Positions 1-64,000 of a DNA stretch of 64,000 bases are shown piece by piece. The notes beneath the pieces are model-generated. The model searched no databases, had not been told where the DNA came from, and worked only from the letters and a program-made list of their open reading frames with translations. The first letter of the stretch is position 1, and every line of letters begins with the position of its first letter. A program made the translations under genes and the position numbers. The stretch is taken from the NCBI GenBank assembly GCA_021234155.1, contig JAJEKV010000167.1, forward strand, positions 560,145 to 624,144. Direction: 5' to 3'. The stretch comes from Isoetes taiwanensis (Eukaryota > Streptophyta > Lycopodiopsida > Isoetales > Isoetaceae).

Positions 1-654
1 GATACCAAACCATATAAAGCTAGGGAAAAACAAGTCCAATATCACTGCTGCTAAATTTTTGAAAAAAGGTTAGTTTAAGCAATGTGAGCACTCTGGAAGA
101 AAAATAGACTAAACTACGAAAAACTCCATGCCTAATATTATGCCTAAAGCCTATAACATAGGATCCATGCAAGTCTACCACAAGATAACATTTCCATGAG
201 AAAAACAAGCGATAAAAGAATTGACGGGGCACATTGGTGTTCAAGAAAAACATGCAAAATGTCGATGGACTATCTATAACACATATAAATGCATCATGAA
301 CTAAACATATCACACTCATATAACAAATATTGATGCAATATGAAACATGAAATAGAAAGCGGTCATCCATGTCATAATATACATGCTCGAAATAATACGC
401 CCGACAAACCATAAAGAACGCGCATGCATAACCTGCTGCCACATTTTTGCAGCACAGAAGAGCAATGCACACAATTTGCACATCCTTGTCTAACTTTTGA
501 CTAATGCATGTGTGCAAGACCTAGAAGCTTAAAGACTCCCATCTTTGAAGATCACAAGTTGACACCTTTGTTGAAGAACCAAGAGAAGGACATTCATTGG
601 ATATCATAGAAATGTAGCAAGGAGGATAAGATTCAAGCAAGTGTAGTTGAGTTT

Positions 655-704
655 GAAGTTTGGAAGACCCCTCAAGATTGAAGTTTGGAAGACCCCTCAA
701 GATT
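655..704. repeat. 25-bp perfect tandem duplication
   Basis: The unit starting gaagtttggaagacccctca is present twice in immediate succession (655-679 and 680-704) without a mismatch, so the duplication is recent. No gene is nearby. Confidence 0.9.
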
Positions 705-1510
705 CTTTGGTATATGGCTAGTTCCAAGTCATTTTGGCATAAATTCTATTTCCCAAGGCTTAATACATGACCCTACCATCTCAATCCCATCCATAAACAC
801 CATACATGCTTCATAACTCATATTTTCATGCCTCACCATCATTTTCCCTAACCCAAGTTGGCAAAGAGTCCCTTTTCTAGTCAAAACACACCATACATGC
901 ATCACACACCCATCATACATAAATTGCCTTTGAAAAAAGCAAAAACTCCCACCAAATTTGGTTATTTCCATGGTCTAAGATCATCTTCTCTCTCTAAAAG
1001 CTAAGCTAGAAAGAGAAAGTGCACATTTTCTTCAAACAAGTATGGAGAGAAAAATATCCAAGTTATTGCATAAAAGATCTATTGTCATGTGCAGCCAAAT
1101 TGTCCACATCATCCTCAAAAATGCCAAATACCATCCATATCATCACCCAAGCACATCCATGTCATCATATACATGTCACCTACCACAAAACGTTTTTTCA
1201 AAAAATTTGACCTAAGTAAAGTCATTTTGATACCCTAGGTGACATCTCATCATCCCACGGTCACATCATCCCCAAGTGCTTCCACATCATCATACACATG
1301 TCATCCTTTTCGTAAAAAGTTTTGACTAGAAAAAAGTCATTTTGCCACCTTACTTGACACATCATCACTTCATAATGCCATGTCACCACCCATTTGCCAA
1401 ATCACCCCACCAACTTGCCACATCATCAAATTTCACTTGGATTTTTTAGCCAAAAAATAAATGCTCTTTTTTGCAAAAAGATTCTTCTATCCTGTAGAGC
1501 ATCAAAAAAG

Positions 1511-1990
1511 ATTCCTTGTGAAAAAAAAGAATATTTGAAAAAGGCCCCATATTGACCTTCAATTTTCACTTCTTGAGATTCGTGCTAAATATGAAAAAAA
1601 AAATCCTATCTACCCCTCCCCCCCCCCCCCCCACCCCCCGGCCTAATCACTCATCCCATCCAGGTCTTCCCCGCCATTGGTGCCTCCGGGCATATGGGTG
1701 ACAACAACGCCGACACACCACGGGGAGATACCACGGCTAATGTTAAAAAATGTTTCCTTGTGAAAAAAAAATTTTTGGAAAAGACCCTATATTGGCCTTC
1801 ATTTTTCACTTCTTGGGATTCGTGCCCAAAAAAAAAAAAAAAAAAAAACAAAATCCTATCTACAACCCCCACCCCCACAATCACTCATCCCATCCGGTCT
1901 CCCCTCCACACGTGGTGCCTCCGGGCATGTGGGTAACGGCCGGCCGATTACCACGGGAGACATCACGGCTAATGTTAATAGCCATGTCAG
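1511..1990. repeat. Tandem duplication, unit about 240 bp, with poly-C and poly-A runs
   Basis: Two diverged copies begin near 1,511 and 1,751 with ttccttgtgaaaaaaaa. Both continue through a block ending ttcacttcttg(a/g)gattcgtgc, an A run, a C-rich run, tcactcatcccatcc and a block ending acggctaatgttaa. The first copy has an uninterrupted run of about 22 C at 1,617 and the second has about 19 A at 1,829. Open frames across it are low-complexity artefacts. Confidence 0.85.
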
Positions 1991-3751
1991 AGTCTACATT
2001 TTATACCCAAGCTTCCTTTTCTAAAAATGCCTGTGGGATATTGTGCTCGAGATATTAAGAACCCTAAAAAAAGATTCACGCCAGGATCTGGATTTTCTGA
2101 TCGATTCAACAACCTAATCATAGCTAATACCTCCTGGATTGGCCTATTTCATGCCAAGAAACATGATCAGAAGAAAAAGACAAGAAAATTAAACCGGATT
2201 GGCCAAGAACATGCCAGAAACATGAGATAAAGAAAGGGTGTTGTCTCAGAGTTTTCGAGGGCTTTGGGCAAGAGAATCGACCTGTAGCCGGATTGATCTT
2301 CCTCTGCTCTCGCAATCTCATTCTACAAATACTATCCTGCTGCTCTTGCAAAAAAGCACAGTTTTTCAGCTGGAAAATTGTGATAAACCTTTAGAGCATA
2401 ATTTCTCAAAAAAATTGATGCACATTGCTTGCAGGCAGAGCTGTCAGGAGTTGTCAGAAGTCAAAAAAGATCACTAGAACTCGATTTACCAAAATTTGCT
2501 TGTTGTTTTTGCATTGTAACAGTCTTTGTGCAAAAAATCCAAATTTCTAGGCATTCTAACATGTTTTTTTTTGTCAAAAAACTTGTTAATCCTTGTGTTC
2601 AGACCTTGTGGTAAAAGTTAAAAAGGACTCATACTTTTTGATCTGCAAAATTTAGCTTGCTGCCAGGGACATTGACCAAGTTTTGACTTGGTCCGGATTG
2701 CAAAATTGAGAGAGCTTTACAAATCTTCTAGCATCAAACTTTTGGCCATAGATTCTTTGAGTGTCAGAGCAACGTTTTGAATTGGAATCATATCAAAATT
2801 CGAGTCAGTTTGCAAATGGCATCAATTTTGCTAAGGCCACCTTTTTCTAGTTTTGGAAAAGCAATGCTAACTCTTTGTTTGGGCTCCCTTTTTGCAATTT
2901 TCTTGCTCAGAATGGTTGCCTAAAGCAACCTGGTTCTAAGCCATTGAGGTTGAAGATTTGCCGGGAGCACCTTCAACATAACCCCATGCTCGAGATTATG
3001 CATAAAGTGCATAACCTACATGTCTACCATAAGTTATAGTTTCCATGAGAAAACAAGCATACTGGAGCTTTAAAAATATGCATCACACCAAAACTCAAAA
3101 TATAGAAAACTAGAAAAGCAAACCATATAGAACTAGGGGAAAAAGACCAACATCATCGCTGCTAAATAGATGAAAAAGGTTAGTTCCAGCAATGATCACG
3201 CTGGCAAAAAAACAAATTAACCTAAGAAAATAAGACGAATACGTACCACGTATTGTGAGAATCTAAAATGAATAAGCGGAAGGGGGAAGGCGTCCGTCAA
3301 ATTCAAACCAGGAAACCAACAAGGCGAATCAAGAACTATACAATCCCAAACCGACAAACCAAAAAGCAAACCACGAAAAATACAAGCAACAAGAAAAGAA
3401 AACATATCAAACTAGACCTAGAGAAGAACATCACAAACAACAAACTAACATCTATAAAAACAGATATAATCAAGCAAATAAGCTAAGGGGCCAAAGCCAA
3501 ACATGGTCCTAGGGTAAAGATAATCGACGAAGTCCATGGGCATGGCAAAGTGGAAAAAGGAGAAGAATATATCAATGGCTATAGTAAAAGAAAGCAAGAA
3601 AATCAAATGAAAATAGGCAATAAACATAAATACATATCCATGCATAATCATTATCTTATCACTTTTCAAAGTTGATACAGAACATCAAAACCAACAGCCT
3701 ACATCATGCAAAATGCAAAAGATAAGTGGAGGAAAAAAGAACCTAGATCAC

Positions 3752-3901
3752 GAAGAAAGTTGTGCATATCTAAAAATCATGTCATTGTCAAGCCCTATCG
3801 GAATCGCATGCCTTGAAATCTGGATCAGGAAGAAAGCTGCGTCCATCTGAAATGCAAGTCATTGTCAAGCTGTGTTGGAATCGCACTCTTTAAAATCTGC
3901 A
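3752..3901. repeat. Tandem duplication of about 75 bp
   Basis: Two diverged copies start with gaagaaag(t/c)tg(t/c)g at 3,752 and about 3,830. Both contain gtcattgtcaagc and ggaatcgca and end in aaatctg(g/c). No coding sense is seen. Confidence 0.75.
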
Positions 3902-4125
3902 AGAAAATGAGAGCAGCCGCCATCTGATACTGAATATAATAACCTAGAAAACAACAACGGTTAACCAGCAGACAACTATCCATGCAACCACACTATCAAT
4001 TAATCAAGCATCTATAATCCAAAAAATTACAAACTTATGAGAACCTGAGGAAAAAAAAACAAAGAAACCAAAAAATCAAAAAGCAAGAAAAAAGCGATTG
4101 AAATTTACTCCCCTATTGTGCTTGC

Positions 4126-4590
4126 CAAAATGCTTTTGACCATATCTCTTGTTTAGAGTATCGGATTCACGCAATTCTTGGATAATTGAAAAGCTTATCC
4201 AGATAGCTTTCAAAAAATTAAGATTGGAGCATATTGGACGTCATAAAGGCTGTGAAAAGGGCAGATCCACGATTTTAGCCAAAAAGCGCTCAGCAAAATG
4301 CTTTTTCTGGTATCTCCTTTCGAGAATATCGGATTCAGGCAATTTTTGGAGAAATAGAAAGCTTATCCAGGGAGCTTTCTAAACATGTGGAAATCAAAGA
4401 ATTTGGACAGTAGAAAGGCTATGAAAAATGCAGATGAATGATTTTGGCTAGAAAAAGCTTGGCGGAATGTTTTTTCGCATATCTCCCTCCCAGAATATCG
4501 GATTCAGGTGTGATTTACCTTATTGAATGAGCTTTCCAATGATATAAAATTCGACTATGATTGGAGTAAAAGACCTGTGAAAAAATCCGA
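4126..4590. repeat. Satellite-like tandem repeat, period about 170 bp, about 2.7 copies
   Basis: Copies start near 4,126, 4,296 and 4,464. Landmarks shared by the copies are aatg(c)tttt..atatctc, gta/aatatcggattca(c/g)g, gaaaagcttatccag.agctttc and ggctgtgaaaa.g.cagat. The third copy is the most diverged. A period near 170 bp is in the range of plant satellite monomers, but three copies do not make a centromeric array. Confidence 0.8.
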
Positions 4591-4599
4591 TTAAAAATT

Positions 4600-5503
4600 T
4601 TGGCCAGATTCAGGGAAAAAAAGCCTGAAGAAAAGCTTGAACAGATTTAATGCTAAAAAAAAAAAGGCAACAAAACAGAAAGGATATAACTAGGAAAACT
4701 AAGAATAAACTAAGGGTAAGCAGAAAAGAAGTGAAGTGGTGTTTCATTGAGTTGAATGAATGAGTATAATGACCCACAGGAGAACACAAAAAATGAGCTC
4801 CAAATGAGTAATAATAATAAGATAATTCTTGATAGTCCAGACAACCCGAGTTAAGCACCAATCGCCTTATTCCAAGCAAAACATGGCGGAAGATCTCCAG
4901 ATGGAACCACTACCCTCAAACCCGCAAACTCGACCCCCACACCTGTGACGCCCGCTTGGGAACTGCTCCGGGCTCGTCGCTCTGAGAGAACCAACAAAGG
5001 ATGGTCGTACACCGCTGCAAACAAACAGATCACATGGAAGGTTAAAGCAAGACAAGAGGCTAGAAGCCCTTACAGGCCAAGCATCAGAATGCCAACTGAA
5101 TTAAAAATACATGAGCAAGACGAAGAAAGGTTTAGGCTCGACCGCGGGGGTCATGCCCTAGATACCCTCTACAAGCGACAAGTGCTACGCTGGGAAATTG
5201 CAGAGGCCACCAACCACGAAGATAAAGAAGAGAAGAGTCGATCCAGCCCTCACTAAGTGGAACGAAAAGAGACCAACAGATGTCAAGGTGAGCCGATGCT
5301 AGGTGACAAGGCTCAAAGGAGGGAGGGGGGGAAACTCTAGAACAAACAAAATTCAGCTCAGAGAAAACATCGATGAGGAATGCTAGCACGCAATAGGGTT
5401 ATATAGTAAGCAGAGCTAAAGAAAGCCCGCGCTATAGAAGGCTCAGGCTATAGATGGATTTGACATCAAAAATGGTGTGATGCTAAAACAGGCGTTCCTT
5501 TCC
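4600..5503 (-). other. Possible LTR-like segment downstream of the DIRS-type element
   Basis: On the minus strand this interval has a TATA-like tactatataaccc at about 5,394-5,406. It is followed by several hundred bases without clear coding sense, ending in a block at about 4,730-4,765 that reads gttgaatgaatgagta on plus. A related block (gctgaatgaaaacgagta) lies at about 9,672-9,690. Two related blocks on either side of the 5.5-8.9 kb retroelements could be parts of LTRs, but exact ends, TG..CA borders and target duplications were not found. Confidence 0.25.
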
Positions 5504-5522
5504 CCAGAATGATGGTTCTCTT

Positions 5523-6858
5523 CTATATAAGAAGCATTCTAGAGAAAGGTCCTTTGCAAAGCAACACTATCCGACACAAAGAGGAATCTACCTCCTCCAA
5601 TCGCAGGCCGAGACTGCGAGAGATAGTAAGGCACTCATCGATACTAGGCAAAACGTAATGAGAATGAGATGAAGTAGAACGCCAACGGCCATAGGAGCGA
5701 ACCACATCGTAAGAGACCGCAACGCAAGCCGTCGTGCCCCCCCCACCACATACATCCCGCATGAGTTCCAAAAAGATGGGGAGCTAGTCCAATGTGACGC
5801 AAGCACTCGAACCACAAAGATCGAGCTGTGGAATAAGAAAAGGCACGATGAGAGGATAAAGAGGATCAAAACAATGGCCCACCCTCAGGAGGATCAATGA
5901 CCTGGAAAGAGCAAGCAAAGAACAAGCGTTGCAAAAGGTGAACAGGGCAAAATGTCAAATCAGTACGGGCAATTAACACCTCCTGATCGGCCGCAATCTA
6001 GTCACATTTAGACTTCTGGATTGCCACGCAGAGATGGTCCCAAAAAAAGGTCAGATCCTGTCAACTCAATTGGAGGGTCTCGGAGATACAGAGAAAACCG
6101 ACAAAACATAAGGCGACCAAGGAGGCTTTCATCAAATCTCGTCCCTCGACATGGGTTGGGGCAAAAGATAAAATAACCATACGGACATGAGCAACAGTGA
6201 GGGGCAACCAAGCCCGAGGTGTAGGCCAAAGCCGGGAGCAGACTGGCGGACCAAGGACAGCAAATGATCCAAGCAGGGAGAAGGGGCATTAATCAAACTG
6301 TGAAAAAAAAAAGATGGCAGCAAATACACTACCCACTGAGGATAGGCCTTGGCGGAAAGACACTAAAGAGGCGAAGAATGCTGTAACTTGGATGGAAGAA
6401 GCAGGAAGGAAAGGAACACCTTGCGATATGCACCAAGACCGAAACTGCCACCAAGAGAGGCATACACAAGTAGGGTAGAAGCAGCAAGCACGAGATTGCA
6501 GGATGGACGTGAGGATAGGAGCCACGAAATCATGAGAGACTGCCGAATAATGTGGCAAAACATCTGAAAACACAACAGAACAACAGAATCAGAACGAAGC
6601 TCGAGAAAATTCATGAAAGAATAATGCATCTACAACAAATGGTTGCCAGAAGTTCATGTCAGAACTGACCAACAGCCACCAAGCAATGGAAGGCCATGAA
6701 AAGACGACCAACGTCATGCGAGCATGGCAGAGGCGAGCATGGTGCAAAATAGCAGGGACCAAGGAGGCAGGAGGGAAGAAAACATTGTTGAACAAGTGCC
6801 AATTGTAGAAAAAAGCATCAGGGGGAATCCGAAAAAGGTAATCTTTGGTGTTGAACAC
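5523..6858 (-). pseudogene. Tyrosine recombinase (YR) of the DIRS-type element, broken
   Basis: The N-terminal core-binding region is at 6,573-6,289: FRSWCISQGVPFLPASSIQV, then a SSVGSVFAAI helix. The catalytic domain follows in shifted frames. Around 6,079-6,099 the segment GFLCISE stands where families have GFLRISE, so the first catalytic Arg is Cys (TGT codon). Near 6,000-6,020 a KSK motif is followed by a stop, then EVLIAR and CPV, matching the usual KSKTDQ..IAR...CPV layout. At 5,640-5,700 GRWRS..S..YVLP marks the C-terminal box. The HxxR motif before it is lost to a frameshift near 5,760. The enzyme would cut and rejoin circular DNA intermediates during integration. It cannot be active as it stands. 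Confidence 0.72.
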
Positions 6859-6909
6859 AGGGACTAAAGCATTAGACGGGCTAGCAAAGCGGTTGATATG
6901 GTGAGGGGC

Positions 6910-7374
6910 CTACTGAGATTCAATCAAGCTAAAAGCCTTAGAAGAAAGAGAGAACTCATCAAATTTGCAAATCTTACATAAATAGTCGGCCCACTCATTT
7001 TCCAATTGGGGAACCCACAACAGTTCGAGCCGAATTTTCTGGTGATAATAAAAAATGAATAGCTCGACTAAAAGCAAATGGAGAACTGGAGACAGGGAAC
7101 CACCCTTCTGCAACAGGAATGCGAGATTCTGGTTATCGCCACGAGCAACCACAACTGTGTTAAATTAGAAGGCTAGCAAAGTGCTGCAACAACTAAAGCA
7201 GAGCAAATAACTCACGCCATGTAGAGGACTGAAGATGCTTGGGTCCGATAAAAAGCCATGAAAGGAGAGAACTAGCATACCGGGGATAGATAGCCAACCA
7301 CTCCAAGCCTCATTGCTAACATAAAAAAATGAGGGTGACTTTAGTGAGGAGAGGAGGCCAAAGAGTGAACACAA
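6910..7374 (-). pseudogene. RNase H domain of the DIRS-type element
   Basis: Two adjoining frames carry the domain. The upper one (7,374-7,165) has SNEAWSGWLSIPG, resembling the S(D/N)A..GWG start of the fold. The lower one (7,152-6,910) has VARGDNQNLAFLLQKGG and later LLWVPQLENEWADYLCK, matching the DIRS-type endings V.SDN......K and WVPR.EN..AD.LSR. Just downstream, at about 6,905-6,850, HHINRFASPSN continues the family pattern between RNase H and recombinase. The domain would degrade the RNA strand during reverse transcription. A frameshift separates the two halves. Confidence 0.7.
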
Positions 7375-8400
7375 TGGTCTGCCAAAGAGATAGCTCGTGA
7401 CGTGAAAGGGAGGAAAGCTGAAAAGGAGTATCCCAAAGTTCGGAGCAACGGAGATCAGAGCGAAGACCTGAAGTTAAGGCAGCACAAAGGTGACCAAACA
7501 CTGGACATAAGGACTGAATGAAATCGAGAAAGCGGGCAACCAAGCGGGGGGAGACCACAGAAGCAGCAAGCAGGCCAGAACATAGAAATAATGTGCGGGA
7601 CTTCTTAAGGGCCGAGATGCGGAACAAACCATTGTGTGAATCAACTATGAAACCTAAGAAGATAATGCGATGAGAAATGCGAAAGCGACACTTTTTTCCA
7701 AGTGAGAAGAAAACCGGCTTGCTATAAGTCAGAAATGACCTGGACTTGAAGGGATTCGGGCAAGGAGCTACATAGAAAAATGATATCATCAACATACAGG
7801 GAGCAACAGATATCTTAGGCACGCCAGCGGCGAATAAACTGCCGAATGAGTTTAATAAACACAAATAGAGCAGAGACAAGTCCAAAGGGAAGAAGATTGA
7901 AGCGAAAAGTTGGCCGTCTAGCAAAAAACCTAGAAGGGAACGGTGAGGTGGCCAAATGGAGACATGATGATAACCAGATTTCAAGTCTAGAGTAAAAAGG
8001 AATCCTCGAGTTGGCAAAGATGAGAGAGCAAGTCCAACGATTCATAGCGAAAAGGAGGCACATATAAAAAGGAGTTCAAGACACGCAAATCCAAGATAAG
8101 ACGCCATTTTTCTTGACCTTTAGGGACTACCCCTAACGCAAAACAGAAGAATGGGCAAGAAGGCACAAGGGAGGCGGCACCGGTATGAAGGAGTTCAGAG
8201 ACAGCAGAACGAGCAAAGTCAAGCTGGGTGAACAAGGACGAATGATTTTTTGCAAGAAAGGGGGCGACATGGGTTGGATGAGCCAAGGCAAACGGTAACC
8301 AAGTTGGATCCAGTTGAGCACTTGCTAGGAGGAACCAAACGACTGCCAAAAAGGCAAAGCGGACAGGAGGCGATTGAGGACGCAGGTAGATGAAGTAACC
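7316..8400 (-). pseudogene. Reverse transcriptase of the DIRS-type element
   Basis: From the N-terminal side the frames give SLVPSCPFFCFALGVVPKG, then EKWRLILDLRVLN (8,349-7,987 frame), FTLDLKSGYHHVSIWPPHR (8,017-7,316 frame) and, in a third frame at 7,785-7,796, the active-site tetrad YVDD within LYVDDIIFLC. Further on, IIFLGFIVDSHNGLFRISALK and the connection region are clear. At least two frameshifts break the chain. The YVDD active site survives at the DNA level, so the decay is moderate. Gypsy RTs differ in the ...DLRSGYHQI segment and in their downstream integrase, which is absent here. Confidence 0.75.
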
Positions 8401-8667
8401 GAGACAGCTAGGATGGGATCAATGCCCAGATGAGGAATGAAGGAGGAAAAAGGAGTGCAATCTAAAACAACAACAAACCATATAAGAGTACAAGATACCA
8501 CAACCAAATCCACAAAAGGAGCAGATTTGAAGACAACCTCACGATGCCCGCACATTCATATTAGAAAAGAAATGGGAAGAATGCCCTGAGCCAAAAAAGG
8601 TGTAAGTTTCACAAGAATGATGGTTCTATTCATGCTGATTAAAACCATTGCATTCTTGGGAAAGGTC

Positions 8668-8920
8668 CTATGCACAAAACATTTGCTTCTTAAGTTCAAG
8701 AAACCTATTCTCAGACAAGACCTTGGTTAATATATCTGCTAATTGACTTGATGTGTTAACATATATCAATCTGACCTGACCTTTTGCAACTGCCTCCCTA
8801 ATAAATGCATTTCCAGTTCTATATGCTTAGCTCTTTCATGGAATACAGGATCCTTTGACATTGCAATGCAACTGGTACTATCACATAACATAGTTGAAGC
8901 ATGAGGTTGAACAGTGCTAT
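8668..8920 (-). pseudogene. Copia (Ty1) polyprotein C-terminal RNase H fragment
   Basis: On the minus strand the sequence translates as SCIAMSKDPVFHERAKHIEL, then (after a 1-bp shift) REAVAKGQVRLIYVNTSSQL, ADILTKVLSENRFLELKK and a stop at 8,668-8,670. This is the standard Copia end: the ...NPV.H.RtKHIE... motif followed by ..ADilTK.L....F..lr. Only about 85 residues remain. The rest of the polyprotein was not found upstream in the 9-11 kb interval. The tail after the stop contains one of the two direct repeats flanking the DIRS-type element. Confidence 0.85.
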
Positions 8921-8949
8921 AATTATCCCTGCAAAAGGCATCTGTTGAA

Positions 8950-11900
8950 AAGAACGCATAATTAGCAACATATAAACTGATGGTTATCTAGTGACTCTAC
9001 ATCATGAAAAAATTACAACTAGTTCCAGGGAGTGATACTGAAAAGCGATTTTATAGAAGATGCAGCACATTGATGGTAAAACTTATTTCCATATGCCAAT
9101 AGCCTGCAATGCCAACTGGAAAGAAACAAAATGCCGCAATTGCATAAGCCACCTTTGCGCCTCTCCACATGGGGACATAAGCATGTTTAAGAGTAGAAGG
9201 CATGGTTCCCTAAAATATATAGTTTAAGTTATCAAAATACAATTTAACGCAAACTTGTATTTGCATTTAGAGGCCACAATTTAGCAATGGAAATACAATT
9301 CCAAGCGCGTTAAATATGGAAAAAGCTGTTGCTGCTGACGATTCGAGGTTCCCTCCTTTGCATCTTCAATCAACATAAACATGTCATAACTTTCTAATAT
9401 ATATTCAACCTTCTACAATGGTATTGTGCCGAATATATTTGCAACCAATATATCATATAACCATTGAACCTTAATGGTATAATGCCAAGCTCTAGGAAAC
9501 AATGTCCTTAAAGTCCAAGTTCATTTGTATAGGTTTTTCTTCATACAGCTTCATGCAACTGTGAACCTCAAGATATGTACTGACCCTGATTATGCAGATG
9601 CTGCAAGTTCTGATATACATGACAATATTTATCATTCCCCCTTCATGTAATAAGTGAAGTAGTGTTCCATTGAGCTGAATGAAAACGAGTACAAATGATG
9701 CAAAACGAGATTAAATTCCAATGATTTTATAGTGCATATCTGTTTGGAGGACCTGCAAAATAGATGCCCCGCCATAGCCATCGCGACTTTGGGCAGTATC
9801 TAATCTCTTCAAATTTTAGAATATCTGTTGGTCAAGGCACTTCCATGGGCTTCGATTACTGCTTGGGAGGTAAAATTTCGAGATGCGCCTTCCTGGGCAA
9901 TAAATCTGGAAGAGGTGACCGCCAATTCACAGGCAACAACCAGTTTGGAGCAGTTTCCAGTATACTCTAAGCATATTCTATCATATACTTGGAATATGTC
10001 GAAAACCCACATGAGCGAGGGTTTGCCCCTCTAGGGGCAACCCAAAACACAATGAATACAAATATAAAGCTTTAAACTAGTACCTCACCATCATTCAGCA
10101 GCCAATTGTGAGTCGAGAACACAACATTCCTTAGATATTCAACAAAAGCACCATTGTATTAAAAACAGTAGGTGTTCTTAGAAGAACTCGCCAGGGGCCT
10201 AAACGCTAGAGTTGCTCCTGTGGTAACAAGATTTCGAGAATTCAACAGAATGCAACGTGCAATGCTCTAGACAAATACAACATCGCCATGAGTTCCAATG
10301 AAGACATCTTCTCACTGCAAAAACATAGTGCATGTGTACCATCTGCAATACACAACAAAGGTTCACTCCTTATCTCGCCCAACCCAGTAATTGTAGACAG
10401 TATACTACCATTGACTGGCAAGTGATATGGTAATTAAGAAATCGTTGCGCACGACGGAATCCACTTCCTTCTGCATTGATCGCTATGTGGCAAGCATATC
10501 CATCCACCACATCTGCCATCAGAATACATTCCTTATCATAAAATAAGATGCCATCATGGACTAAGCTAGAAGAAACCAACAGGCCTAATTGTCGCACATT
10601 TCATATTTTTTATATAACGGACAATTGCAGCATTATCTTCAACAGTAAACCCCAGTAAACTAAACTACACCAACGAGTTAACAATTCTTGCCCAACAAGA
10701 ACTTGGCTAAACTAAACTAAATCGAGCGATCCAAAGTAATACATCTACATTCCATGTCTATATGCATTCTACAACAACGACAAATTTCATATATTTTCCA
10801 ATCATATTTTTGTTGGCCTCTTATAATGCCTTATTACGATCCATATTGCACCATCAAGCATGTGAGAATCCATAGTGTGCATGAGTAATCCCAAAAAACA
10901 GATGTATTGACAAAAGTGCTTAACGAGATATGAGAAATTTTGAATTCTAACAAATGATATTTTCAAACAATAATTTGAGATTTCTCTAGACAAAGAAAGA
11001 ATATGCTTGACATGTTTTACACGTCCCACTACAATTGTTGGGGATTCTTGATTTTAACACCATAAGAGAATTCTATGCATATCTTGTCGCATATAATACT
11101 GAATAGTGTAGACTACATGCATTAAATGAGAGAGTTTACTTTGGCAAATGCCAAATTCACAAATGGCATTGACAATACTCCATCTCCACAAACCAACCCA
11201 GAAGCCACAACAAGAGCATAGATCTCTAATTTTTTCCTATTCATGAGTTGCCAAACAAAGACAACACGTGTGCAAAGGCGAAGAACCCATAGCAAAATTG
11301 AAGTCAAATGCCTTCTAAAACATCCAAAATTTGATAGAAGCCATGATACATCGTAGTAAATTTCCAAAAAGCGGACTTGCAAACATAGAATGTCGAGATG
11401 AACATGTAAGATATCCAGTTTTGAAGTCTTGCATGAGGGCAGAGGAACATCATCACTATGCAACAGTTGAAAATTAACTAAATGCAGAAAAAAAGTATCC
11501 TAAGAAACTTTCTCCTCCCCCTCCTCCTCCTCCTAAGCATTGTCAGCATTGGTTCTCAATATGCTTGTTACTCAAAGAAACAACTACAAGAGAGGCCATA
11601 GTTGTGAAAGTAAAAATAACTGGGGAGCTAATATTTTGTAGCTAATAAACATTCATGTGGATAACTAATGATCTAGTTATATGGAATTTCAATCTTTATC
11701 TCCCTTGGCATGCTAACATGCTAGCCCTGTTTAAGAATTTAGTATTTGTTTCCATACCACAGTACGATAAACTACATATACTTAAATTCTTACGACAAAA
11801 TATCTCATGCACGAGCTCCATCGAAACTACATCATTAATTTTTACCACTTGCAAGATGATTACAATCAATAAAAAATGACACATAAGATCGATTTTTGTC

Positions 11901-12500
11901 TTGCATGGTGATCACAATGGTGCGTAGTTGTGGACGCATCAATGGTTCTTCCAACGGGCAACCTATTGATGTGTTAACATCTTGTTTATCTTTACACAAA
12001 CACAATTCCACCCTTATCTATCTATATTTATATTTATAGCTTCAGCTCAAATCCCTCAGATGCATTTATCTCCCATCAATTTGTAGAAATGGTCCACTTC
12101 CTTTTCTTTTACATTTAATCCACCCATGTTACATATTACCTTCGGTTCCATATATGCTCAATGCAAGTGTTAATCTAATTTACGTTTAGAGAATTTTAAT
12201 CCTTGTTCATCATCTTAAGATCCTACGTCCGATAGCTACATGCTTCTTTCTCTTGATATATGTTCTTCTTCTGCAGCTTTTTTCTCGCATTATTTAGAGA
12301 CTCAACTTCCTCCATATCATATTACATTCCTTTATTTCATTATTTGGTGCTAACATCTCTTCATGACATTCTAGGATAAGCTAATTGGGATCTCCTTTAC
12401 AAACTTTGGCACTTAATGTGTCTTTGTGTTGTAGTGCTTCTTTACAAACTTAGGATGAAAAGAACTGTAGCTTTCTTATTAGAGTTGTGCAATTGTTTTT
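8950..12500. other. No assignable gene; probable decayed retroelement and intergenic DNA
   Basis: Short minus-strand frames at 9,809-10,012, 10,370-10,597 and 11,122-11,463 contain no motif I can name. Around 9,625-9,640 the minus strand has a purine run (gaagggggaatgataaa) of the kind that precedes a 3' LTR, which would fit debris of the Copia element at 8.7 kb. From 11,500 the DNA is AT-rich with a CTC microsatellite at about 11,512-11,534. Confidence 0.35.
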
Positions 12501-12785
12501 GAAAGTCTGGTTTTATTGTGGAATTCGAAAAAGGGCATGAGCGTCCATTTTTTGCAAAGGCCCTCTCCTGGGTTTTTCCTAGCCCTACAGCTGTAATGGC
12601 CTAATTCTTAGGCAACGGAGGCATGGCCGCTGTGTCATGGTCCAACACGTGGAGATCTGCAGCGGATATGCAGATAGTTTAAGAGACAGCAGATCTGCGT
12701 CAATGATAGTTTAAGATCTGCATGGCCTTGCAGGGCAGCGATGATAGGCAGGCAGGACATGAATAGCGAGAATCAATCTTTTTAA

Positions 12786-12935
12786 TTTGGGATTTTCCGG
12801 CATGGAGGAAAACATTTTTGGATTTATTTTTAGGCAATTTCTCTAAGGTTTTGGGGCTTTTGGCCGCCGGAAAAATAAACCGATATTCCAAAAATTGGAA
12901 AAGATTTCAATTTCGATTTCAATTTTTCCTCTTTC
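12786..12935. repeat. Dispersed repeat, copy 1 (related to 36,118-36,270)
   Basis: The block ttttccggca ... ggttttggggcttttggccgccgga ... attccaaaaat is matched at 36,125-36,240 by ttttccggca ... ggtttggggttttttggttgccgga ... atccaaaaat in the same order and spacing, with substitutions and small gaps. Both copies precede an AT-to-GC transition. It is an unclassified interspersed element; its ends were not resolved. Confidence 0.5.
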
Positions 12936-12999
12936 TTTACCTAGGGCACACCAATTTTGCCTCTTCGATTTCTGCATTCTGCATGCATCTTCCACGTTG

Positions 13000-15900
13000 T
13001 GCGGCATGGAAGACAAATGAGGTGCCACAGTAGTCATCTGACTCTGTTTTTTGCCATAACCTAATCGGCCAGAGTTCCGTCGACTTCCATAACTATGACA
13101 TTTTGAGGTAACTATATTTGTTTCTTAAATTGTTTATGGTTCTATGATTCTGAGGTTTCGATTCATCTATCAGCTATGCTGCATCTAGCTTGAAACTGCA
13201 TGCAACGATAACTCAAGCTGGATATTACTATCAGATTTGATGCAATTTGCCTGGTTGAGAAGCGAGAAGGAGACCATTTTCTGCTTGATGCTTCTAACTT
13301 CCAAGATATTCGTGCAAGACCAGTATTGTAGAACAAGCAAAAGAGTCTTCTCAAGCAATCTTCTTAGACCTTTTTGTGCTTCATGTTTACAGGTTTATTA
13401 GGCCTGCAGGTCGGCTTAGAGATAGATTCAAGCTCCGAGTTGTAGGTTAGGGTTCGTGATTTGTTTGTTTTAAAGAAAAGCAACACTATAGGAGGAAGAT
13501 GTTATTGCCTAAGTCGTAGATTAAGATGAGAATGCACAGGGTAAGGTTTTATTCAATGAAGACATTCATCTTTCATTTCTAGGATCAGAACCTGCTTTAA
13601 ATCTGTATCTTTTGCTTGGTGGTCTTTGTAAATGGATTTCTCTCTGGAATTAATTTACTGTGGGGTTTCCAATGTGTACGTTCTAGCTGCTTCAAGATCG
13701 CTCTAAGATTTAGACTTGCTAATTTTGTACTATAATTTACGAGGTACTATATAATGCATTGCTCTATGGCTAGACTGGTGTCATTGCGGTCATGCATGTT
13801 CTCATCTAATCAAATCAATGATGTTGCAGATTCTCATGTCCACGCACTTCTAAATTTGCAGGCTCTAGCTACTGTCCAATCTGGCAGCTGTGCCATATTA
13901 CTTGGGGTAATGACCTATTTTATTGGAGGATCTATATCAAGACTTTTTATTCTTTCCATTTTAAAAAACATGCCCTATGAAGTGGGCAATCCACTTTCTA
14001 ATCTATGTCAAGATTGATCTTTTGCAGGTTCAAAGGCAATCTCCTTCAAGTTGATGATTACTACGGGTTGATCATTCAGGTGTGGAAAGCAAGTTCTACA
14101 CAAATTAATTATCATAAGTTGTTCCAATGGTTCGCCTGTCACTCAAGCCCAAATCCTTCCTTTTCTTTTGTTTTATCCAGGTGGCCAAGCTTCAACGCTC
14201 TTCAAAGCCCCTTCATATGATTAATCATCTTGAGTCTAATCTTTATTTACACGCAAATAAAGCAGTAAGTCTGTGTCTGCTTGATTTCTGCTCTGCTGAT
14301 TTAGATCCATGTCCGTTATTATTTCAGTAGAAAATTATAGATCTAAGACAAAACCTATTGATGTGGTTTGATCTCCAAAACTTATTCTCCAATATGTCCT
14401 TTAGACTTTGTTGTTTAAGAATATAATGTCTTTCATCTCTATATTTGGTAGTACATGTTTGGATAGGTCATCTTCTATAACTGTGCTCAAATACATGGCC
14501 ATCTACCATTTTTGATCATGCACTTGCAGAGTGCGTCCAACAAATTGCTATTAATGTAGCCTACTGCATTTTCGTCATCCATCAAAATGCTTTATCCCAT
14601 TACTAAATGCATGGACCCCCAAATTCCTTTATTTTTACTAACGCAAGTTGCTAGAATGCAAATCCCCAACAGGTCTTCTTCTTTTTTCCAATCCTGTTGT
14701 CCAGTTGCTATAATGCAGAGACAACTGGTGCATGAAGTATGTGGACATCCTTTTTCTTCAATTATTTACATGGTTCTTACCTCTTTTCTAGCAGGCAGAA
14801 TCAGTTTTGCTGGCTTGTAATGATCCAATTCAGATTTCACTAATGCTAAGGCCAATCAAGAGGTAAAACATGCATATCTAGATGCAGCCTTTGTTGCCTG
14901 AAGTTGATTGAATAAACATCATATACATCTCTGTCGTATTTCCACCCATGTTTATCTCCCAAATATCATCTCCATTTATTGTGTTTCGAGAGAACTTATG
15001 CTTGGGCAAACTGGAGAAAGTTAAAAGATTCGCCCAGATAATGACTTCAGCTAGAAACCAAATCAGAGTATAATGGCAGGCATTGTTACTTTGGATGTTG
15101 CTGCCACAAAGAGCAAGAAAACCAGGTGAAACACTTCTTTTTTCCATTTTGAGTTGTTGAAGTATTCGGATGGTTTTCAAATAGGCAGTTCAATCCTACT
15201 CTATAAAGTTAATATGGATAAGTAGAAGGCTAGAATAGAAAATTGTTTATGTTCTTACTCTGGGAGTTTGGCTATCAGCCTCTGAATTGTTTTGTGCATA
15301 TCTGCTTTTACAGTTTACAAATGCTCTATTTCACCCCTTATGCTTTGTTGCTTTCTTGCAGCTGTTATAAGCAACATCTAGCCTACAGGGTTTTTTGTTC
15401 TTTTTTTTTTTTAGCATTTGTTGGGTAAGACATTTGCATAAAATTTCCAGAAATATGTGTTTGGATGTACGCCTTCCGTAAACCATGTTTCTTAGGTTCG
15501 CCCCGATGCAACAACATTCTTCTTGGCATGCCATCTTCCCCGCAATATGAAGGAGTCTCTAACCGAGTGCTTTTATGATGAACTCCATTTCCTTGCTCTA
15601 AGTTAATGATGGTTGCATATTGCTTCGTGGGGAATAATGCCCCTCTTAGAATGCTCATGTTTTTGTCTTTTTCTATGGTTTTACCTAACTTCTAAGTTTC
15701 TGGAATCCAATGCACGCCCTTATATTTCATACTGAGGAGCTCATGGAAGATATTGAATCTTGCTTTTTAGTTTGTACCTCGAAGGTCTCTAAGCTCTGAA
15801 GACTATGGCAAGGAAGCAAGAATTTGTACAACGCCATCTTCTGTATCCCGAGTATTCTTTATGCTGCTTAATGAATCCCAATTAGTTCATAACTAATTGA

Positions 15901-16050
15901 TATGCTACTGTAGAAAGATCATTGAGCCTTAAATAAATCCTCAATCTCTTTTTATGGCAACACATTTACGATTTAATTCCTCCTGCTTCCTGTTGTAGGC
16001 ATGATAAAGAAATGTTGTACTACTGTGCAAACAAATTTCATTGATTGTTG
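13000..16050 (+). other. No firm gene; weak exon candidates at 13.8-14.8 kb
   Basis: Several short plus-strand blocks are bounded by AG and GT. These are 13,830-13,906, 14,029-14,078 (ends ctgatcattcag before gtgtgg), and 14,181-14,263, read as VAKLQRSSKPLHMINHLESN, followed by gtaagt. They could be small exons of an unrecognised gene, but no family match is visible and frames between them were not proven to join. The remainder is AT-rich intron-like or intergenic DNA. Confidence 0.25.
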
Positions 16051-16051
16051 C

Positions 16052-16173
16052 TTAATTTGAATAGGGTCTTAGAGTCTTCTGTTGACTCCTTTGCATTTGA
16101 ATGACATCGCCATTAATTTGAATAGGGTCTTAGAGTCTTCTGTTGACTCCTTTGCATTTGAATGACATCGCCA
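16052..16173. repeat. 61-bp tandem duplication, nearly perfect
   Basis: The unit starting ttaatttgaatagggtctta and ending gaatgacatcgcca occurs at 16,052 and again at 16,113. No mismatch was seen, so the event is recent. No gene overlaps it. Confidence 0.9.
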
Positions 16174-16179
16174 TTTGTT

Positions 16180-17640
16180 GACTATGTATCTTCATTCAAA
16201 CCTAAAGGTTATTACATAAGAATATAACGAACAATATAGTTGGTTGGCCCTCATGTTCTGTGAATTCCAAACAACTTAATGTTGAGGTAGATAGACTATA
16301 ACAAATTACACCCCTTGCTACTATTATGTAACTTAGCACCAACCAGTCTATATTCACTAATCGTCTCTAAGATAGATTACTAACATCATTTGCAACATCA
16401 TTGCATCTAAACAACTTTAGGTTCTAATGAATCCTGAGCAATAACTATGATTTGAACATTTACAAAATCACATTGAAAGCTTTGCAACAATGATCACCTT
16501 CGTAGGGGCATGCATATTATTGTCGCGTTTGAATTTGATATTTCCAAACATAATGACCCATTATGATTCATGTTACGTGCCTTTGGAACTACTTCATGGA
16601 GTTGTTGCATGCGACAATAATGACCAATAACAAGCTAAAGCATTTTGATGTTTCATGATGATTCTACATTCTTCGCTAAAGTTGTATTACTCACAACAAT
16701 AATACGCATATAAACACCAACCTTACATATATGTGCCTATATAAAATGGACATCCATCTTGGACAATAACTTAAAATTAGCATGATTGACAACCCTACAT
16801 ATGTTTTTAGATCCTAGATCTTATTCATATAATTCTACAATAAAATTGTATTTACTCCCGGCAACGTCGGGCACCATAACTAGTAGAAGTGAATGAGTGA
16901 ATGTAAATTTGAAGCTTCTATTTGATGTTAGCAGGCTGGATCAGGGAAGAGAGCGGGGGGGCTAGATTAGGGAAGAGAGCAAGGCAGGAAAGAGAGCTGT
17001 GAGTTAAGCTTTGACAAATCTGAAGCTTCAACGGCATGGCGGAACAGCTCACCGCCATTTTTCAGATTGGAACTGTCATAAACCCTGCCGGATCTCACCA
17101 GCTTTTCGCCTCCTCTGTACCAACGGCGGCCCTCTTGCCGCTTCTTGCTTCCATTATGCAAAAATGGGCAGCAAACACATATGGGCAGAATAGCAATCAA
17201 AATAGCTATGCAGCTTAGCTATGTGTTTCCTTTTTGCAAAAATGAGCAACAAGTGTTGCATTCTTGTTGTTGCAGGCAGCAGAAGAATGAAAGGAAAGTT
17301 TTGCATTCTCGTTGTTGCATGGGAGGTCTCTGGCTCAGAGACTAGCTTGCTTTGAGAACTGGCCATGTTTAATACTTGTGCTAATTCAAAATTTCCTAGC
17401 GTATAATTCCTCGGCTTAGTATTGTAGAAGAGTTCTCTGCCATCATCGTCTGGCTTCACAAGCGAATACCAAAAAATCTACAGCTCTGAATCTCGGCATG
17501 AATCTCTGCGCTGGCTGGAGCATGGAGCTCCTTCTGATTTGGGTTTAGGTTTTGCCACGTGTACGATGTGCAGTCCCATGTGTATCAGACTATTGATAGA
17601 GATCAAGCATCCAACGGCTGACAACTTTTTGATTTTTTTT
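16180..17640. other. No gene seen
   Basis: AT-rich to 16,920, then a more GC-rich block. Within 17,150-17,330 a short motif (tgcaaaaatg(g/a)gcagcaa... and ttgcattct(t/c)gttgttgca) is repeated two or three times, giving small overlapping frames on both strands that look like repeat artefacts. A T run stands at 17,631-17,645. Confidence 0.4.
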
Positions 17641-17679
17641 TTTTTCCTAACCCCTTAGAGTTAAGGACCCATTTAGAGT

Positions 17680-17725
17680 TAAGAGCATATGCTCCATTTT
17701 TCTTAAAATGGAGCATATGCTCTTA
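17680..17725. repeat. Perfect 21-bp inverted repeat with 4-base loop
   Basis: The left arm (17,680-17,700, taagagcatatgctccattt then t) and right arm (17,705-17,725) are perfect reverse complements around tctt. A near-copy of the start of the left arm (tagagttaag) lies just upstream at 17,656. It may be the core of a small inverted-repeat transposon or a hairpin transcript precursor. No flanking target duplication was identified. Confidence 0.85.
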
Positions 17726-17729
17726 TCTC

Positions 17730-19070
17730 CTAAAAATGTACATTTAAACCGGAAGTTAAAGGCCACAATAATACTCACAATTCGCTTTGCAATCTATCCC
17801 TTCATCAATGCATAGTTGTGCCCATCTTTATGACAGGGCCTACTGTGCGGGCATATAACATGGTCAGGTGGTTTGCTGGATTTGGTCCCCAATTCTGTTG
17901 CACGAGCAGTTGAGGTAATAAACCTTCCTGTTTTTTGTTTCGTATTTGGAATGCAATGGTGTGGAGTAAGATTTTGCCTGTGTATAGTAATTTTAGGGGC
18001 TTTGAGGAGCTTCTTGCCATTTAGATGTTCTGTGCGGAACATTAGTGGTCATGTTTCTAGTTGCAATTTCAGGCGCCATTTTTTAGAGGCTAAGAATGCC
18101 TCTGCCTATTTGCGTAACTCCTCGGGCCCCGCGGCTTCGTTCTATTGTGTGAAGAGGGATGAACAGGAGCTAAGCGCACCCAGCGAGGCTGGCTTCGAGG
18201 CAGTGGTTTCGGCGTAGACAATAGCACATTTGGATGCTGCCATAGCCGGTTCTTGGATGTGGCCTAATCCTCTCTTTTTCCTTCTGGCTTTTGAGGCGAT
18301 TTGCGTGGTTTTTATCTCCCACATCCCATTCCTATGAACAGGGATTGATTGCGGCCACGATTATGGCGGGAAGATTAATTTACGCAGCTTCAAGAACTTG
18401 AGTCAAGTTAGGGCTGATTTGATCCCCGATTTGTGTTCCGAGCCAATCTGTAGTGCGGGTGAAGCATCCGGCCGGGCCGACCGCGGGCCCCGTGGAGGGA
18501 TTAACTTAGGGCCAGATTCCACTATCGTCATTTTGTTTCCTGGAAGTTATCAAGAGGCAGGATTTAGAAATTACTTCCATTTCTGCGATTCCACTAGCGG
18601 TGGAAGTTAAGCCCAGGATTTTGCTTCAGAAGAGGTTTGGAAGCAGACGTGGAAGCAACAATTGTTGCGCTAACTGACAGGGGATGCCCTCCGTCTTTTA
18701 CAGCGGAAGGAACTGCCAAGCAAGTGGAATCTCGCCCTTAGCAGAAAGGGAGCATTCATTCCGGTAGTCCATAGCGGGAACTAAAACCATATTTCTCTTT
18801 TCTGTGGCACTAGCCATTGGTCTATTTTGCACCATTGATGTTTTCGTGGGCTGGACGCAGGAAAAATTAGGGGCCCTTGATCTGAGAATATTCCTCAGAT
18901 CAATGGTCCACAAAACAAGTTCAAAACATCCCATAATACTTGTAAAAAACATCTATAGAACCAAGGGAGACATGATTCACAGGAACTAGGAAATTTTAGA
19001 CATGTTGGGAAATTTCCAGCATCAGAAAAGGGCATGGATTATTCTGCGGAAATATCCTTAGCAAATCCCA
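17730..19070. other. No assignable gene; GC-richer unique segment
   Basis: Plus-strand frames at 17,873-18,217 and 18,398-18,610 lack recognisable motifs. The second is GC-rich (gccgggccgaccgcgggccccg at about 18,470-18,490 and following) against an AT-rich surround. It could be the 5' part of an unrecognised transposon or a lost gene; nothing decides. Confidence 0.3.
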
Positions 19071-19076
19071 GCAGCA

Positions 19077-19373
19077 CAGCTGATACTCTTAAAACAGTAT
19101 ATCATAGAGGACCTGCAATTGTCTTTTAAGCCCTTCCATTCCATGACCTGGCTATTAGCTATTAAGATTCATGATCTATGTGCAACAATCCATATCCAAG
19201 ATGTCTCTGAGGCATTTCAAGTGCTGGATTCAATTCTTAATAGACCCGATCATCGAGTCAAGACATCAAATCATCGCAGCTGATATTTTTAAACAGTGTA
19301 TAATAGAGCAACAGCTATTGTCTTTGATCAATGTTCATGACCTGGCTATTAGCTATTAAAATTCATGATTTAT
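19077..19373. repeat. Direct repeat of about 100 bp, spaced by about 100 bp
   Basis: 19,077-19,179 and 19,277-19,373 share cagctgata.t.tt.aaacagt, atagag.a.c, attgtctttand and the 28-base block starting catgacctggctattagcta. It lies just beyond the 3' end of the eS27 gene, so it may overlap its 3' flank. Confidence 0.8.
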
Positions 19374-19538
19374 CTAACTACTGAATTGGTGCAAACATAC
19401 AAATATAGGTTTATCCAATATCAACATGGTTGGAAACCTGAATTTACAACCTGAAAGGCCTACAAAAATTCAAGGTCCATCCTCGTTTCAATATCGTGCT
19501 CCAACTGAAAGGCCTGCAAAATTGCTCAAGCTACCGAT

Positions 19539-20027
19539 TTAATCCCCTTTTTTCCTGAAGGAGGAACCCTCTGTCAACCTTGCTCGTCCTCCTGTTGGAG
19601 TGCATAAAACGGTTTGGCAGTTGCTGCATAAAACCACTGTTTGCGAATGGCTAAACACAGTGGTGCTGCATATACACGTAACAGATCAAGAAAAAGGAGA
19701 AAAGGATTGAAGACTAAGCTAATCATAAATTAAAACTCACATATTGAAGCAGCCCTGGCACTTAACATCCTGCCAAAACACAGCCAAACATTAGGCAATG
19801 AATTAAACAAATACAAGCCATGAATCTGACTATTGAACCTACTTACATACCATGAAAAAAGAATTAGGAGAAGGAACCAGGCGCTTTAACTTGTGCTTTC
19901 GTTTCTCCAGCTCAGCAGGAGGGTGCAACAAGTCGATATCATTAGACAGAACCTAAAACAAAACCGGCATGGTTCAGATGCACAAAGTAGAACTTGGAAA
20001 AACAGACGAATGCAAACAACATACCAT
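19539..20027 (-). CDS. RPS27: 40S ribosomal protein eS27 (4 exons, complete)
   Basis: Coding exons on the minus strand are 20,027-20,025 (ATG only), 19,952-19,851, 19,769-19,741 and 19,665-19,539, with TAA at 19,541-19,539. All introns are GT-AG. The product is 86 aa, the usual plant length. It reads [20 protein letters not shown] near the start, [21 protein letters not shown] across the two exon joins, and ends [11 protein letters not shown]. The C4 zinc ribbon is Cys39, Cys42, Cys58 and Cys61. eS27 is a small-subunit protein on the 40S platform side, needed for rRNA processing. The first coding exon holds only the start codon, so the first intron follows ATG directly. Position 79 is Ser, where I recall Cys in most relatives, and Thr67 replaces Gln; neither is a zinc ligand. 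It diverges head to head from NAXD. Identity is very secure; paralogue number is unknown. Confidence 0.96.
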
Positions 20028-20258
20028 CTTTGAAGCTCCTTCTGCTCCGGTAAGGACTGCCGCCTTCGAAGCCGAACAACAGAAGAGATTCTGTATACAA
20101 AACCCTAGGTTCTAAATCCGGTTATCAGCCATTTTAGGGCATTGACACGTGGCTTAAAATTTTCAAACTTTGGTTTTATTAGCCACGCAAGCGGAAAGCA
20201 TCATGGAAAATTAACCGGTCCCGTTATCACCAGGCCATTGAGCCAGACTTGAAGCTTG
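20028..20258. promoter_or_regulatory. Shared bidirectional promoter of eS27 and NAXD
   Basis: The two start codons are 231 bp apart and point away from each other. The interval holds aaaaccctagg at 20,099-20,109, a telo-box (AAACCCTA, read AGGGTTT toward eS27), which is typical of plant ribosomal-protein promoters. It also has a G-box with ABRE-type flank, ACACGTGGC at 20,145-20,153 (CACGTG 20,146-20,151), and ttttagggc at 20,133-20,140. No strong TATA box is evident, as expected for housekeeping genes. An in-frame TGA at 20,250-20,252 closes the NAXD frame upstream of its first ATG. Confidence 0.7.
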
Positions 20259-23200
20259 ATGCTCGCTCCTAAGCTCAAATTTAGCTCCGTTTCAATTTGC
20301 AAAATGAGCAACGCTCTCGAGCTTTCTCGTTTGCTGCAGTTCGTGGTGCCCAGCCTCTCACCTGAACGCCATAAAGGACAGGCAGGTTTGCACCTTGATA
20401 ACCCAAATCTCTCCCTCAATCTTAAAAGCATTTTTAGAAAGAATTCATAGACCGAATTCTGATTTGGGGTGACCTGACGCACGAATTTCCATATCTTTAG
20501 ATTCCATTTCACACGAATTGATGTACTTAAAACCAAAGCATGTCTTGTACTCGCCTATGGATCATTTCTGAGATTAGGTGCATGTAACAAATTCCCATGC
20601 TGGAGGCAAAAAATGTATTACATGTCATGAAGTACACCTGGATTCTTCCCTCTGTAGCATTATGGCATTGAGAAGCTTCCCTCCATACCAGTATGTTTTG
20701 GATGGAGGTTTTAAGATGAGTGCAGCAAGTAGGTGATAAGGAATTGGACCAAACAGCCTTCATGTTACTGAAAATATCAATGGCTGTTTGTTATGCATGG
20801 TCCGCTTGTTGGTCCTAATGTCTTTTAGCTGTTTAACTGGACCCGTTGTAATCTGCAGGGATCATGTGTTTATAGATGATTCTCAGCTTCTGAAGATGAA
20901 AATTGTGCTTCTAAAGGTCTCTAAAATTGGAGACATATATTATAGATGCTTTTAGCCGGTTCAAATTTGTTAAATAGGAATTAGAGAATCTTACACTCAA
21001 GCTTTATCGCTGGCAGGAAAAATTGCGGTAATAGGAGGATGTCGTGAGTATACAGGAGCACCATATTTCTCAGCAATATCTGCACTGAAAGTGGTCTGTA
21101 TTTCCTTTTCCTTTAATGTTTTGTATCCTGTAGAAATGTGTCATTGCATTGTGCCCAGAAACTTCACCAGTAGATCAGAAGCTTGCAAAGTTATAGATTG
21201 ATATTGTAGAATAGTGCGAGTTAATATACTTGCCCTTCATGATCAATTTGGTTGCACGTGCAAATCTTTACAATGTACATGGAGTCGAGCAAAGCACGGA
21301 CAAGGTCGGAAAAACAGCATGGAGGTCTCATCTTGGTTGATATCATCGAGGCTTCAGCAAGTCCTGACATATCCTTTCAAACACATAACAAGATTTTATG
21401 ATATTGGCATTCCTTTGAGTATCCTCATCGAGGCTTCGGCAAGTCCTGAATTTATATATCCTTTCAAACACATAACAAGATTTCTTCATATTGGCATTCC
21501 TTTAAGTATGGACTTTGGCCTCTCTTTCACACCTTCAAAACCCAATTTGACAACAGTTTGGATCTATCCTCAAAAAGTATTTTCTTATGGTAACATTGCT
21601 TTAATATATAGGGGGCATGCATGTTTACGCATTATGATGTATGCATGTGTAGATCTGTTGTCATGTGTTGTGTTTTTGATAAATTCTGTATTGTAAATGA
21701 TAACTACTCTTCTTAATGCAGGGTGCAGATTTGTCGCATGTATTCTGTTCCAAGGGTGCAGGAACTGTGATAAAAAGTTACAGTCCAGAACTGATTGTCC
21801 ACCCTATTCTTGTAGAGTCTTATGATATGGACCCAGTGAAAAATGACGTTGAAGGCATTTTGGGCGAGTTCATGAAATGGTTGCCTCGATTTGACTGTCT
21901 TGTTGTTGGCCCTGGGCTAGGTAGAGATCCATTGCTCCTGGTGCGTTGAATATAGTTTCAATCTTTGTCTTGGTTGCATGCCGTATTTCTAAGTTATTTT
22001 GGATCTGCATGTTTTGTTGCAGAAAAGCCATTATACAGGCCTTTTCAGATCTTTTATGCCAAAACTTATGATATATTGTGTTGCAGAATTCTGTTTCCCA
22101 AATTATTTGCCAAGCTCGGAAAAGTAATGTCCCAATTGTGCTAGATGGGGTAGGGACCTTTGCTTCCCTTGGCAGCTTTGTAACTTTTACTCTCTGGATG
22201 GCGCTAATATTATTATGGATTTTAGGATGGGCTTTTTCTTGTGACAAATAATCCAGAGCTGGTATCTGGTTATGCTCTAGCCATTCTGACTCCAAATGTG
22301 AATGAACATAAAAGACTTGTTGAAAAGGTTCTAGGAGAGGAGCATGGCAACAAAGAGTCAGATGCCTCAGAACAGTTAATGTCTTTAGCAGCCCGGTATG
22401 GGTACAGCAGTTCCATATCCCATGTTCTATTTTTCAGGGGTGTTTTAATTGTTTATCTGACGTTTTAGACTAGGAGGAGTCACTATTGTGCAGAAAGGCA
22501 TGACAGACTTAATCAGTGATGGAAATACTGGTATATCCTTCTCTGCTAAAGAAACGGTGCAACTTGGAGGTTATAAGAATTAGCAAGTCACTCACTTCTA
22601 TTATTCGTTGTCCAGTGTATGCTATGAGTTTGTTAGGTTCACCTAGGCGGTGTGGAGGTCAAGGTGATGTTTTATCTGGCAGGTCAGCTTGTTGGGTTCT
22701 TAATTCTCGGTGAGTGTTGTATAATCTGAAATGTATACCACTTATTACAGCATAGCAGTTTTTACTGCCTGGTCTAAGGCATTTTTTTCAGAAGAGAAAC
22801 GGAACATGGGCAGTGCCTTTCCAACTGCAATCAATAATATTTTGCAGAAAAGGTGTCTATTTCATAGTTGCTTGGAATTTTATGTATATGTATGTGTTTC
22901 GTATATTATATCTTGTAATGTAATACCTTTTCATGCAGCTCATCAAACCCAGCTATGTTAGGTGGCATTGCTGGTTCATTCTTGGTTAGAGCGGCAGCAG
23001 CAGAAGCATATGAAAAGCATCAGCGCAGTACATTAACTACTGATATCATCAATTGCCTTGGAACAAGGTCTTGCACAACTTGCCAGCACATTTTCTTTTC
23101 AATAGTGTATTCAAATTGTACGCATTTCTGCAGTGCAACTTCTTTAGTTTGGGAACAAAATGTTGCAAGACTGTAGTATCGAGCTGTTGGATTTTGACAT

Positions 23201-23379
23201 GTTATTAGCTCACATTCCAAGCATCAATGCTGCTGGTACAAATGATATTTTAAAAGATTGCTTGGGTTTTAGAACTTCTGTTTATAGCTATTGATCAAAG
23301 AGATTTGACAGTTGTTTGTACTAATTATTCTTTTTTGTTTTGCAGCATGGACAAGTATTTTCCCATCAGGGAAACTTGA
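20259..23379 (+). CDS. NAXD: ATP-dependent NAD(P)H-hydrate dehydratase (10 exons)
   Basis: Exons: 20,259-20,385; 21,017-21,093; 21,722-21,940; 22,087-22,149; 22,226-22,395; 22,469-22,530; 22,616-22,682; 22,751-22,852; 22,939-23,067; 23,346-23,379. All are bounded by GT-AG and join in frame to a 349-aa protein. It dehydrates damaged S-NAD(P)HX back to NAD(P)H using ATP (EC 4.2.1.93), acting with the epimerase NAXE. Landmarks are [20 protein letters not shown] across exons 1-2, [14 protein letters not shown] opening exon 3, VVGPGLGRD (about 129-137), [12 protein letters not shown] in exon 5, and [14 protein letters not shown] in exon 7 with the ribokinase-fold catalytic Asp at about 257. The start is ATG 20,259, or ATG 20,304 (334 aa). 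No transit peptide precedes the fold and an upstream in-frame stop excludes an extension within this exon, so this form should be cytosolic. No defect was seen. Confidence 0.94.
21344..21510. repeat. 82-bp tandem duplication inside NAXD intron 2
   Basis: Copies start catcgaggcttc(a/g)gcaagtcc at 21,344 and 21,426. Both run through cctttcaaacacataacaag and end attggcattcctt(t). The second copy has a small insertion. The duplication explains an apparent 160-residue open frame here, which is not an exon. Confidence 0.85.
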
Positions 23380-24480
23380 ACCTTCAGGCATCTTGCCATC
23401 AATGGGAGAAGCAATCATTGAGCAGCTTTACAAGACATTGCACATTTCCATTTACATGACACAAACCTGGATTTTCAAATGTGTGGCATATATTTTCAGC
23501 CTGTTTATCTGTTTTCTTAGTTGGACTGTAACAACTGCAACTAATTATTTTGCATTCTTCTTGAAATGCTGGTTTACAGCACTTTAACATGACCTTGTGA
23601 AGAACTGTTTTGCATCTTTAAGTGTGTTAAGGAAGGGCTACATTACTTGATAATCTGAAGAAGTTGAAAAAGATCCATCTTGGTAATGTTTTGCAGGATT
23701 CATCCATTGATGATGGGAACTTAGTTTAGGCTCCAACTGTTTCGTGTAAATATCCAATTGTTTGCTCTGAGTGGCGAGGAGCCTTTAACATTGGAGCATA
23801 ATTTTTTTAGTTCGTGACACCATCTCAAAATTGTGCTAGGACGTTCATAGATTGACCTTGTTTGAATCACCAAGTTACAAAACTGCAAACTAAACGGATT
23901 TTATTTGCAACAAATCAAAATCAATTTCATTAGGATGGATGGATGGATAGATCAATTTCATTAGGATGGATGGATGGATGGATGGATGGATGGATGGACA
24001 GATCGACAGGAACATCCATGGAGACCAAATTGGTTACGGAACCAAAAAAAAAAGGGGAGCATAGATCTAAGTGACACAATAATAATAAAAATAATAATTA
24101 TGCTAGTGAGAATATGATGCTGCTCAAATTTTCCTAGGCATAGTCTATCCAAAGATTGGAAGGCCAATGGTCTAGAATAATTGCTACACCTCCTCGATAG
24201 ACTGCCTATTTTTTGTGCTGGCACGCTTTTCTCACTTTGCAAAGTTCGTCCCTATGCCTACATAATTGAAGAGGGGAAAGATCTCTTGAACGAAGAAGTT
24301 AGTTCCTTTGAGGTGGTTTTCATGCTAGAGAATATGTAGCAGACTTAGTGCATCTTGAAACTGAATTAAAGAATGACGAGCCACCCTAGTAGCAGACGCA
24401 ATTCCAGTAGCCTAGACATGCATGATATCAGTAAAGAAATGCAGTGCCACATCCAGATCCGTCTGACTCTCTGTATCTAT
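23380..24480. other. NAXD 3' flank, then no gene
   Basis: The 3' untranslated region and terminator of NAXD should lie here; no single polyadenylation signal stands out. A second frame through the last exon (about 23,353-23,450) would encode more residues but needs a different splice phase. From 23,800 on no coding sense is seen. Confidence 0.4.
23934..24000. repeat. (GATG)n microsatellite
   Basis: Runs of gatg separated by gatagatcaatttcattag; the longer run is at 23,967-24,000. An (AAT)n-like run follows at about 24,079-24,100. Confidence 0.9.
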
Positions 24481-24486
24481 CCTAGT

Positions 24487-26020
24487 TGTGACGTTTTATG
24501 TAATTATATAGTATACGTATAAATACTATGACACGTCACCAGGGTATAATTAGACCCTTATAGGTCATTAGGGGATAACTTGGGCTAATCTAAAAGGGCT
24601 TTTCTTAGTTATGTAAAATTATCAGTAAGTTAAATAACCTAATTAGACTAAAGAATATAATAATTAGTAAATGTCAGCTAATTAGGGGGAGCCACCTGGC
24701 CCAAATCGATTGTTTAGGGAAACTTGCTAAGATTAGGGTGCAAATTGAGTCCCTACGCCCAATTCTGCCCCAAATTGATTGGGAAGAGTGGATAAGGGAG
24801 GAGCTACTTACCACAGTACCCTGACCTGAAGAATGGAAGCTTTTCGAGATAATAGCTCTAGCCAAGAGACCGGTTAGCCTTCAGATAGCTTGTGTTTCAG
24901 CGGACCCTTATATGATTAGATGGATGGTTAACTTCTCTATTATGTGCTATTAGGATGAGGATGGTTACTTTATTTATGGTTATGTTCTCTCTCTGTTCCG
25001 CCTGGATGCCTGGGACTAAAGGCGGTAGAGACCTGAAAAGCTCAGTAGTAGTAGACATGTTTCTAGCTAGAAACCCTTAAAACCCAGTAAATGCGGCCTG
25101 TGCACAAGAGCCCACTAGGTTGTGAATGTTATAATGTGGTTCAGCACTAAATAACGGCCACAGCTGGTGAAGTGGAGGCGGAGACTTGCTGAGTGTGGCT
25201 ACTGGGGCTCCTACAATGAGCTAGACTTATAGTGGATCACTGAGTGTGGGCCGGGTATGGGCCTGACACCTCCTGGATCGCAGGTTACATGCCTATAAGG
25301 ACGTCCTGGACTTGGTATAGATATAGGGGGGTAAGTCGAGTACGGATGCATGTGTACCCAGTGGCACGTATCCTCTAGCATACCCATGGAACCACTATGA
25401 TTGGAGTATCCTTTTCCCTTTCGTCCACCGAGGAGATGTAACCGAGTAGTCTCATAGGGTGACTCCATGAGATTGTGTCTCTGAGGGCTACAACCATAGC
25501 ATGAGTCAGCCTATCCGCAAAGTATGCACATGAGGGGCAAAGTGGAGGGACTACCCTAGTCATTGTTCTATGCCGATAACGCCATGTTATACCTCCGTCT
25601 CGATCAAGTATCCTGGAGGCCTTGACCATCGAATACCCCAAGAGTCTGAGCCCGGGGTAGAGCTTTTTTACGGAGTATTTTCTCATGTCATATTGGTATT
25701 GTGTTGTTGCGTATATGGAAGATGGATGGACCACCCTTTGTGGTGGTATATTAGTTTGTGTATGATTAATATTGCTAGATGCTAACATGTATGTACGCCC
25801 GCTGTATAGGATTCCCATAGAGGACGTGGGACTAATGACACCTTTGTGTCCTTCACTTTACATTTGGCCATCCCAAGTGGTCCGAGTTAGAAGGAGGGAC
25901 CATGGCGATGTAGTCGCCAAGGGAGCGAAATTCCCCAGATTTGTAATGATGGGAGCATTGTATAGATTCCGAGCTGCCACACCAAAGCTGACACCAATGA
26001 CGCCAGATTGAGTGTTTTGG
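24487..26020. other. Long non-coding unit, possibly an LTR or solo LTR
   Basis: The base composition and style change at about 24,487 (ttgtgacg) and again after about 26,020. The interval has no exon-like frame, many near-palindromic words, and a block at 26,008-26,030 (gagtgttttggtgccaag) that resembles a primer-binding region just inside an LTR. A large LTR of a Gypsy-type element would fit, but no matching partner LTR, integrase or target duplication is present in the window. Confidence 0.25.
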
Positions 26021-26049
26021 TGCCAAGTACGAGGGCATGGAGGGGGTGG

Positions 26050-27368
26050 AGGCTCATTGCAGCACATAGAAGATGCCTAGACTTCTAAGATCAACGTAGT
26101 GTGTTGTCTCCAAGCTTTAACTCCGACTCTAATGTCCGACCTCCACCTCAACATAATATTTTACTGGTGTATGTATCTCTGCCTCTAATGTTTGTAGGCA
26201 CTAGTGTCTGGTGTCTGTACTAAGGTCACTATGTCTGGAGTCAAGGTCTGAATTAACTATAACAATTTTGTTCATCTAGAAATAGCCACAGTCATAATTG
26301 TGGCAGTCATCCCCCCAAAATGAATACCGCACGTATTCACAGAGGTGGCAAAGATTGGACTTGCCCATCTAAAGCATCTTGGAGATCCTGACGATCCCTA
26401 AAAGTGAAATCACCAGCCCTACATGTGCCAATCATAAGAGGGTATTGTGGGCCAAAAAGGGAAGGTGGCAAAGCCGTTTGAACATTGAGATTAGCTTGCC
26501 CCAGACCATTTTAGATGTTCCTTAGACTGAGCACCTATTCAAATTCATGGGGCCTCGGTTTGAGCAAAGGATTCCCCGCTTGAGTGGGAATTCCTTTGAA
26601 GGACTCTTTTCCCCGCCATCCTCACACCGAATCACACCTTATTGGGGCCCTTTCTTTCATGGTTATCGGGGGAGATCTCAAAACACCCCCGCGGCTTCGC
26701 ATAAACTTTCCGGGTTAGGGCAAGACGACATAGTTGCACCCGCATTAGGGCAAGGTAGAAAAGTTGTGGATGCTCGCTTTGAGCGCTTGGAATAAAAAAT
26801 TGGCTCTTAAACGCCTTTTGTGCAACTTTTTTAGGCAATTGAGCAAAATCCTAGTGAGAGAAGATGGGACAAACCCTAGTGAGAGAAGGGCGTTAGTGAG
26901 AGATTATGTGTTTTAGCCTTTATGGCACATATATATTAATGTCATGTATGTGTCATTTAAATGTGTTAAAATTCTACCATTTTGACCCGCAGAAATGATG
27001 TATTAGTAAGTGTCATGTATGTGCCCCACAAGGTAATTTGAAAACGTAATTATTATTTGTACATGTTTATCTTATATTTATTAATCCTTTATATAATAAC
27101 TATGACTACGAGAAAAATCATGGGTAAAGGAGCATGGATTGGAAACCAAGTAAGTAAGATTTGCTTAGCAAATTATATAAAAATCTACAATGAGTTTCAG
27201 TAATTTTATTTTCAATACTTGGATATATCATGGAAGTGCAGTTCTCAAGTTCGTAAGGCGTTGTCACAACTAATATATTCAACTGACATTCGAGGTAAGA
27301 TTCATATTTGATATAAAAGTTCTTGAACTATTTAAGAAATAACATGGACTTTCTTGTCTCATTTACAT
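26050..27368. other. No gene seen
   Basis: Mixed unique sequence. Between about 26,852 and 26,920 the phrase c(c)tagtgagagaag recurs, and similar wording appears in the 32.6-32.9 kb tandem repeat. A frame at 27,107-27,300 starting MTTRKIMGKGAWIGNQ has no known match and is probably chance. Confidence 0.35.
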
Positions 27369-27567
27369 TAGGAATAGAGTAGAGTAGAATAGAATAGAAA
27401 GGCTTTTATCGTCCACAAAGACCAATCGGCCTATGGGACCCAATGAAGGAGCGCAACAGACTTATTACTTTCTGGTTTAAAAAATCCCCATCTTGAAAGT
27501 TTTTCGAGAGAAAAATTGTGGCGGTAATAAGAATATTATCTGTCAATGCTTGAAATATATATACATG

Positions 27568-28151
27568 TCAGGTGAGTGTCCGAGGACATAGCTGATCTCG
27601 CATATCTATGACCTCCTGAAGGTATGATCTCAATATCCGTACTGAAGCCGTACTCAATATCACATGTAGCTGCTGGTCGGGCCTGACTAACTCAGTATAG
27701 CATGTCCAGATTTGATTATATGCTGGATAGTTCTGAAGGGTATGACATTCATCCTCAAGGGCTCCCATTTGGCAGCATTGACAAATTCTATCCTGGCGTG
27801 GCTCCCCAATCCATCTGCCCATCTCAATTCAGAGACGATATGCACTTGTGCAAGGCAATAAGATATGCATCTGTGCGAGGCAATAAGTTTACACCTTTTC
27901 ATAGGCAAATGGATACATAAGTACCATTGTGGGCCCTGCCTAATGTCGCTTATATCGCACTGGTAACGTGATGCCTTGACCTGTTCAAGGGTGCTGGCAT
28001 TCCAAAGCTTACTGCGGAAGCAAGCGTCAAGGTATTGCCTCAAGCTATGGTGATCTGCTTCTCTTTGCACCTGTATGTATTTGTGCTCCTGCATATTCCA
28101 TCTCGCTAGCCATTGAGCTCTTTTTCCTCCAAAGATGCCTTGAGGCACCAA
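27568..28151 (-). pseudogene. LINE A C-terminal domain with zinc-knuckle-like motif
   Basis: Two overlapping minus frames, 28,151-27,687 and 27,822-27,568, cover it. The second has RICQCCQMGALEDECHTLQN followed by YPAYNQIW, which fits the C..C....(D)E.H.L..CP.Y pattern found after the RT in many LINEs. The first has VKASRYQCDISDIRQG, resembling the preceding LSRFR....L.IE.GR segment. The domain probably helps bind template RNA or target DNA. A single frameshift separates the two frames. Confidence 0.65.
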
Positions 28152-28599
28152 GGCCCCATTGCTATGATATAAATCAAGTTAGGAGGTGAGCATCGTCCAC
28201 ATGACCATCTTCCGAAAGTAGACAATGTGGTGATCAAAGACCGCCCGTTGAAGAGGAAAGAAACATGTCTCCTGCAATAAGATTCGATATGGAACCATGA
28301 ACTTTCCCCATACTGCCCGTGCTAAGAAGGATTTTTGCGCCTACTCCAAGTCAATCCAGGTACCGTGAGACACCACCAGGGCCCAACTTACGACCCCATA
28401 TAAAAGGACAGGCTCCACTAAGATCCTAAACAGGTCGATTGATGGGCCCAATCATTCACTTCACCGGGCTGAAAGTGTTGTTCTCAAGATTGACATAGTG
28501 CCTATGTCGCCATAGCCATATGGAAGTGTCTCAATGCATAGTAGAAGGAATCTCCACTTCCAAATATTTGTAGATGGGTGCCACTTCCAAATTTTGCTC

Positions 28600-30700
28600 C
28601 CAGTAATTGAAGAAGGGAGGCCTGGGGTAACGTGAGGATGATATGACCACCTTAGTCTTGACCATGTTGATGGACATGTTAGTCGCCTTGCAGAATATGT
28701 CTAAGATATCAAGATGCGCTTGTATGTCCGTCGGACTGTAAGCTAAGCAGATATATTAGTTGCATGGTGGTCTGCTATAAAAGTTGAGCTTCGTCGCCCC
28801 CATTATAAGCAAGCCAGTGCTCAAACTGATCAATGTAAAGCTCAAACAATGTTGGAGAAAGAGGGCACCTCTTTCGGACCCCGATACTGCTATCAAATGG
28901 TTGGCATGTTGGCTGCAACGGACCTCGTCTCATATAGCCTGTACACTACATTTATAGATCTGTAGGGACTCCAGCTGTCACAATCTTTCTCACAGCTTTT
29001 CCCAAGGCACAATGTCAAAGGTCTTAATGAAGTCAACGAATCAACAATATAAGTCTTGCTTATGATTCCCTTTGTCTTCAATCAGAGCCTGCAGTGTGAA
29101 GATGTGATCAATGGTTGAGTGACGGGACTTGTCTCGCATGCGTGAGGGCCCACAACTCTGCGGCCTCTGCCCAGCCCCTCAACTGCTGGTCCAGAATACC
29201 TATTAGCAGTTTTGAAAACGCGAAACTGACTATGATTGTTTGGTAATTGGCTGGGCATACGGGTCACCTACCTTGTAGATGAAAACAACTCTGCCAGTGG
29301 TCTACAGCGCGTCAGGGAGAGGGGGGGGAGGGACCTTTCTGTAATGTCCTCTTGAACAAGACAGTTCAGATCGGTACTATGGATAGGCCCTGCCACTTGA
29401 GCAACTCTGCCTGCATATGCTATCCAGGTTTGGCACGTTCCCATTGGCAAGACTTTGTAAGTTTTGGATCACATCTGCCTCTGTGATTTCCAGTGTCGAG
29501 CTTTCCTGGGGGGATAATGATGTTCATGTAGCCTGAGGATCGTAGAGTTATTGCAAGTATTGCCCCACTGCTCGGGAGTAATATTCCATTGTACTGGCTT
29601 TCTGAGCACTCTTTGCCAGAAGGTCCTGAGATGAGGTCCAAGAATTAAAACAGTTTCCTTTCATGCGCCGCGATGTATCTGACTTTCTTAGCCTAAGTAA
29701 ACTGTGGTACTATCTGGCTGCGTATAGGCGTAGAGCAGGGTCTGTGACCTGTCAGAGCCAATGTTTGTGTTCCTTGCACTTAGCATCAAACTACTAGTTA
29801 CGTGGGAAGGTTATGGTCCCCGAGGTCCATCGAGGGCAGCTTCTCTTTCTGCAGCAGTCATGAGCACATCAATCAGCTAGCCCTCATTGCTCTATATAGG
29901 GACTACAAAATTCCTGTCAAGTCATTTGTGAGCATCGTGGCGTAAGCCTCTGCATGTTTATAGTCCAATCACAGCAATGGCATGCGAGGAACTGCCTCAC
30001 AGGGGATTCAAACAGCCTGCCAAGGTAGCTGCAAGTAAAGTGGTAGGTGGTCGGAGTCAACCTTCGCATCCCTACTATCTGTTCCCAACTAGAAGTGCTT
30101 GACCACATGCATATCTTGCTCAGCCACCAACACATAGTCCACCACACTAGATCCGCCCCCCAGGTTCTCTTTCTTGCCAGTCCATTGCAAACTACCAGAT
30201 CAAAGATACCATAGAGCAAAGGCAACTATCGACCATAGCACGTGATCTGATTATCATCTGATGCCCGTGGCGAAGCTTCTTCTATGGGAGTGTAACTGCA
30301 ACACATCCAGTCAAAGGTTCAAATCTCATGGACTCTTCCATCCCCATGCGTGCATCAAAGTCTCCAAGGAGTATGACCTTTGCCTAACCGCCAGGTCTTT
30401 CAGATATCATCATATAGATCGATCTATGTTTCTAGCCTGTCCACATCTGAGTGGGTGTGATAGAATTGCTTTGGCATGTAGGAAGTAGCAGATCGCCACG
30501 AAGAGAGGGCTGCCACTACAGTTTTGCATGCCCACCCATAGGCATGGGTTGTGTCTGTCCATCTTGCACATAGAAATTAACTGTAGCGGTGGATGTCCGA
30601 GTAGTAGGTGCTCCCCCCCTCCTCCTCGGGTCCCTCGCTATCATATGCCGCCATTGAAGACTGGTAGCACCGGCATCATGACAAAGTTGGATAGCTTGTA
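28600..30700 (-). pseudogene. LINE A endonuclease and reverse transcriptase, fragmented
   Basis: The endonuclease keeps AKVILLGDFDARMG at about 30,400-30,360 (the GDFN/D motif) and, at 30,225-29,917, GIFDLVVCNGLARKRT, like the ..LL.lc...l.v.NG segment. The RT keeps pieces that translate in different frames: THARQVPSLNH near 29,130, LIEDKGNHKQDLY, VDFIKTFDIVPWEKL near 29,000, GVPTDL near 28,960 and RGVRKRCPLSPTLFELYIDQ near 28,860. The last is the G(V)(K/R)QGCPLSP block with Gln replaced by Arg. The FADD-like active site was not found. Stops and shifts are frequent. Confidence 0.68.
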
Positions 30701-30861
30701 TCCCCGTGATACTCCCATGTTTATGTGAGGAAGATGAGATCAATATCTGTGGCAACCGAAGTTAAGGTTATCTCTCTTCCGCCATGTAAAGCCGCGACAA
30801 TTTCAAGAGACCATGTGGAGGCACAATTCTTATTTGTGGCGTGGGAGTTGCAGCCGCAGAT

Positions 30862-32330
30862 TCAATGGTGGTGGTAGAGGGGAAGGAAGGGGAGGGGGGC
30901 GAGAAAGTGGAAGCAAGATGCAACGGGGGGACAAAGAAGAGGAGGCAACCGGAGCAGAGCGTCGGTTGTTAAGTGTGAAGCAAGGGCATGGTCAAGAGTG
31001 GTTGGGGCCTCAATCGGCGGCCCCGAGGATTTACAACGATTCGCATTAGCATTTTGGCGGCCGAAAAGATCTCGTATTTTGCACCGATCAGTCCCCGTGA
31101 GCTCCCCATCCGCAAACGCCTTAACTTTGGCCAACTCGTATTGCGCCTTCCGTTGTGTTAGAGTCGATCTCGAATAACATATAGGGTTGTCCCCTTCAAC
31201 CGCTTTGCCCCGACGCAAAATAGTTGCACACTCTTGCGCATCCTTCACAATGAATGTGACGACCTGGAGGCGGTCAAGGCACTAGGTGCTATGGCGGCTT
31301 GCCTTAACAATGTGCATCGGCGTATGGAATATCATTTGGGCGAGGATCAGCATTTGGCACCAATTAATGAGGTTCTCACATGCTTCTTCTGTTAGGCCAT
31401 GCACCACCATATTATGGCTTATGCATCTTAGCTCCTAGAGCGATGCCGAATGACACGACATGTGCTATTAACGGTCGACGAGGAGTGGGTTGTGGCAGCA
31501 TGGGGCGGTTTGGTGGTGCATTAGTGGGTGGTCCCGGCTGATGCCATGCGGTCTTTTGGATGTGTGGGATTGTCGTGGCTCGTCGCAAAGAGGCCTCTCT
31601 AGCCGGGAGTTCAACTCCCCGCTATAATTGTTGTTGCCTTGTCAATTCATGCATGCACCACAGTTGCTCATGAGCCTCTGCATGGAGGATCTTGCATTTT
31701 TGGGTGATGGTTGCCTGCAGTTTTTGCACCTCCTGATCTTGAGCAGCAGACCTATGCTCCAATTTGTGTAAGTGGAAGTCCAGTGCAAGGTTTATTATCG
31801 ACGAGGCCAGTTCTTGTGTCTCGACCCTACTCTGAAGGGCTCTCAGCTGTGACTGGCTCTCTTGAAATGAGACTTGGACTTTTCGCATCATACTAATAGT
31901 CTCCTCAGCTTTTGATCGGAGGAGGGAGATGGTTGCCATCGTCTCCTTCTCAGCACGTTGTTTGTCGTATGTCATGGCTTCTATGGTGGTGGATAGGGAG
32001 TCCATGCGAGCCTACAGGTTAGCGAGACCCTGCTTGTCTTGCTATCTCTCGAAGTGAGCCAAGTGGATGATGTCTTCCATCTGTTGTGTGCAGGTCTCCA
32101 TCTCTGCAATTTGTTGTTTTCTCAATTGCTAATTGCCTTCTGAGCACCTGAGGTATTAAGGACTACATCTCTTTTATCAGGCCTGCAATTTGGGTCTGTT
32201 ACTCTCAATTCTCGCCTCGAGTTGTTTTCAGGCCCTCGTCGATGCCTAGTTTGCCATCGAACATGAGCAGCAATCAACCGCTTGCCAGGCCAACTTCATG
32301 ATTGAGCCTTCGCTCGCACCTCCCTTCTAA
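30862..32330 (-). pseudogene. Coiled-coil protein relic, possible LINE or other TE ORF1
   Basis: The minus frame 32,005-31,622 encodes about 127 residues of nearly continuous heptad-like helix (DKQRAEKETMATISLLRSKA, then EETISMMRKVQVSFQE, then SQLRALQSRVETQELA). Upstream the same frame continues as MEDIIHLAHFER after stops at about 32,010-32,045. A second minus frame at 31,248-30,862 (ECATILRRGKAVEGDNPICY) is unrelated in type. Such a coiled coil is typical of retroelement ORF1 or gag proteins and of host filament-like proteins. Its position just 5' of LINE A favours the first, as inference. Confidence 0.35.
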
Positions 32331-32599
32331 TTTCTCCCTTGCCTTTGTTGTATGGGCTGGGCCATTTTGGTGGTGGCCCATCCACTTATTCCTCTCAGGA
32401 GAGCTCCTACATCGAGGGGTCATCAAAGCGTGTGTCTAGGCATGGGGCTAGGGTCTTGGGGTGTTGGGTCCGTGCTAGACGCGGTTTTATGGATGTTTCC
32501 ATCCGAATTGAAATCAGGATAGGGGGCTGCGTAAGTGGCTATGGCTGTTTGGGGTGTGCGAGATGAGGTCGAGGCAGAGATTAGGGCAAAGTGGAGGTG

Positions 32600-32935
32600 T
32601 TGCTCAAAGGACGTTATAAATGCTTAGAATCCAAAATGGAGATTCAAAAATGTCATTTGCACAACAATTTGGGCCCTGGAAGCAAAACCCAAGTGAGAGA
32701 AAAGGCAAGAGAGAAATGTCACTCGAAAGACATTTTGGACGCTTAGAATCTAAGGCATAGACTCAAAAACGTCGTTCACATAACAATTTAGGCCCTATAA
32801 GCAAAACCCTAGTGAGACAATAGGCAAGAGGGAAGCATTGTTCAAAGGACGTTTTGGATGCTTAGAATCCAAAACCTTGAAAATGTTGTTCACACAACAA
32901 TTTGGGCCCTAGAAGCAAAACTCTGGAGTGTAGAT
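32600..32935. repeat. Tandem repeat, period about 118 bp, three copies
   Basis: Copies begin near 32,600, 32,718 and 32,837. Each contains (g/t)ctc(a/g)aa(a)ga(c)gtttt..a.gcttagaatc, then (a)ac(a)acaatttgggccct and agcaaaac(c)c. Copies differ at about one base in ten. No coding sense. Confidence 0.85.
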
Positions 32936-32949
32936 AAGAACCCAACCCT

Positions 32950-35900
32950 GGAAAGAGAGTGACCCAAGGTGCTAGAGAGAGAAGGATGGGAAGGCACTGC
33001 AGAGAGAAGGATGCGAAGACGCCCAGAACATGGTGTGAACTCCACTCTTAGGTCTGTATTGCTTCTACACTATGAACTTGATAAGTGAAGCAAGGATGCT
33101 TTTGTTTTCATGAAGATGATATAAAAAGCACCTTGATCTTGGCCAATGACGCGGATCCCAGTATCATGGCAAAAAGTACTGGTGCTCCTTGTTGACTGGA
33201 TTCTAGGCTATCAAGTCAACCTCAGCGGAAGGAACCAATCACACGTGCGGTTCAGAACTCCATATCACATAGGCTGATCAATCCAGAGAAGGAATAATGA
33301 AACGGAATGCTTTTTCGTGAAGAAAAATGAGAGAGCAGTACTCAAACTAGGATTATAGGATATAGAGATGGAGCTTTTGAGCAGATCTTTTTGGAATGTG
33401 TAGAGGAAAGTGGTGGGAAGAAGTGCACAATTATTTAGTTTGAAATAGACTTGAGGGGTCATATGCTCAGAATTGGAGGAAAAAAAGTCAGTAGGTAATT
33501 AACTATGTAATAGTGATCAAAAAGTGGAAAATGGAGATGGAGGAATTTTGTTTTTTTGGAATTTTGATCAACTAGAATATTGCTCAAAAATTGGCAAAAC
33601 ATTCAAGAAAAATAAAAATTTTGACTGTATTTTTGGATCTGCATGAGTTTCAGAGAAAAGACAGTTTGTTTTCTCCAAGACAAGGATTTTGAAAATGGAT
33701 CTCGAGTTTGGGAGGATCTTTTTAACCTTTAGAACTGTGAGTATATTCAGAATCACTCTGGAAGGAGGGGCATCCAAGAAAATAAGGGATTCAATCAACT
33801 TGCAAAGAGTAGACTTTTATAAAAACAATCTATAAAACAAAGCAATTTTCATTCAAGCGGAATCATGACTCATTAATATCATTTTTCATGAAGGTAATAC
33901 AAGCCGGAAATAGTGCTCAGCACTAATCTTGAGATTTTCCACTGTCTTTGAGAGCTTAAGTGAGAAATCTTCAAAAAGGAAAGGATTTGAACCTCGACTA
34001 TTTCAGTCATCGGATCTATCGATCCTATGGTGCAGATTGTATGTTGGAAGTTATGGCCGCCTCTTGTTTCGATTATGGTCATTTATGATTGGGGGCGCCT
34101 ATGATTTTGAAATTTAAAATATAGGTTTGCCTAAAGTTTTGGAATGTGAAATATGTGGACTCAAACCTCCATATACATTCACTTAAGGTTTTAGAATATG
34201 AAATACGGGAACTCGAACCTCTACCATAATAGTGTGATGCCCTAATTAAAATGCTTTGACCAATACAACTAGCATATTTTTCTATTAATTCTATGTTTTC
34301 TTTATATCAATCCACTCAAATTTTCAAAGATAGCCTATGGTTCTAAGAATGGTCATTTGTACATCCATACTAAATCCCCTTGAAATCCCCTATTATTTTG
34401 CTACATATTCAGATGTAGGGAAAGATCACAAGGTAATGCACGAACTCAATCTTGATTATAAAAATGTGTCAAAAATCTGCCCTGATTGTGTCTAAGATCT
34501 CTAAGTTTTGCAAAATTTGGATTTTCTTCTTATAACTTGATTCCCATAGCAAGAAAAGATCAATCTGGTTGAAATTTATTGTAATCATGTCAATAAGAAT
34601 TCGTGCTTTCATACTTTGAGGTGATTTGAGCGTGAATCACTCCAAAAAAAATGCCCTTTTTTGGGAAGCGAGCTTTCCTTGGCATAAACCCAAAACTTTT
34701 CTTGAAGCACGAAATATCCCACAGTCTTGTAGCCAAAATATATATATATATAAAAAAAAAAAAAAAAGCAAAAAGACGCAACAGGAGGCTTGGGCAGTTT
34801 TAGGCTTGGATTCAATTTCTCATTAGGAAAGCATGTAAGAGACAAACTCTTAGCTAAGGGAATATTAAAATTAGGCATTCATTATATATATTAAAACAAC
34901 TTATAACATTAGACTAGCCATTAAATTGAAATGCTAGATTTAAACATTAGTATGTATAGGATAACCTATGTAAACAAGTATCGATACTGGCATGTTCATT
35001 GGGAAACGAAAAGAAACAAGCTAGGGGGAGGGGGGGGGGATTTAGCTATACTGGACAAAATATTAGTTAAGCATGATGCCAATCTAATCCAAACTGCATG
35101 GGCTTATTTTTTGTATGTTATAGTACTTATTGTCATAAGGCTTGGGGCTTGTTTTTGTATGCAAGATTTATACTTGGAAGTGTTCTTGGAATTGTGGGCA
35201 TTTTGTGATGCTTTGACGTTTGTTGTTTGACCTATTATATTTTGCACAAAAAGCATGATGTGAAATGGTGAACATCATGGCTTGATGATGATGAGTTGTC
35301 GTGCAAACATAGTACATTTTACGTACTAAGTACACCTTCATGCCAAATGGCTCACTCGATCCTTGGATCTCAAGAAGGCATATTGAGTTGGTTAATTTGT
35401 TTTGTTATGTTCTTGAATATGCGAGGGCTTAAGGCAGAGACCATAGTAGAAGTTTTAAAATAGTTATTTTCAACGACTATAAGAAGCTCCTTTTGCACAG
35501 CCATAGCTTAAAAACAGGCTTATGTGGATGCCATAGCCAGCTTGTCTTCTCAACCATTGCTTTGTTGTAACAATAGAAATATTAGATCCTATTGACTACT
35601 TTGCGTCATTGGCACTTGCAAGTGTTTTTGTGTAAAAAAAATTGTTGGCCTTTGATGAAGAATATGACATGGAATAGGCAACCATTCAAGGGCTGCAATA
35701 CAACAATGAGAAAAGAACCATAGATAAACAAGGTGCTGCGCACGGAGGGTTGCCCTCCATGGTCGGAGGGTGAAGTGGCTTAAATCATAGTTCAAAGTCA
35801 TGTTTTGAGAATCAATTCAAATTGCTACTTCTAGACAATAGAATACTTGATACCATGACTTTATGGGAATTGGCCTGAAGAAATCTTTGGTTTCGGCATG

Positions 35901-36117
35901 GAAGAAGTATTGCAGAAGCATAAGGACAAGTCTAATAGAGCAGAGAATGGGCCTCATGGAGTTGCTATTGAAGGGGCAATGAGGAAATGAATAAAGGGAC
36001 CAAATTTGATGCCAAGGGGCAGGCGAATTAATTCTGGTTGGTAATATTTCAAGGCTAATAAGCTAATATTAAATAAGCCATTAAAATTATATGTCCTTCC
36101 TAATATCCTATTGTTTA
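32950..36117. other. No gene seen over 3 kb
   Basis: AT-rich DNA. Noted items: an (AT)n run with a poly-A at about 34,739-34,766; a poly-G run at 35,022-35,039; and ggagggttgccctcc, a short inverted repeat, at about 35,744-35,758. Open frames are under 100 residues, lack motifs and overlap on both strands. Confidence 0.4.
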
Positions 36118-36270
36118 AATTTGGTTTTTCCGGCACCCCAAAAACTTTTTAGATTTTTTCCTTGGATTAATTTGCTATGGTTTGGGGTTTTTTGGTTGCC
36201 GGAATTTTTTTCCGGCTATCCAAAAATCGAAAGAAGTTTTTTACGGTCTAAAGTTTTAGCTTTCTTATTT
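36118..36270. repeat. Dispersed repeat, copy 2 (related to 12,786-12,935)
   Basis: Same landmark order as the 12.8 kb copy: ttttccggca, ggtttggggtttttt, ggttgccgga and atccaaaaat. An open frame of 154 residues over 36,091-36,555 spans it and looks like a chance reading of the repeat. From 36,300 to 36,750 no further feature is seen. Confidence 0.5.
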
Positions 36271-36752
36271 TTTAGTGTATTTCCTCTTTGGGCTCGATTG
36301 CACCTGGCAAGGAGGTCTGGCGCATGCCATGCCACGATTGCTAACCTCAAACTGTCGATTTATCTTCTCGCAGTCTTCTCCTTCAGCGTCTTTAATCCAG
36401 GCCCAGGTACACGTTATCCTTTATCCTCTGTTCTTTTTCTCATCGTTCTACAACAATCACGGATTTGGGATTGTTTATTTGCTAACAAACCCTTTGCAAA
36501 CGTTATATTTAGTCAACGGGTCGGAACTTTTGATGTGGGCTGGCAGATTCTTTAAACCATGTGCATACTAAACATTTTTAAACAGAACATTTTCAAGAGG
36601 GGGCGTACCAAGTCGGAGCTAGGTTTCTTCCCTAAAGTATTTCGGTGGAGGTAAGAATTCTTTGTCTTTGAAGGAATAGTCTATTGTCTTTATAAAAATC
36701 GTCTTTGCAGTTAACTAGAAGCTATGGTAGCAAAGAACGATTCGCTTCTTTT

Positions 36753-36790
36753 ATTTGTGTTTATGGTGCAAATTAACAGCATAGTTTTGG
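36753..36790. repeat. Single copy of the 46-bp minisatellite unit, at the LINE B 3' end
   Basis: tttatggtgcaaattaacag followed by catagttttggatat matches the minisatellite unit at 40,583-40,745 with about four mismatches. It sits directly beside the (ATT)n tail of LINE B. It is the outer half of the target-site repeat pair. Confidence 0.8.
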
Positions 36791-37517
36791 ATATTATTAT
36801 TATTATTATTTTGTCTGATGCTCTCTTGGGCCTCGAAAGACCATGGAGCACATGAACAAGCTATTTACAACTTTAACAAAAAAGAGCGGTGAGTATCAAC
36901 AATTTTAATATAGGGTCCTAAAGCCATTGGTGGCATCTCAGAACAAAGATAGAAAATCAAGAGCTTGAATTCCAAAGCTATCTCCTCGATGTGGGATTCC
37001 GGCAAAGCATGTGAAAACATGGTCTTCGTCTTCAACTGCCTCGCCTCACATATTTTACATAAACGTTCTTCTACTCAGATCTTAGCCCATCTCCCAGTCT
37101 CAATTTCCAGCTTTATGAGACCCCCTCGTTTCGTATCTAGCCGCCAGGGCATCTCCGAGACTTAGGTATATTCGCTATCAAATAGAGTTGGCTTTCACCG
37201 TTATCATGGGATTGACATTTTTCCTCGGGTAATCAGATCATTCTCTTTCCCGGGTTTGCCCACATGTGTTGCATTGCTTTGCTTCTCTAGCATGGCTCGG
37301 ATTTCATCTTTCTCAAGTGGCGGTGGCGGTTACCCCCATCTAGCGTTCCAAGCTAATAACTTGTTCTTCCACTCGAAGTTCTCCAAAGCATGGTGAGATA
37401 ATCGGTTGTATCTTGAGCATTCACCCCGTTAAAGAAGTTTATTGCCCGGTATAAACCTTCTAACTCGAAGTGGTAGCAGCCTACTTCAAAAGCATAATCG
37501 GATAAGGGATTTGAGAT

Positions 37518-38700
37518 CTAATGCCGAAGTTCTTCCTTTATGAAGGATTTTTGAATCGCTTCAATCTGCTTCCACAGTTTGGCCGAGATCTCTGGACCCC
37601 AGATTGGAGCACCGTACAGCACCACCGTCTGTACTAGTGTTTTGAAGAGAAGCTTCTTCAAATTCCAGTCCGTGAGTGATGCCTTATTGCATTTAGCTAG
37701 CATGCTATATAGTGCCGCTTTCCCGCCTGAAACTCTTCTATTAATGCAGATTTTCCAACTGTAGTTAGCTGCCATGTCAATCCCCAAGTATTTATATGAC
37801 TCAACTATTTCCATGGCGCTCTCCCCTCAGTAGGGTGAAATCTGACCTTTCTCTTGAGCCAAAGACCATAATTTTAGACTTTGACAGTTAATGGTCATCT
37901 TCTTTGTCGCACGTAAGTCTCGCTAAGTGATTGAGATGCTCTTGCAATACCTTTTTTCTTGTCGGGTAATTAGAACTACATCATCGGCATAGAGGAGGAG
38001 CTGAAGGATGTAGCTGCCCAATTTTGTCCCTACTAGTGATCTTTAGCGAGCCAATCATCTAGTTCATCAATATAAATGCCGAATAGAGTGGGGATAGAGG
38101 GCATCCCCGCCTTACTCCTATCGGTGCTCTTTCGAACTGAATTGCTCTCTCTCGAGATTGTTATTAGCACTTCAAATATAGTTGGGATAAATCCTCTCTA
38201 ATTTCTTTGGGGACCCGAAAGAAGCAATCTATCACCAAGGTCTTTGACGGGAACTCAGATCAAACGCCTTTAGAAAAGTCAATGAATGCTAGATACAGGG
38301 AAGAGTTTGGTGTTTTAGCTTTCTCAATCACGTACCGGAGTGTGAGGACATGATCAAGGGGTGTTATGATCACATCGGACCCCGCCCGGTATTGTGAGCG
38401 AGCCTCGCTTGTTCGCCCAGTCACCGAGCTTGTTCTCAAGAAGACCGCCTGCATTTTGAGAAAATGTCGCCAATAAGAATTGTTCTATAATTTGCTGCCA
38501 CTTTGTGATTTCCTCCTTTATGGATTGGGTGTACTGGTTTAGTTTCCAACCGTGAGGCCCCCCGGTGAGGCATAAGTTCAGCAATTTCGTTAAGATTTCG
38601 CGGAGTCTTCTCTCCCCCCACTTTAAGAGCTCCATGCATAAACCGGTCGGCATCCGGGGCCTTATTATTTGCTAACTTGATAAGCATAGCTCTACCTGCG
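37518..38700 (-). pseudogene. LINE B reverse transcriptase, interrupted
   Basis: From 5' to 3' the frames give IKLANNKAPDADRFMHGALK (38,687 frame, the N.K(A/S)PG.D block), PLDHVLTLRYVIEKAKTPNS and LYLAFIDFSKGV (38,454-38,260, the FvDf.KAFD block with AFD degraded), then PIGVRRGCPLSP near 38,120 in a shifted frame. The C-terminal frame 37,814-37,518 reads ESYKYLGIDMAANYSWKICI, then ...LFKTLVQTVVLYGAPIWG, the ..YLG....  and ...L.YG...W motifs that end LINE RTs. The active-site ADD motif falls in a frame-shifted stretch around 37,980-38,000. Not functional. Confidence 0.78.
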
Positions 38701-38925
38701 CAATGTTAAAAGTGTTTCGATGTAGCCATAATAGGCATGCTGGTAAGCCTTCCTTTTCATAAATATCCTTGACTAATTTTAGCAGATCATTATCAAGGCT
38801 ATTATGTGCATGGCTATCTTTAAGCATGTTCCGTAACCGCTTAGGTTTCTTTAGAAGCTGATCGTGATAATGTCCTCATTGTCTTGCAAAAAAAGTAGGT
38901 CGCTTTTTGTGCCTTATGAGGCGTT

Positions 38926-40016
38926 TTATACCATGCGGGCTTGTACACGCTTATGATGCGCTTTGCTTCGGGCATCTTGGCATTCAGCATCCCACCAAGA
39001 GTTGCAAGGAATGCCTCTCCTCTGCCTTTTCGTGAGACCAAAAGTTCCAGTTGCAGCATTTAACATGTGTTCTTGGAGCAGCTTTGCATCTTTTTCTATT
39101 TCTCCTGACCATATTGCATCCGTAGCGGTCCTCCGTGATGCTCTCTCAGACTTGACATGATGCTCATAGTCTACCCTGATCCTAGGGCGAAATTTCTGGG
39201 CCTGTTTCAATGTTTTAGCATGTGCTTCGAATATCATGTGCAAGGGTGCATGGTCAGATTCTGGCATAAGATCTCCTATAGAGAAATCCCTGATTTGGTC
39301 TTTGTTTCTGGCTAACAGATAGTCAATAGTACTTGCACCTGCGTGGTTCTGGTAGGTGAATTTGCCCGATAGATTGAAGGGCTGAACTCCATTTAGTATT
39401 TTGAGTTGGCAGGTGATGCATAACTCCAAGAGTTTTTGTCCCCTATCATTTGAAATTTGATCTGCTGAAATTCTGTTGTACAATGGGTCTTCGAGCTCAT
39501 CCAAATGCAGATTTGTGAGATTTTCAAAAACATTTGCTTGTTGGTTGCTTGTGCGACCGTTAAAGTCTCCTATAACAAAGATTTTACCTTGAGATGAATA
39601 ATCCAGGATATCCATGCATAGGCTCTCAAACGGAGTTTCCTTGTCATGATCTGGTTGTTTGTATATCTGGGAGGATTCAGGAGCAAAGTAGCATATGGCA
39701 AAGAATGCTTGCTGTCCATTCTCGTAGTTTAACCCATATGTATTGTTTCTTGGGATCCTTCTTCCAGACCTCCATATCAAATGTAGAGTTAGATCTTTTG
39801 TATAGAGCAATACCTCCATGGCCCACGACTGCTTTGGTTTCTTATCATTTTCAACATGTCCCAGAAAAAGCCAAAACCCGAATGTCGGGGAAGAGAGCGT
39901 GTTTTGTGATGCCAGGTTTCTGTAAAACATATTAGATCTTGATGTTCCCAAACAGCAAAAGTAGCATTCAGCTTGGCTTGAGATAGTCCATGTGTGTTCC
40001 ACAAACTGACTCTCAA
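38926..40016 (-). pseudogene. LINE B apurinic-type endonuclease domain
   Basis: All landmark motifs of the endonuclease/exonuclease/phosphatase fold are present. WNTHGLS and LICFTETW are in the first frame (40,016-39,789). After a frameshift the 40,002-38,926 frame has IFVIGDFNGR, GASTIDYLLARN and MPESDHAPLH. The Glu of TETW, Asp/Asn of GDFN, the STIDY segment and the SDH histidine are the metal- and phosphate-binding residues. It would nick the target DNA to prime reverse transcription. One shift between TETW and GDFN breaks it. The frame opens 13 bp after the ORF1 stop. Confidence 0.85.
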
Positions 40017-40028
40017 GGCCCCTATTTC

Positions 40029-40582
40029 CTATTTGTGCTTCTTACTTGTGATTATGGCTTTGCCTCCCTTATCGAGATACGCCACTAATCCTTCTTCCCT
40101 TGCAGTTTTCACTTTTGCCCATTCCGCTTTCCTTATCTCCTGTTGTCCTGGGGTAAGATCTATGTCTAACCAAACCTTTTCGCCCTTGAGAGCAGCTCTG
40201 TTATGCATGACTCTATCTCTGGCTTCCTTGCTCTGAAATCTGACCAAAATTGGCCGGGTATATGGTCCTGGTTTCCCTAGCCTGCGTGCTGTTGTGTATA
40301 GAGGATCATGTAACCTCATCGTGGTAGCGAAGAAATTTCTGACTGTGTCATTGATGTCTTCTCCATCAATCTCATGGAGGCCAGAGATTTTCAAGTTTCT
40401 TGCCCGTGCTTCTTGGTCTAGTTGCTCCGAAGAGATCTCTGCGTGATGAATTTTCATATGTTCTTTGACCTCAGCATGATGAATTTTCATCTGTTCCTTA
40501 GTGGACTCCGCTACTAGGGAAGCAAGCTTGATTTCTAAAGCTGTGATCTGCGCTCTGAAATCGTTTGTCTGTTTTTCAGAGG
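40029..40582 (-). CDS. LINE B ORF1-like RNA-binding protein, 5'-truncated
   Basis: An open minus frame runs from the minisatellite border to TAG at about 40,029. It begins with a coiled coil (SEKQTNDFRAQITALEIKLA, then SLVAESTKEQMKIHHAE and a direct repeat of MKIHHAE). An RRM-like region follows (ARNLKISGLHEIDGEDINDT) and then RRLGK and RPILVRFQSKEARDRVM. The end LKGEKVWLDIDLTPGQQEIR matches the C-terminal domain of L1 ORF1p. The chain should form trimers that coat LINE RNA. About 183 residues are visible; the true start is lost. Confidence 0.78.
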
Positions 40583-40745
40583 ATATGTGGAGTTGGATTT
40601 ATGGTGCAAATTAGCAACACTGTTTTGGATATGTGGAGTTAGATTTGTGGTGCAGATTAGCAACATCATTTTGAATACATGGAGTTGGATTTATGGTGCA
40701 AGTTATCAACATTGTTTTGGATATGTAAAGTTGGATATGGTGGAA
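40583..40745. repeat. 46-bp minisatellite, 3.5 units
   Basis: Units start at 40,583, 40,629, 40,675 and 40,721 (partial), each exactly 46 bp: atatgtggagttggatttat, then ggtgcaaattagcaacactg, then ttttgg, with few changes. It is the target of the LINE B insertion. Confidence 0.9.
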
Positions 40746-41632
40746 AACTAGACCACTATTATGACATTGAACACTGTTATGGCACATTCTAGCTAAAGGC
40801 GTGCTGAATGCTATTAATATGTGCCATGGAGATCATCTTCATCAAGGACAGGAGATGACAACAGTATTTCTTCCCAAATGATTATCTAGCTTGGGTAAGA
40901 AAGCAAGTTTTTCTCCTCAGGCAGTCGTGCAACTCTTGACTACCTCAACCTGCAGGTAGAAAGATGTCTCAATCTGTGCGCATTTTGGCAAATAAAATAT
41001 GCGTTCAAGGCATTCAAATTATCAGACTAAGGTAATGTGGATAAGATTTATTTAAAAAGTGATTTTCGTCAAGACTCCTTAGGTTTGCATGGAGGTTTGG
41101 CTGTACAGCGACAATCATGTGTTTTCATCAGGTAAATGCATGCATTCCCATATGTATCATTCTTTTATTGTTAGATTCTGATGTTGCCATGGATTTTGCA
41201 CAAGAATAGGCACAGATGTTTTATAATCTCCTTTGACTGTTTTTCAGAAGCATTTGTTCCAATGCCTATGTTCCAATGTCACGTAGATTATCTTGGAAAT
41301 TCAACCTTATGTGCTCAATGGATTTCTTTGCTAAATTTGTTGGCAGATGTGCAGCTTCTGATTGCTTGAAAAAATCGTAACATGTAGGTGATTTAGTAGG
41401 AACGTTGGAAGTCTTGCTCATGGGCGACAGTGGCAGTGGCATCACCACACTAATTTCGTGAGTTTCATTTCCTAGCACTCTCTTTCTCCTTTTCCTCCGT
41501 CTTGGTGATCTGTAGAGTAGGCCATGGTGCTGTGCATGGCTTATAGTTTCGTGCCATTACAAGTTTCTTTGTTGCTTAGATAGAGCTCCTCAACTGGACT
41601 CTGCAACCAAGTAGCATAAATCTATATTGTAA
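40746..41632. other. Unique DNA between LINE B and the Helitron array, no firm gene
   Basis: No open frame with motifs. A possible GTPase-like exon relic at 41,395-41,461 is listed separately. The last bases, ctatattgtaa, are the host flank of the first Helitron terminus. Confidence 0.4.
41395..41461 (+). pseudogene. Possible Rab-type GTPase P-loop exon relic
   Basis: The plus strand reads LEVLLMGDSGSGITTLIS, then a gtgagt donor-like sequence at 41,459. Rab18-type proteins begin (K)VLLIGDSGVGKSSLL, so the match covers the P-loop but with the essential Lys-Ser changed to Ile-Thr. Upstream there is an acceptor-like ...ttgttggcag at 41,336-41,346 but no matching exon. It may be a relic or chance similarity. 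Confidence 0.22.
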
Positions 41633-41670
41633 CTAGAAAAGGGCCCGGCCTGACGGCCGGGCCCTTTTCT
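41633..41670 (-). repeat. Helitron 3' terminus 1: CTAG plus 16-bp hairpin
   Basis: Minus strand: hairpin core gggcccggcc / loop gtca / ggccgggccc followed by tttt and CTAG, then T. Stem 41,635-41,650 and 41,655-41,670 are perfectly complementary. A partial copy lacking one arm (tcaggccgggcccttttctt) stands at 42,450. Confidence 0.85.
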
Positions 41671-41726
41671 TTTGCTCCTTTCCTCGGCTCGGCCGGCCTC
41701 CGGCCGGCCTCGCCTCGGTTTGGGCC

Positions 41727-42030
41727 CACCCACGTGCCCTATCTCCCTCTCTCCTCTCTCTCTTCTCTCTCCTATCTCTCCCCTCTCTCCTCTCTCTTCC
41801 CTCATCTCCCTCTCTCTCTCTCTTCTCTCTCCTCCCTCCTCTCTTCTTTTTCTCTCTCTCTCCTCTCTCTTCTTTCCCTCTCTCTCTCTCTCCTCTCTCT
41901 TCTTTCCTCTCTCTCTCTCCTCTCTCTTCCCTCTCTCTTCTCTCTCTTCTTCCTCCTCTCTCTTCTCTCTCCTCTCTCTCTCTCTCTCTCTTCCCTCTCT
42001 CTCTCTCTCCCCTCTCTCTTCTCTCTCTCT

Positions 42031-42072
<42 letters not shown>

Positions 42073-42440
42073 TCTTCTCTCTCTCCCTCTCTCTCTCCTC
42101 TCTCTCTCTCCTCTCTTCTCTCTCTCTCCTCTTTTCTGTCTCTCTTCCCTCTCTCTCCTCTCTCTCTCCCCCCTGTTTTCCTTCTCTCTCTATTTCTCCC
42201 CTCTCTCTCTATGTCTCCCCTCTCTCTCTATCTTTCTCTCTTCTCTCTCTTTTCCCTCTCTCTCATCTCTCTTCTCTCTCCTCTCTCTTCTTTCCCGTCT
42301 CTCTCTCCCCTCTCTCTTCCCTCTCTCTTCTCTCTCTTCTCTCTCCTCTTTGCTCTCCTCTCTCTCTCTCTCTCCCCTCTCTTCTCTCTCTCTCTCCTCT
42401 CTCCTCTCTCCTCTCTTCTGTCTCCTCTCTCCTCTCTTCT
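41727..42440. repeat. CT (pyrimidine) tract 1
   Basis: Almost pure C and T on plus, built from ctct, ctcttctctct and ctctctcc blocks, with few A. Long serine/leucine-rich open frames through it result from the lack of A (no stops) and are not genes. Confidence 0.95.
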
Positions 42441-42449
42441 GTCTCTTCT

Positions 42450-42640
42450 GTCAGGCCGGGCCCTTTTCTTTTGCACCCTTCCTCGGCTCGGCCGGCCGAA
42501 GGCCGGGCCGGCCTCGCCTCGATTTGGACCCACCCATGCCCTTCTTTTTTGGAGTATTCCTCGGCTCGGCCGGCCTCCGGCCGGCCTCGCCTCGATTTGG
42601 ACCCCATTAACACTTTTGACTGAGTCCCTTTCCTTTTGTA
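42450..42640 (-). repeat. GC-rich Helitron subterminal block, duplicated
   Basis: Two direct copies of cctcggctcggccggcc... cctcgcctcgatttggaccc (42,480-42,533 and 42,560-42,604) follow a half-hairpin at 42,450-42,471. The same block follows the complete hairpins at 41,685, 47,880 and, decayed, 58,080. It marks the inner side of each 3' terminus. Confidence 0.8.
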
Positions 42641-43065
42641 GCATCTCTCTCTCTTCCCTCTTTCTCCCCTCTGTATTCGCTCTCTCCTCTCTTCTCTCTC
42701 CTCCCTCTCTCCCCTCTCTCTTCTGCATAATGAGCCAACCTGGCAGCACGCTCTGCATCCGTTTCCCTCTGCTGGGCACTGCTCATGGCCACTTCTTCTG
42801 CATGATGAGCCAACCTGGTAGCGCGCTCCTCCTCTACTTCTCTATTCTTCATTTGCGCTCTTCTGTTTCTCTGATATTCGGCAGCTCTATCCAGCCTTGC
42901 TTGTCGCTCCTCTGACGTCTCTGTTGCAAGTAGTCGTTGTCTTCTATTTTGTTGCCTTTCCCTGTCTCGGGCGCGTCTAGCTTCTTTCTCCTCCAATGTC
43001 TCCTCTTTTTGTCTGCGCGGCATTGTTCTATTTCCTTTTTTTTCTATTAACAATGCCTCTCTCAT
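42607..43065 (-). CDS. Basic STPR-like repeat protein, Helitron-protein N-terminus
   Basis: The frame begins MREALL (43,065), with the likely start MPRRQKEETLEEKEARRARD at 43,023. It has Arg/Glu-rich repeats of about 23-25 residues: RDRERQQNRRQRLLATETSE, EERQARLDRAAEYQRNRRAQ, EEERATRLAHHAEEV, then DAERAARLAHYAEE. Repeats with ...(E/S)..RL....(E).RRR... and period 23-24 occur at the N-terminus of many Helitron Rep-helicase proteins and in STPR-domain DNA-binding proteins. After residue 115 or so the frame runs into the GA tract (GERGRREKRGESEYRGEKEG) and stops at 42,607, so the rest of the Helitron protein has been lost. A decayed homologue lies at 63,380-63,870. Function alone is unknown; DNA binding is an inference. 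Confidence 0.65.
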   Translation of the reverse strand: MREALLIEKKGNRTMPRRQKEETLEEKEARRARDRERQQNRRQRLLATETSEERQARLDRAAEYQRNRRAQMKNREVEEERATRLAHHAEEVAMSSAQQRETDAERAARLAHYAEERGERGRREKRGESEYRGEKEGRERDATKGKGLSQKC

Positions 43066-43354
43066 CCCTCTCTCTTCTCTCTCTTCTCCCTCCTCTCTAT
43101 TCTCTCTCCTCTCTCTCTCTCCTCTCTCTTCCCTTTCTCCTTTCTCTCTTCTCTCTACTCTCTCCTCTCTCTTCTCTCCCTCTCCTCACTCCTCTCTCTC
43201 TCCTCTTTTCTGTCTGTCTTCTCTCTCTTCTCTCTCTCCTCTCTCTCTCTCCCCCCTTTTTTCCTCACTCTCCTCTCTCTATTTCTCCCCCCTTTCTCTG
43301 TATTTCTCCCCTCTCTCTCTATCTTTTTCTCTCTCTCTCCTCTCTTCCCTCTAT

Positions 43355-43406
<52 letters not shown>

Positions 43407-44168
43407 CTCTTTCCTCTCCTCTCTTTCTCTCTCCTCTTTTCTTTCTCTCTTTCCTCTCTCTCTCTCTCTCTCCCCCCTTTTTTCCTTCTCTCTCCTACTC
43501 TCTCTCTATCTTTCTCTCTCTCTCTCTCTTCCCTCTCTCTCTTCCCTCTCTCTTCTCTCTCTTCTCTCTCTCTCTCTCTCCTATCCCCTCTCTCTCTCTC
43601 TCCTCTCTCTTCTCTCTCTTCTCTCTCCTCTCTTCTCTCCTCTCTCTCTCTCTTCTCTCTCCTCTCTCTCCTCTCTTCTGTCTCTTCTCTCTCTCTCTTC
43701 TCTCTCTCTCTCCCTCCCTCTTTTTCTTCTCTCTCTCCTATCTTTCTCTCTCTCTCTATTTCTCCCCTCTCTACTCTTTTCTGTCTCTCTCATCTCTCTT
43801 CTCTCTCCTCTCTCTTCTTTCCCCTCTCCATCTCTCTTCTCTCTCCTCTCTCTTCTTTCCCCTCTCTCTCCCCCCTCTCTCTTCCCTCTCTCTTCTCTCT
43901 CCTCTCTCTTCTTTCCCCTCTTTCTCTCTCCCCCCTCTCTCTTCTCTCTCCTCTCTCCTCTCTTCTCTCCCCTCTCTCCTCCCTCCCTCTCTCTTCTCTC
44001 TCTCTCTCCTCTCTCCTCTCTCCTCTCTCCTCTCTCCTCTCCCCTTTTTTCCTTCTCTCTCTCCTATCTATTCCTCTCTCTCTCTCCCTCTTCTCCCTCC
44101 TCTCTCTTCTCTCTCTCCTCTCTCTTCTCCCCTCTCCTCTATCTTTCCCTCTTCTCTCTCTGGCTTCA
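43065..44168. repeat. CT tract 2
   Basis: Pyrimidine tract of about 1.1 kb, purer than tract 1, with (CT)n runs of up to about 30 bases and few interruptions. A 399-residue Ser/Leu-rich frame crosses it and is rejected as a gene. Confidence 0.95.
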
Positions 44169-44169
44169 T

Positions 44170-44197
44170 TTCTAGAACATTCTAGAAGGTTCTAGAA
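44170..44197. promoter_or_regulatory. Six-unit heat-shock-element-like site
   Basis: TTC and GAA alternate at 44,170, 44,175, 44,180, 44,185, 44,190 and 44,195, exactly 5 bp apart (core ttctagaacattctagaagg). This matches the nGAAn consensus for heat-shock factor trimers. On minus it lies about 1.1 kb upstream of the repeat ORF, in a promoter-like position for the element. Binding is not shown. Confidence 0.6.
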
Positions 44198-44224
44198 TCA
44201 TCAAAACTCTTAATTAACCAGGAT

Positions 44225-44495
44225 TTCCATTGTCCCAGCCTTAACTAAGCATGGACTTCCTATTCTTTCAAGAAAAACTTTCTTGGTCTAGTGGTAAGGG
44301 GTGGGGTTTGAGGGCAATGTCCGGGGTTCAAGTCATTCTGGTAAACCAAAAAATTTGTCCACCAAACTTGGGAGCTTTTGAGAGGCCAAGGCCCACGGAC
44401 GGCCGAGATCAAGGCACGTGGTGCCTCCTTATCCGTCGATGGGGTGTGAAATACTCACAGACTCACTCACGGACGCTATTCTTTTATTATATTAG
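44225..44495 (+). repeat. Pol III box module 1 (tRNA-derived, SINE-like)
   Basis: Starts near cccagccttaactaagcatg. A box TGGTCTAGTGG at 44,284-44,294 and B box GGTTCAAGTCA at 44,325-44,335, spaced 30 bp, as in tRNA genes. Followed by accaaaaaatttgtccacca, a block with gcccacggacggccgagatc and cacgtgg, and ends ttttattatatta. Four more copies lie in this window. It is either a SINE carried by the Helitron or its 5' region. Confidence 0.7.
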
Positions 44496-44775
44496 ATCTC
44501 TCTCCTCCCTCTTCTTTCCCTCTCTCTCCCCTCTCTCTTCCCTCTCTCCTCTCTCTTCTTTCCCTCTTTCTCTCTCCCCCCTCTCTCTTCTCTCTCTCTC
44601 CTCTCTTCTCTCCCCTCTCTCTCCTCCCTCCCCTCTCTTCTCTCTCTCTCTTCCCTTTTTTCCTTCTCTCTCTCCTATCTATTCCTCTCTCTCTCTCCCT
44701 CTTCTCCCTCCTCTCTCTTCTCTCTCTCCTCTCTCTTCTCCCCCTCTATCTTTCCCTCTTCTCTCTCTAGCTTCA
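44496..44775. repeat. CT tract 3
   Basis: Short pyrimidine tract of 280 bp between modules 1 and 2, so this unit lacks a hairpin terminus and seems truncated. Confidence 0.9.
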
Positions 44776-44803
44776 TTCTAGAACATTCTAGAAGGTTCTA
44801 GAA
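44776..44803. promoter_or_regulatory. Six-unit heat-shock-element-like site, second copy
   Basis: TTC/GAA modules at 44,776, 44,781, 44,786, 44,791, 44,796 and 44,801 in exact 5-bp phase, identical in core to 44,170-44,197. Confidence 0.6.
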
Positions 44804-44829
44804 TCATCAAGGCTCTTAATTAACCAAAG

Positions 44830-45112
44830 GAATTTCCATTGTCCCAGCCTTAACTAAGCATGGACTTCCTATTCTTTCAAGAAAAGACTGGTTGGTCTAG
44901 TGGTAAGGGTGGGGGGTTTGGGGGGCAATGTCCAGGGTTCAAGTCCGTGGTAAACCAAAAAAATTTTGTCCACCAAACTTGGGAGCTTTTGAGAGGCCAA
45001 GGCCCACGGACGGCCGAGATCAAGCCACGTGGCGCCTCCTTATCCGTCGATGGGGTGTGAAATACTCCTCACTCTTTATCACTCCTCGGGCCTATTTCTT
45101 TATTATATTAGA
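44830..45112 (+). repeat. Pol III box module 2
   Basis: A box TGGTCTAGTGG 44,893-44,903; B box GGTTCAAGTCC 44,936-44,946, a perfect consensus with 32 bp between. Tail ttctttattatatta; on minus the reading TCTAATATAATAAAG starts at 45,112. More than 90 percent alike to module 1 by eye. Confidence 0.75.
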
Positions 45113-45115
45113 ATA

Positions 45116-45142
45116 CTAGAAAGGGCCCGGCGGGCCCTTTCT
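45116..45142 (-). repeat. Helitron 3' terminus 2 (short hairpin)
   Basis: CTAG at 45,116-45,119; stem agaaagggccc (45,118-45,128) and its complement (45,132-45,142) around a 3-base loop. It follows Pol III module 2 directly. Confidence 0.75.
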
Positions 45143-45149
45143 TTCTCTC

Positions 45150-45298
45150 CTTTCCTCGGCTCTTTCTCTCCTCCGGCCTCCCCCTGGCCTCCTCCTCTCT
45201 CCCACCCATGTGCCCTATTTCCATCTCTCCTTTCTTTATTCTCTCTCTTCTTCTCTCTCTTCTATCTCTCTCTCCTCTCTCTTCTCTCTCCTCTCCTC

Positions 45299-45339
<41 letters not shown>

Positions 45340-46505
45340 TCTATGCTCTCTCCTCTCTCTTCTTTGTCTCTCCTCTCTCCTTGCTCTCTCTCTTCCATCC
45401 TTCTTCTCTCTCTTCTCTCTCCTCCCTTGCTCCCTTCTCTCTCTCTCTCTTTCTTTCTCTCTCTCTCTTTTTCTCTCTCATCCCTCTCTTCTCTCTCTCA
45501 TTCCTCTCCTCTCTCCTCCTCTCCTCCTCTCTTCTCTCTCTCTCCTCTCTCCTCTCTCCTCTCTCTCTCCTATCTCTCTCCTCTCTCTCTTTTCTCCCCT
45601 CTCTCTATCTCCTCTCTCTCCTCCTCCCTCTATCTCCTCTTTCTCTAACTCCTATTTCTCTTCTCTCTCTCTGTTTCTCTCCTTTCTCTCTACCTTTCTC
45701 TTTCTTTTCTATTTCTCTCTCTCCTCTCTCTCTCCTATCTCTCTCTCTCTCTCCTCCCTCTCCTCCTCTCCTCCTCTCTCTCTCTCTCTCTCTCTCTCTC
45801 CTCCTCTCTCTTTTTCTCCCCTCTCTATCTCTTATCTCTCTCCTCTCTCTATCTCCTATTTCTCTATCTCCTATTTCTCTCCTCTCTCTCTATTTCTCCC
45901 CTCTCTCCCTCCTCTCTCTTCTCCCTATCTTCTCTCTCCTCTCTCTCTCTTCTCCCCCTCTTTCTCCCTCCTCTCTCTCTCTCCTCCTCTCTCTCCCCTC
46001 TCTCTCCTCTCCCCCTCTCTTTTTCCTCCTTCCCTCTCTCTCTCCTCTCTCTTTTTTTCTCTCCTCTCTCCCTCCTCTCTCTTCTCTTTCTTTCCTCTCT
46101 CCTCTCTCTTCTTTCCTCTCTCTCTCTCTCTTCTCTCTCTCCCCTCTTCCTTTGTCTATCTTCTCTCTCCTCTCTCTTCTTTTCCTCTCCTCTCTCTCTC
46201 TCTCTCTCCCCTCTCCTCTCCTCTTCCCTCTCCTCTCTTCTTCCCCTCTCTCTCTTTCTCTCTCCTCTCTCTCTCATCTCTCTTCTTTCCCTCTCTCTCT
46301 CCTCTCTCTTCCTTCTTTCTTCTCTCTCTTCTCTCTCCTCCTCCTCTCTTTCTCTCTCCTCTCTCTTTCTTTCTCTCTCTTCTCTCTCTCTCCCCTCTCC
46401 CTCTGTCTCTATTCTCTCTCTTCTTTGTCTCTCCTCTCTTTTTGCTCTCTCTCTCCTCTCTCTTCATCCTTCTTCTCTCTCTTCTCTCTCTTCTCTCTCT
46501 CCTCC

Positions 46506-46551
<46 letters not shown>

Positions 46552-46965
46552 CCTCTTCCCTCTCTCTTCTCTCTCTTCTCTCTCTCATCCCTCTCCTCTC
46601 TCCTCCCTCTCCTCTCTTCTCTTTCTCTCCTCTCTCCTCTCTCCTCTCTCCTCTCTCTCTCCTCCTCTCCTCTCTCTCTCTTTCTCCCCTCTCTCTCTCT
46701 CCTCTCTCCTCTCTCTCCTCTCTCTCTCTCTCCTCTCTCTCCTCTCTCTCTCTCCTCTCTCTCCTCTCTCCCCTCTCTCTCTTCTCTCTCTCCTCTCTCC
46801 TCTCTCCTCTCTCTCTCTCCTCTCTCTCTCCTATCTCTCTCCTCTCTCTCTATTTCTCCCCTCTCTCTATCTCCTATCTCTCTTCTCTCTCTATCTCCTA
46901 TTTCTCTATCTCCTATCTCTCTTCTCTCTCTATCTCCTATCTCTCTTCTCTCTCTCCTCTCTCCA
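45150..46965. repeat. CT tract 4
   Basis: 1.8 kb of C and T with occasional A and G (tatctcctatctctc blocks towards 46,850). Ser/Leu-rich frames of up to 679 codons cross it; all rejected. Confidence 0.95.
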
Positions 46966-46994
46966 AACCCCCCACCCTATCTCTCTATCTGAGT

Positions 46995-47560
46995 TTTTAC
47001 AAAGTTTAAGCAAACTTTCTATTTTTAGACTGAAACTTTCTATTCTTAGACTGAGGTGCTTACCCTAGAGCATCCCTATCAACATTCTAGCACATTCTAT
47101 TTTGAGCATTTGCAATGTTTCAAAAACTTTCTATTTTTTGATTGAGGTGCTTACCCATGAGCATCTGCAACATTCCATAACATTCTATTTTGAGCATTTG
47201 CAAAGTTTCAAAAAACTTTCTATTTTTAGACTGAAACATTCTATTTTTAGACTGAGGTGCTTACACATGAGCACCTGGAACATTCAAAAACATTCTATTA
47301 TGAGCATTTGCAAAGTTTCAAAAAACTTTCTATTTTAGGCCCTCTGTCTTTCTATTTTTAGGCTGAGGTGCTTGCCATGAGCACACAACATTCCACAACA
47401 TTCTATTGTGAGCATTTGCAAAGTTTCAAAAAAACTTCTATTTTTAGACTGAAAGTTTCTATTTTTAGACTGAGGTGCTTACTCATGAGCATCTGGAACA
47501 TTCTAGGACATTCCAAGAGATTCTAGAACATTCTAGAACATCCTAGAGTATCCTTGAATT
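46995..47560. repeat. Heat-shock-like satellite array 1
   Basis: Repeats of about 80-110 bp built from (c)ataacattctattttgagc, atttgcaaagtttcaaaaaa, ctttctatttttagactg and aggtgcttacccatgagcat. The end, 47,496-47,541, has ten GAA/TTC-type modules in exact 5-bp phase (47,496, 47,501, 47,506 and so on); seven fit perfectly. Every unit contains at least one aacattct half-site. Confidence 0.8.
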
Positions 47561-47564
47561 AATT

Positions 47565-47835
47565 AGGCCCCAGCCTTAACTAAGCATGGACTTCTTATTA
47601 TTTTAAGAAAAGACTGGTTGGTCTAGTGGTAAGGGTGGGGGGTTTGGGGGGCAATGTCCAGGGTTCGAGTCCCTGGTAAACCAAAAAAATTTTGTCCACC
47701 AAACTTGGGAGCTTTTGAGAGGCCAAGGCCCACGGACGGCCGAGATCGCGCCACGTGGCGCCTCCTTTACCGTCGGATGGGCCGGATTTACTCACTCACT
47801 CACTCACTCACGGACGCTATTTCTTTATTATATAA
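47565..47835 (+). repeat. Pol III box module 3
   Basis: A box TGGTCTAGTGG at about 47,619-47,629 and B box GGTTCGAGTCC at about 47,662-47,672. Tail tcactcactcactcacgg and ttctttattatata, then directly the Helitron CTAG at 47,836. Confidence 0.75.
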
Positions 47836-47872
47836 CTAGAAAAGGGCCCGGCCTGACGGCCGGGCCCTTTCT
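47836..47872 (-). repeat. Helitron 3' terminus 3: CTAG plus hairpin
   Basis: CTAG 47,836-47,839; hairpin core gggcccggcc, loop tgac, ggccgggccc at 47,844-47,867. Identical in core to terminus 1 at 41,633, which shows recent common origin. Confidence 0.85.
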
Positions 47873-47939
47873 TCCCTTCCGGCTCCTTCCTTCGGCCTCC
47901 GGCCGGCCTCGCCTCGGTCTGGGCCCATCCACGTGCCCT

Positions 47940-48780
47940 ATCTCCCTCTCTCCTCGCTCTCTTCTCTCTCCTATCTCTTCCCCCTCTCTCTCTCTCTCTC
48001 CCCCTTTCTCTCTTCTCTCTTTTCCCTCTTTTTACCCCCCCTCTCTCTCCTCTCTCTTCTCTCTCCTCTCTCCTCCCTCTCTACCATCTCTCCCCTCTCC
48101 TCTCTTTCCTCTTCTCTCTCTCTTGTCTTTCTCTCGAACATTCTAGCCCTTTTTTCCTTCTCTCTCTCCTCTTCTCTCTTCTCTCTCCTCTCTCTCTCCC
48201 ATCTCTCTCCCCCTCTATCTTTCCCTCTTCTCTCTCTAGCTTTATTCTAGAACATTCTAGAAGGTGCCCTCCCTCTCTCCTCTCTCTTCTTTCCCCTCTT
48301 TCTCTTTCAGCTCTCCTTTCTCTCTTCTCTACCATTTCTCTGTCTCTCCCCCTTTTCTCTCTTCTCTCTCTCCCCTTTTTCCTTCTCTATCTCCTATCTC
48401 TCTCCTCTCTCTCTATTTCTCCCGTCTCCCTATCTTTCTTCCTCTCTTCTCCCTTCTCCCTCTCTTCTCTCTCTCCCCTCTCTCTTTCTTGCTCTCTCCC
48501 CTCTTTTCTCTCTCTTCTCCCTCCTCTCTTTCTCTCTTTTTGCCTCTCTCTCTCTCCCCCTTCTCTTCCCTCTCTCTTCTCTCTTTCCTCTCTCCTCTCT
48601 GCTCTCCTCTCTCTCTCCTCCCTCCTCTCTTTCTCCCTCCTCTCTCTTTGTCTATCCCTCTCTTCTCTCTCTCCCCTCTCTCTCTCTCTTCTCCTCTCTT
48701 CTTTCTCTCTCTTCTCCTCTCTTCCCTCCCCTCTCTTCTCTCTCTCTCCTCCCTCCTCTCTCCTCTCCTCTCCTCACCCC
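47940..48780. repeat. CT tract 5
   Basis: Pyrimidine tract with several internal ttctagaacattctagaagg-like patches (48,134-48,150 and 48,244-48,265) that repeat the HSE-like core. Confidence 0.9.
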
Positions 48781-48784
48781 TTTT

Positions 48785-48925
48785 ATCATTGACACATACT
48801 CATACATGCCCATGAGGCCACATCTACTACCTCTACTACCAATTCTAAAGTATGTCAATTCTAAAGTATCACCCATGTGAAGCTTACACACACCCATCAT
48901 TGCTACCAATTCCAAAGTATCACCT
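48785..48925. repeat. TACCAATTC module, copy 1
   Basis: Words taccaattc(t/c)(a)aaagtat, gtcaattctaaagtatcacc, catgtgaagcttacacacac and ctactacctctactaccaat. Related blocks lie at 52,745-53,100, 53,630-53,765 and 58,235-58,720. Always found between a CT tract and an HSE-like array, or near a Helitron end. Nature unknown. Confidence 0.7.
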
Positions 48926-48939
48926 CCAGAATATTCTAT

Positions 48940-49985
48940 TTTGAGCATTTGCAAGGTTTCAAGAAACTTTCTACTTTTAGATGAGCTGCTTCTAGAGCAT
49001 AGGTGGTTGCCCTATAGCATCTGGAACACTCCAGAACATTCTATTTTGAGTTTTTGCAAAGTTTTAGCAAACTTTTCTGTTTTTAGACTACTGTACTTTC
49101 TATTTTTAGGGTGAGATGCTTACCCTAGAGCATCTGAAACATTCTAGGACATTCTATTTGAGTTTTTACAAAGTTTAAGCAAACTTTCTACTTTTAGACT
49201 GAAACTTTCTATTTTTAGACTGAGGTGCTTACCTTTAAGCATTTGCAACATTCCAGAACATTCTATTTTGAGCATTTGCAAAGTTTTAAAAAACTTTCTA
49301 TTTTTAGATTGAGGTGTTTACGCATGAGCATCTGCAATATTCCATAACATTCTATTTTGAGCATTTGCAAAGTTTCAAAAAACTTTCTATTTTTAGACTG
49401 AAACTTTCTATTTTTAGACTGAGGTGCTTACCCATGAGTATCTGGAACATTCCAGAACATTCTATTTTGAACATTTGCAAAGTTTCAAAAAATCTTCTAT
49501 TTTTTTACTGAAACTTTCTTTTCTTGGGCCCCTCTGCTTACCCATGAGCACCTGGAACATTCCATAACATTCTATTTTGAGCATTTGCAAAGTTTCAAAA
49601 AAACTTCTATTTTTAGGTAGGCCCATTCATTTACAAAGTTTCAAAAACTTTCTATTTTAGATTGAAACTTTCTATTTTTAGGCTGAAGGTGCTTACCCAT
49701 GAGCATCTGGAACATTCCAGAACATTCTATTTTGAACATTTGCAAAGTTTCAAAAACCTTCTATTTTTAATTTGAAACATTCTATTTTTAGGCGAGGTGC
49801 TTACCCATGAGCATCTCGGAACATTTCACAACATTCTATTTTGAGCATTTGCAAAGTTTTAAAAAAAACTTCTATTTTAATTTGAAACTTTCTATTTTAG
49901 ACAACATGAGCATCTCTCTCATTCTAGGACATTCAAGAGATTCTAGAACATTCTAGAACATCCTAGAGTATCCTTGAATTAATTA
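48940..49985. repeat. Heat-shock-like satellite array 2
   Basis: About nine units of 90-155 bp. Several contain GGAACATTCCAGAACATTCT (49,443-49,462 and 49,709-49,728), four perfect nGAAn modules in a row. The array ends with a longer in-phase run at about 49,916-49,962, followed by ccttgaattaattaa and module 4. Confidence 0.8.
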
Positions 49986-49989
49986 ACCC

Positions 49990-50237
49990 TCTTTAACTAA
50001 GCATGGACTTCCTATTATTTCAAGAAAAGGCTGGTTGGTCTAGTGGTAAGGGTGGGGGTTTGGGGGCAATGTCCGGGGTTCAAGTCCACTCTAAACCAAA
50101 AAAATTTTGTCCTGAAACTTGGGGGCTTTTGGGGGCCAAGGCCCCGACTTCCTCTCAAACCACGTCCGCCTCCTCCACCTCCTCCGGATGGGCGTGGAAT
50201 ACTCTCTCACTCCTCCCTTTCTCTTCTTTCTGTTAGA
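49990..50237 (+). repeat. Pol III box module 4, then decayed Helitron end
   Basis: A box TGGTCTAGTGG at about 50,036-50,046 and B box GGTTCAAGTCC at about 50,078-50,088. The 3' part is mixed with CT-rich sequence. Then ctag at 50,238 without a hairpin, so this terminus is decayed. Confidence 0.65.
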
Positions 50238-50598
50238 CTAGAAAACCTTCTATTTCTCTTCTCTTTTCTCTTTCTCCCTTTTAAGGCCTCCCCTCAGCTC
50301 TCTCCTCTCCTCTCTCATTTTTAGGCCCACCCATGTTCCCCTATCTCCTTCTCTTCCCTCTCTTTCTCTCTCCTCTCTCTCTCTCATCTCCATTTCTCTC
50401 TCTCTCTTTTCTTTTCTCTTCTCTCTATCCTCTCCCCTCTGTCTCTTCTTCTCTCTCCTCTCTCTTCTTTTCTCTCTCTCCTCTCTTCTCTCTTTTCTCT
50501 CCTCTCTCCTCTCTTTCTCCTCCTCTCTTCTCTTCTCTTTCTCTTTCCCTCTCCCTCTCTCCCTCTCTATCCTCTCTCCTCTTTCCTCTCTCTCTCTC

Positions 50599-50667
<69 letters not shown>

Positions 50668-50735
50668 TCTCTCTCTCTCCTCTCTCTCTATCTCTCCTCT
50701 CTCTCTCTTTTCTCCCCTCTTTCTCTATCTTTTCT

Positions 50736-50801
<66 letters not shown>

Positions 50802-51106
50802 CTCTTTCCTTCTCTTCTCCTATCTCTCTCCTCTCTCTCTCTCTCTTTCTCCCCTCTTTCTCTCTATCTTTCTCTTCTCTTTCCTCTCTCTCTTTCTCTC
50901 TCTCTCTTTTCCCTCTCTCTCTTCTCTCTCCTCTCTCTTCCCTCTCTCTCCTTTTCTTTTCCTCTCTCCTCCTCTCTCCTTCCCTTCTCTCTTTTTGTTT
51001 CTCTCCTCTCTCTTCCTCTCTCCTCTTCTCTCCCCCCCTCTCTCTCTCCCCATCTCTCTATCCTCTCTCTCTCTCCCCCTCTCTTCTCTCTCTCTCTCTT
51101 TTGTCT

Positions 51107-51155
<49 letters not shown>

Positions 51156-52735
51156 CTCTATCTCTTCTCTCTCTTCTCCCTTGTCTCTCATCTCCTCTCT
51201 CCTCTCTCCTCTCTCTTTCTCCTCTCTCTCTTTCTCCTCTCTTCTCTCTCTTCTTCTTCTCTCTCTCTATCTCTCTGTGTCCCCTTTCTTCTTTCTTCTC
51301 TCTCTCTCTCCTCTCTCTCTCTCCATCTCCTCTCTCCCTCTCTCTCTTCCTCTTTCTTCTTCTCTTTCCTATCTCTCTTTTCTCTTCTCTATTTCTCCTC
51401 TCTCTCTATCTCTCCCCTCTCTCTATCTTTTGTCTCTCTCTCCTCTCTCTTTTTCTCCCCCTTTTTTCTCTCTCCTTTCTCTCTCTTCTTTCCTCTCTCT
51501 CTCTCCCCTCTCTCTCTCCTTCCCTTTCTTTTTCTCTCCATTCTCCTTCTTCTCAACCTCTCTCTCCTCTCCTTTACCTCTTCTCCCTTTCTTCTCCCTT
51601 CCCTTTTCCTCCTCTCTCCTCTCCCTCCTTTCTCCTTTCTCTATCTCCTTCTCTCTCTCTACTCTCTTTCTCTCTCCTCTCTCTTTTCCTCTCCTTTCTT
51701 CTTTCCTCCTCTCCTTTGCATCTCTTCTCCCACTCTCTCTTCTCTTTCTCTTCTCTCTTTTTACACCATTCCACGGCACCCACTCATCCTCTCATCTCCT
51801 CTCCTCTATCTCTCTCAACCCGCCCCTTCTTTTTGTAGTCTTCCTCTTCTCTCCTCCCTCTCCCTCCTTCTTTGGGCCCCATTGGCACTATGGGGAGCCC
51901 TTCCCTTTTCTAGCATCTCTCTCTCCTCTCTTTCATTTCTCAGCTTTCTCTCCCCTTCTCTCTGTACTCTCTATTCTCTCTCCTCTCTCTTCTATCTATT
52001 CTCTCTCCTCTCTCTTCTCTCTCCTCCCCTTTCTTGTCCCTCCTCTCTCCTTTTCTCTTCTCCCTATCTCTCTCTCTCCTCTCTTTCTTCTCTCTTCTCT
52101 CTTTTCTCTCCCATCCTCCTCTCCATTACCATCTCTCTCTTCTCTCTCTCCTCTCTTCCTCTCCCTTCTCCTTTTCTCTCTATACTCTCTATTCTCTCTT
52201 CTCTATCTCCTCCTCATCTCTCTCTCCTCCCCTCTCTCCTCTCTTCCCTTCTCTCTCTCTCCTTTCTCTTCTCTCTTTTCTCTCTCTGTCTTCTTCTCTC
52301 TTCTCTTGTTTTCTCTCTTTTCTCTCCCCCTCTCTTTCTTTTCCCCATCTTCTCTCCCTCCTCTCTCTTGTCTCTCTTCTCTTCCCTCTCCCCTCTCATC
52401 TCTCTCTCTCTCTCCTCTCTCTTTCCTCATCTCTCTCTCCCCTCTTCTCTCTATCTTCTCTCTCTCTATGTATTTCCTCTCTGTCTCCCCTTTCTCTCTC
52501 CTCTCTCCTCTCTCCTCTTTCCCTTCTCTCTCTTCTCCTTCTTCTCCCCTTTCTCTCTCCCCTCTCTTCTCTTCCCCTTCTTTCTCTTCTCCTCCTCTCT
52601 CTCTCTTTCCCCCTTTTTCCATCTCTCTCCTCCTCTATTTCTCCTCTTTCTCTATCATTTCTCTCTCTCTCATTTCCTCATCTTCTCTCCTCTCTCTCCT
52701 CTCTCTTCTCTCTCTCTTTCTCTCTTCCCCTCTCT
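50238..52735. repeat. CT tract 6 (with decayed Helitron 3' terminus 4 at 50,238)
   Basis: 2.5 kb of pyrimidines with runs of (CT)n up to about 45 bases near 50,605 and 50,745. Some human-made-looking purity reflects low complexity. Ser/Leu-rich frames of over 500 codons are not genes. Confidence 0.93.
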
Positions 52736-52744
52736 AAAGTTTTT

Positions 52745-53100
52745 ATCCATAAAAGCCTGCTTACACCTACTGCCATGCAAGTCCATATACACATGCCCTA
52801 CTACCAATTCTAAAGTATGACTCATTGAGAAGGACATTACCAATTCCAAAAAATCACCTATTTTACTTACTCACATCTCTTGCACTCATGGTATTTCACG
52901 GTCTTATTCACACATACTACTCAACCCTCTATTCCATTGCCATTAAAGTATCATTCATGAGGTAACATACTCACACATGCCCATGAGGGTCACATCTACT
53001 ACATCTACTACCAATTCTAAAAGTATGTCAATTCTAAAAGTATCACCCATGTAAAGCTTACACACACCCATTCACACTTACTACCAATTCCAAAGTATCA
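52745..53100. repeat. TACCAATTC module, copy 2
   Basis: Contains actaccaattctaaagtatg, acattaccaattccaaaaaa, catgaggtaacatactcaca and cacatctactacatctacta. Same family as 48,785-48,925. Confidence 0.7.
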
Positions 53101-54530
53101 TCTCTAGAATATTCTATTTTGAGCATTTGCAAGGTTTCAAGAAACTTTCTACTTTTAGGCGGGGTGCTTCTAGAGCATAGGTGGTTGCCCTATAGCATCT
53201 AGAACGCCCTAGAACATTCTATTTTGAGTTTTTTAAAGTTTTAACAAACTTTTCTACATTTTTGAACCTTCTTAGTACTTTCTATTTTTAGGCTGGGAGA
53301 TGCCTACCCTAGAGCATCACAGAAACATTCTAGGACATTCTATTTGAGTTTTACAAAGTTTAAGCAAACTTTCTATTTTAGACTAAAACTTTCTATTCTT
53401 GGGCGGGGTGCTTACCTTTGAACATCTGTAATATTCGAGAAAATTCTATTTTGAGCACTTGCAAAGTTTCAAAAACTTTCTATTTTTGGATTGGTGTTTT
53501 ACCCATGAGCATACGCAACATTCCGAACATTCTATTTTGAGCATTTGCAAAAGTCTTAAAAACTTTTTATTTTAAATGAAACTTTCTATTTTTAGGCTAA
53601 GGTGCTTTGCCATGAGGCATTGCAACATTTCATGAGTAACATACTCATACATGCCCATGAGCACAATTCTAAAATATTCAATTCTAAAAGTATCACCCAT
53701 GTGAAGCACGCTTTTTACCATTATACCCATCACGCCTACCAATTCCAAAATCACCTCCGAATATTCTATTTTTGAGCATTTGTAAAGTTTCAAGAAACTT
53801 TCTATTTTTTAGGCCCGGTGCTTCTAGAGCATAGGTGGTTTCTAGCCCTATAGCATTTAGAACATTCTAGAACATTCTATTTTGAGTTTTTTGCAAGTTT
53901 TTAGCAAACTTTTTGTTTTAGACTACCTTATTTTCTATTTTTATTTGAGATGCTTACCTTAGTATTTGCAACATTCTAGGACATTCTATTTTGAGCATTT
54001 AAAGTTTTAGAAAAACTTTCTATTTTTGGTAACTTTACGGGCCCTTTGCAATTCCATAACATTCTATTTGCTTTGAGCATTGCAACATTCACAACATTCT
54101 ATTTTGAGCATTTGCAAAGTTTCAAAACTTTCTATTTTTAGGATTGAAGGTGTTCGCCCATGAGCAACATTCCATAACATTCTATTTTAGAGCATTTGCA
54201 AAGTTTCAAAAAACTTTCTATTTTTTAGACATTCTAAACTTTCTATTTTTAGGCGGGGTGACACCCATGAGCACTCTAAAACATTCAGTATTCTAGAACA
54301 TCCCTGAACATTTGCAAGTTTCAAAAAAACCCTTAACTATTTTTAAGTCGACTTTCTATTTTTAAGAAAAAGTGGTCTTACCGCGAGCACACCAGAACAG
54401 GCAATGTCATTCTATTTCGTGCATTTGCAAAGTTTCCAAAACTTGGGATTTTGAGGCCAACTTTCTATTTTTAGCCCGCGTGCTTACTCATGAGCATGGG
54501 GAACATTCTTAGCTCACTCATTCAAGAGAC
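53100..54530. repeat. Heat-shock-like satellite array 3
   Basis: Diverged units with attctattttgagcatttg, agtttcaaaaactttctat and (g)aacattctagaacattct (about 53,857-53,875). One TACCAATTC block interrupts it at 53,630-53,765. Older than arrays 1 and 2 by sequence spread. Confidence 0.75.
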
Positions 54531-54639
54531 GGGGCGAACATTCTTTCTTTGCTCCTTTCCTCGCTTAATTAGGCCCGACCTGCGCCTCCATTTGGGCGAC
54601 CCGTGACCTATGGACTCTCCTCTTGTTTCAAGAAAGGTT

Positions 54640-57250
54640 GGTCTAGTCTCTCTCCTCTCTCCTTTGGGGGCAGTGTTCTCCTTTCTTCTCTCTCCTCCCT
54701 CCTCTCCTTCTCCTCCTTCTCTCCTTTCTTCTTTCAAGGCTCTCCTCTCTCAGATTCTCCCCTCTCTCTATCTCCTCTCTCTCCCCACCGTCCAGATGGT
54801 CTCTCTACTCTCCTCCGCACCCATCTCTCTTCTCGAGCAGTTTCTCACCTCTCCTCTCTTTTTTCTTATATAGAGACTATCTTTTCTCTCTCGTCTCTCC
54901 TCTCTCTTCCCTCTCCTTTTCTCTCTTCCGGCCCTGTCTCTGCGCCTCGGTTTGGGCCCACCTTTGCCCCTATCTCCATCTCTCCTTTCTCTCTCTTCTC
55001 CTCTCTTCTCTCCTCCTTCTCTCTCTCTCCTCTCCTCTCCTCTCTTCTTTCCCTCTCTCTCTCTCTCTTTCCTCTTCTCTCCTCTCTCCTCCTCCTCTCT
55101 TTCTTTCTCCTCTCTCTCTTTCTCTCTCCCTCTCCCTCCTCTCCTCTCTCTCCCTCTCTCTTCTTTGTCTCTCCTCTCTCCTTCTCTCTCCCCCCTCTCT
55201 TCCATCCTTCTTCCTTCTCTCTCTCTCTATCTTTCTCTCTCCTCTCTTTCTCTCTCATCCCTCTCGTTTCTCTCTCATTCCTCTCTCCCCTCCTCCTCCT
55301 CTCTTCTCTCTCCTCCCCCTCTCCTCTCTCCTCTCTCTCCTCCCTCTCCTATCTCTCCTCTATTTCTCCTCTCTCTCTGTCTCCCCTCCTCTCCTCCCTC
55401 CTCTTCTCCTATTTCTCTAACTCCTATTTCTCTTCTCTCTCTCCTTTCTCCCCTTTCTCTCTCCTTTTCTCTCTCTTTCCATTTCTCTCTCTCTCATCTC
55501 TCTCTCTCTCCTCTCTCTCTTTTTCCTCTCTCTTCTCCTCTCTCTCTTTCTCCCATCTCTGTATTTCTCATCTCCTCTTTCTCTCCTCTCTCTCTATCTC
55601 TCCCTCTCTCCCTCTTCTCCCTCCTCTCTCTCCTCTCTCTCTCTCTTCTCTCTCTTCTATCTCTTCTCTCTCTCTCTCTATCTTCTCCCCTCTTTCTCCA
55701 TCTCTCTCTCCCCTCCTCTCTCTCCCCCTCTCTTTCCCCTCTCTCTCTCCATCCTCCCCTCTCTCCTCCTCTCTCTTTTCTCTCTTCTCTCCCTCCTCTC
55801 TCTCCCCTCTCTCTCTCTCCCACATCTTTCCTCCTTCCCTCTCTCTCCTCTCCTCTTTTTCTCTCCTCTTTCCTTCTCTCTCTTCTCTTTCTTCCCATCT
55901 CTCTCCTCTCTTCTTTCCTCTCTCTCTCTCTCTCTTCTCTCTCCCCTCTTTCCTTTGTCTATCTTCTACTCTCCTCTCTCTTCTCTTCCTCCTCCTCTCT
56001 CTCTATCTCTCTTCCCTCTCCTCTCCTCTTCCTCTCCTCTCTTTCTCTCTCCTCTCCTCTCTCTATCTCTCTTTCTCCTCTCTCTCTTCCTCTTTCTTTC
56101 CTTTCTCTTCTCTCTCTCCCTCCTCTCTTTCCCCTCTCTCCCTCTTTGTTTCTCTCTTCTCTCTCTCCCCTCTTTCCCTCTCTCTCTATTCTCCCATGCC
56201 TCTTTCTCTCTCCTCTCTCCTTGCTCTCCTCTCTCCTCTCTCTTCCTCTCTTCTTCTCTCCTTCTCTCTCCCTGTCTTTCCCTCTCTCTCTCTCTTTCTC
56301 TCTCCTCTCTGTCTTTCTCTTTCTCTATCTCCTCATCTGTCTTCTCTTTCTCTCTCTCTTCTCTCCCTCTTCCCTCTCTTTGAGGTCTCTCTCATCCCTC
56401 TCCTCTCCCAAAAAATCCTCCCTCTCTCTCCTTTCTCCTCTCTCCTCCTCTCCTCCTCTCTCCTTTCTCTCCTATCTCTCCTCTCTCTCCTCCCTCTCCT
56501 CTCTTCTCTCTCTCCTCTCTTCTCTCCTCTCCTCCTCCTCTCTCTTCTCTCTTCCTCTCCTCCCTCTTCCTTTGTCCTATCTTCTCTCTCCTCTCTCTTC
56601 TTTTTCTCCTCCTCCTCTCTCTCTCCTCTCCCCTTCCCTCTCTCTTCTTCCCTCCTCTTTTTCTCTCTCCTCCCTCTCATCTCTTCTCCTCCTCTCTCTT
56701 CCCTCTTTCTTCTTTCTCTTCTCTCTCCTCCCTCCTCTCTTTCTCTCCTTACTCTCTTTTGTTTCTCTCTCTCATTCTCTCTTCTTTTGTCTCCTCCTCT
56801 CTCCTCTTGCTCTCTCTCTCCTCTCTTCCATCCTTCTTCTCTCTGTTAGTCTCCTCCATGTCCCTTCTCCTCTCTCTCTATCTTTCTCTCTCCTCTCTAT
56901 CTCTTTCTCTCTCTCTCTCTCTTTCTCTCTCTCTGTGTGTCTTTCTCTTTCTCTCTTCTCTCCTTCTCTCCCTCTTCCTCTCTCTCTCTCTCATCCTCTC
57001 CTCCTCTCCTCTCTCTCTTCTCTCTCTATCTCCTCTCTCCTCTCCTCTCTCTTTCCTCTCTCTCTCCTCCTCTCCTCTCTTCTCTCCTCCTCTCTCTTCT
57101 CCTCTCTCCTCTCTCCTCTCTCTCTCTATCTCTCCTCCTCTCTCTTCTTTCTCCCCTACATCTCCTATCTCTCTTCTCTCTCTATCTCCTGTTTCTCTAT
57201 CTCCTATCTCTCTTCTCTCTGTCTCCTATCTCTCTTCTCCTCTCCTCCTC
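54640..57250. repeat. CT tract 7
   Basis: 2.6 kb of pyrimidines, rich in cctcctcctctc and ctctttctctct blocks. Ser/Leu-rich frames of 748 and 781 codons cross it, in two frames at once, so both are artefacts of composition. Confidence 0.93.
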
Positions 57251-57284
57251 TCAAAACCCCCCACCCTATCTCTCTCGGGGTTTT

Positions 57285-57785
57285 TACAAAGTTTTAACAA
57301 ACTTTCTATTTTTAAACTGGAACTTTCTGTTCTTGGGCGGGTTAGCTATACCCTAGAGCATCGCAACATTCTTACATTCTATTTGAGCATTTGCAACGTT
57401 TCAAAAAACTCTATTTTTGGATGAGGTACTTGCCGCGAGCATCGCAACATTCCATAACATTCTATTTGAGCATTTGTAAAGTTTCAAAAACTTTCTATTT
57501 TAGGCAGAAACATTATTTTTAGTGAGTGCTTACCCATGAGCACAGAACATTCAAACATTATGCAAATTCTGGCTTTCTATTTTTAATTTGAAAATTTCTA
57601 TTTTTAGTGGTGATTGCTTACCATGAGCACACAGGAACATTCCACAACATTCTATTTTGAGCATTTAAGTTTCAAAAACTTTATTTTTAGTGAAACTTTC
57701 TGTTTTTAGTACAGTGCTTGCCTCGCGGGCGCTCCAGACATTCTAGGACATTCCAGAGAACATTCGACATCCTGAAGTATCCTTA
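57285..57785. repeat. Heat-shock-like satellite array 4
   Basis: Four to five decayed units with aacattctatttgagcattt, aaactttctatttt and cattctaggacattccagag near 57,735-57,760, the last in 5-bp phase. Confidence 0.7.
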
Positions 57786-57789
57786 GATA

Positions 57790-58052
57790 ATTAGGCCCGC
57801 GCGCTAACTAAGCATGGGCACCATTCTTCAAGAAAAGGCGTTGGTCTAGTGGTAAGGTAGAAGTTTGAAACAATGTCGAGTTGGTCCCGTGTTAAACCAA
57901 AGTACATCCACCAAACTTGGTTTGAAGGCCAAGGCTCACGGGCAGAATCGCGCCGCGTGGCGCCCTCCTTCTGCGTCCGGATGGGGGTGGGAATTGCTCA
58001 CTCACTAACTAACCTGTGCTAACTCCATGACCTTTATTTCTTTATTATATGG
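57790..58052 (+). repeat. Pol III box module 5, decayed
   Basis: A box TGGTCTAGTGG intact at about 57,842-57,852, but the B-box region is changed (gttggtcccgtg at about 57,880). Tail ttatttctttattatatgga, then ctag at 58,053. Confidence 0.65.
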
Positions 58053-58234
58053 ACTAGAAAGGGCTGTGTGGACCCCGCCTCTCTCTCCTCGGCTCGGCCC
58101 CTCCCAGGAGCCTCGCCTCGGGACCCAGGCCCTCTCGTGACTTTTTCTCTTGCACCCTTCACTCCCTCAGTTTGGACATCCTTGGGACTATTCCTCGGCT
58201 CGGCTCAAGCCTCGATTTGGGCCCATCCTTGTAG

Positions 58235-58720
58235 TTCTACTACTGTTCATTCCAAATGTCACATTGAGGGCTTGTCATATCTACTACCAATTTTAAAAGT
58301 ATCATCTGTTGGGGTTTGCTCACCTACTAACTTGACTCACACTTTTCACAGTACACGGGCCCTTTTCTTTTATACTCATTTCGCTCGGCCTCGAAAACCT
58401 ACGCCTCGGTTTAGGCCACCACCGGCTGACTTTTCTCTTGCACCTTCACCATACGGTTTGGACATCCTTACAGGACTATTCCTCGGCCTCGGCCTCGGCG
58501 AGCCGCCTCGTGGGCCCCTCCATGTAGTTCTACTACTAATTCATTCCAAATGTCACATTGAGGGCTTAGTCATATCTGTTACCAATTTTGAGAGTATCAT
58601 CTGTTGAGGTTTACTCACACCTACTATAACCGACTCACCCCTCTGACACTGCCAATTTCAAACTATCATCCATTCGAACCCACTACACCTATTACTACTT
58701 TTAAAAGTATCACGGGTTAG
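58235..58720. repeat. TACCAATTC-type module, copies 3 and 4
   Basis: catatctactaccaatttta and catatctgttaccaattttg frame two diverged copies of a block ending gtatcatctgttg(g/a)ggttt. Between them a second decayed hairpin-like block (acgggcccttttctttta, 58,346) resembles a Helitron terminus. Confidence 0.55.
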
Positions 58721-58779
58721 CTTTGCAAAGGTTTCAAAAAAAAACCTTCTATTTTTAGATATTTTAGAAGATTCCTAGC

Positions 58780-58925
58780 ACATTCCCTCTCCCCTTTCTC
58801 TCTCTCTCTTCTCTCTCCTCTTGCTCTTCTCTTTCTCTCTCACATCTTTGTCTTTCTCTCTCTCTTCTCTCTCTTTCCTCTCCCTCTTGCCTCTCTTCTA
58901 TCTCCTCTCTTCCCTCTGCTTTTTC
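58780..58925. repeat. CT tract 8 (short)
   Basis: About 145 bp of pyrimidines between the TACCAATTC modules and the helicase tail; the counterpart of the larger CT tracts in the autonomous relic. Confidence 0.85.
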
Positions 58926-59279
58926 TTTTTAAACTCATTCCTCAAACAAAACGCCGGGGCCTGCGCCTCGGTTTGGGCGGTGCCATGTAATCCCCTAATG
59001 CCGATTTTCATTACTCAATCATTGGGTTCTTGTCGCAATCTACATACCTACTATCTATATATACTATCAATTCTAAACTATCACATGCATTGAAATTTCA
59101 AAAGCTCTTTAAAAAACGTTTTCAAAGTCTTGACTTCAAATATTTTGTTATATAAGTGCTTCTTTATATACAACATTAGGTGTATGTTAGGATGGTCTTT
59201 TGCAATGCACCGGCCGTGGCGATCTCGAAGTGTGAATTTTGACCTTTCAGATCTGTGAGGTGCACCCAACCAGTGAGCT

Positions 59280-60200
59280 GACTAAAAGGCGTCCATGGGC
59301 AGGGGTCTTTGTGAGTAAATAGCAGGTCTCGAAGATTGTATGCGATTTATTAATCGTCATTGAGGTACTAGGCAGTTGATTGTTGTCTTCTAGTGAAGGT
59401 ATGTCTGGTCGGATGGCGTTAAGTTATTTTATTGCAGGCCCAGGTACCTCTGGCGAATTAGCCCCAGTGACTATTTACCTTACGTAGGATTCTGTGTCGC
59501 TATGTGTGATCTGGCGGGATTCCATTACATAGGCCACGAGATACATGTTTCTAAGCAACATTACTATTGCTCCCACCTTGATATTGAGCTTGGGTGGCAT
59601 TCAAGGTGTGAGCGTGATTGATGGTTCGGGGAATTTCGAATGTCCTCTTCATCTTCATTGGGGGTATCAATACCCGATATATGGGTGCAAGTTTCCATGC
59701 AATCTTTGCGGGGTCTTGTCGCTAAGACTTCGGTTATCTTCATTTTTGGAGATAGTATAGATTTCTCGAATAAGCCGTTCCATGTTAGTTTGGATCTGTT
59801 CCAAACGCTTCATCGATGTGTTATTTTCTGGCAATACACTTCGGTAGCTCAAGCGGCGTCTTCGAGAAGCGTGGGCTGCGTCCTTCATTCGCTCTCCATT
59901 GCGAGCTTTGTAGTGTTGAATATTCCTTTTCGCCCTTCTTGGCCTTGTATTCGTTATTAGACGCAGAAATTGCTTCCCACGAAGTTGCTCTTAACACATT
60001 TTTGCAGAATCTCCATTTTCTTAGCTTCGTTTAATTACACGGGCAGCTGCCTTTCGTCGCCGCAAGCTAATACAACCATTTCCACCAAATGGCACGGAAT
60101 CTGTCAATTTCCTTCAAAGCATTATCTCTTACTTTGTGGCCTTCGGGCGTCGTAGCAATTCATCCCACCAAAAGTCTTTGCTTTCTTATTCTATCCGCTT
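59280..60200 (-). pseudogene. Pif1-type helicase part of the Helitron relic
   Basis: Read on minus: FWWDELLRRPKA (60,170 or so; the WDEapM Walker B region), ALKEIDRF (the E..DR.LRD segment), PFGG at about 60,082-60,092, MVVLACGDERQLPV at 60,039-60,080 (helicase motif III G(D)fRQ..PV), then LNIKVGAIVMLLRN at 59,548-59,594. Downstream EIVTGANSPEVPG-like text at about 59,450 and a diverged MTINK..(Q)T....LF(T)HGQL region to 59,290 fit the last motifs. Frames shift several times. Helicase identity is based on the order and spacing of four motifs. Confidence 0.62.
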
Positions 60201-60899
60201 GTTTGCTTGTGGCCTTGGTCGGATGTCAACCAGTCCCAGCCGAGTTTGGCGGGGCTTAAAGGCGTGGGGTACGCTGTTTGGGCTCCCTCAGGCAAAGGCT
60301 TGCTATGCACATCACTTAGCTGCTGTTAACAGGGCTCTTTTCCTCTTGGCATGCTAATAACAGCCAGCGAGGCAGGCATTTTCCGAGACCCCGAGACCAT
60401 CCACATTTTACACAATCGTCGTTTACACTCCTTAGTGCAAGAAGCAGCATCAATTCTTCCCTTTTATTAAAATCAATCACATATCGCTCGCCGCCTTTAG
60501 CCTTTTCAAAACTACGCCGAATATTTGATGTCATTGCATCGCCCGTCTGGGGAATATTCTTAACTCTGCAGGGTACGTGGCGCGGTCGTCCCGTTGCAAG
60601 AGAATTTCATTCGCCATAACGTTGCATTGTATACCGCCTTCCTCGCTATCCCAGCATAATCTTACCACTAAATAAGCGCTTGAACTTGTCCACGGGTTAA
60701 ATAGATGCGAGGAGGGCCCATATATGCAGATGAAAGCGAATATTTATGCGCCAATTGGCGAGCATTTGGCTTGGCCCATCATCAGCGTTCTTTCCCCGTG
60801 CGTCATCACTGGGTGTTAGGTTCGCTGGCATCTCGCGAAATGTATTGCATTGTTTCGATTCAGCATTTTCATATCACCGAAGCTGGTAATTGCCCTTTT

Positions 60900-62940
60900 A
60901 CGTAGCGACAATAAGCGCATAAATGTCACCGTTCCATATCTTTTGGTACGACGTGCCATCACGAAATTAATTTGGCGCACCTTCCCTTATCTTCGGATAC
61001 TTGCTTTTTATAAAAAAGTAATATAATGATAGAGTTACGGATATATATATTGTCAATGACATCAACTTTATTAGCTCAAGACAACGTATGTTTTATTTAT
61101 GACACGTTTCCAAAGCAATCATTCTTGACCTTCCTCATAATATATCATTTGCTTGTTGGGCAAATGGGCGGGCAACTCTGCTCATATGACAATAGTTAAG
61201 TATTTCATAAAGTATAAGCGTGCTGGGTTCCAAGTAAGGCAAATGGGCGTGGTTGCTCATATGACAATACTTAGTATCAATAAAGTATAATGTGGCTTTC
61301 AATTAACTTTCTTTGTGCCGCGATTGGGATGTGTCATGCATTTTGTATGACAAATGTCCTCATTGCTTACGGGCTGAGATGTATCTTGTAATAAAGCTCT
61401 TGTATCGTCCAATTATATGTGGCTTTTATCGTATGCAGATGTCTTTGTTAATGCAATGCTTGCTCGTCGTAGCCTTTATGGATGTACTTAAAATGTACTT
61501 TATACTTGCAATCTTTGGCTCACTCCCACATTTTATATGGCAAACATACTTCACTTTAAGAGATAGAGCATTATATGGAACAACCATCTTGTTGTCTATC
61601 ATTCTATTCCTTGCTCATATTGAATGCCGGGCGTCTTCTATATTAGGTATCCATTCTCACAGATTGAAATTAACTTTCCCGGCCGTACCTTTGGAAGCCT
61701 TTAGAACACTCATTGTTCGATCTTTTCCATTGAGTTTCATGCACCGTGGGGTGTGGTCCATGCACCATGCATTTTTATTTCATGCAATTCGGGGGTCTTT
61801 AATGGTGCAGTATGTCGTAGAAAAACAACCTGGACTTTACTTACATTACCGTGTAGAAAGCGATAATAATACCAGTGTACCTTACGGTATTTGACGCGTG
61901 ATCTGTCAATGTCTTCGCTATCATTTTATCATTTGTTCCATTGCTATTAGCATGGTCGGTGACCCGCTTTAGTATTCAATTGTATGAATAAACATACTTT
62001 TCCAAAAATATCTTTTCTAAGATATCATAGAATTCCCGTGGTGCCGTGTAGTACACCATTGCAACCACAATGGTCTATCCTCATTGGCCTACCTACAAGG
62101 GTGCTCTGTGATTTACGGCCCAATTTGCTTATTGCACGTGCATGTAACAAATAGGTACGGCTTTAAATCTTCTTACCAATGCCATGGAAGTCTTGATAGA
62201 TTTTGTTGCCTTGCGTGCACCACCAATAAGCAGCGATGGCAAGATAACCAAGCGTCCGGTGCGATCCTTGTGCCTGCCTTCGCCGTTTCACGCAATCAAT
62301 CAAGCCCTCATCGGCTCGAAAGTTTTTTGATTGATGAAATTCAAGGTGGCCTCTATCTTGCATGAGCATCAGCCCCTTGAGCCCCATTGCGTCGGTCTGC
62401 TTGGCCGCTCAGTTGAACTCAAATTTAAAGTACTGCTCCGGGTGTATTCCTTAGCGTGTAGTCTATACAAAATATTGCGGCGTAGACCGCGTTTTGTCTC
62501 GGCCATTCGGCAAGCAATTGCTTAGTTTCTCATATTCATTTGCCTCCCTTGTCACGAGGCAGTGTGTAATGGGTAGTAGGCACGTCTATGTGGGCCGGTA
62601 ATAGCAATATTTACAGCGCGCCTTTTGCAGTAGATCACCTCCCTATTAAAAGCGGGTCCCATCTAATTTACAAATATCACGGCAACCTCATTGACATATG
62701 CGAGTTGTATCTTCGCCAAGTCTAACCACCATTCTATCATCAACAGAAGTCATTCTTATACTGCGTGTTCATTTAAATTGCCAGGTACATTTCCTCTACC
62801 TCATGCATCATATTACGAGGCACATGCAAATAGGTTTCATACTCCTTGTTCTAAGTCAAGTTGCCTCATAAGATCCATGTCACATTACGCATTGTGCACA
62901 TTTGTGCACGTTCCATGTTACGTACTCCATATCTAGAATG
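60900..62940. other. Poorly resolved middle of the Helitron relic
   Basis: Besides the Rep-region block at 61.3-61.8 kb, minus frames at 62,387-62,163 and elsewhere have no recognisable motif. A plus-strand frame of 193 residues at 61,313-61,894 (MCRDWDVSCILYDKCPHCLR) lies over the Rep block and is judged an antisense artefact. Confidence 0.4.
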
Positions 62941-63379
62941 TATGGTTGGGTGTCGGCGATACGTATCATCGGGTAGGCGGGCCGGTCTATAGTAGACTTA
63001 GCCATGAATCTTAAAAGCAATATAGGCTAGTCTGTTAATTGTTGTTGTATATACTGGAATATTACAAATGCTATTACATTATTGCCGGTGTTCGTATAGC
63101 AATTTAATTCCTTACTTTTGGGTGATCTCCAATTAGCCATTGTAATACTTGAGCATTGGCGTTAGCGGAGGGACTAACTTTGCCGTTAAAGCAACGCCCG
63201 ATATCATCATGTTTAAATAACTGGCTGGTATTTTCGCATTCCGGTCGATTCTCCACATTGATGAGCCTCAGCGTGCATTGAATAATTACTCAGGGCTATT
63301 ACGTAAGTTGAAGGATTATCTCGGTTTGCGTCTCGCCGTTGAGCCTCTCTGACTAGCCTCAATATGTTCCTCTTACCGT

Positions 63380-63870
63380 CTCCCCTTGTTGGGCTGGAGC
63401 CTACTTGCGACTCTTTCCTCTGCTGGTCGCCAACACAGCGTACGCTCACGCATCAGTCGTCTCTCCTGTGGTGGCGGGCCATGCCTCTTTCCTCTTGCTG
63501 GTCAGCCAGCACAGCGTGCAGCTCATATCCGTCTCTCCTGGCGAGCAGACACCTTTGCGGCTCTTTCCTCTGCTGAATTAAGCCAACACAGCGACCGCTC
63601 CCGCCTCCAAATCTCTCCCTGCTTTAGGCGCTGAACACCGCCATGGCCTTCCCTGCATGATAGGCCAACACAGCATGCAACCTGTTCTACCCTCCCCTAC
63701 TCTTTATTTGTGCTCTTGTTTCTCACGATATTGACTCTATCCGGCCTTGTTTTGTCCATCCTCCCAGGTATTTCGTTATCTGTTTTGTTTCTTTCCACAT
63801 CTCAGACAGCGTCTAACTACCTCTCTAATGTCTCACTCCTTTATGCCTTGTGACGTTGTTCTATTTCCTT
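63380..63870 (-). pseudogene. STPR-like N-terminus of the Helitron relic, with amplified repeats
   Basis: Plus-strand landmarks match the intact copy at 42,720-43,060 in order: gccaacacagc(g/a) (like gccaacctggcagcacgctc), ttatttgtgctcttgtttct (like ttcatttgcgctcttctgtt), ctatccggccttg(t) (like ctatccagccttgct) and gttctatttcctttttctat (like gttctatttccttttttttc). The unit around gccaacacagcg recurs four times at 63,430, 63,503, 63,580 and 63,667 (spacing 73-87 bp), against two in the intact copy, so the protein repeat was amplified. Stops and shifts break the frame. Confidence 0.7.
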
Positions 63871-64000
63871 TTTCTATTAACGATTTGTGCGCACTTTTAA
63901 ACGGTATATAGAAACACGGTTAGAATAATGACTTTCAATGGAGCATTCTAGAACAATCTATGTTCAATGTTGCATAGAAGTTCACAAAAATTGCTATTTT

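Follow-up and report, generated by a model that had tools for sequence, protein, structure and literature searches.

Tandem Helitrons are already known from bats, Drosophila, rice, maize and plant centromeres (cited in PMC5148889 and PMC5876387), where, as far as the excerpts consulted describe them, they form head-to-tail arrays like the one reported here. Arrangements of this head-to-tail kind have been invoked as a mark of rolling-circle replication, and these examples have been taken as support for circles or for such replication, whereas here neighbouring copies are on average not sisters and mimicry of the insertion target fits better. By the feature descriptions in parts of PMC4778049 and PMC5876387, Helraiser and Helibat1 share with our elements the TC and CTAG ends, a 3′ hairpin and an A^T target, as well as AT-rich surroundings and head-to-tail circle joins; they differ in that our stem extends as far as the C of CTAG, and in the long CT tracts, repeats resembling heat shock elements (HSEs) and tRNA-like modules that our elements carry. 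According to the passages available in PMC5148889, a FoHeli element of Fusarium and Metarhizium has inserted 2 bp upstream of the 5′ end of another, and three occur in tandem, with 5′-end insertion proposed as one cause; those are single cases with non-canonical ends, whereas the ends here are canonical (TC...CTAG) and abutment involves over half of the 3′ ends sampled. Clustered heat shock elements inside Helitrons are described in the consulted part of a Caenorhabditis study (PMC6927752), although the present ones belong to a different genome and are known from their sequence alone. Maize Helitrons with multiple termini (PMC3288121, in part) likewise combine several termini within a single stretch, an arrangement attributed to nesting, whereas the neighbours here abut end to end and do not lie one inside another. 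The portions of the open-licence literature that we consulted contain no statement of the 5′ end as a target mimic; the extent of the stacking and the target-mimic explanation are new.

Layout of the array

The window, a stretch of 64,000 nucleotides of Isoetes taiwanensis DNA, contains a head-to-tail series of minus-strand Helitrons starting at 41,633. In each unit the left end is the 3′ end, with its hairpin and CTAG|T, and the right end is the 5′ end (TCTAATATAATAAAG). The preliminary description had proposed such an array, with all termini in one orientation, and both points are supported. CTAG with a GC hairpin is present as claimed at 41,633, 45,116 and 47,836, where folding is far better than that of shuffled sequence (z −8.5, −5.3 and −6.0 respectively); there is no hairpin signal against shuffles at 50,238 and 58,054 (z 0.2 and 1.3). 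The last CTAG lies at 58,054, one base from the reported 58,053. Helitron hairpin stems are usually set further from the CTRR end than in this array, where the stem reaches CTAG. The repeated order of parts is real, and runs hairpin, CT tract, HSE-like repeats, tRNA-like A/B-box module, AT-rich tail and next CTAG. New hairpins do adjoin the preceding tails, with a 3-bp spacer at 45,116 and none at 47,836; judged as precise CTAG|TC joins, the former has its spacer and the latter lacks the TC.

Unit A (41,633–45,115, minus strand) forms the left (3′) end of the array against host DNA, and its CTAG belongs to a perfect 3′-terminal hairpin at 41,633–41,669 (minus strand) that ends in CTAG|T and matches the family consensus. 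Besides CT tracts it contains two tRNA-like modules, one tail apiece, and, at about 42,453, a second head that is truncated; with tails at 44,496 and 45,112 it is not the simple unit first supposed. The inner 5′ end (44,476–44,496, minus strand; CTATTCTTTTATTATATTAGA on the plus strand) is followed by a CT tract with no hairpin, and the outer one (45,092–45,112, minus strand; TCTAATATAATAAAGAAATAG on the minus strand) by the 3-bp spacer ATA and the next CTAG. A coding fragment at 42,730–43,030 (minus strand), which we take to resemble the basic N-terminus of Helitron proteins, has a 79% DNA match to positions 4644–4890 of L024, a sampled locus with Rep-region and helicase remnants. Nesting of unit A in the CT tract of another unit was ruled out, the DNA left of 41,633 not being CT-rich.

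The remaining units are also on the minus strand. Unit B (45,116–47,835) has a hairpin shortened at the loop, and its 5′ tail (47,817–47,835, minus strand) ends in TATAA right against the 47,836 CTAG, with the terminal TC missing. Unit C (47,836–50,237) begins with a strong hairpin at 47,836–47,870. The interval from 50,238 to 58,053, previously treated as one unit, is really two units whose join, near 54,875, is blurred: unit D (50,238–54,875) is partly error-rich, with an unreadable hairpin and an end estimated from its blurred tail, and unit E (54,876–58,053), overlooked earlier as a unit of its own, is error-rich with a blurred start. Unit F (58,054–64,000) runs past the end of the window and contains broken Helitron helicase sequence at 59,541–60,227 (E 1e-18).

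Three-unit HSE matches number 22 in 41,633–64,000 and one in 1–41,632. One HSE-like run of GAAnnTTCnnGAA lies at 44,170–44,200, with further runs near 44,776–44,803, 47,521, 48,245, 49,251–49,960 and 53,434–53,880. A tRNA-like A/B-box module occupies 44,284–44,496 (plus strand), and others start at 44,893, 47,619, 50,036 and 57,842. The earlier name for these, Pol III module, reflects an A/B-box look alone, since ARAGORN reports no tRNA genes and Rfam no tRNA among 11 matches.

The termini at 50,238 and 58,054 had been called decayed, but the sequence around them becomes increasingly error-like toward a run of Ns that begins immediately beyond the window. Gap openings per 100 bases against the best relative are 0–3.7 in 11 blocks up to 49.5 kb, a mixed 1.6–5.5 in six blocks between 49.5 and 53.5 kb, and 4.2–7.4 in the 20 matched blocks past 53.5 kb, eight of the 45 blocks scanned having no match. 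Because this gradient runs up to the N run, the apparent decay beyond 50 kb is probably sequencing error, and in unit F the gap rate may be raised further by real divergence, the relatives there being distant.

Helitron ends and abutment across sampled loci

The identification of these elements as Helitrons is supported by a PIF1 helicase (PF05970, E 1.9e-55; L023, 3644–5023) beside a perfect 3′ hairpin, and by the A^T target. As for the Rep (HUH) nuclease, interrupted frames in L024, none of them intact, match PF14214-bearing proteins with E values down to 3e-18, and a Pfam search at E 0.1 found nothing on seven pieces of unit F or on the unit A coding fragment. The ends are of the canonical 5′-TC and CTRR-3′ kind: the 3′ ends are CTAG throughout, and, of the 20 abutting CTAGs, 11 have GA (that is, TC) next to them, as do host-side 5′ ends, for example those of L015, L019 and L034.

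Abutment is a habit of this genome, beyond the window alone. The sample comprised 38 of 40 scored places, chosen by strong hairpin from the genome's best matches to a query whose 36 tail bases bias it toward abutting copies; two had no readable CTAG, and 20 of the remaining 36 3′ ends adjoin the 5′ module of another copy, with no head-to-head case. Eleven of the 20 joins are an exact GA|CTAG and nine are inexact: six tails, that of unit B included, are cut back short of the TC, one join is a variant, and two have four or ten extra bases. With each locus oriented first, 41 module matches and 47 head-motif matches are forward and none is reverse.

The preliminary description would have been contradicted by hairpins in isolated copies lacking A/T sites; instead the flanking base is A at all 16 host-site 3′ ends, and also at 19 of the 20 abutting ones. 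The expected T comes next in three of five host-side 5′ flanks (L015, L019 and L034) and is absent in two (L020 and L022). Insertion at A^T without target duplication is seen in the count of A flanks, in the comparison of L019 with the half-site in L033, and in L034, where a two-module array of 4,899 bp lies within one A^T site and the joined flanks match a neighbouring 88-bp host repeat. The 15 flanking bases have an AT content of 0.858 at host sites and 0.893 at abutting sites, compared with 0.620 at 3,565 A^T sites in window positions 1–41,000; none of 20,000 resamplings of A^T sites attained the host value.

Probable insertion on resident 5′ ends

The best fit to these observations, and probably the correct one, is that mostly non-autonomous canonical Helitrons have piled up through serial insertion on resident 5′ ends. 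In this family, insertion takes place between an A and a T within AT-rich DNA, the CTAG (3′) end facing the AT-rich side; in Helraiser, the sections of PMC4778049 consulted report AT targets in AT-rich surroundings, most strongly on the 3′-flank side. The 5′ end of a resident Helitron (host A|TC TAATATAATAAAG...) satisfies the same rule, so that newcomers would land on older 5′ ends, or within a few bases of them on either side, in the same direction, and the array would extend toward its 5′ side, rightwards here, from mostly independent copies. We infer both the target preference as the cause of stacking and this order of events. If correct, a simple rule, A^T beside AT-rich DNA, would account for stacking and direction together, and array structure alone would then be no proof of concatemers. 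Against serial landing, the exact joins are also expected from rolling-circle read-through or from insertion of circle multimers, and the apparent weakness of some internal hairpins is what a read-through model predicts.

One such model, in which arrays built by insertion are copied whole, weak internal hairpins being passed until the first strong one (41,633 or 47,836), is unlikely to be the main cause. The internal 45,116 hairpin is indeed shortened while those at 41,633 and 47,836 are strong, truncated heads lie within L034 and unit A, the consulted part of PMC4778049 reports that loss of the hairpin increases read-through in Helraiser, and L034 fits a single insertion of a ready-made composite just as well as stepwise growth. 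However, no clear two-unit order is repeated at two sites among the sampled loci (matches of at least 88% over at least 150 bases, CT tracts masked): L023 and L033 share their left unit (94%) and a 2.8-kb stretch over the join (89%), but the part of this to the right of the join is only about 200 bases long and falls within the common head. The weak hairpins may also be read errors. A weakening of hairpins with array position was dropped from consideration because the sample was picked for strong hairpins and neighbours are possibly noisy.

Relationships among neighbouring copies

The preliminary description favoured a rolling-circle concatemer, in which the 3′ stop is skipped and several copies of one element are laid down in one event. 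Zero reversed units in the sampled loci, the frequency of precise CTAG|TC-type joins (11 of 20) and the precise head-to-tail joins carried by Helraiser circles (PMC4778049, as excerpted) would agree with this. Neighbours are, however, no closer on average than unlinked copies: mean identity over all 33 modules is 0.743 within a locus (25 pairs) and 0.740 between loci (503 pairs), and for the 20 least noisy modules it is 0.870 (seven pairs from two loci only) and 0.874 (182 pairs; p 0.58). In the least noisy set none of six modules has its nearest relative in its own locus; in the full set, 24 modules share their locus with another, and for four of these (W_44285, both modules of L016, and L033_1976) that partner is the nearest sampled relative, a point in favour of a concatemer. 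Since the average pair of neighbours is not a sister pair, and inexact joins (9 of 20) are not expected from a skipped 3′ stop, a concatemer is unsupported and improbable, and the other origin offered at the outset, a preferred landing site at the tails, accounts better for the data.

Tandem duplication as a general cause is ruled out for A2, B, C and D: each has its closest sampled relative in another locus, which also counts against a concatemer. Unit B is nearest to L020 (89%, compared with 76% for unit E), unit D to L023 and L033 rather than to unit C, and unit E is almost equally close to L020 (77%) and unit B (76%). Some local duplication does occur, the two modules of unit A being one example, and tandem duplication still fits those modules and L016.

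Recent growth of the array had been proposed from the identity of the 41,633 and 47,836 hairpins. Their first 35 bases are identical, but likewise in many unlinked loci, and across the 145-base head the two agree at 87%; among the top 14 matches listed, the 41,633 head is 94.5–100% identical to heads elsewhere, and 99–100% to those in eight other loci. The shared hairpin is thus the family consensus, so that dating by its identity is ruled out and there is no sign of recent growth.

False joining of Helitron copies by noisy nanopore contigs and gap filling is very improbable: the assembly was made with miniasm, racon, pilon and LR_Gapcloser (PMC8566536, methods as excerpted), error-like gaps increase toward the N run and 12 of 36 fetched loci lie less than 20 kb from a record end, but abutment at 20 of 36 sites spans many records, clean ones with exact joins included, and matching host flanks bound the L034 array.

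Serial landing on 5′ ends would offer a way for scattered elements to become tandem, satellite-like blocks with clustered heat shock elements. We put forward, tentatively and at somewhat less than even odds, the broader idea of a self-targeting transposon whose 5′ terminus attracts insertions, as would the ends of other families, the resulting landing-pad arrays becoming satellite-like, HSE-rich blocks. Landing at the ends of other Helitron families is suggested by the L027/L032 and L028/L022 comparisons; between the flanks of L027 and L032, the last 49 aligned columns are alike nearly to the join.

Head-to-tail arrangement of the elements

In this assembly of 1.66 Gb and 1110 records, a series of Helitrons extends from position 41,633 to the end of the window and is best read on the minus strand, where the order within an element is 5'-TCTAATATAATAAAGAAATAG, a tRNA-like A/B-box module, HSE-like repeats, GA-rich tracts, a GC hairpin and CTAG-3', followed by T. 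Successive elements join at 45,116 (with a 3-base spacer), 47,836 (with none), 50,238, about 54,875 (where the join is blurred) and 58,054. Strong hairpins stand at 41,633, 45,116 and 47,836, but not at 50,238 or 58,054. We also note heads without CTAG and the first stem half, which start at or close to the 3' hairpin loop, both in the window (42,453-42,480) and at three related loci of the assembly (L034 at 7808, L019 at about 290, and L046); either transposition halted at the hairpin or the reads broke there.

The wider sample comprises 38 of 40 scored places, two in the window and 36 fetched loci (L015-L050); at the two unfetched places the query matched only past the hairpin. No CTAG is readable at two of the 38 (L043, L046), and of the 36 readable 3' ends 20 adjoin a 5' module of the same family and 16 adjoin host or other DNA, a biased rate in that the query included 36 tail bases and scoring covered just 40 of 1068 first-look candidates. 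We infer that even a small fraction of this abutment would far exceed chance in a genome of this size. Module scores are at least 98 in the 20 abutting cases and at most 38 in 300 unrelated stretches; L028, scoring 48, was classed as host despite its last 25 bases being identical to a family 5' end. With loci aligned to one direction, every motif match is forward (41 for modules, 47 for heads) and none is reverse, which is trivial for single-unit loci. Twelve of the 36 fetched loci (L017, L018, L019, L023, L024, L026, L029, L033, L039, L042, L043, L050) lie less than 20 kb from a record end and two (L017, L025) run into N, which suggests that long arrays break the assembly.

Targets and the origin of the stacking

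Insertion sites lie between an A and a T, with A preceding CTAG on the plus strand in all 16 host-site cases. The expected base is present at three of five host-side 5' flanks (L015, L019, L034) and absent at two (L020, L022). At L034 a two-module array of 4,899 bp lies between ...TTA and TTGG..., and its joined flanks match an adjoining 88-bp host repeat with three mismatches before the copies diverge near the repeat end, although a ready-made composite inserted at once would look the same; the right flank of L019 matches an unoccupied copy in L033. AT content in the 15 bases on the 3'-end side of host sites is 0.858, compared with 0.620 at 3,565 A^T sites in window positions 1-41,000, and none of 20,000 resamples is as high as the host value; over 15 bases in the abutting cases it is 0.893. 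The account of Helraiser cited here likewise gives AT targets with the AT-rich surround strongest beside the transposon's 3' end (PMC4778049).

A resident copy's 5' end offers the same kind of target, a host A followed by TC and AT-rich bases, and an incoming copy with its CTAG facing that AT-rich side would land head-to-tail. Because of this likeness, AT-rich A^T targets occurring at both host sites and resident 5' ends, the second option of the preliminary description, that each module's tail is a preferred landing site, is the likely one. Serial landing on resident 5' ends would probably explain both the stacking and its single direction, as a correlation drawn from sequences.

Local duplication plays some part, since in the full set a same-locus partner is the nearest relative of four of the 24 partnered modules (W_44285 in the window, both of L016, and L033_1976); the two modules of the first unit, A, form one such pair. 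Within one unit of L016 (3678-4870), two modules that are nearly identical lie about 746 bp from each other, with no hairpin between them.

The option put first in that description, a rolling-circle concatemer in which one element is copied in tandem, predicts that neighbours are sisters, but on average they are not. Identity among all 33 modules is 0.743 within a locus (25 pairs) and 0.740 between loci (503 pairs); among the 20 least noisy modules, excluding the L016 within-unit pair, it is 0.870 (seven pairs, all of them in the window or L019) versus 0.874 (182 pairs; permutation p 0.58), and a same-locus nearest relative is found in none of six. The closest sampled relatives of several window units lie elsewhere: L020 for unit B (89%), L019 for part A2 of unit A (96%), L033 for part of unit C (92%), and L023 and L033 for unit D. 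Read-through also predicts exact joins only, but just 11 of 20 are exact, a form compatible with both concatemer and stacking; the other nine are cut back within the tail (six), variant (one) or carry 4 or 10 extra bases (two).

Probable sequence errors beyond 50 kb

Against the best relative, the 11 blocks that end by about 49.5 kb show 0-3.7 gap openings per 100 bases, the next six, which reach 53.5 kb, show 1.6-5.5, and the 20 matched blocks farther right show 4.2-7.4; eight of the 45 blocks, all in unit F, have no match. Unit D against L023 shows 89 gap events in 1861 columns, as compared with eight in 1781 for L023 against L033, and N begins at the base directly after the window and continues for at least 53,256 bases. 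This rise past about 49.5 kb points to errors rather than the decay previously ascribed to the termini there, which are therefore unfit for dating units. The part of the Isoetes taiwanensis assembly report cited describes a nanopore assembly of 1658.30 Mb in 204 scaffolds and 909 contigs, gap-filled with LR_Gapcloser (PMC8566536); such filling, if this is the assembly in question, would explain the gradient. Odd changes recur at the same short words (for example AGACTGAGG) in noisy copies at 50,000-58,000 and in L018, and have the look of base-calling errors of a systematic kind, for which methylated sites may be responsible.

Helitron identity and neighbouring remnants

Tandem Helitrons are already known (PMC5148889, PMC5876387), and the sections cited propose insertion into the 5' end for fungal Helitrons (PMC5148889) and nesting for those of maize (PMC3288121); Caenorhabditis Helitrons are described as HSE-rich (PMC6927752). 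What looks new is the extent within a single genome, the test of whether neighbours are sisters, and target mimicry as an explanation.

L023, in which one internal 3' end forms a perfect hairpin, also carries on the element's strand a PIF1 helicase (PF05970, E 1.9e-55) with an open frame at 3644-5023. Among the 110 relatives listed, out of 7992 candidates scored, the highest identity of named animal entries is 46%, seen in nematode and rotifer entries, and plant entries reach about 35%; the Helitron lineage may be an unusual one, provided that the host is a plant. Unit F of the window contains a broken helicase copy, and L024 retains remnants of the Rep region and helicase.

Elsewhere in the window, minus-strand frames at 7316-8418 appear reverse-transcriptase-like, with no match in Pfam for the piece at 7987-8418, and a non-LTR retrotransposon endonuclease (Exo_endo_phos_2, E 5e-7) lies at 38,926-40,041, also on the minus strand.
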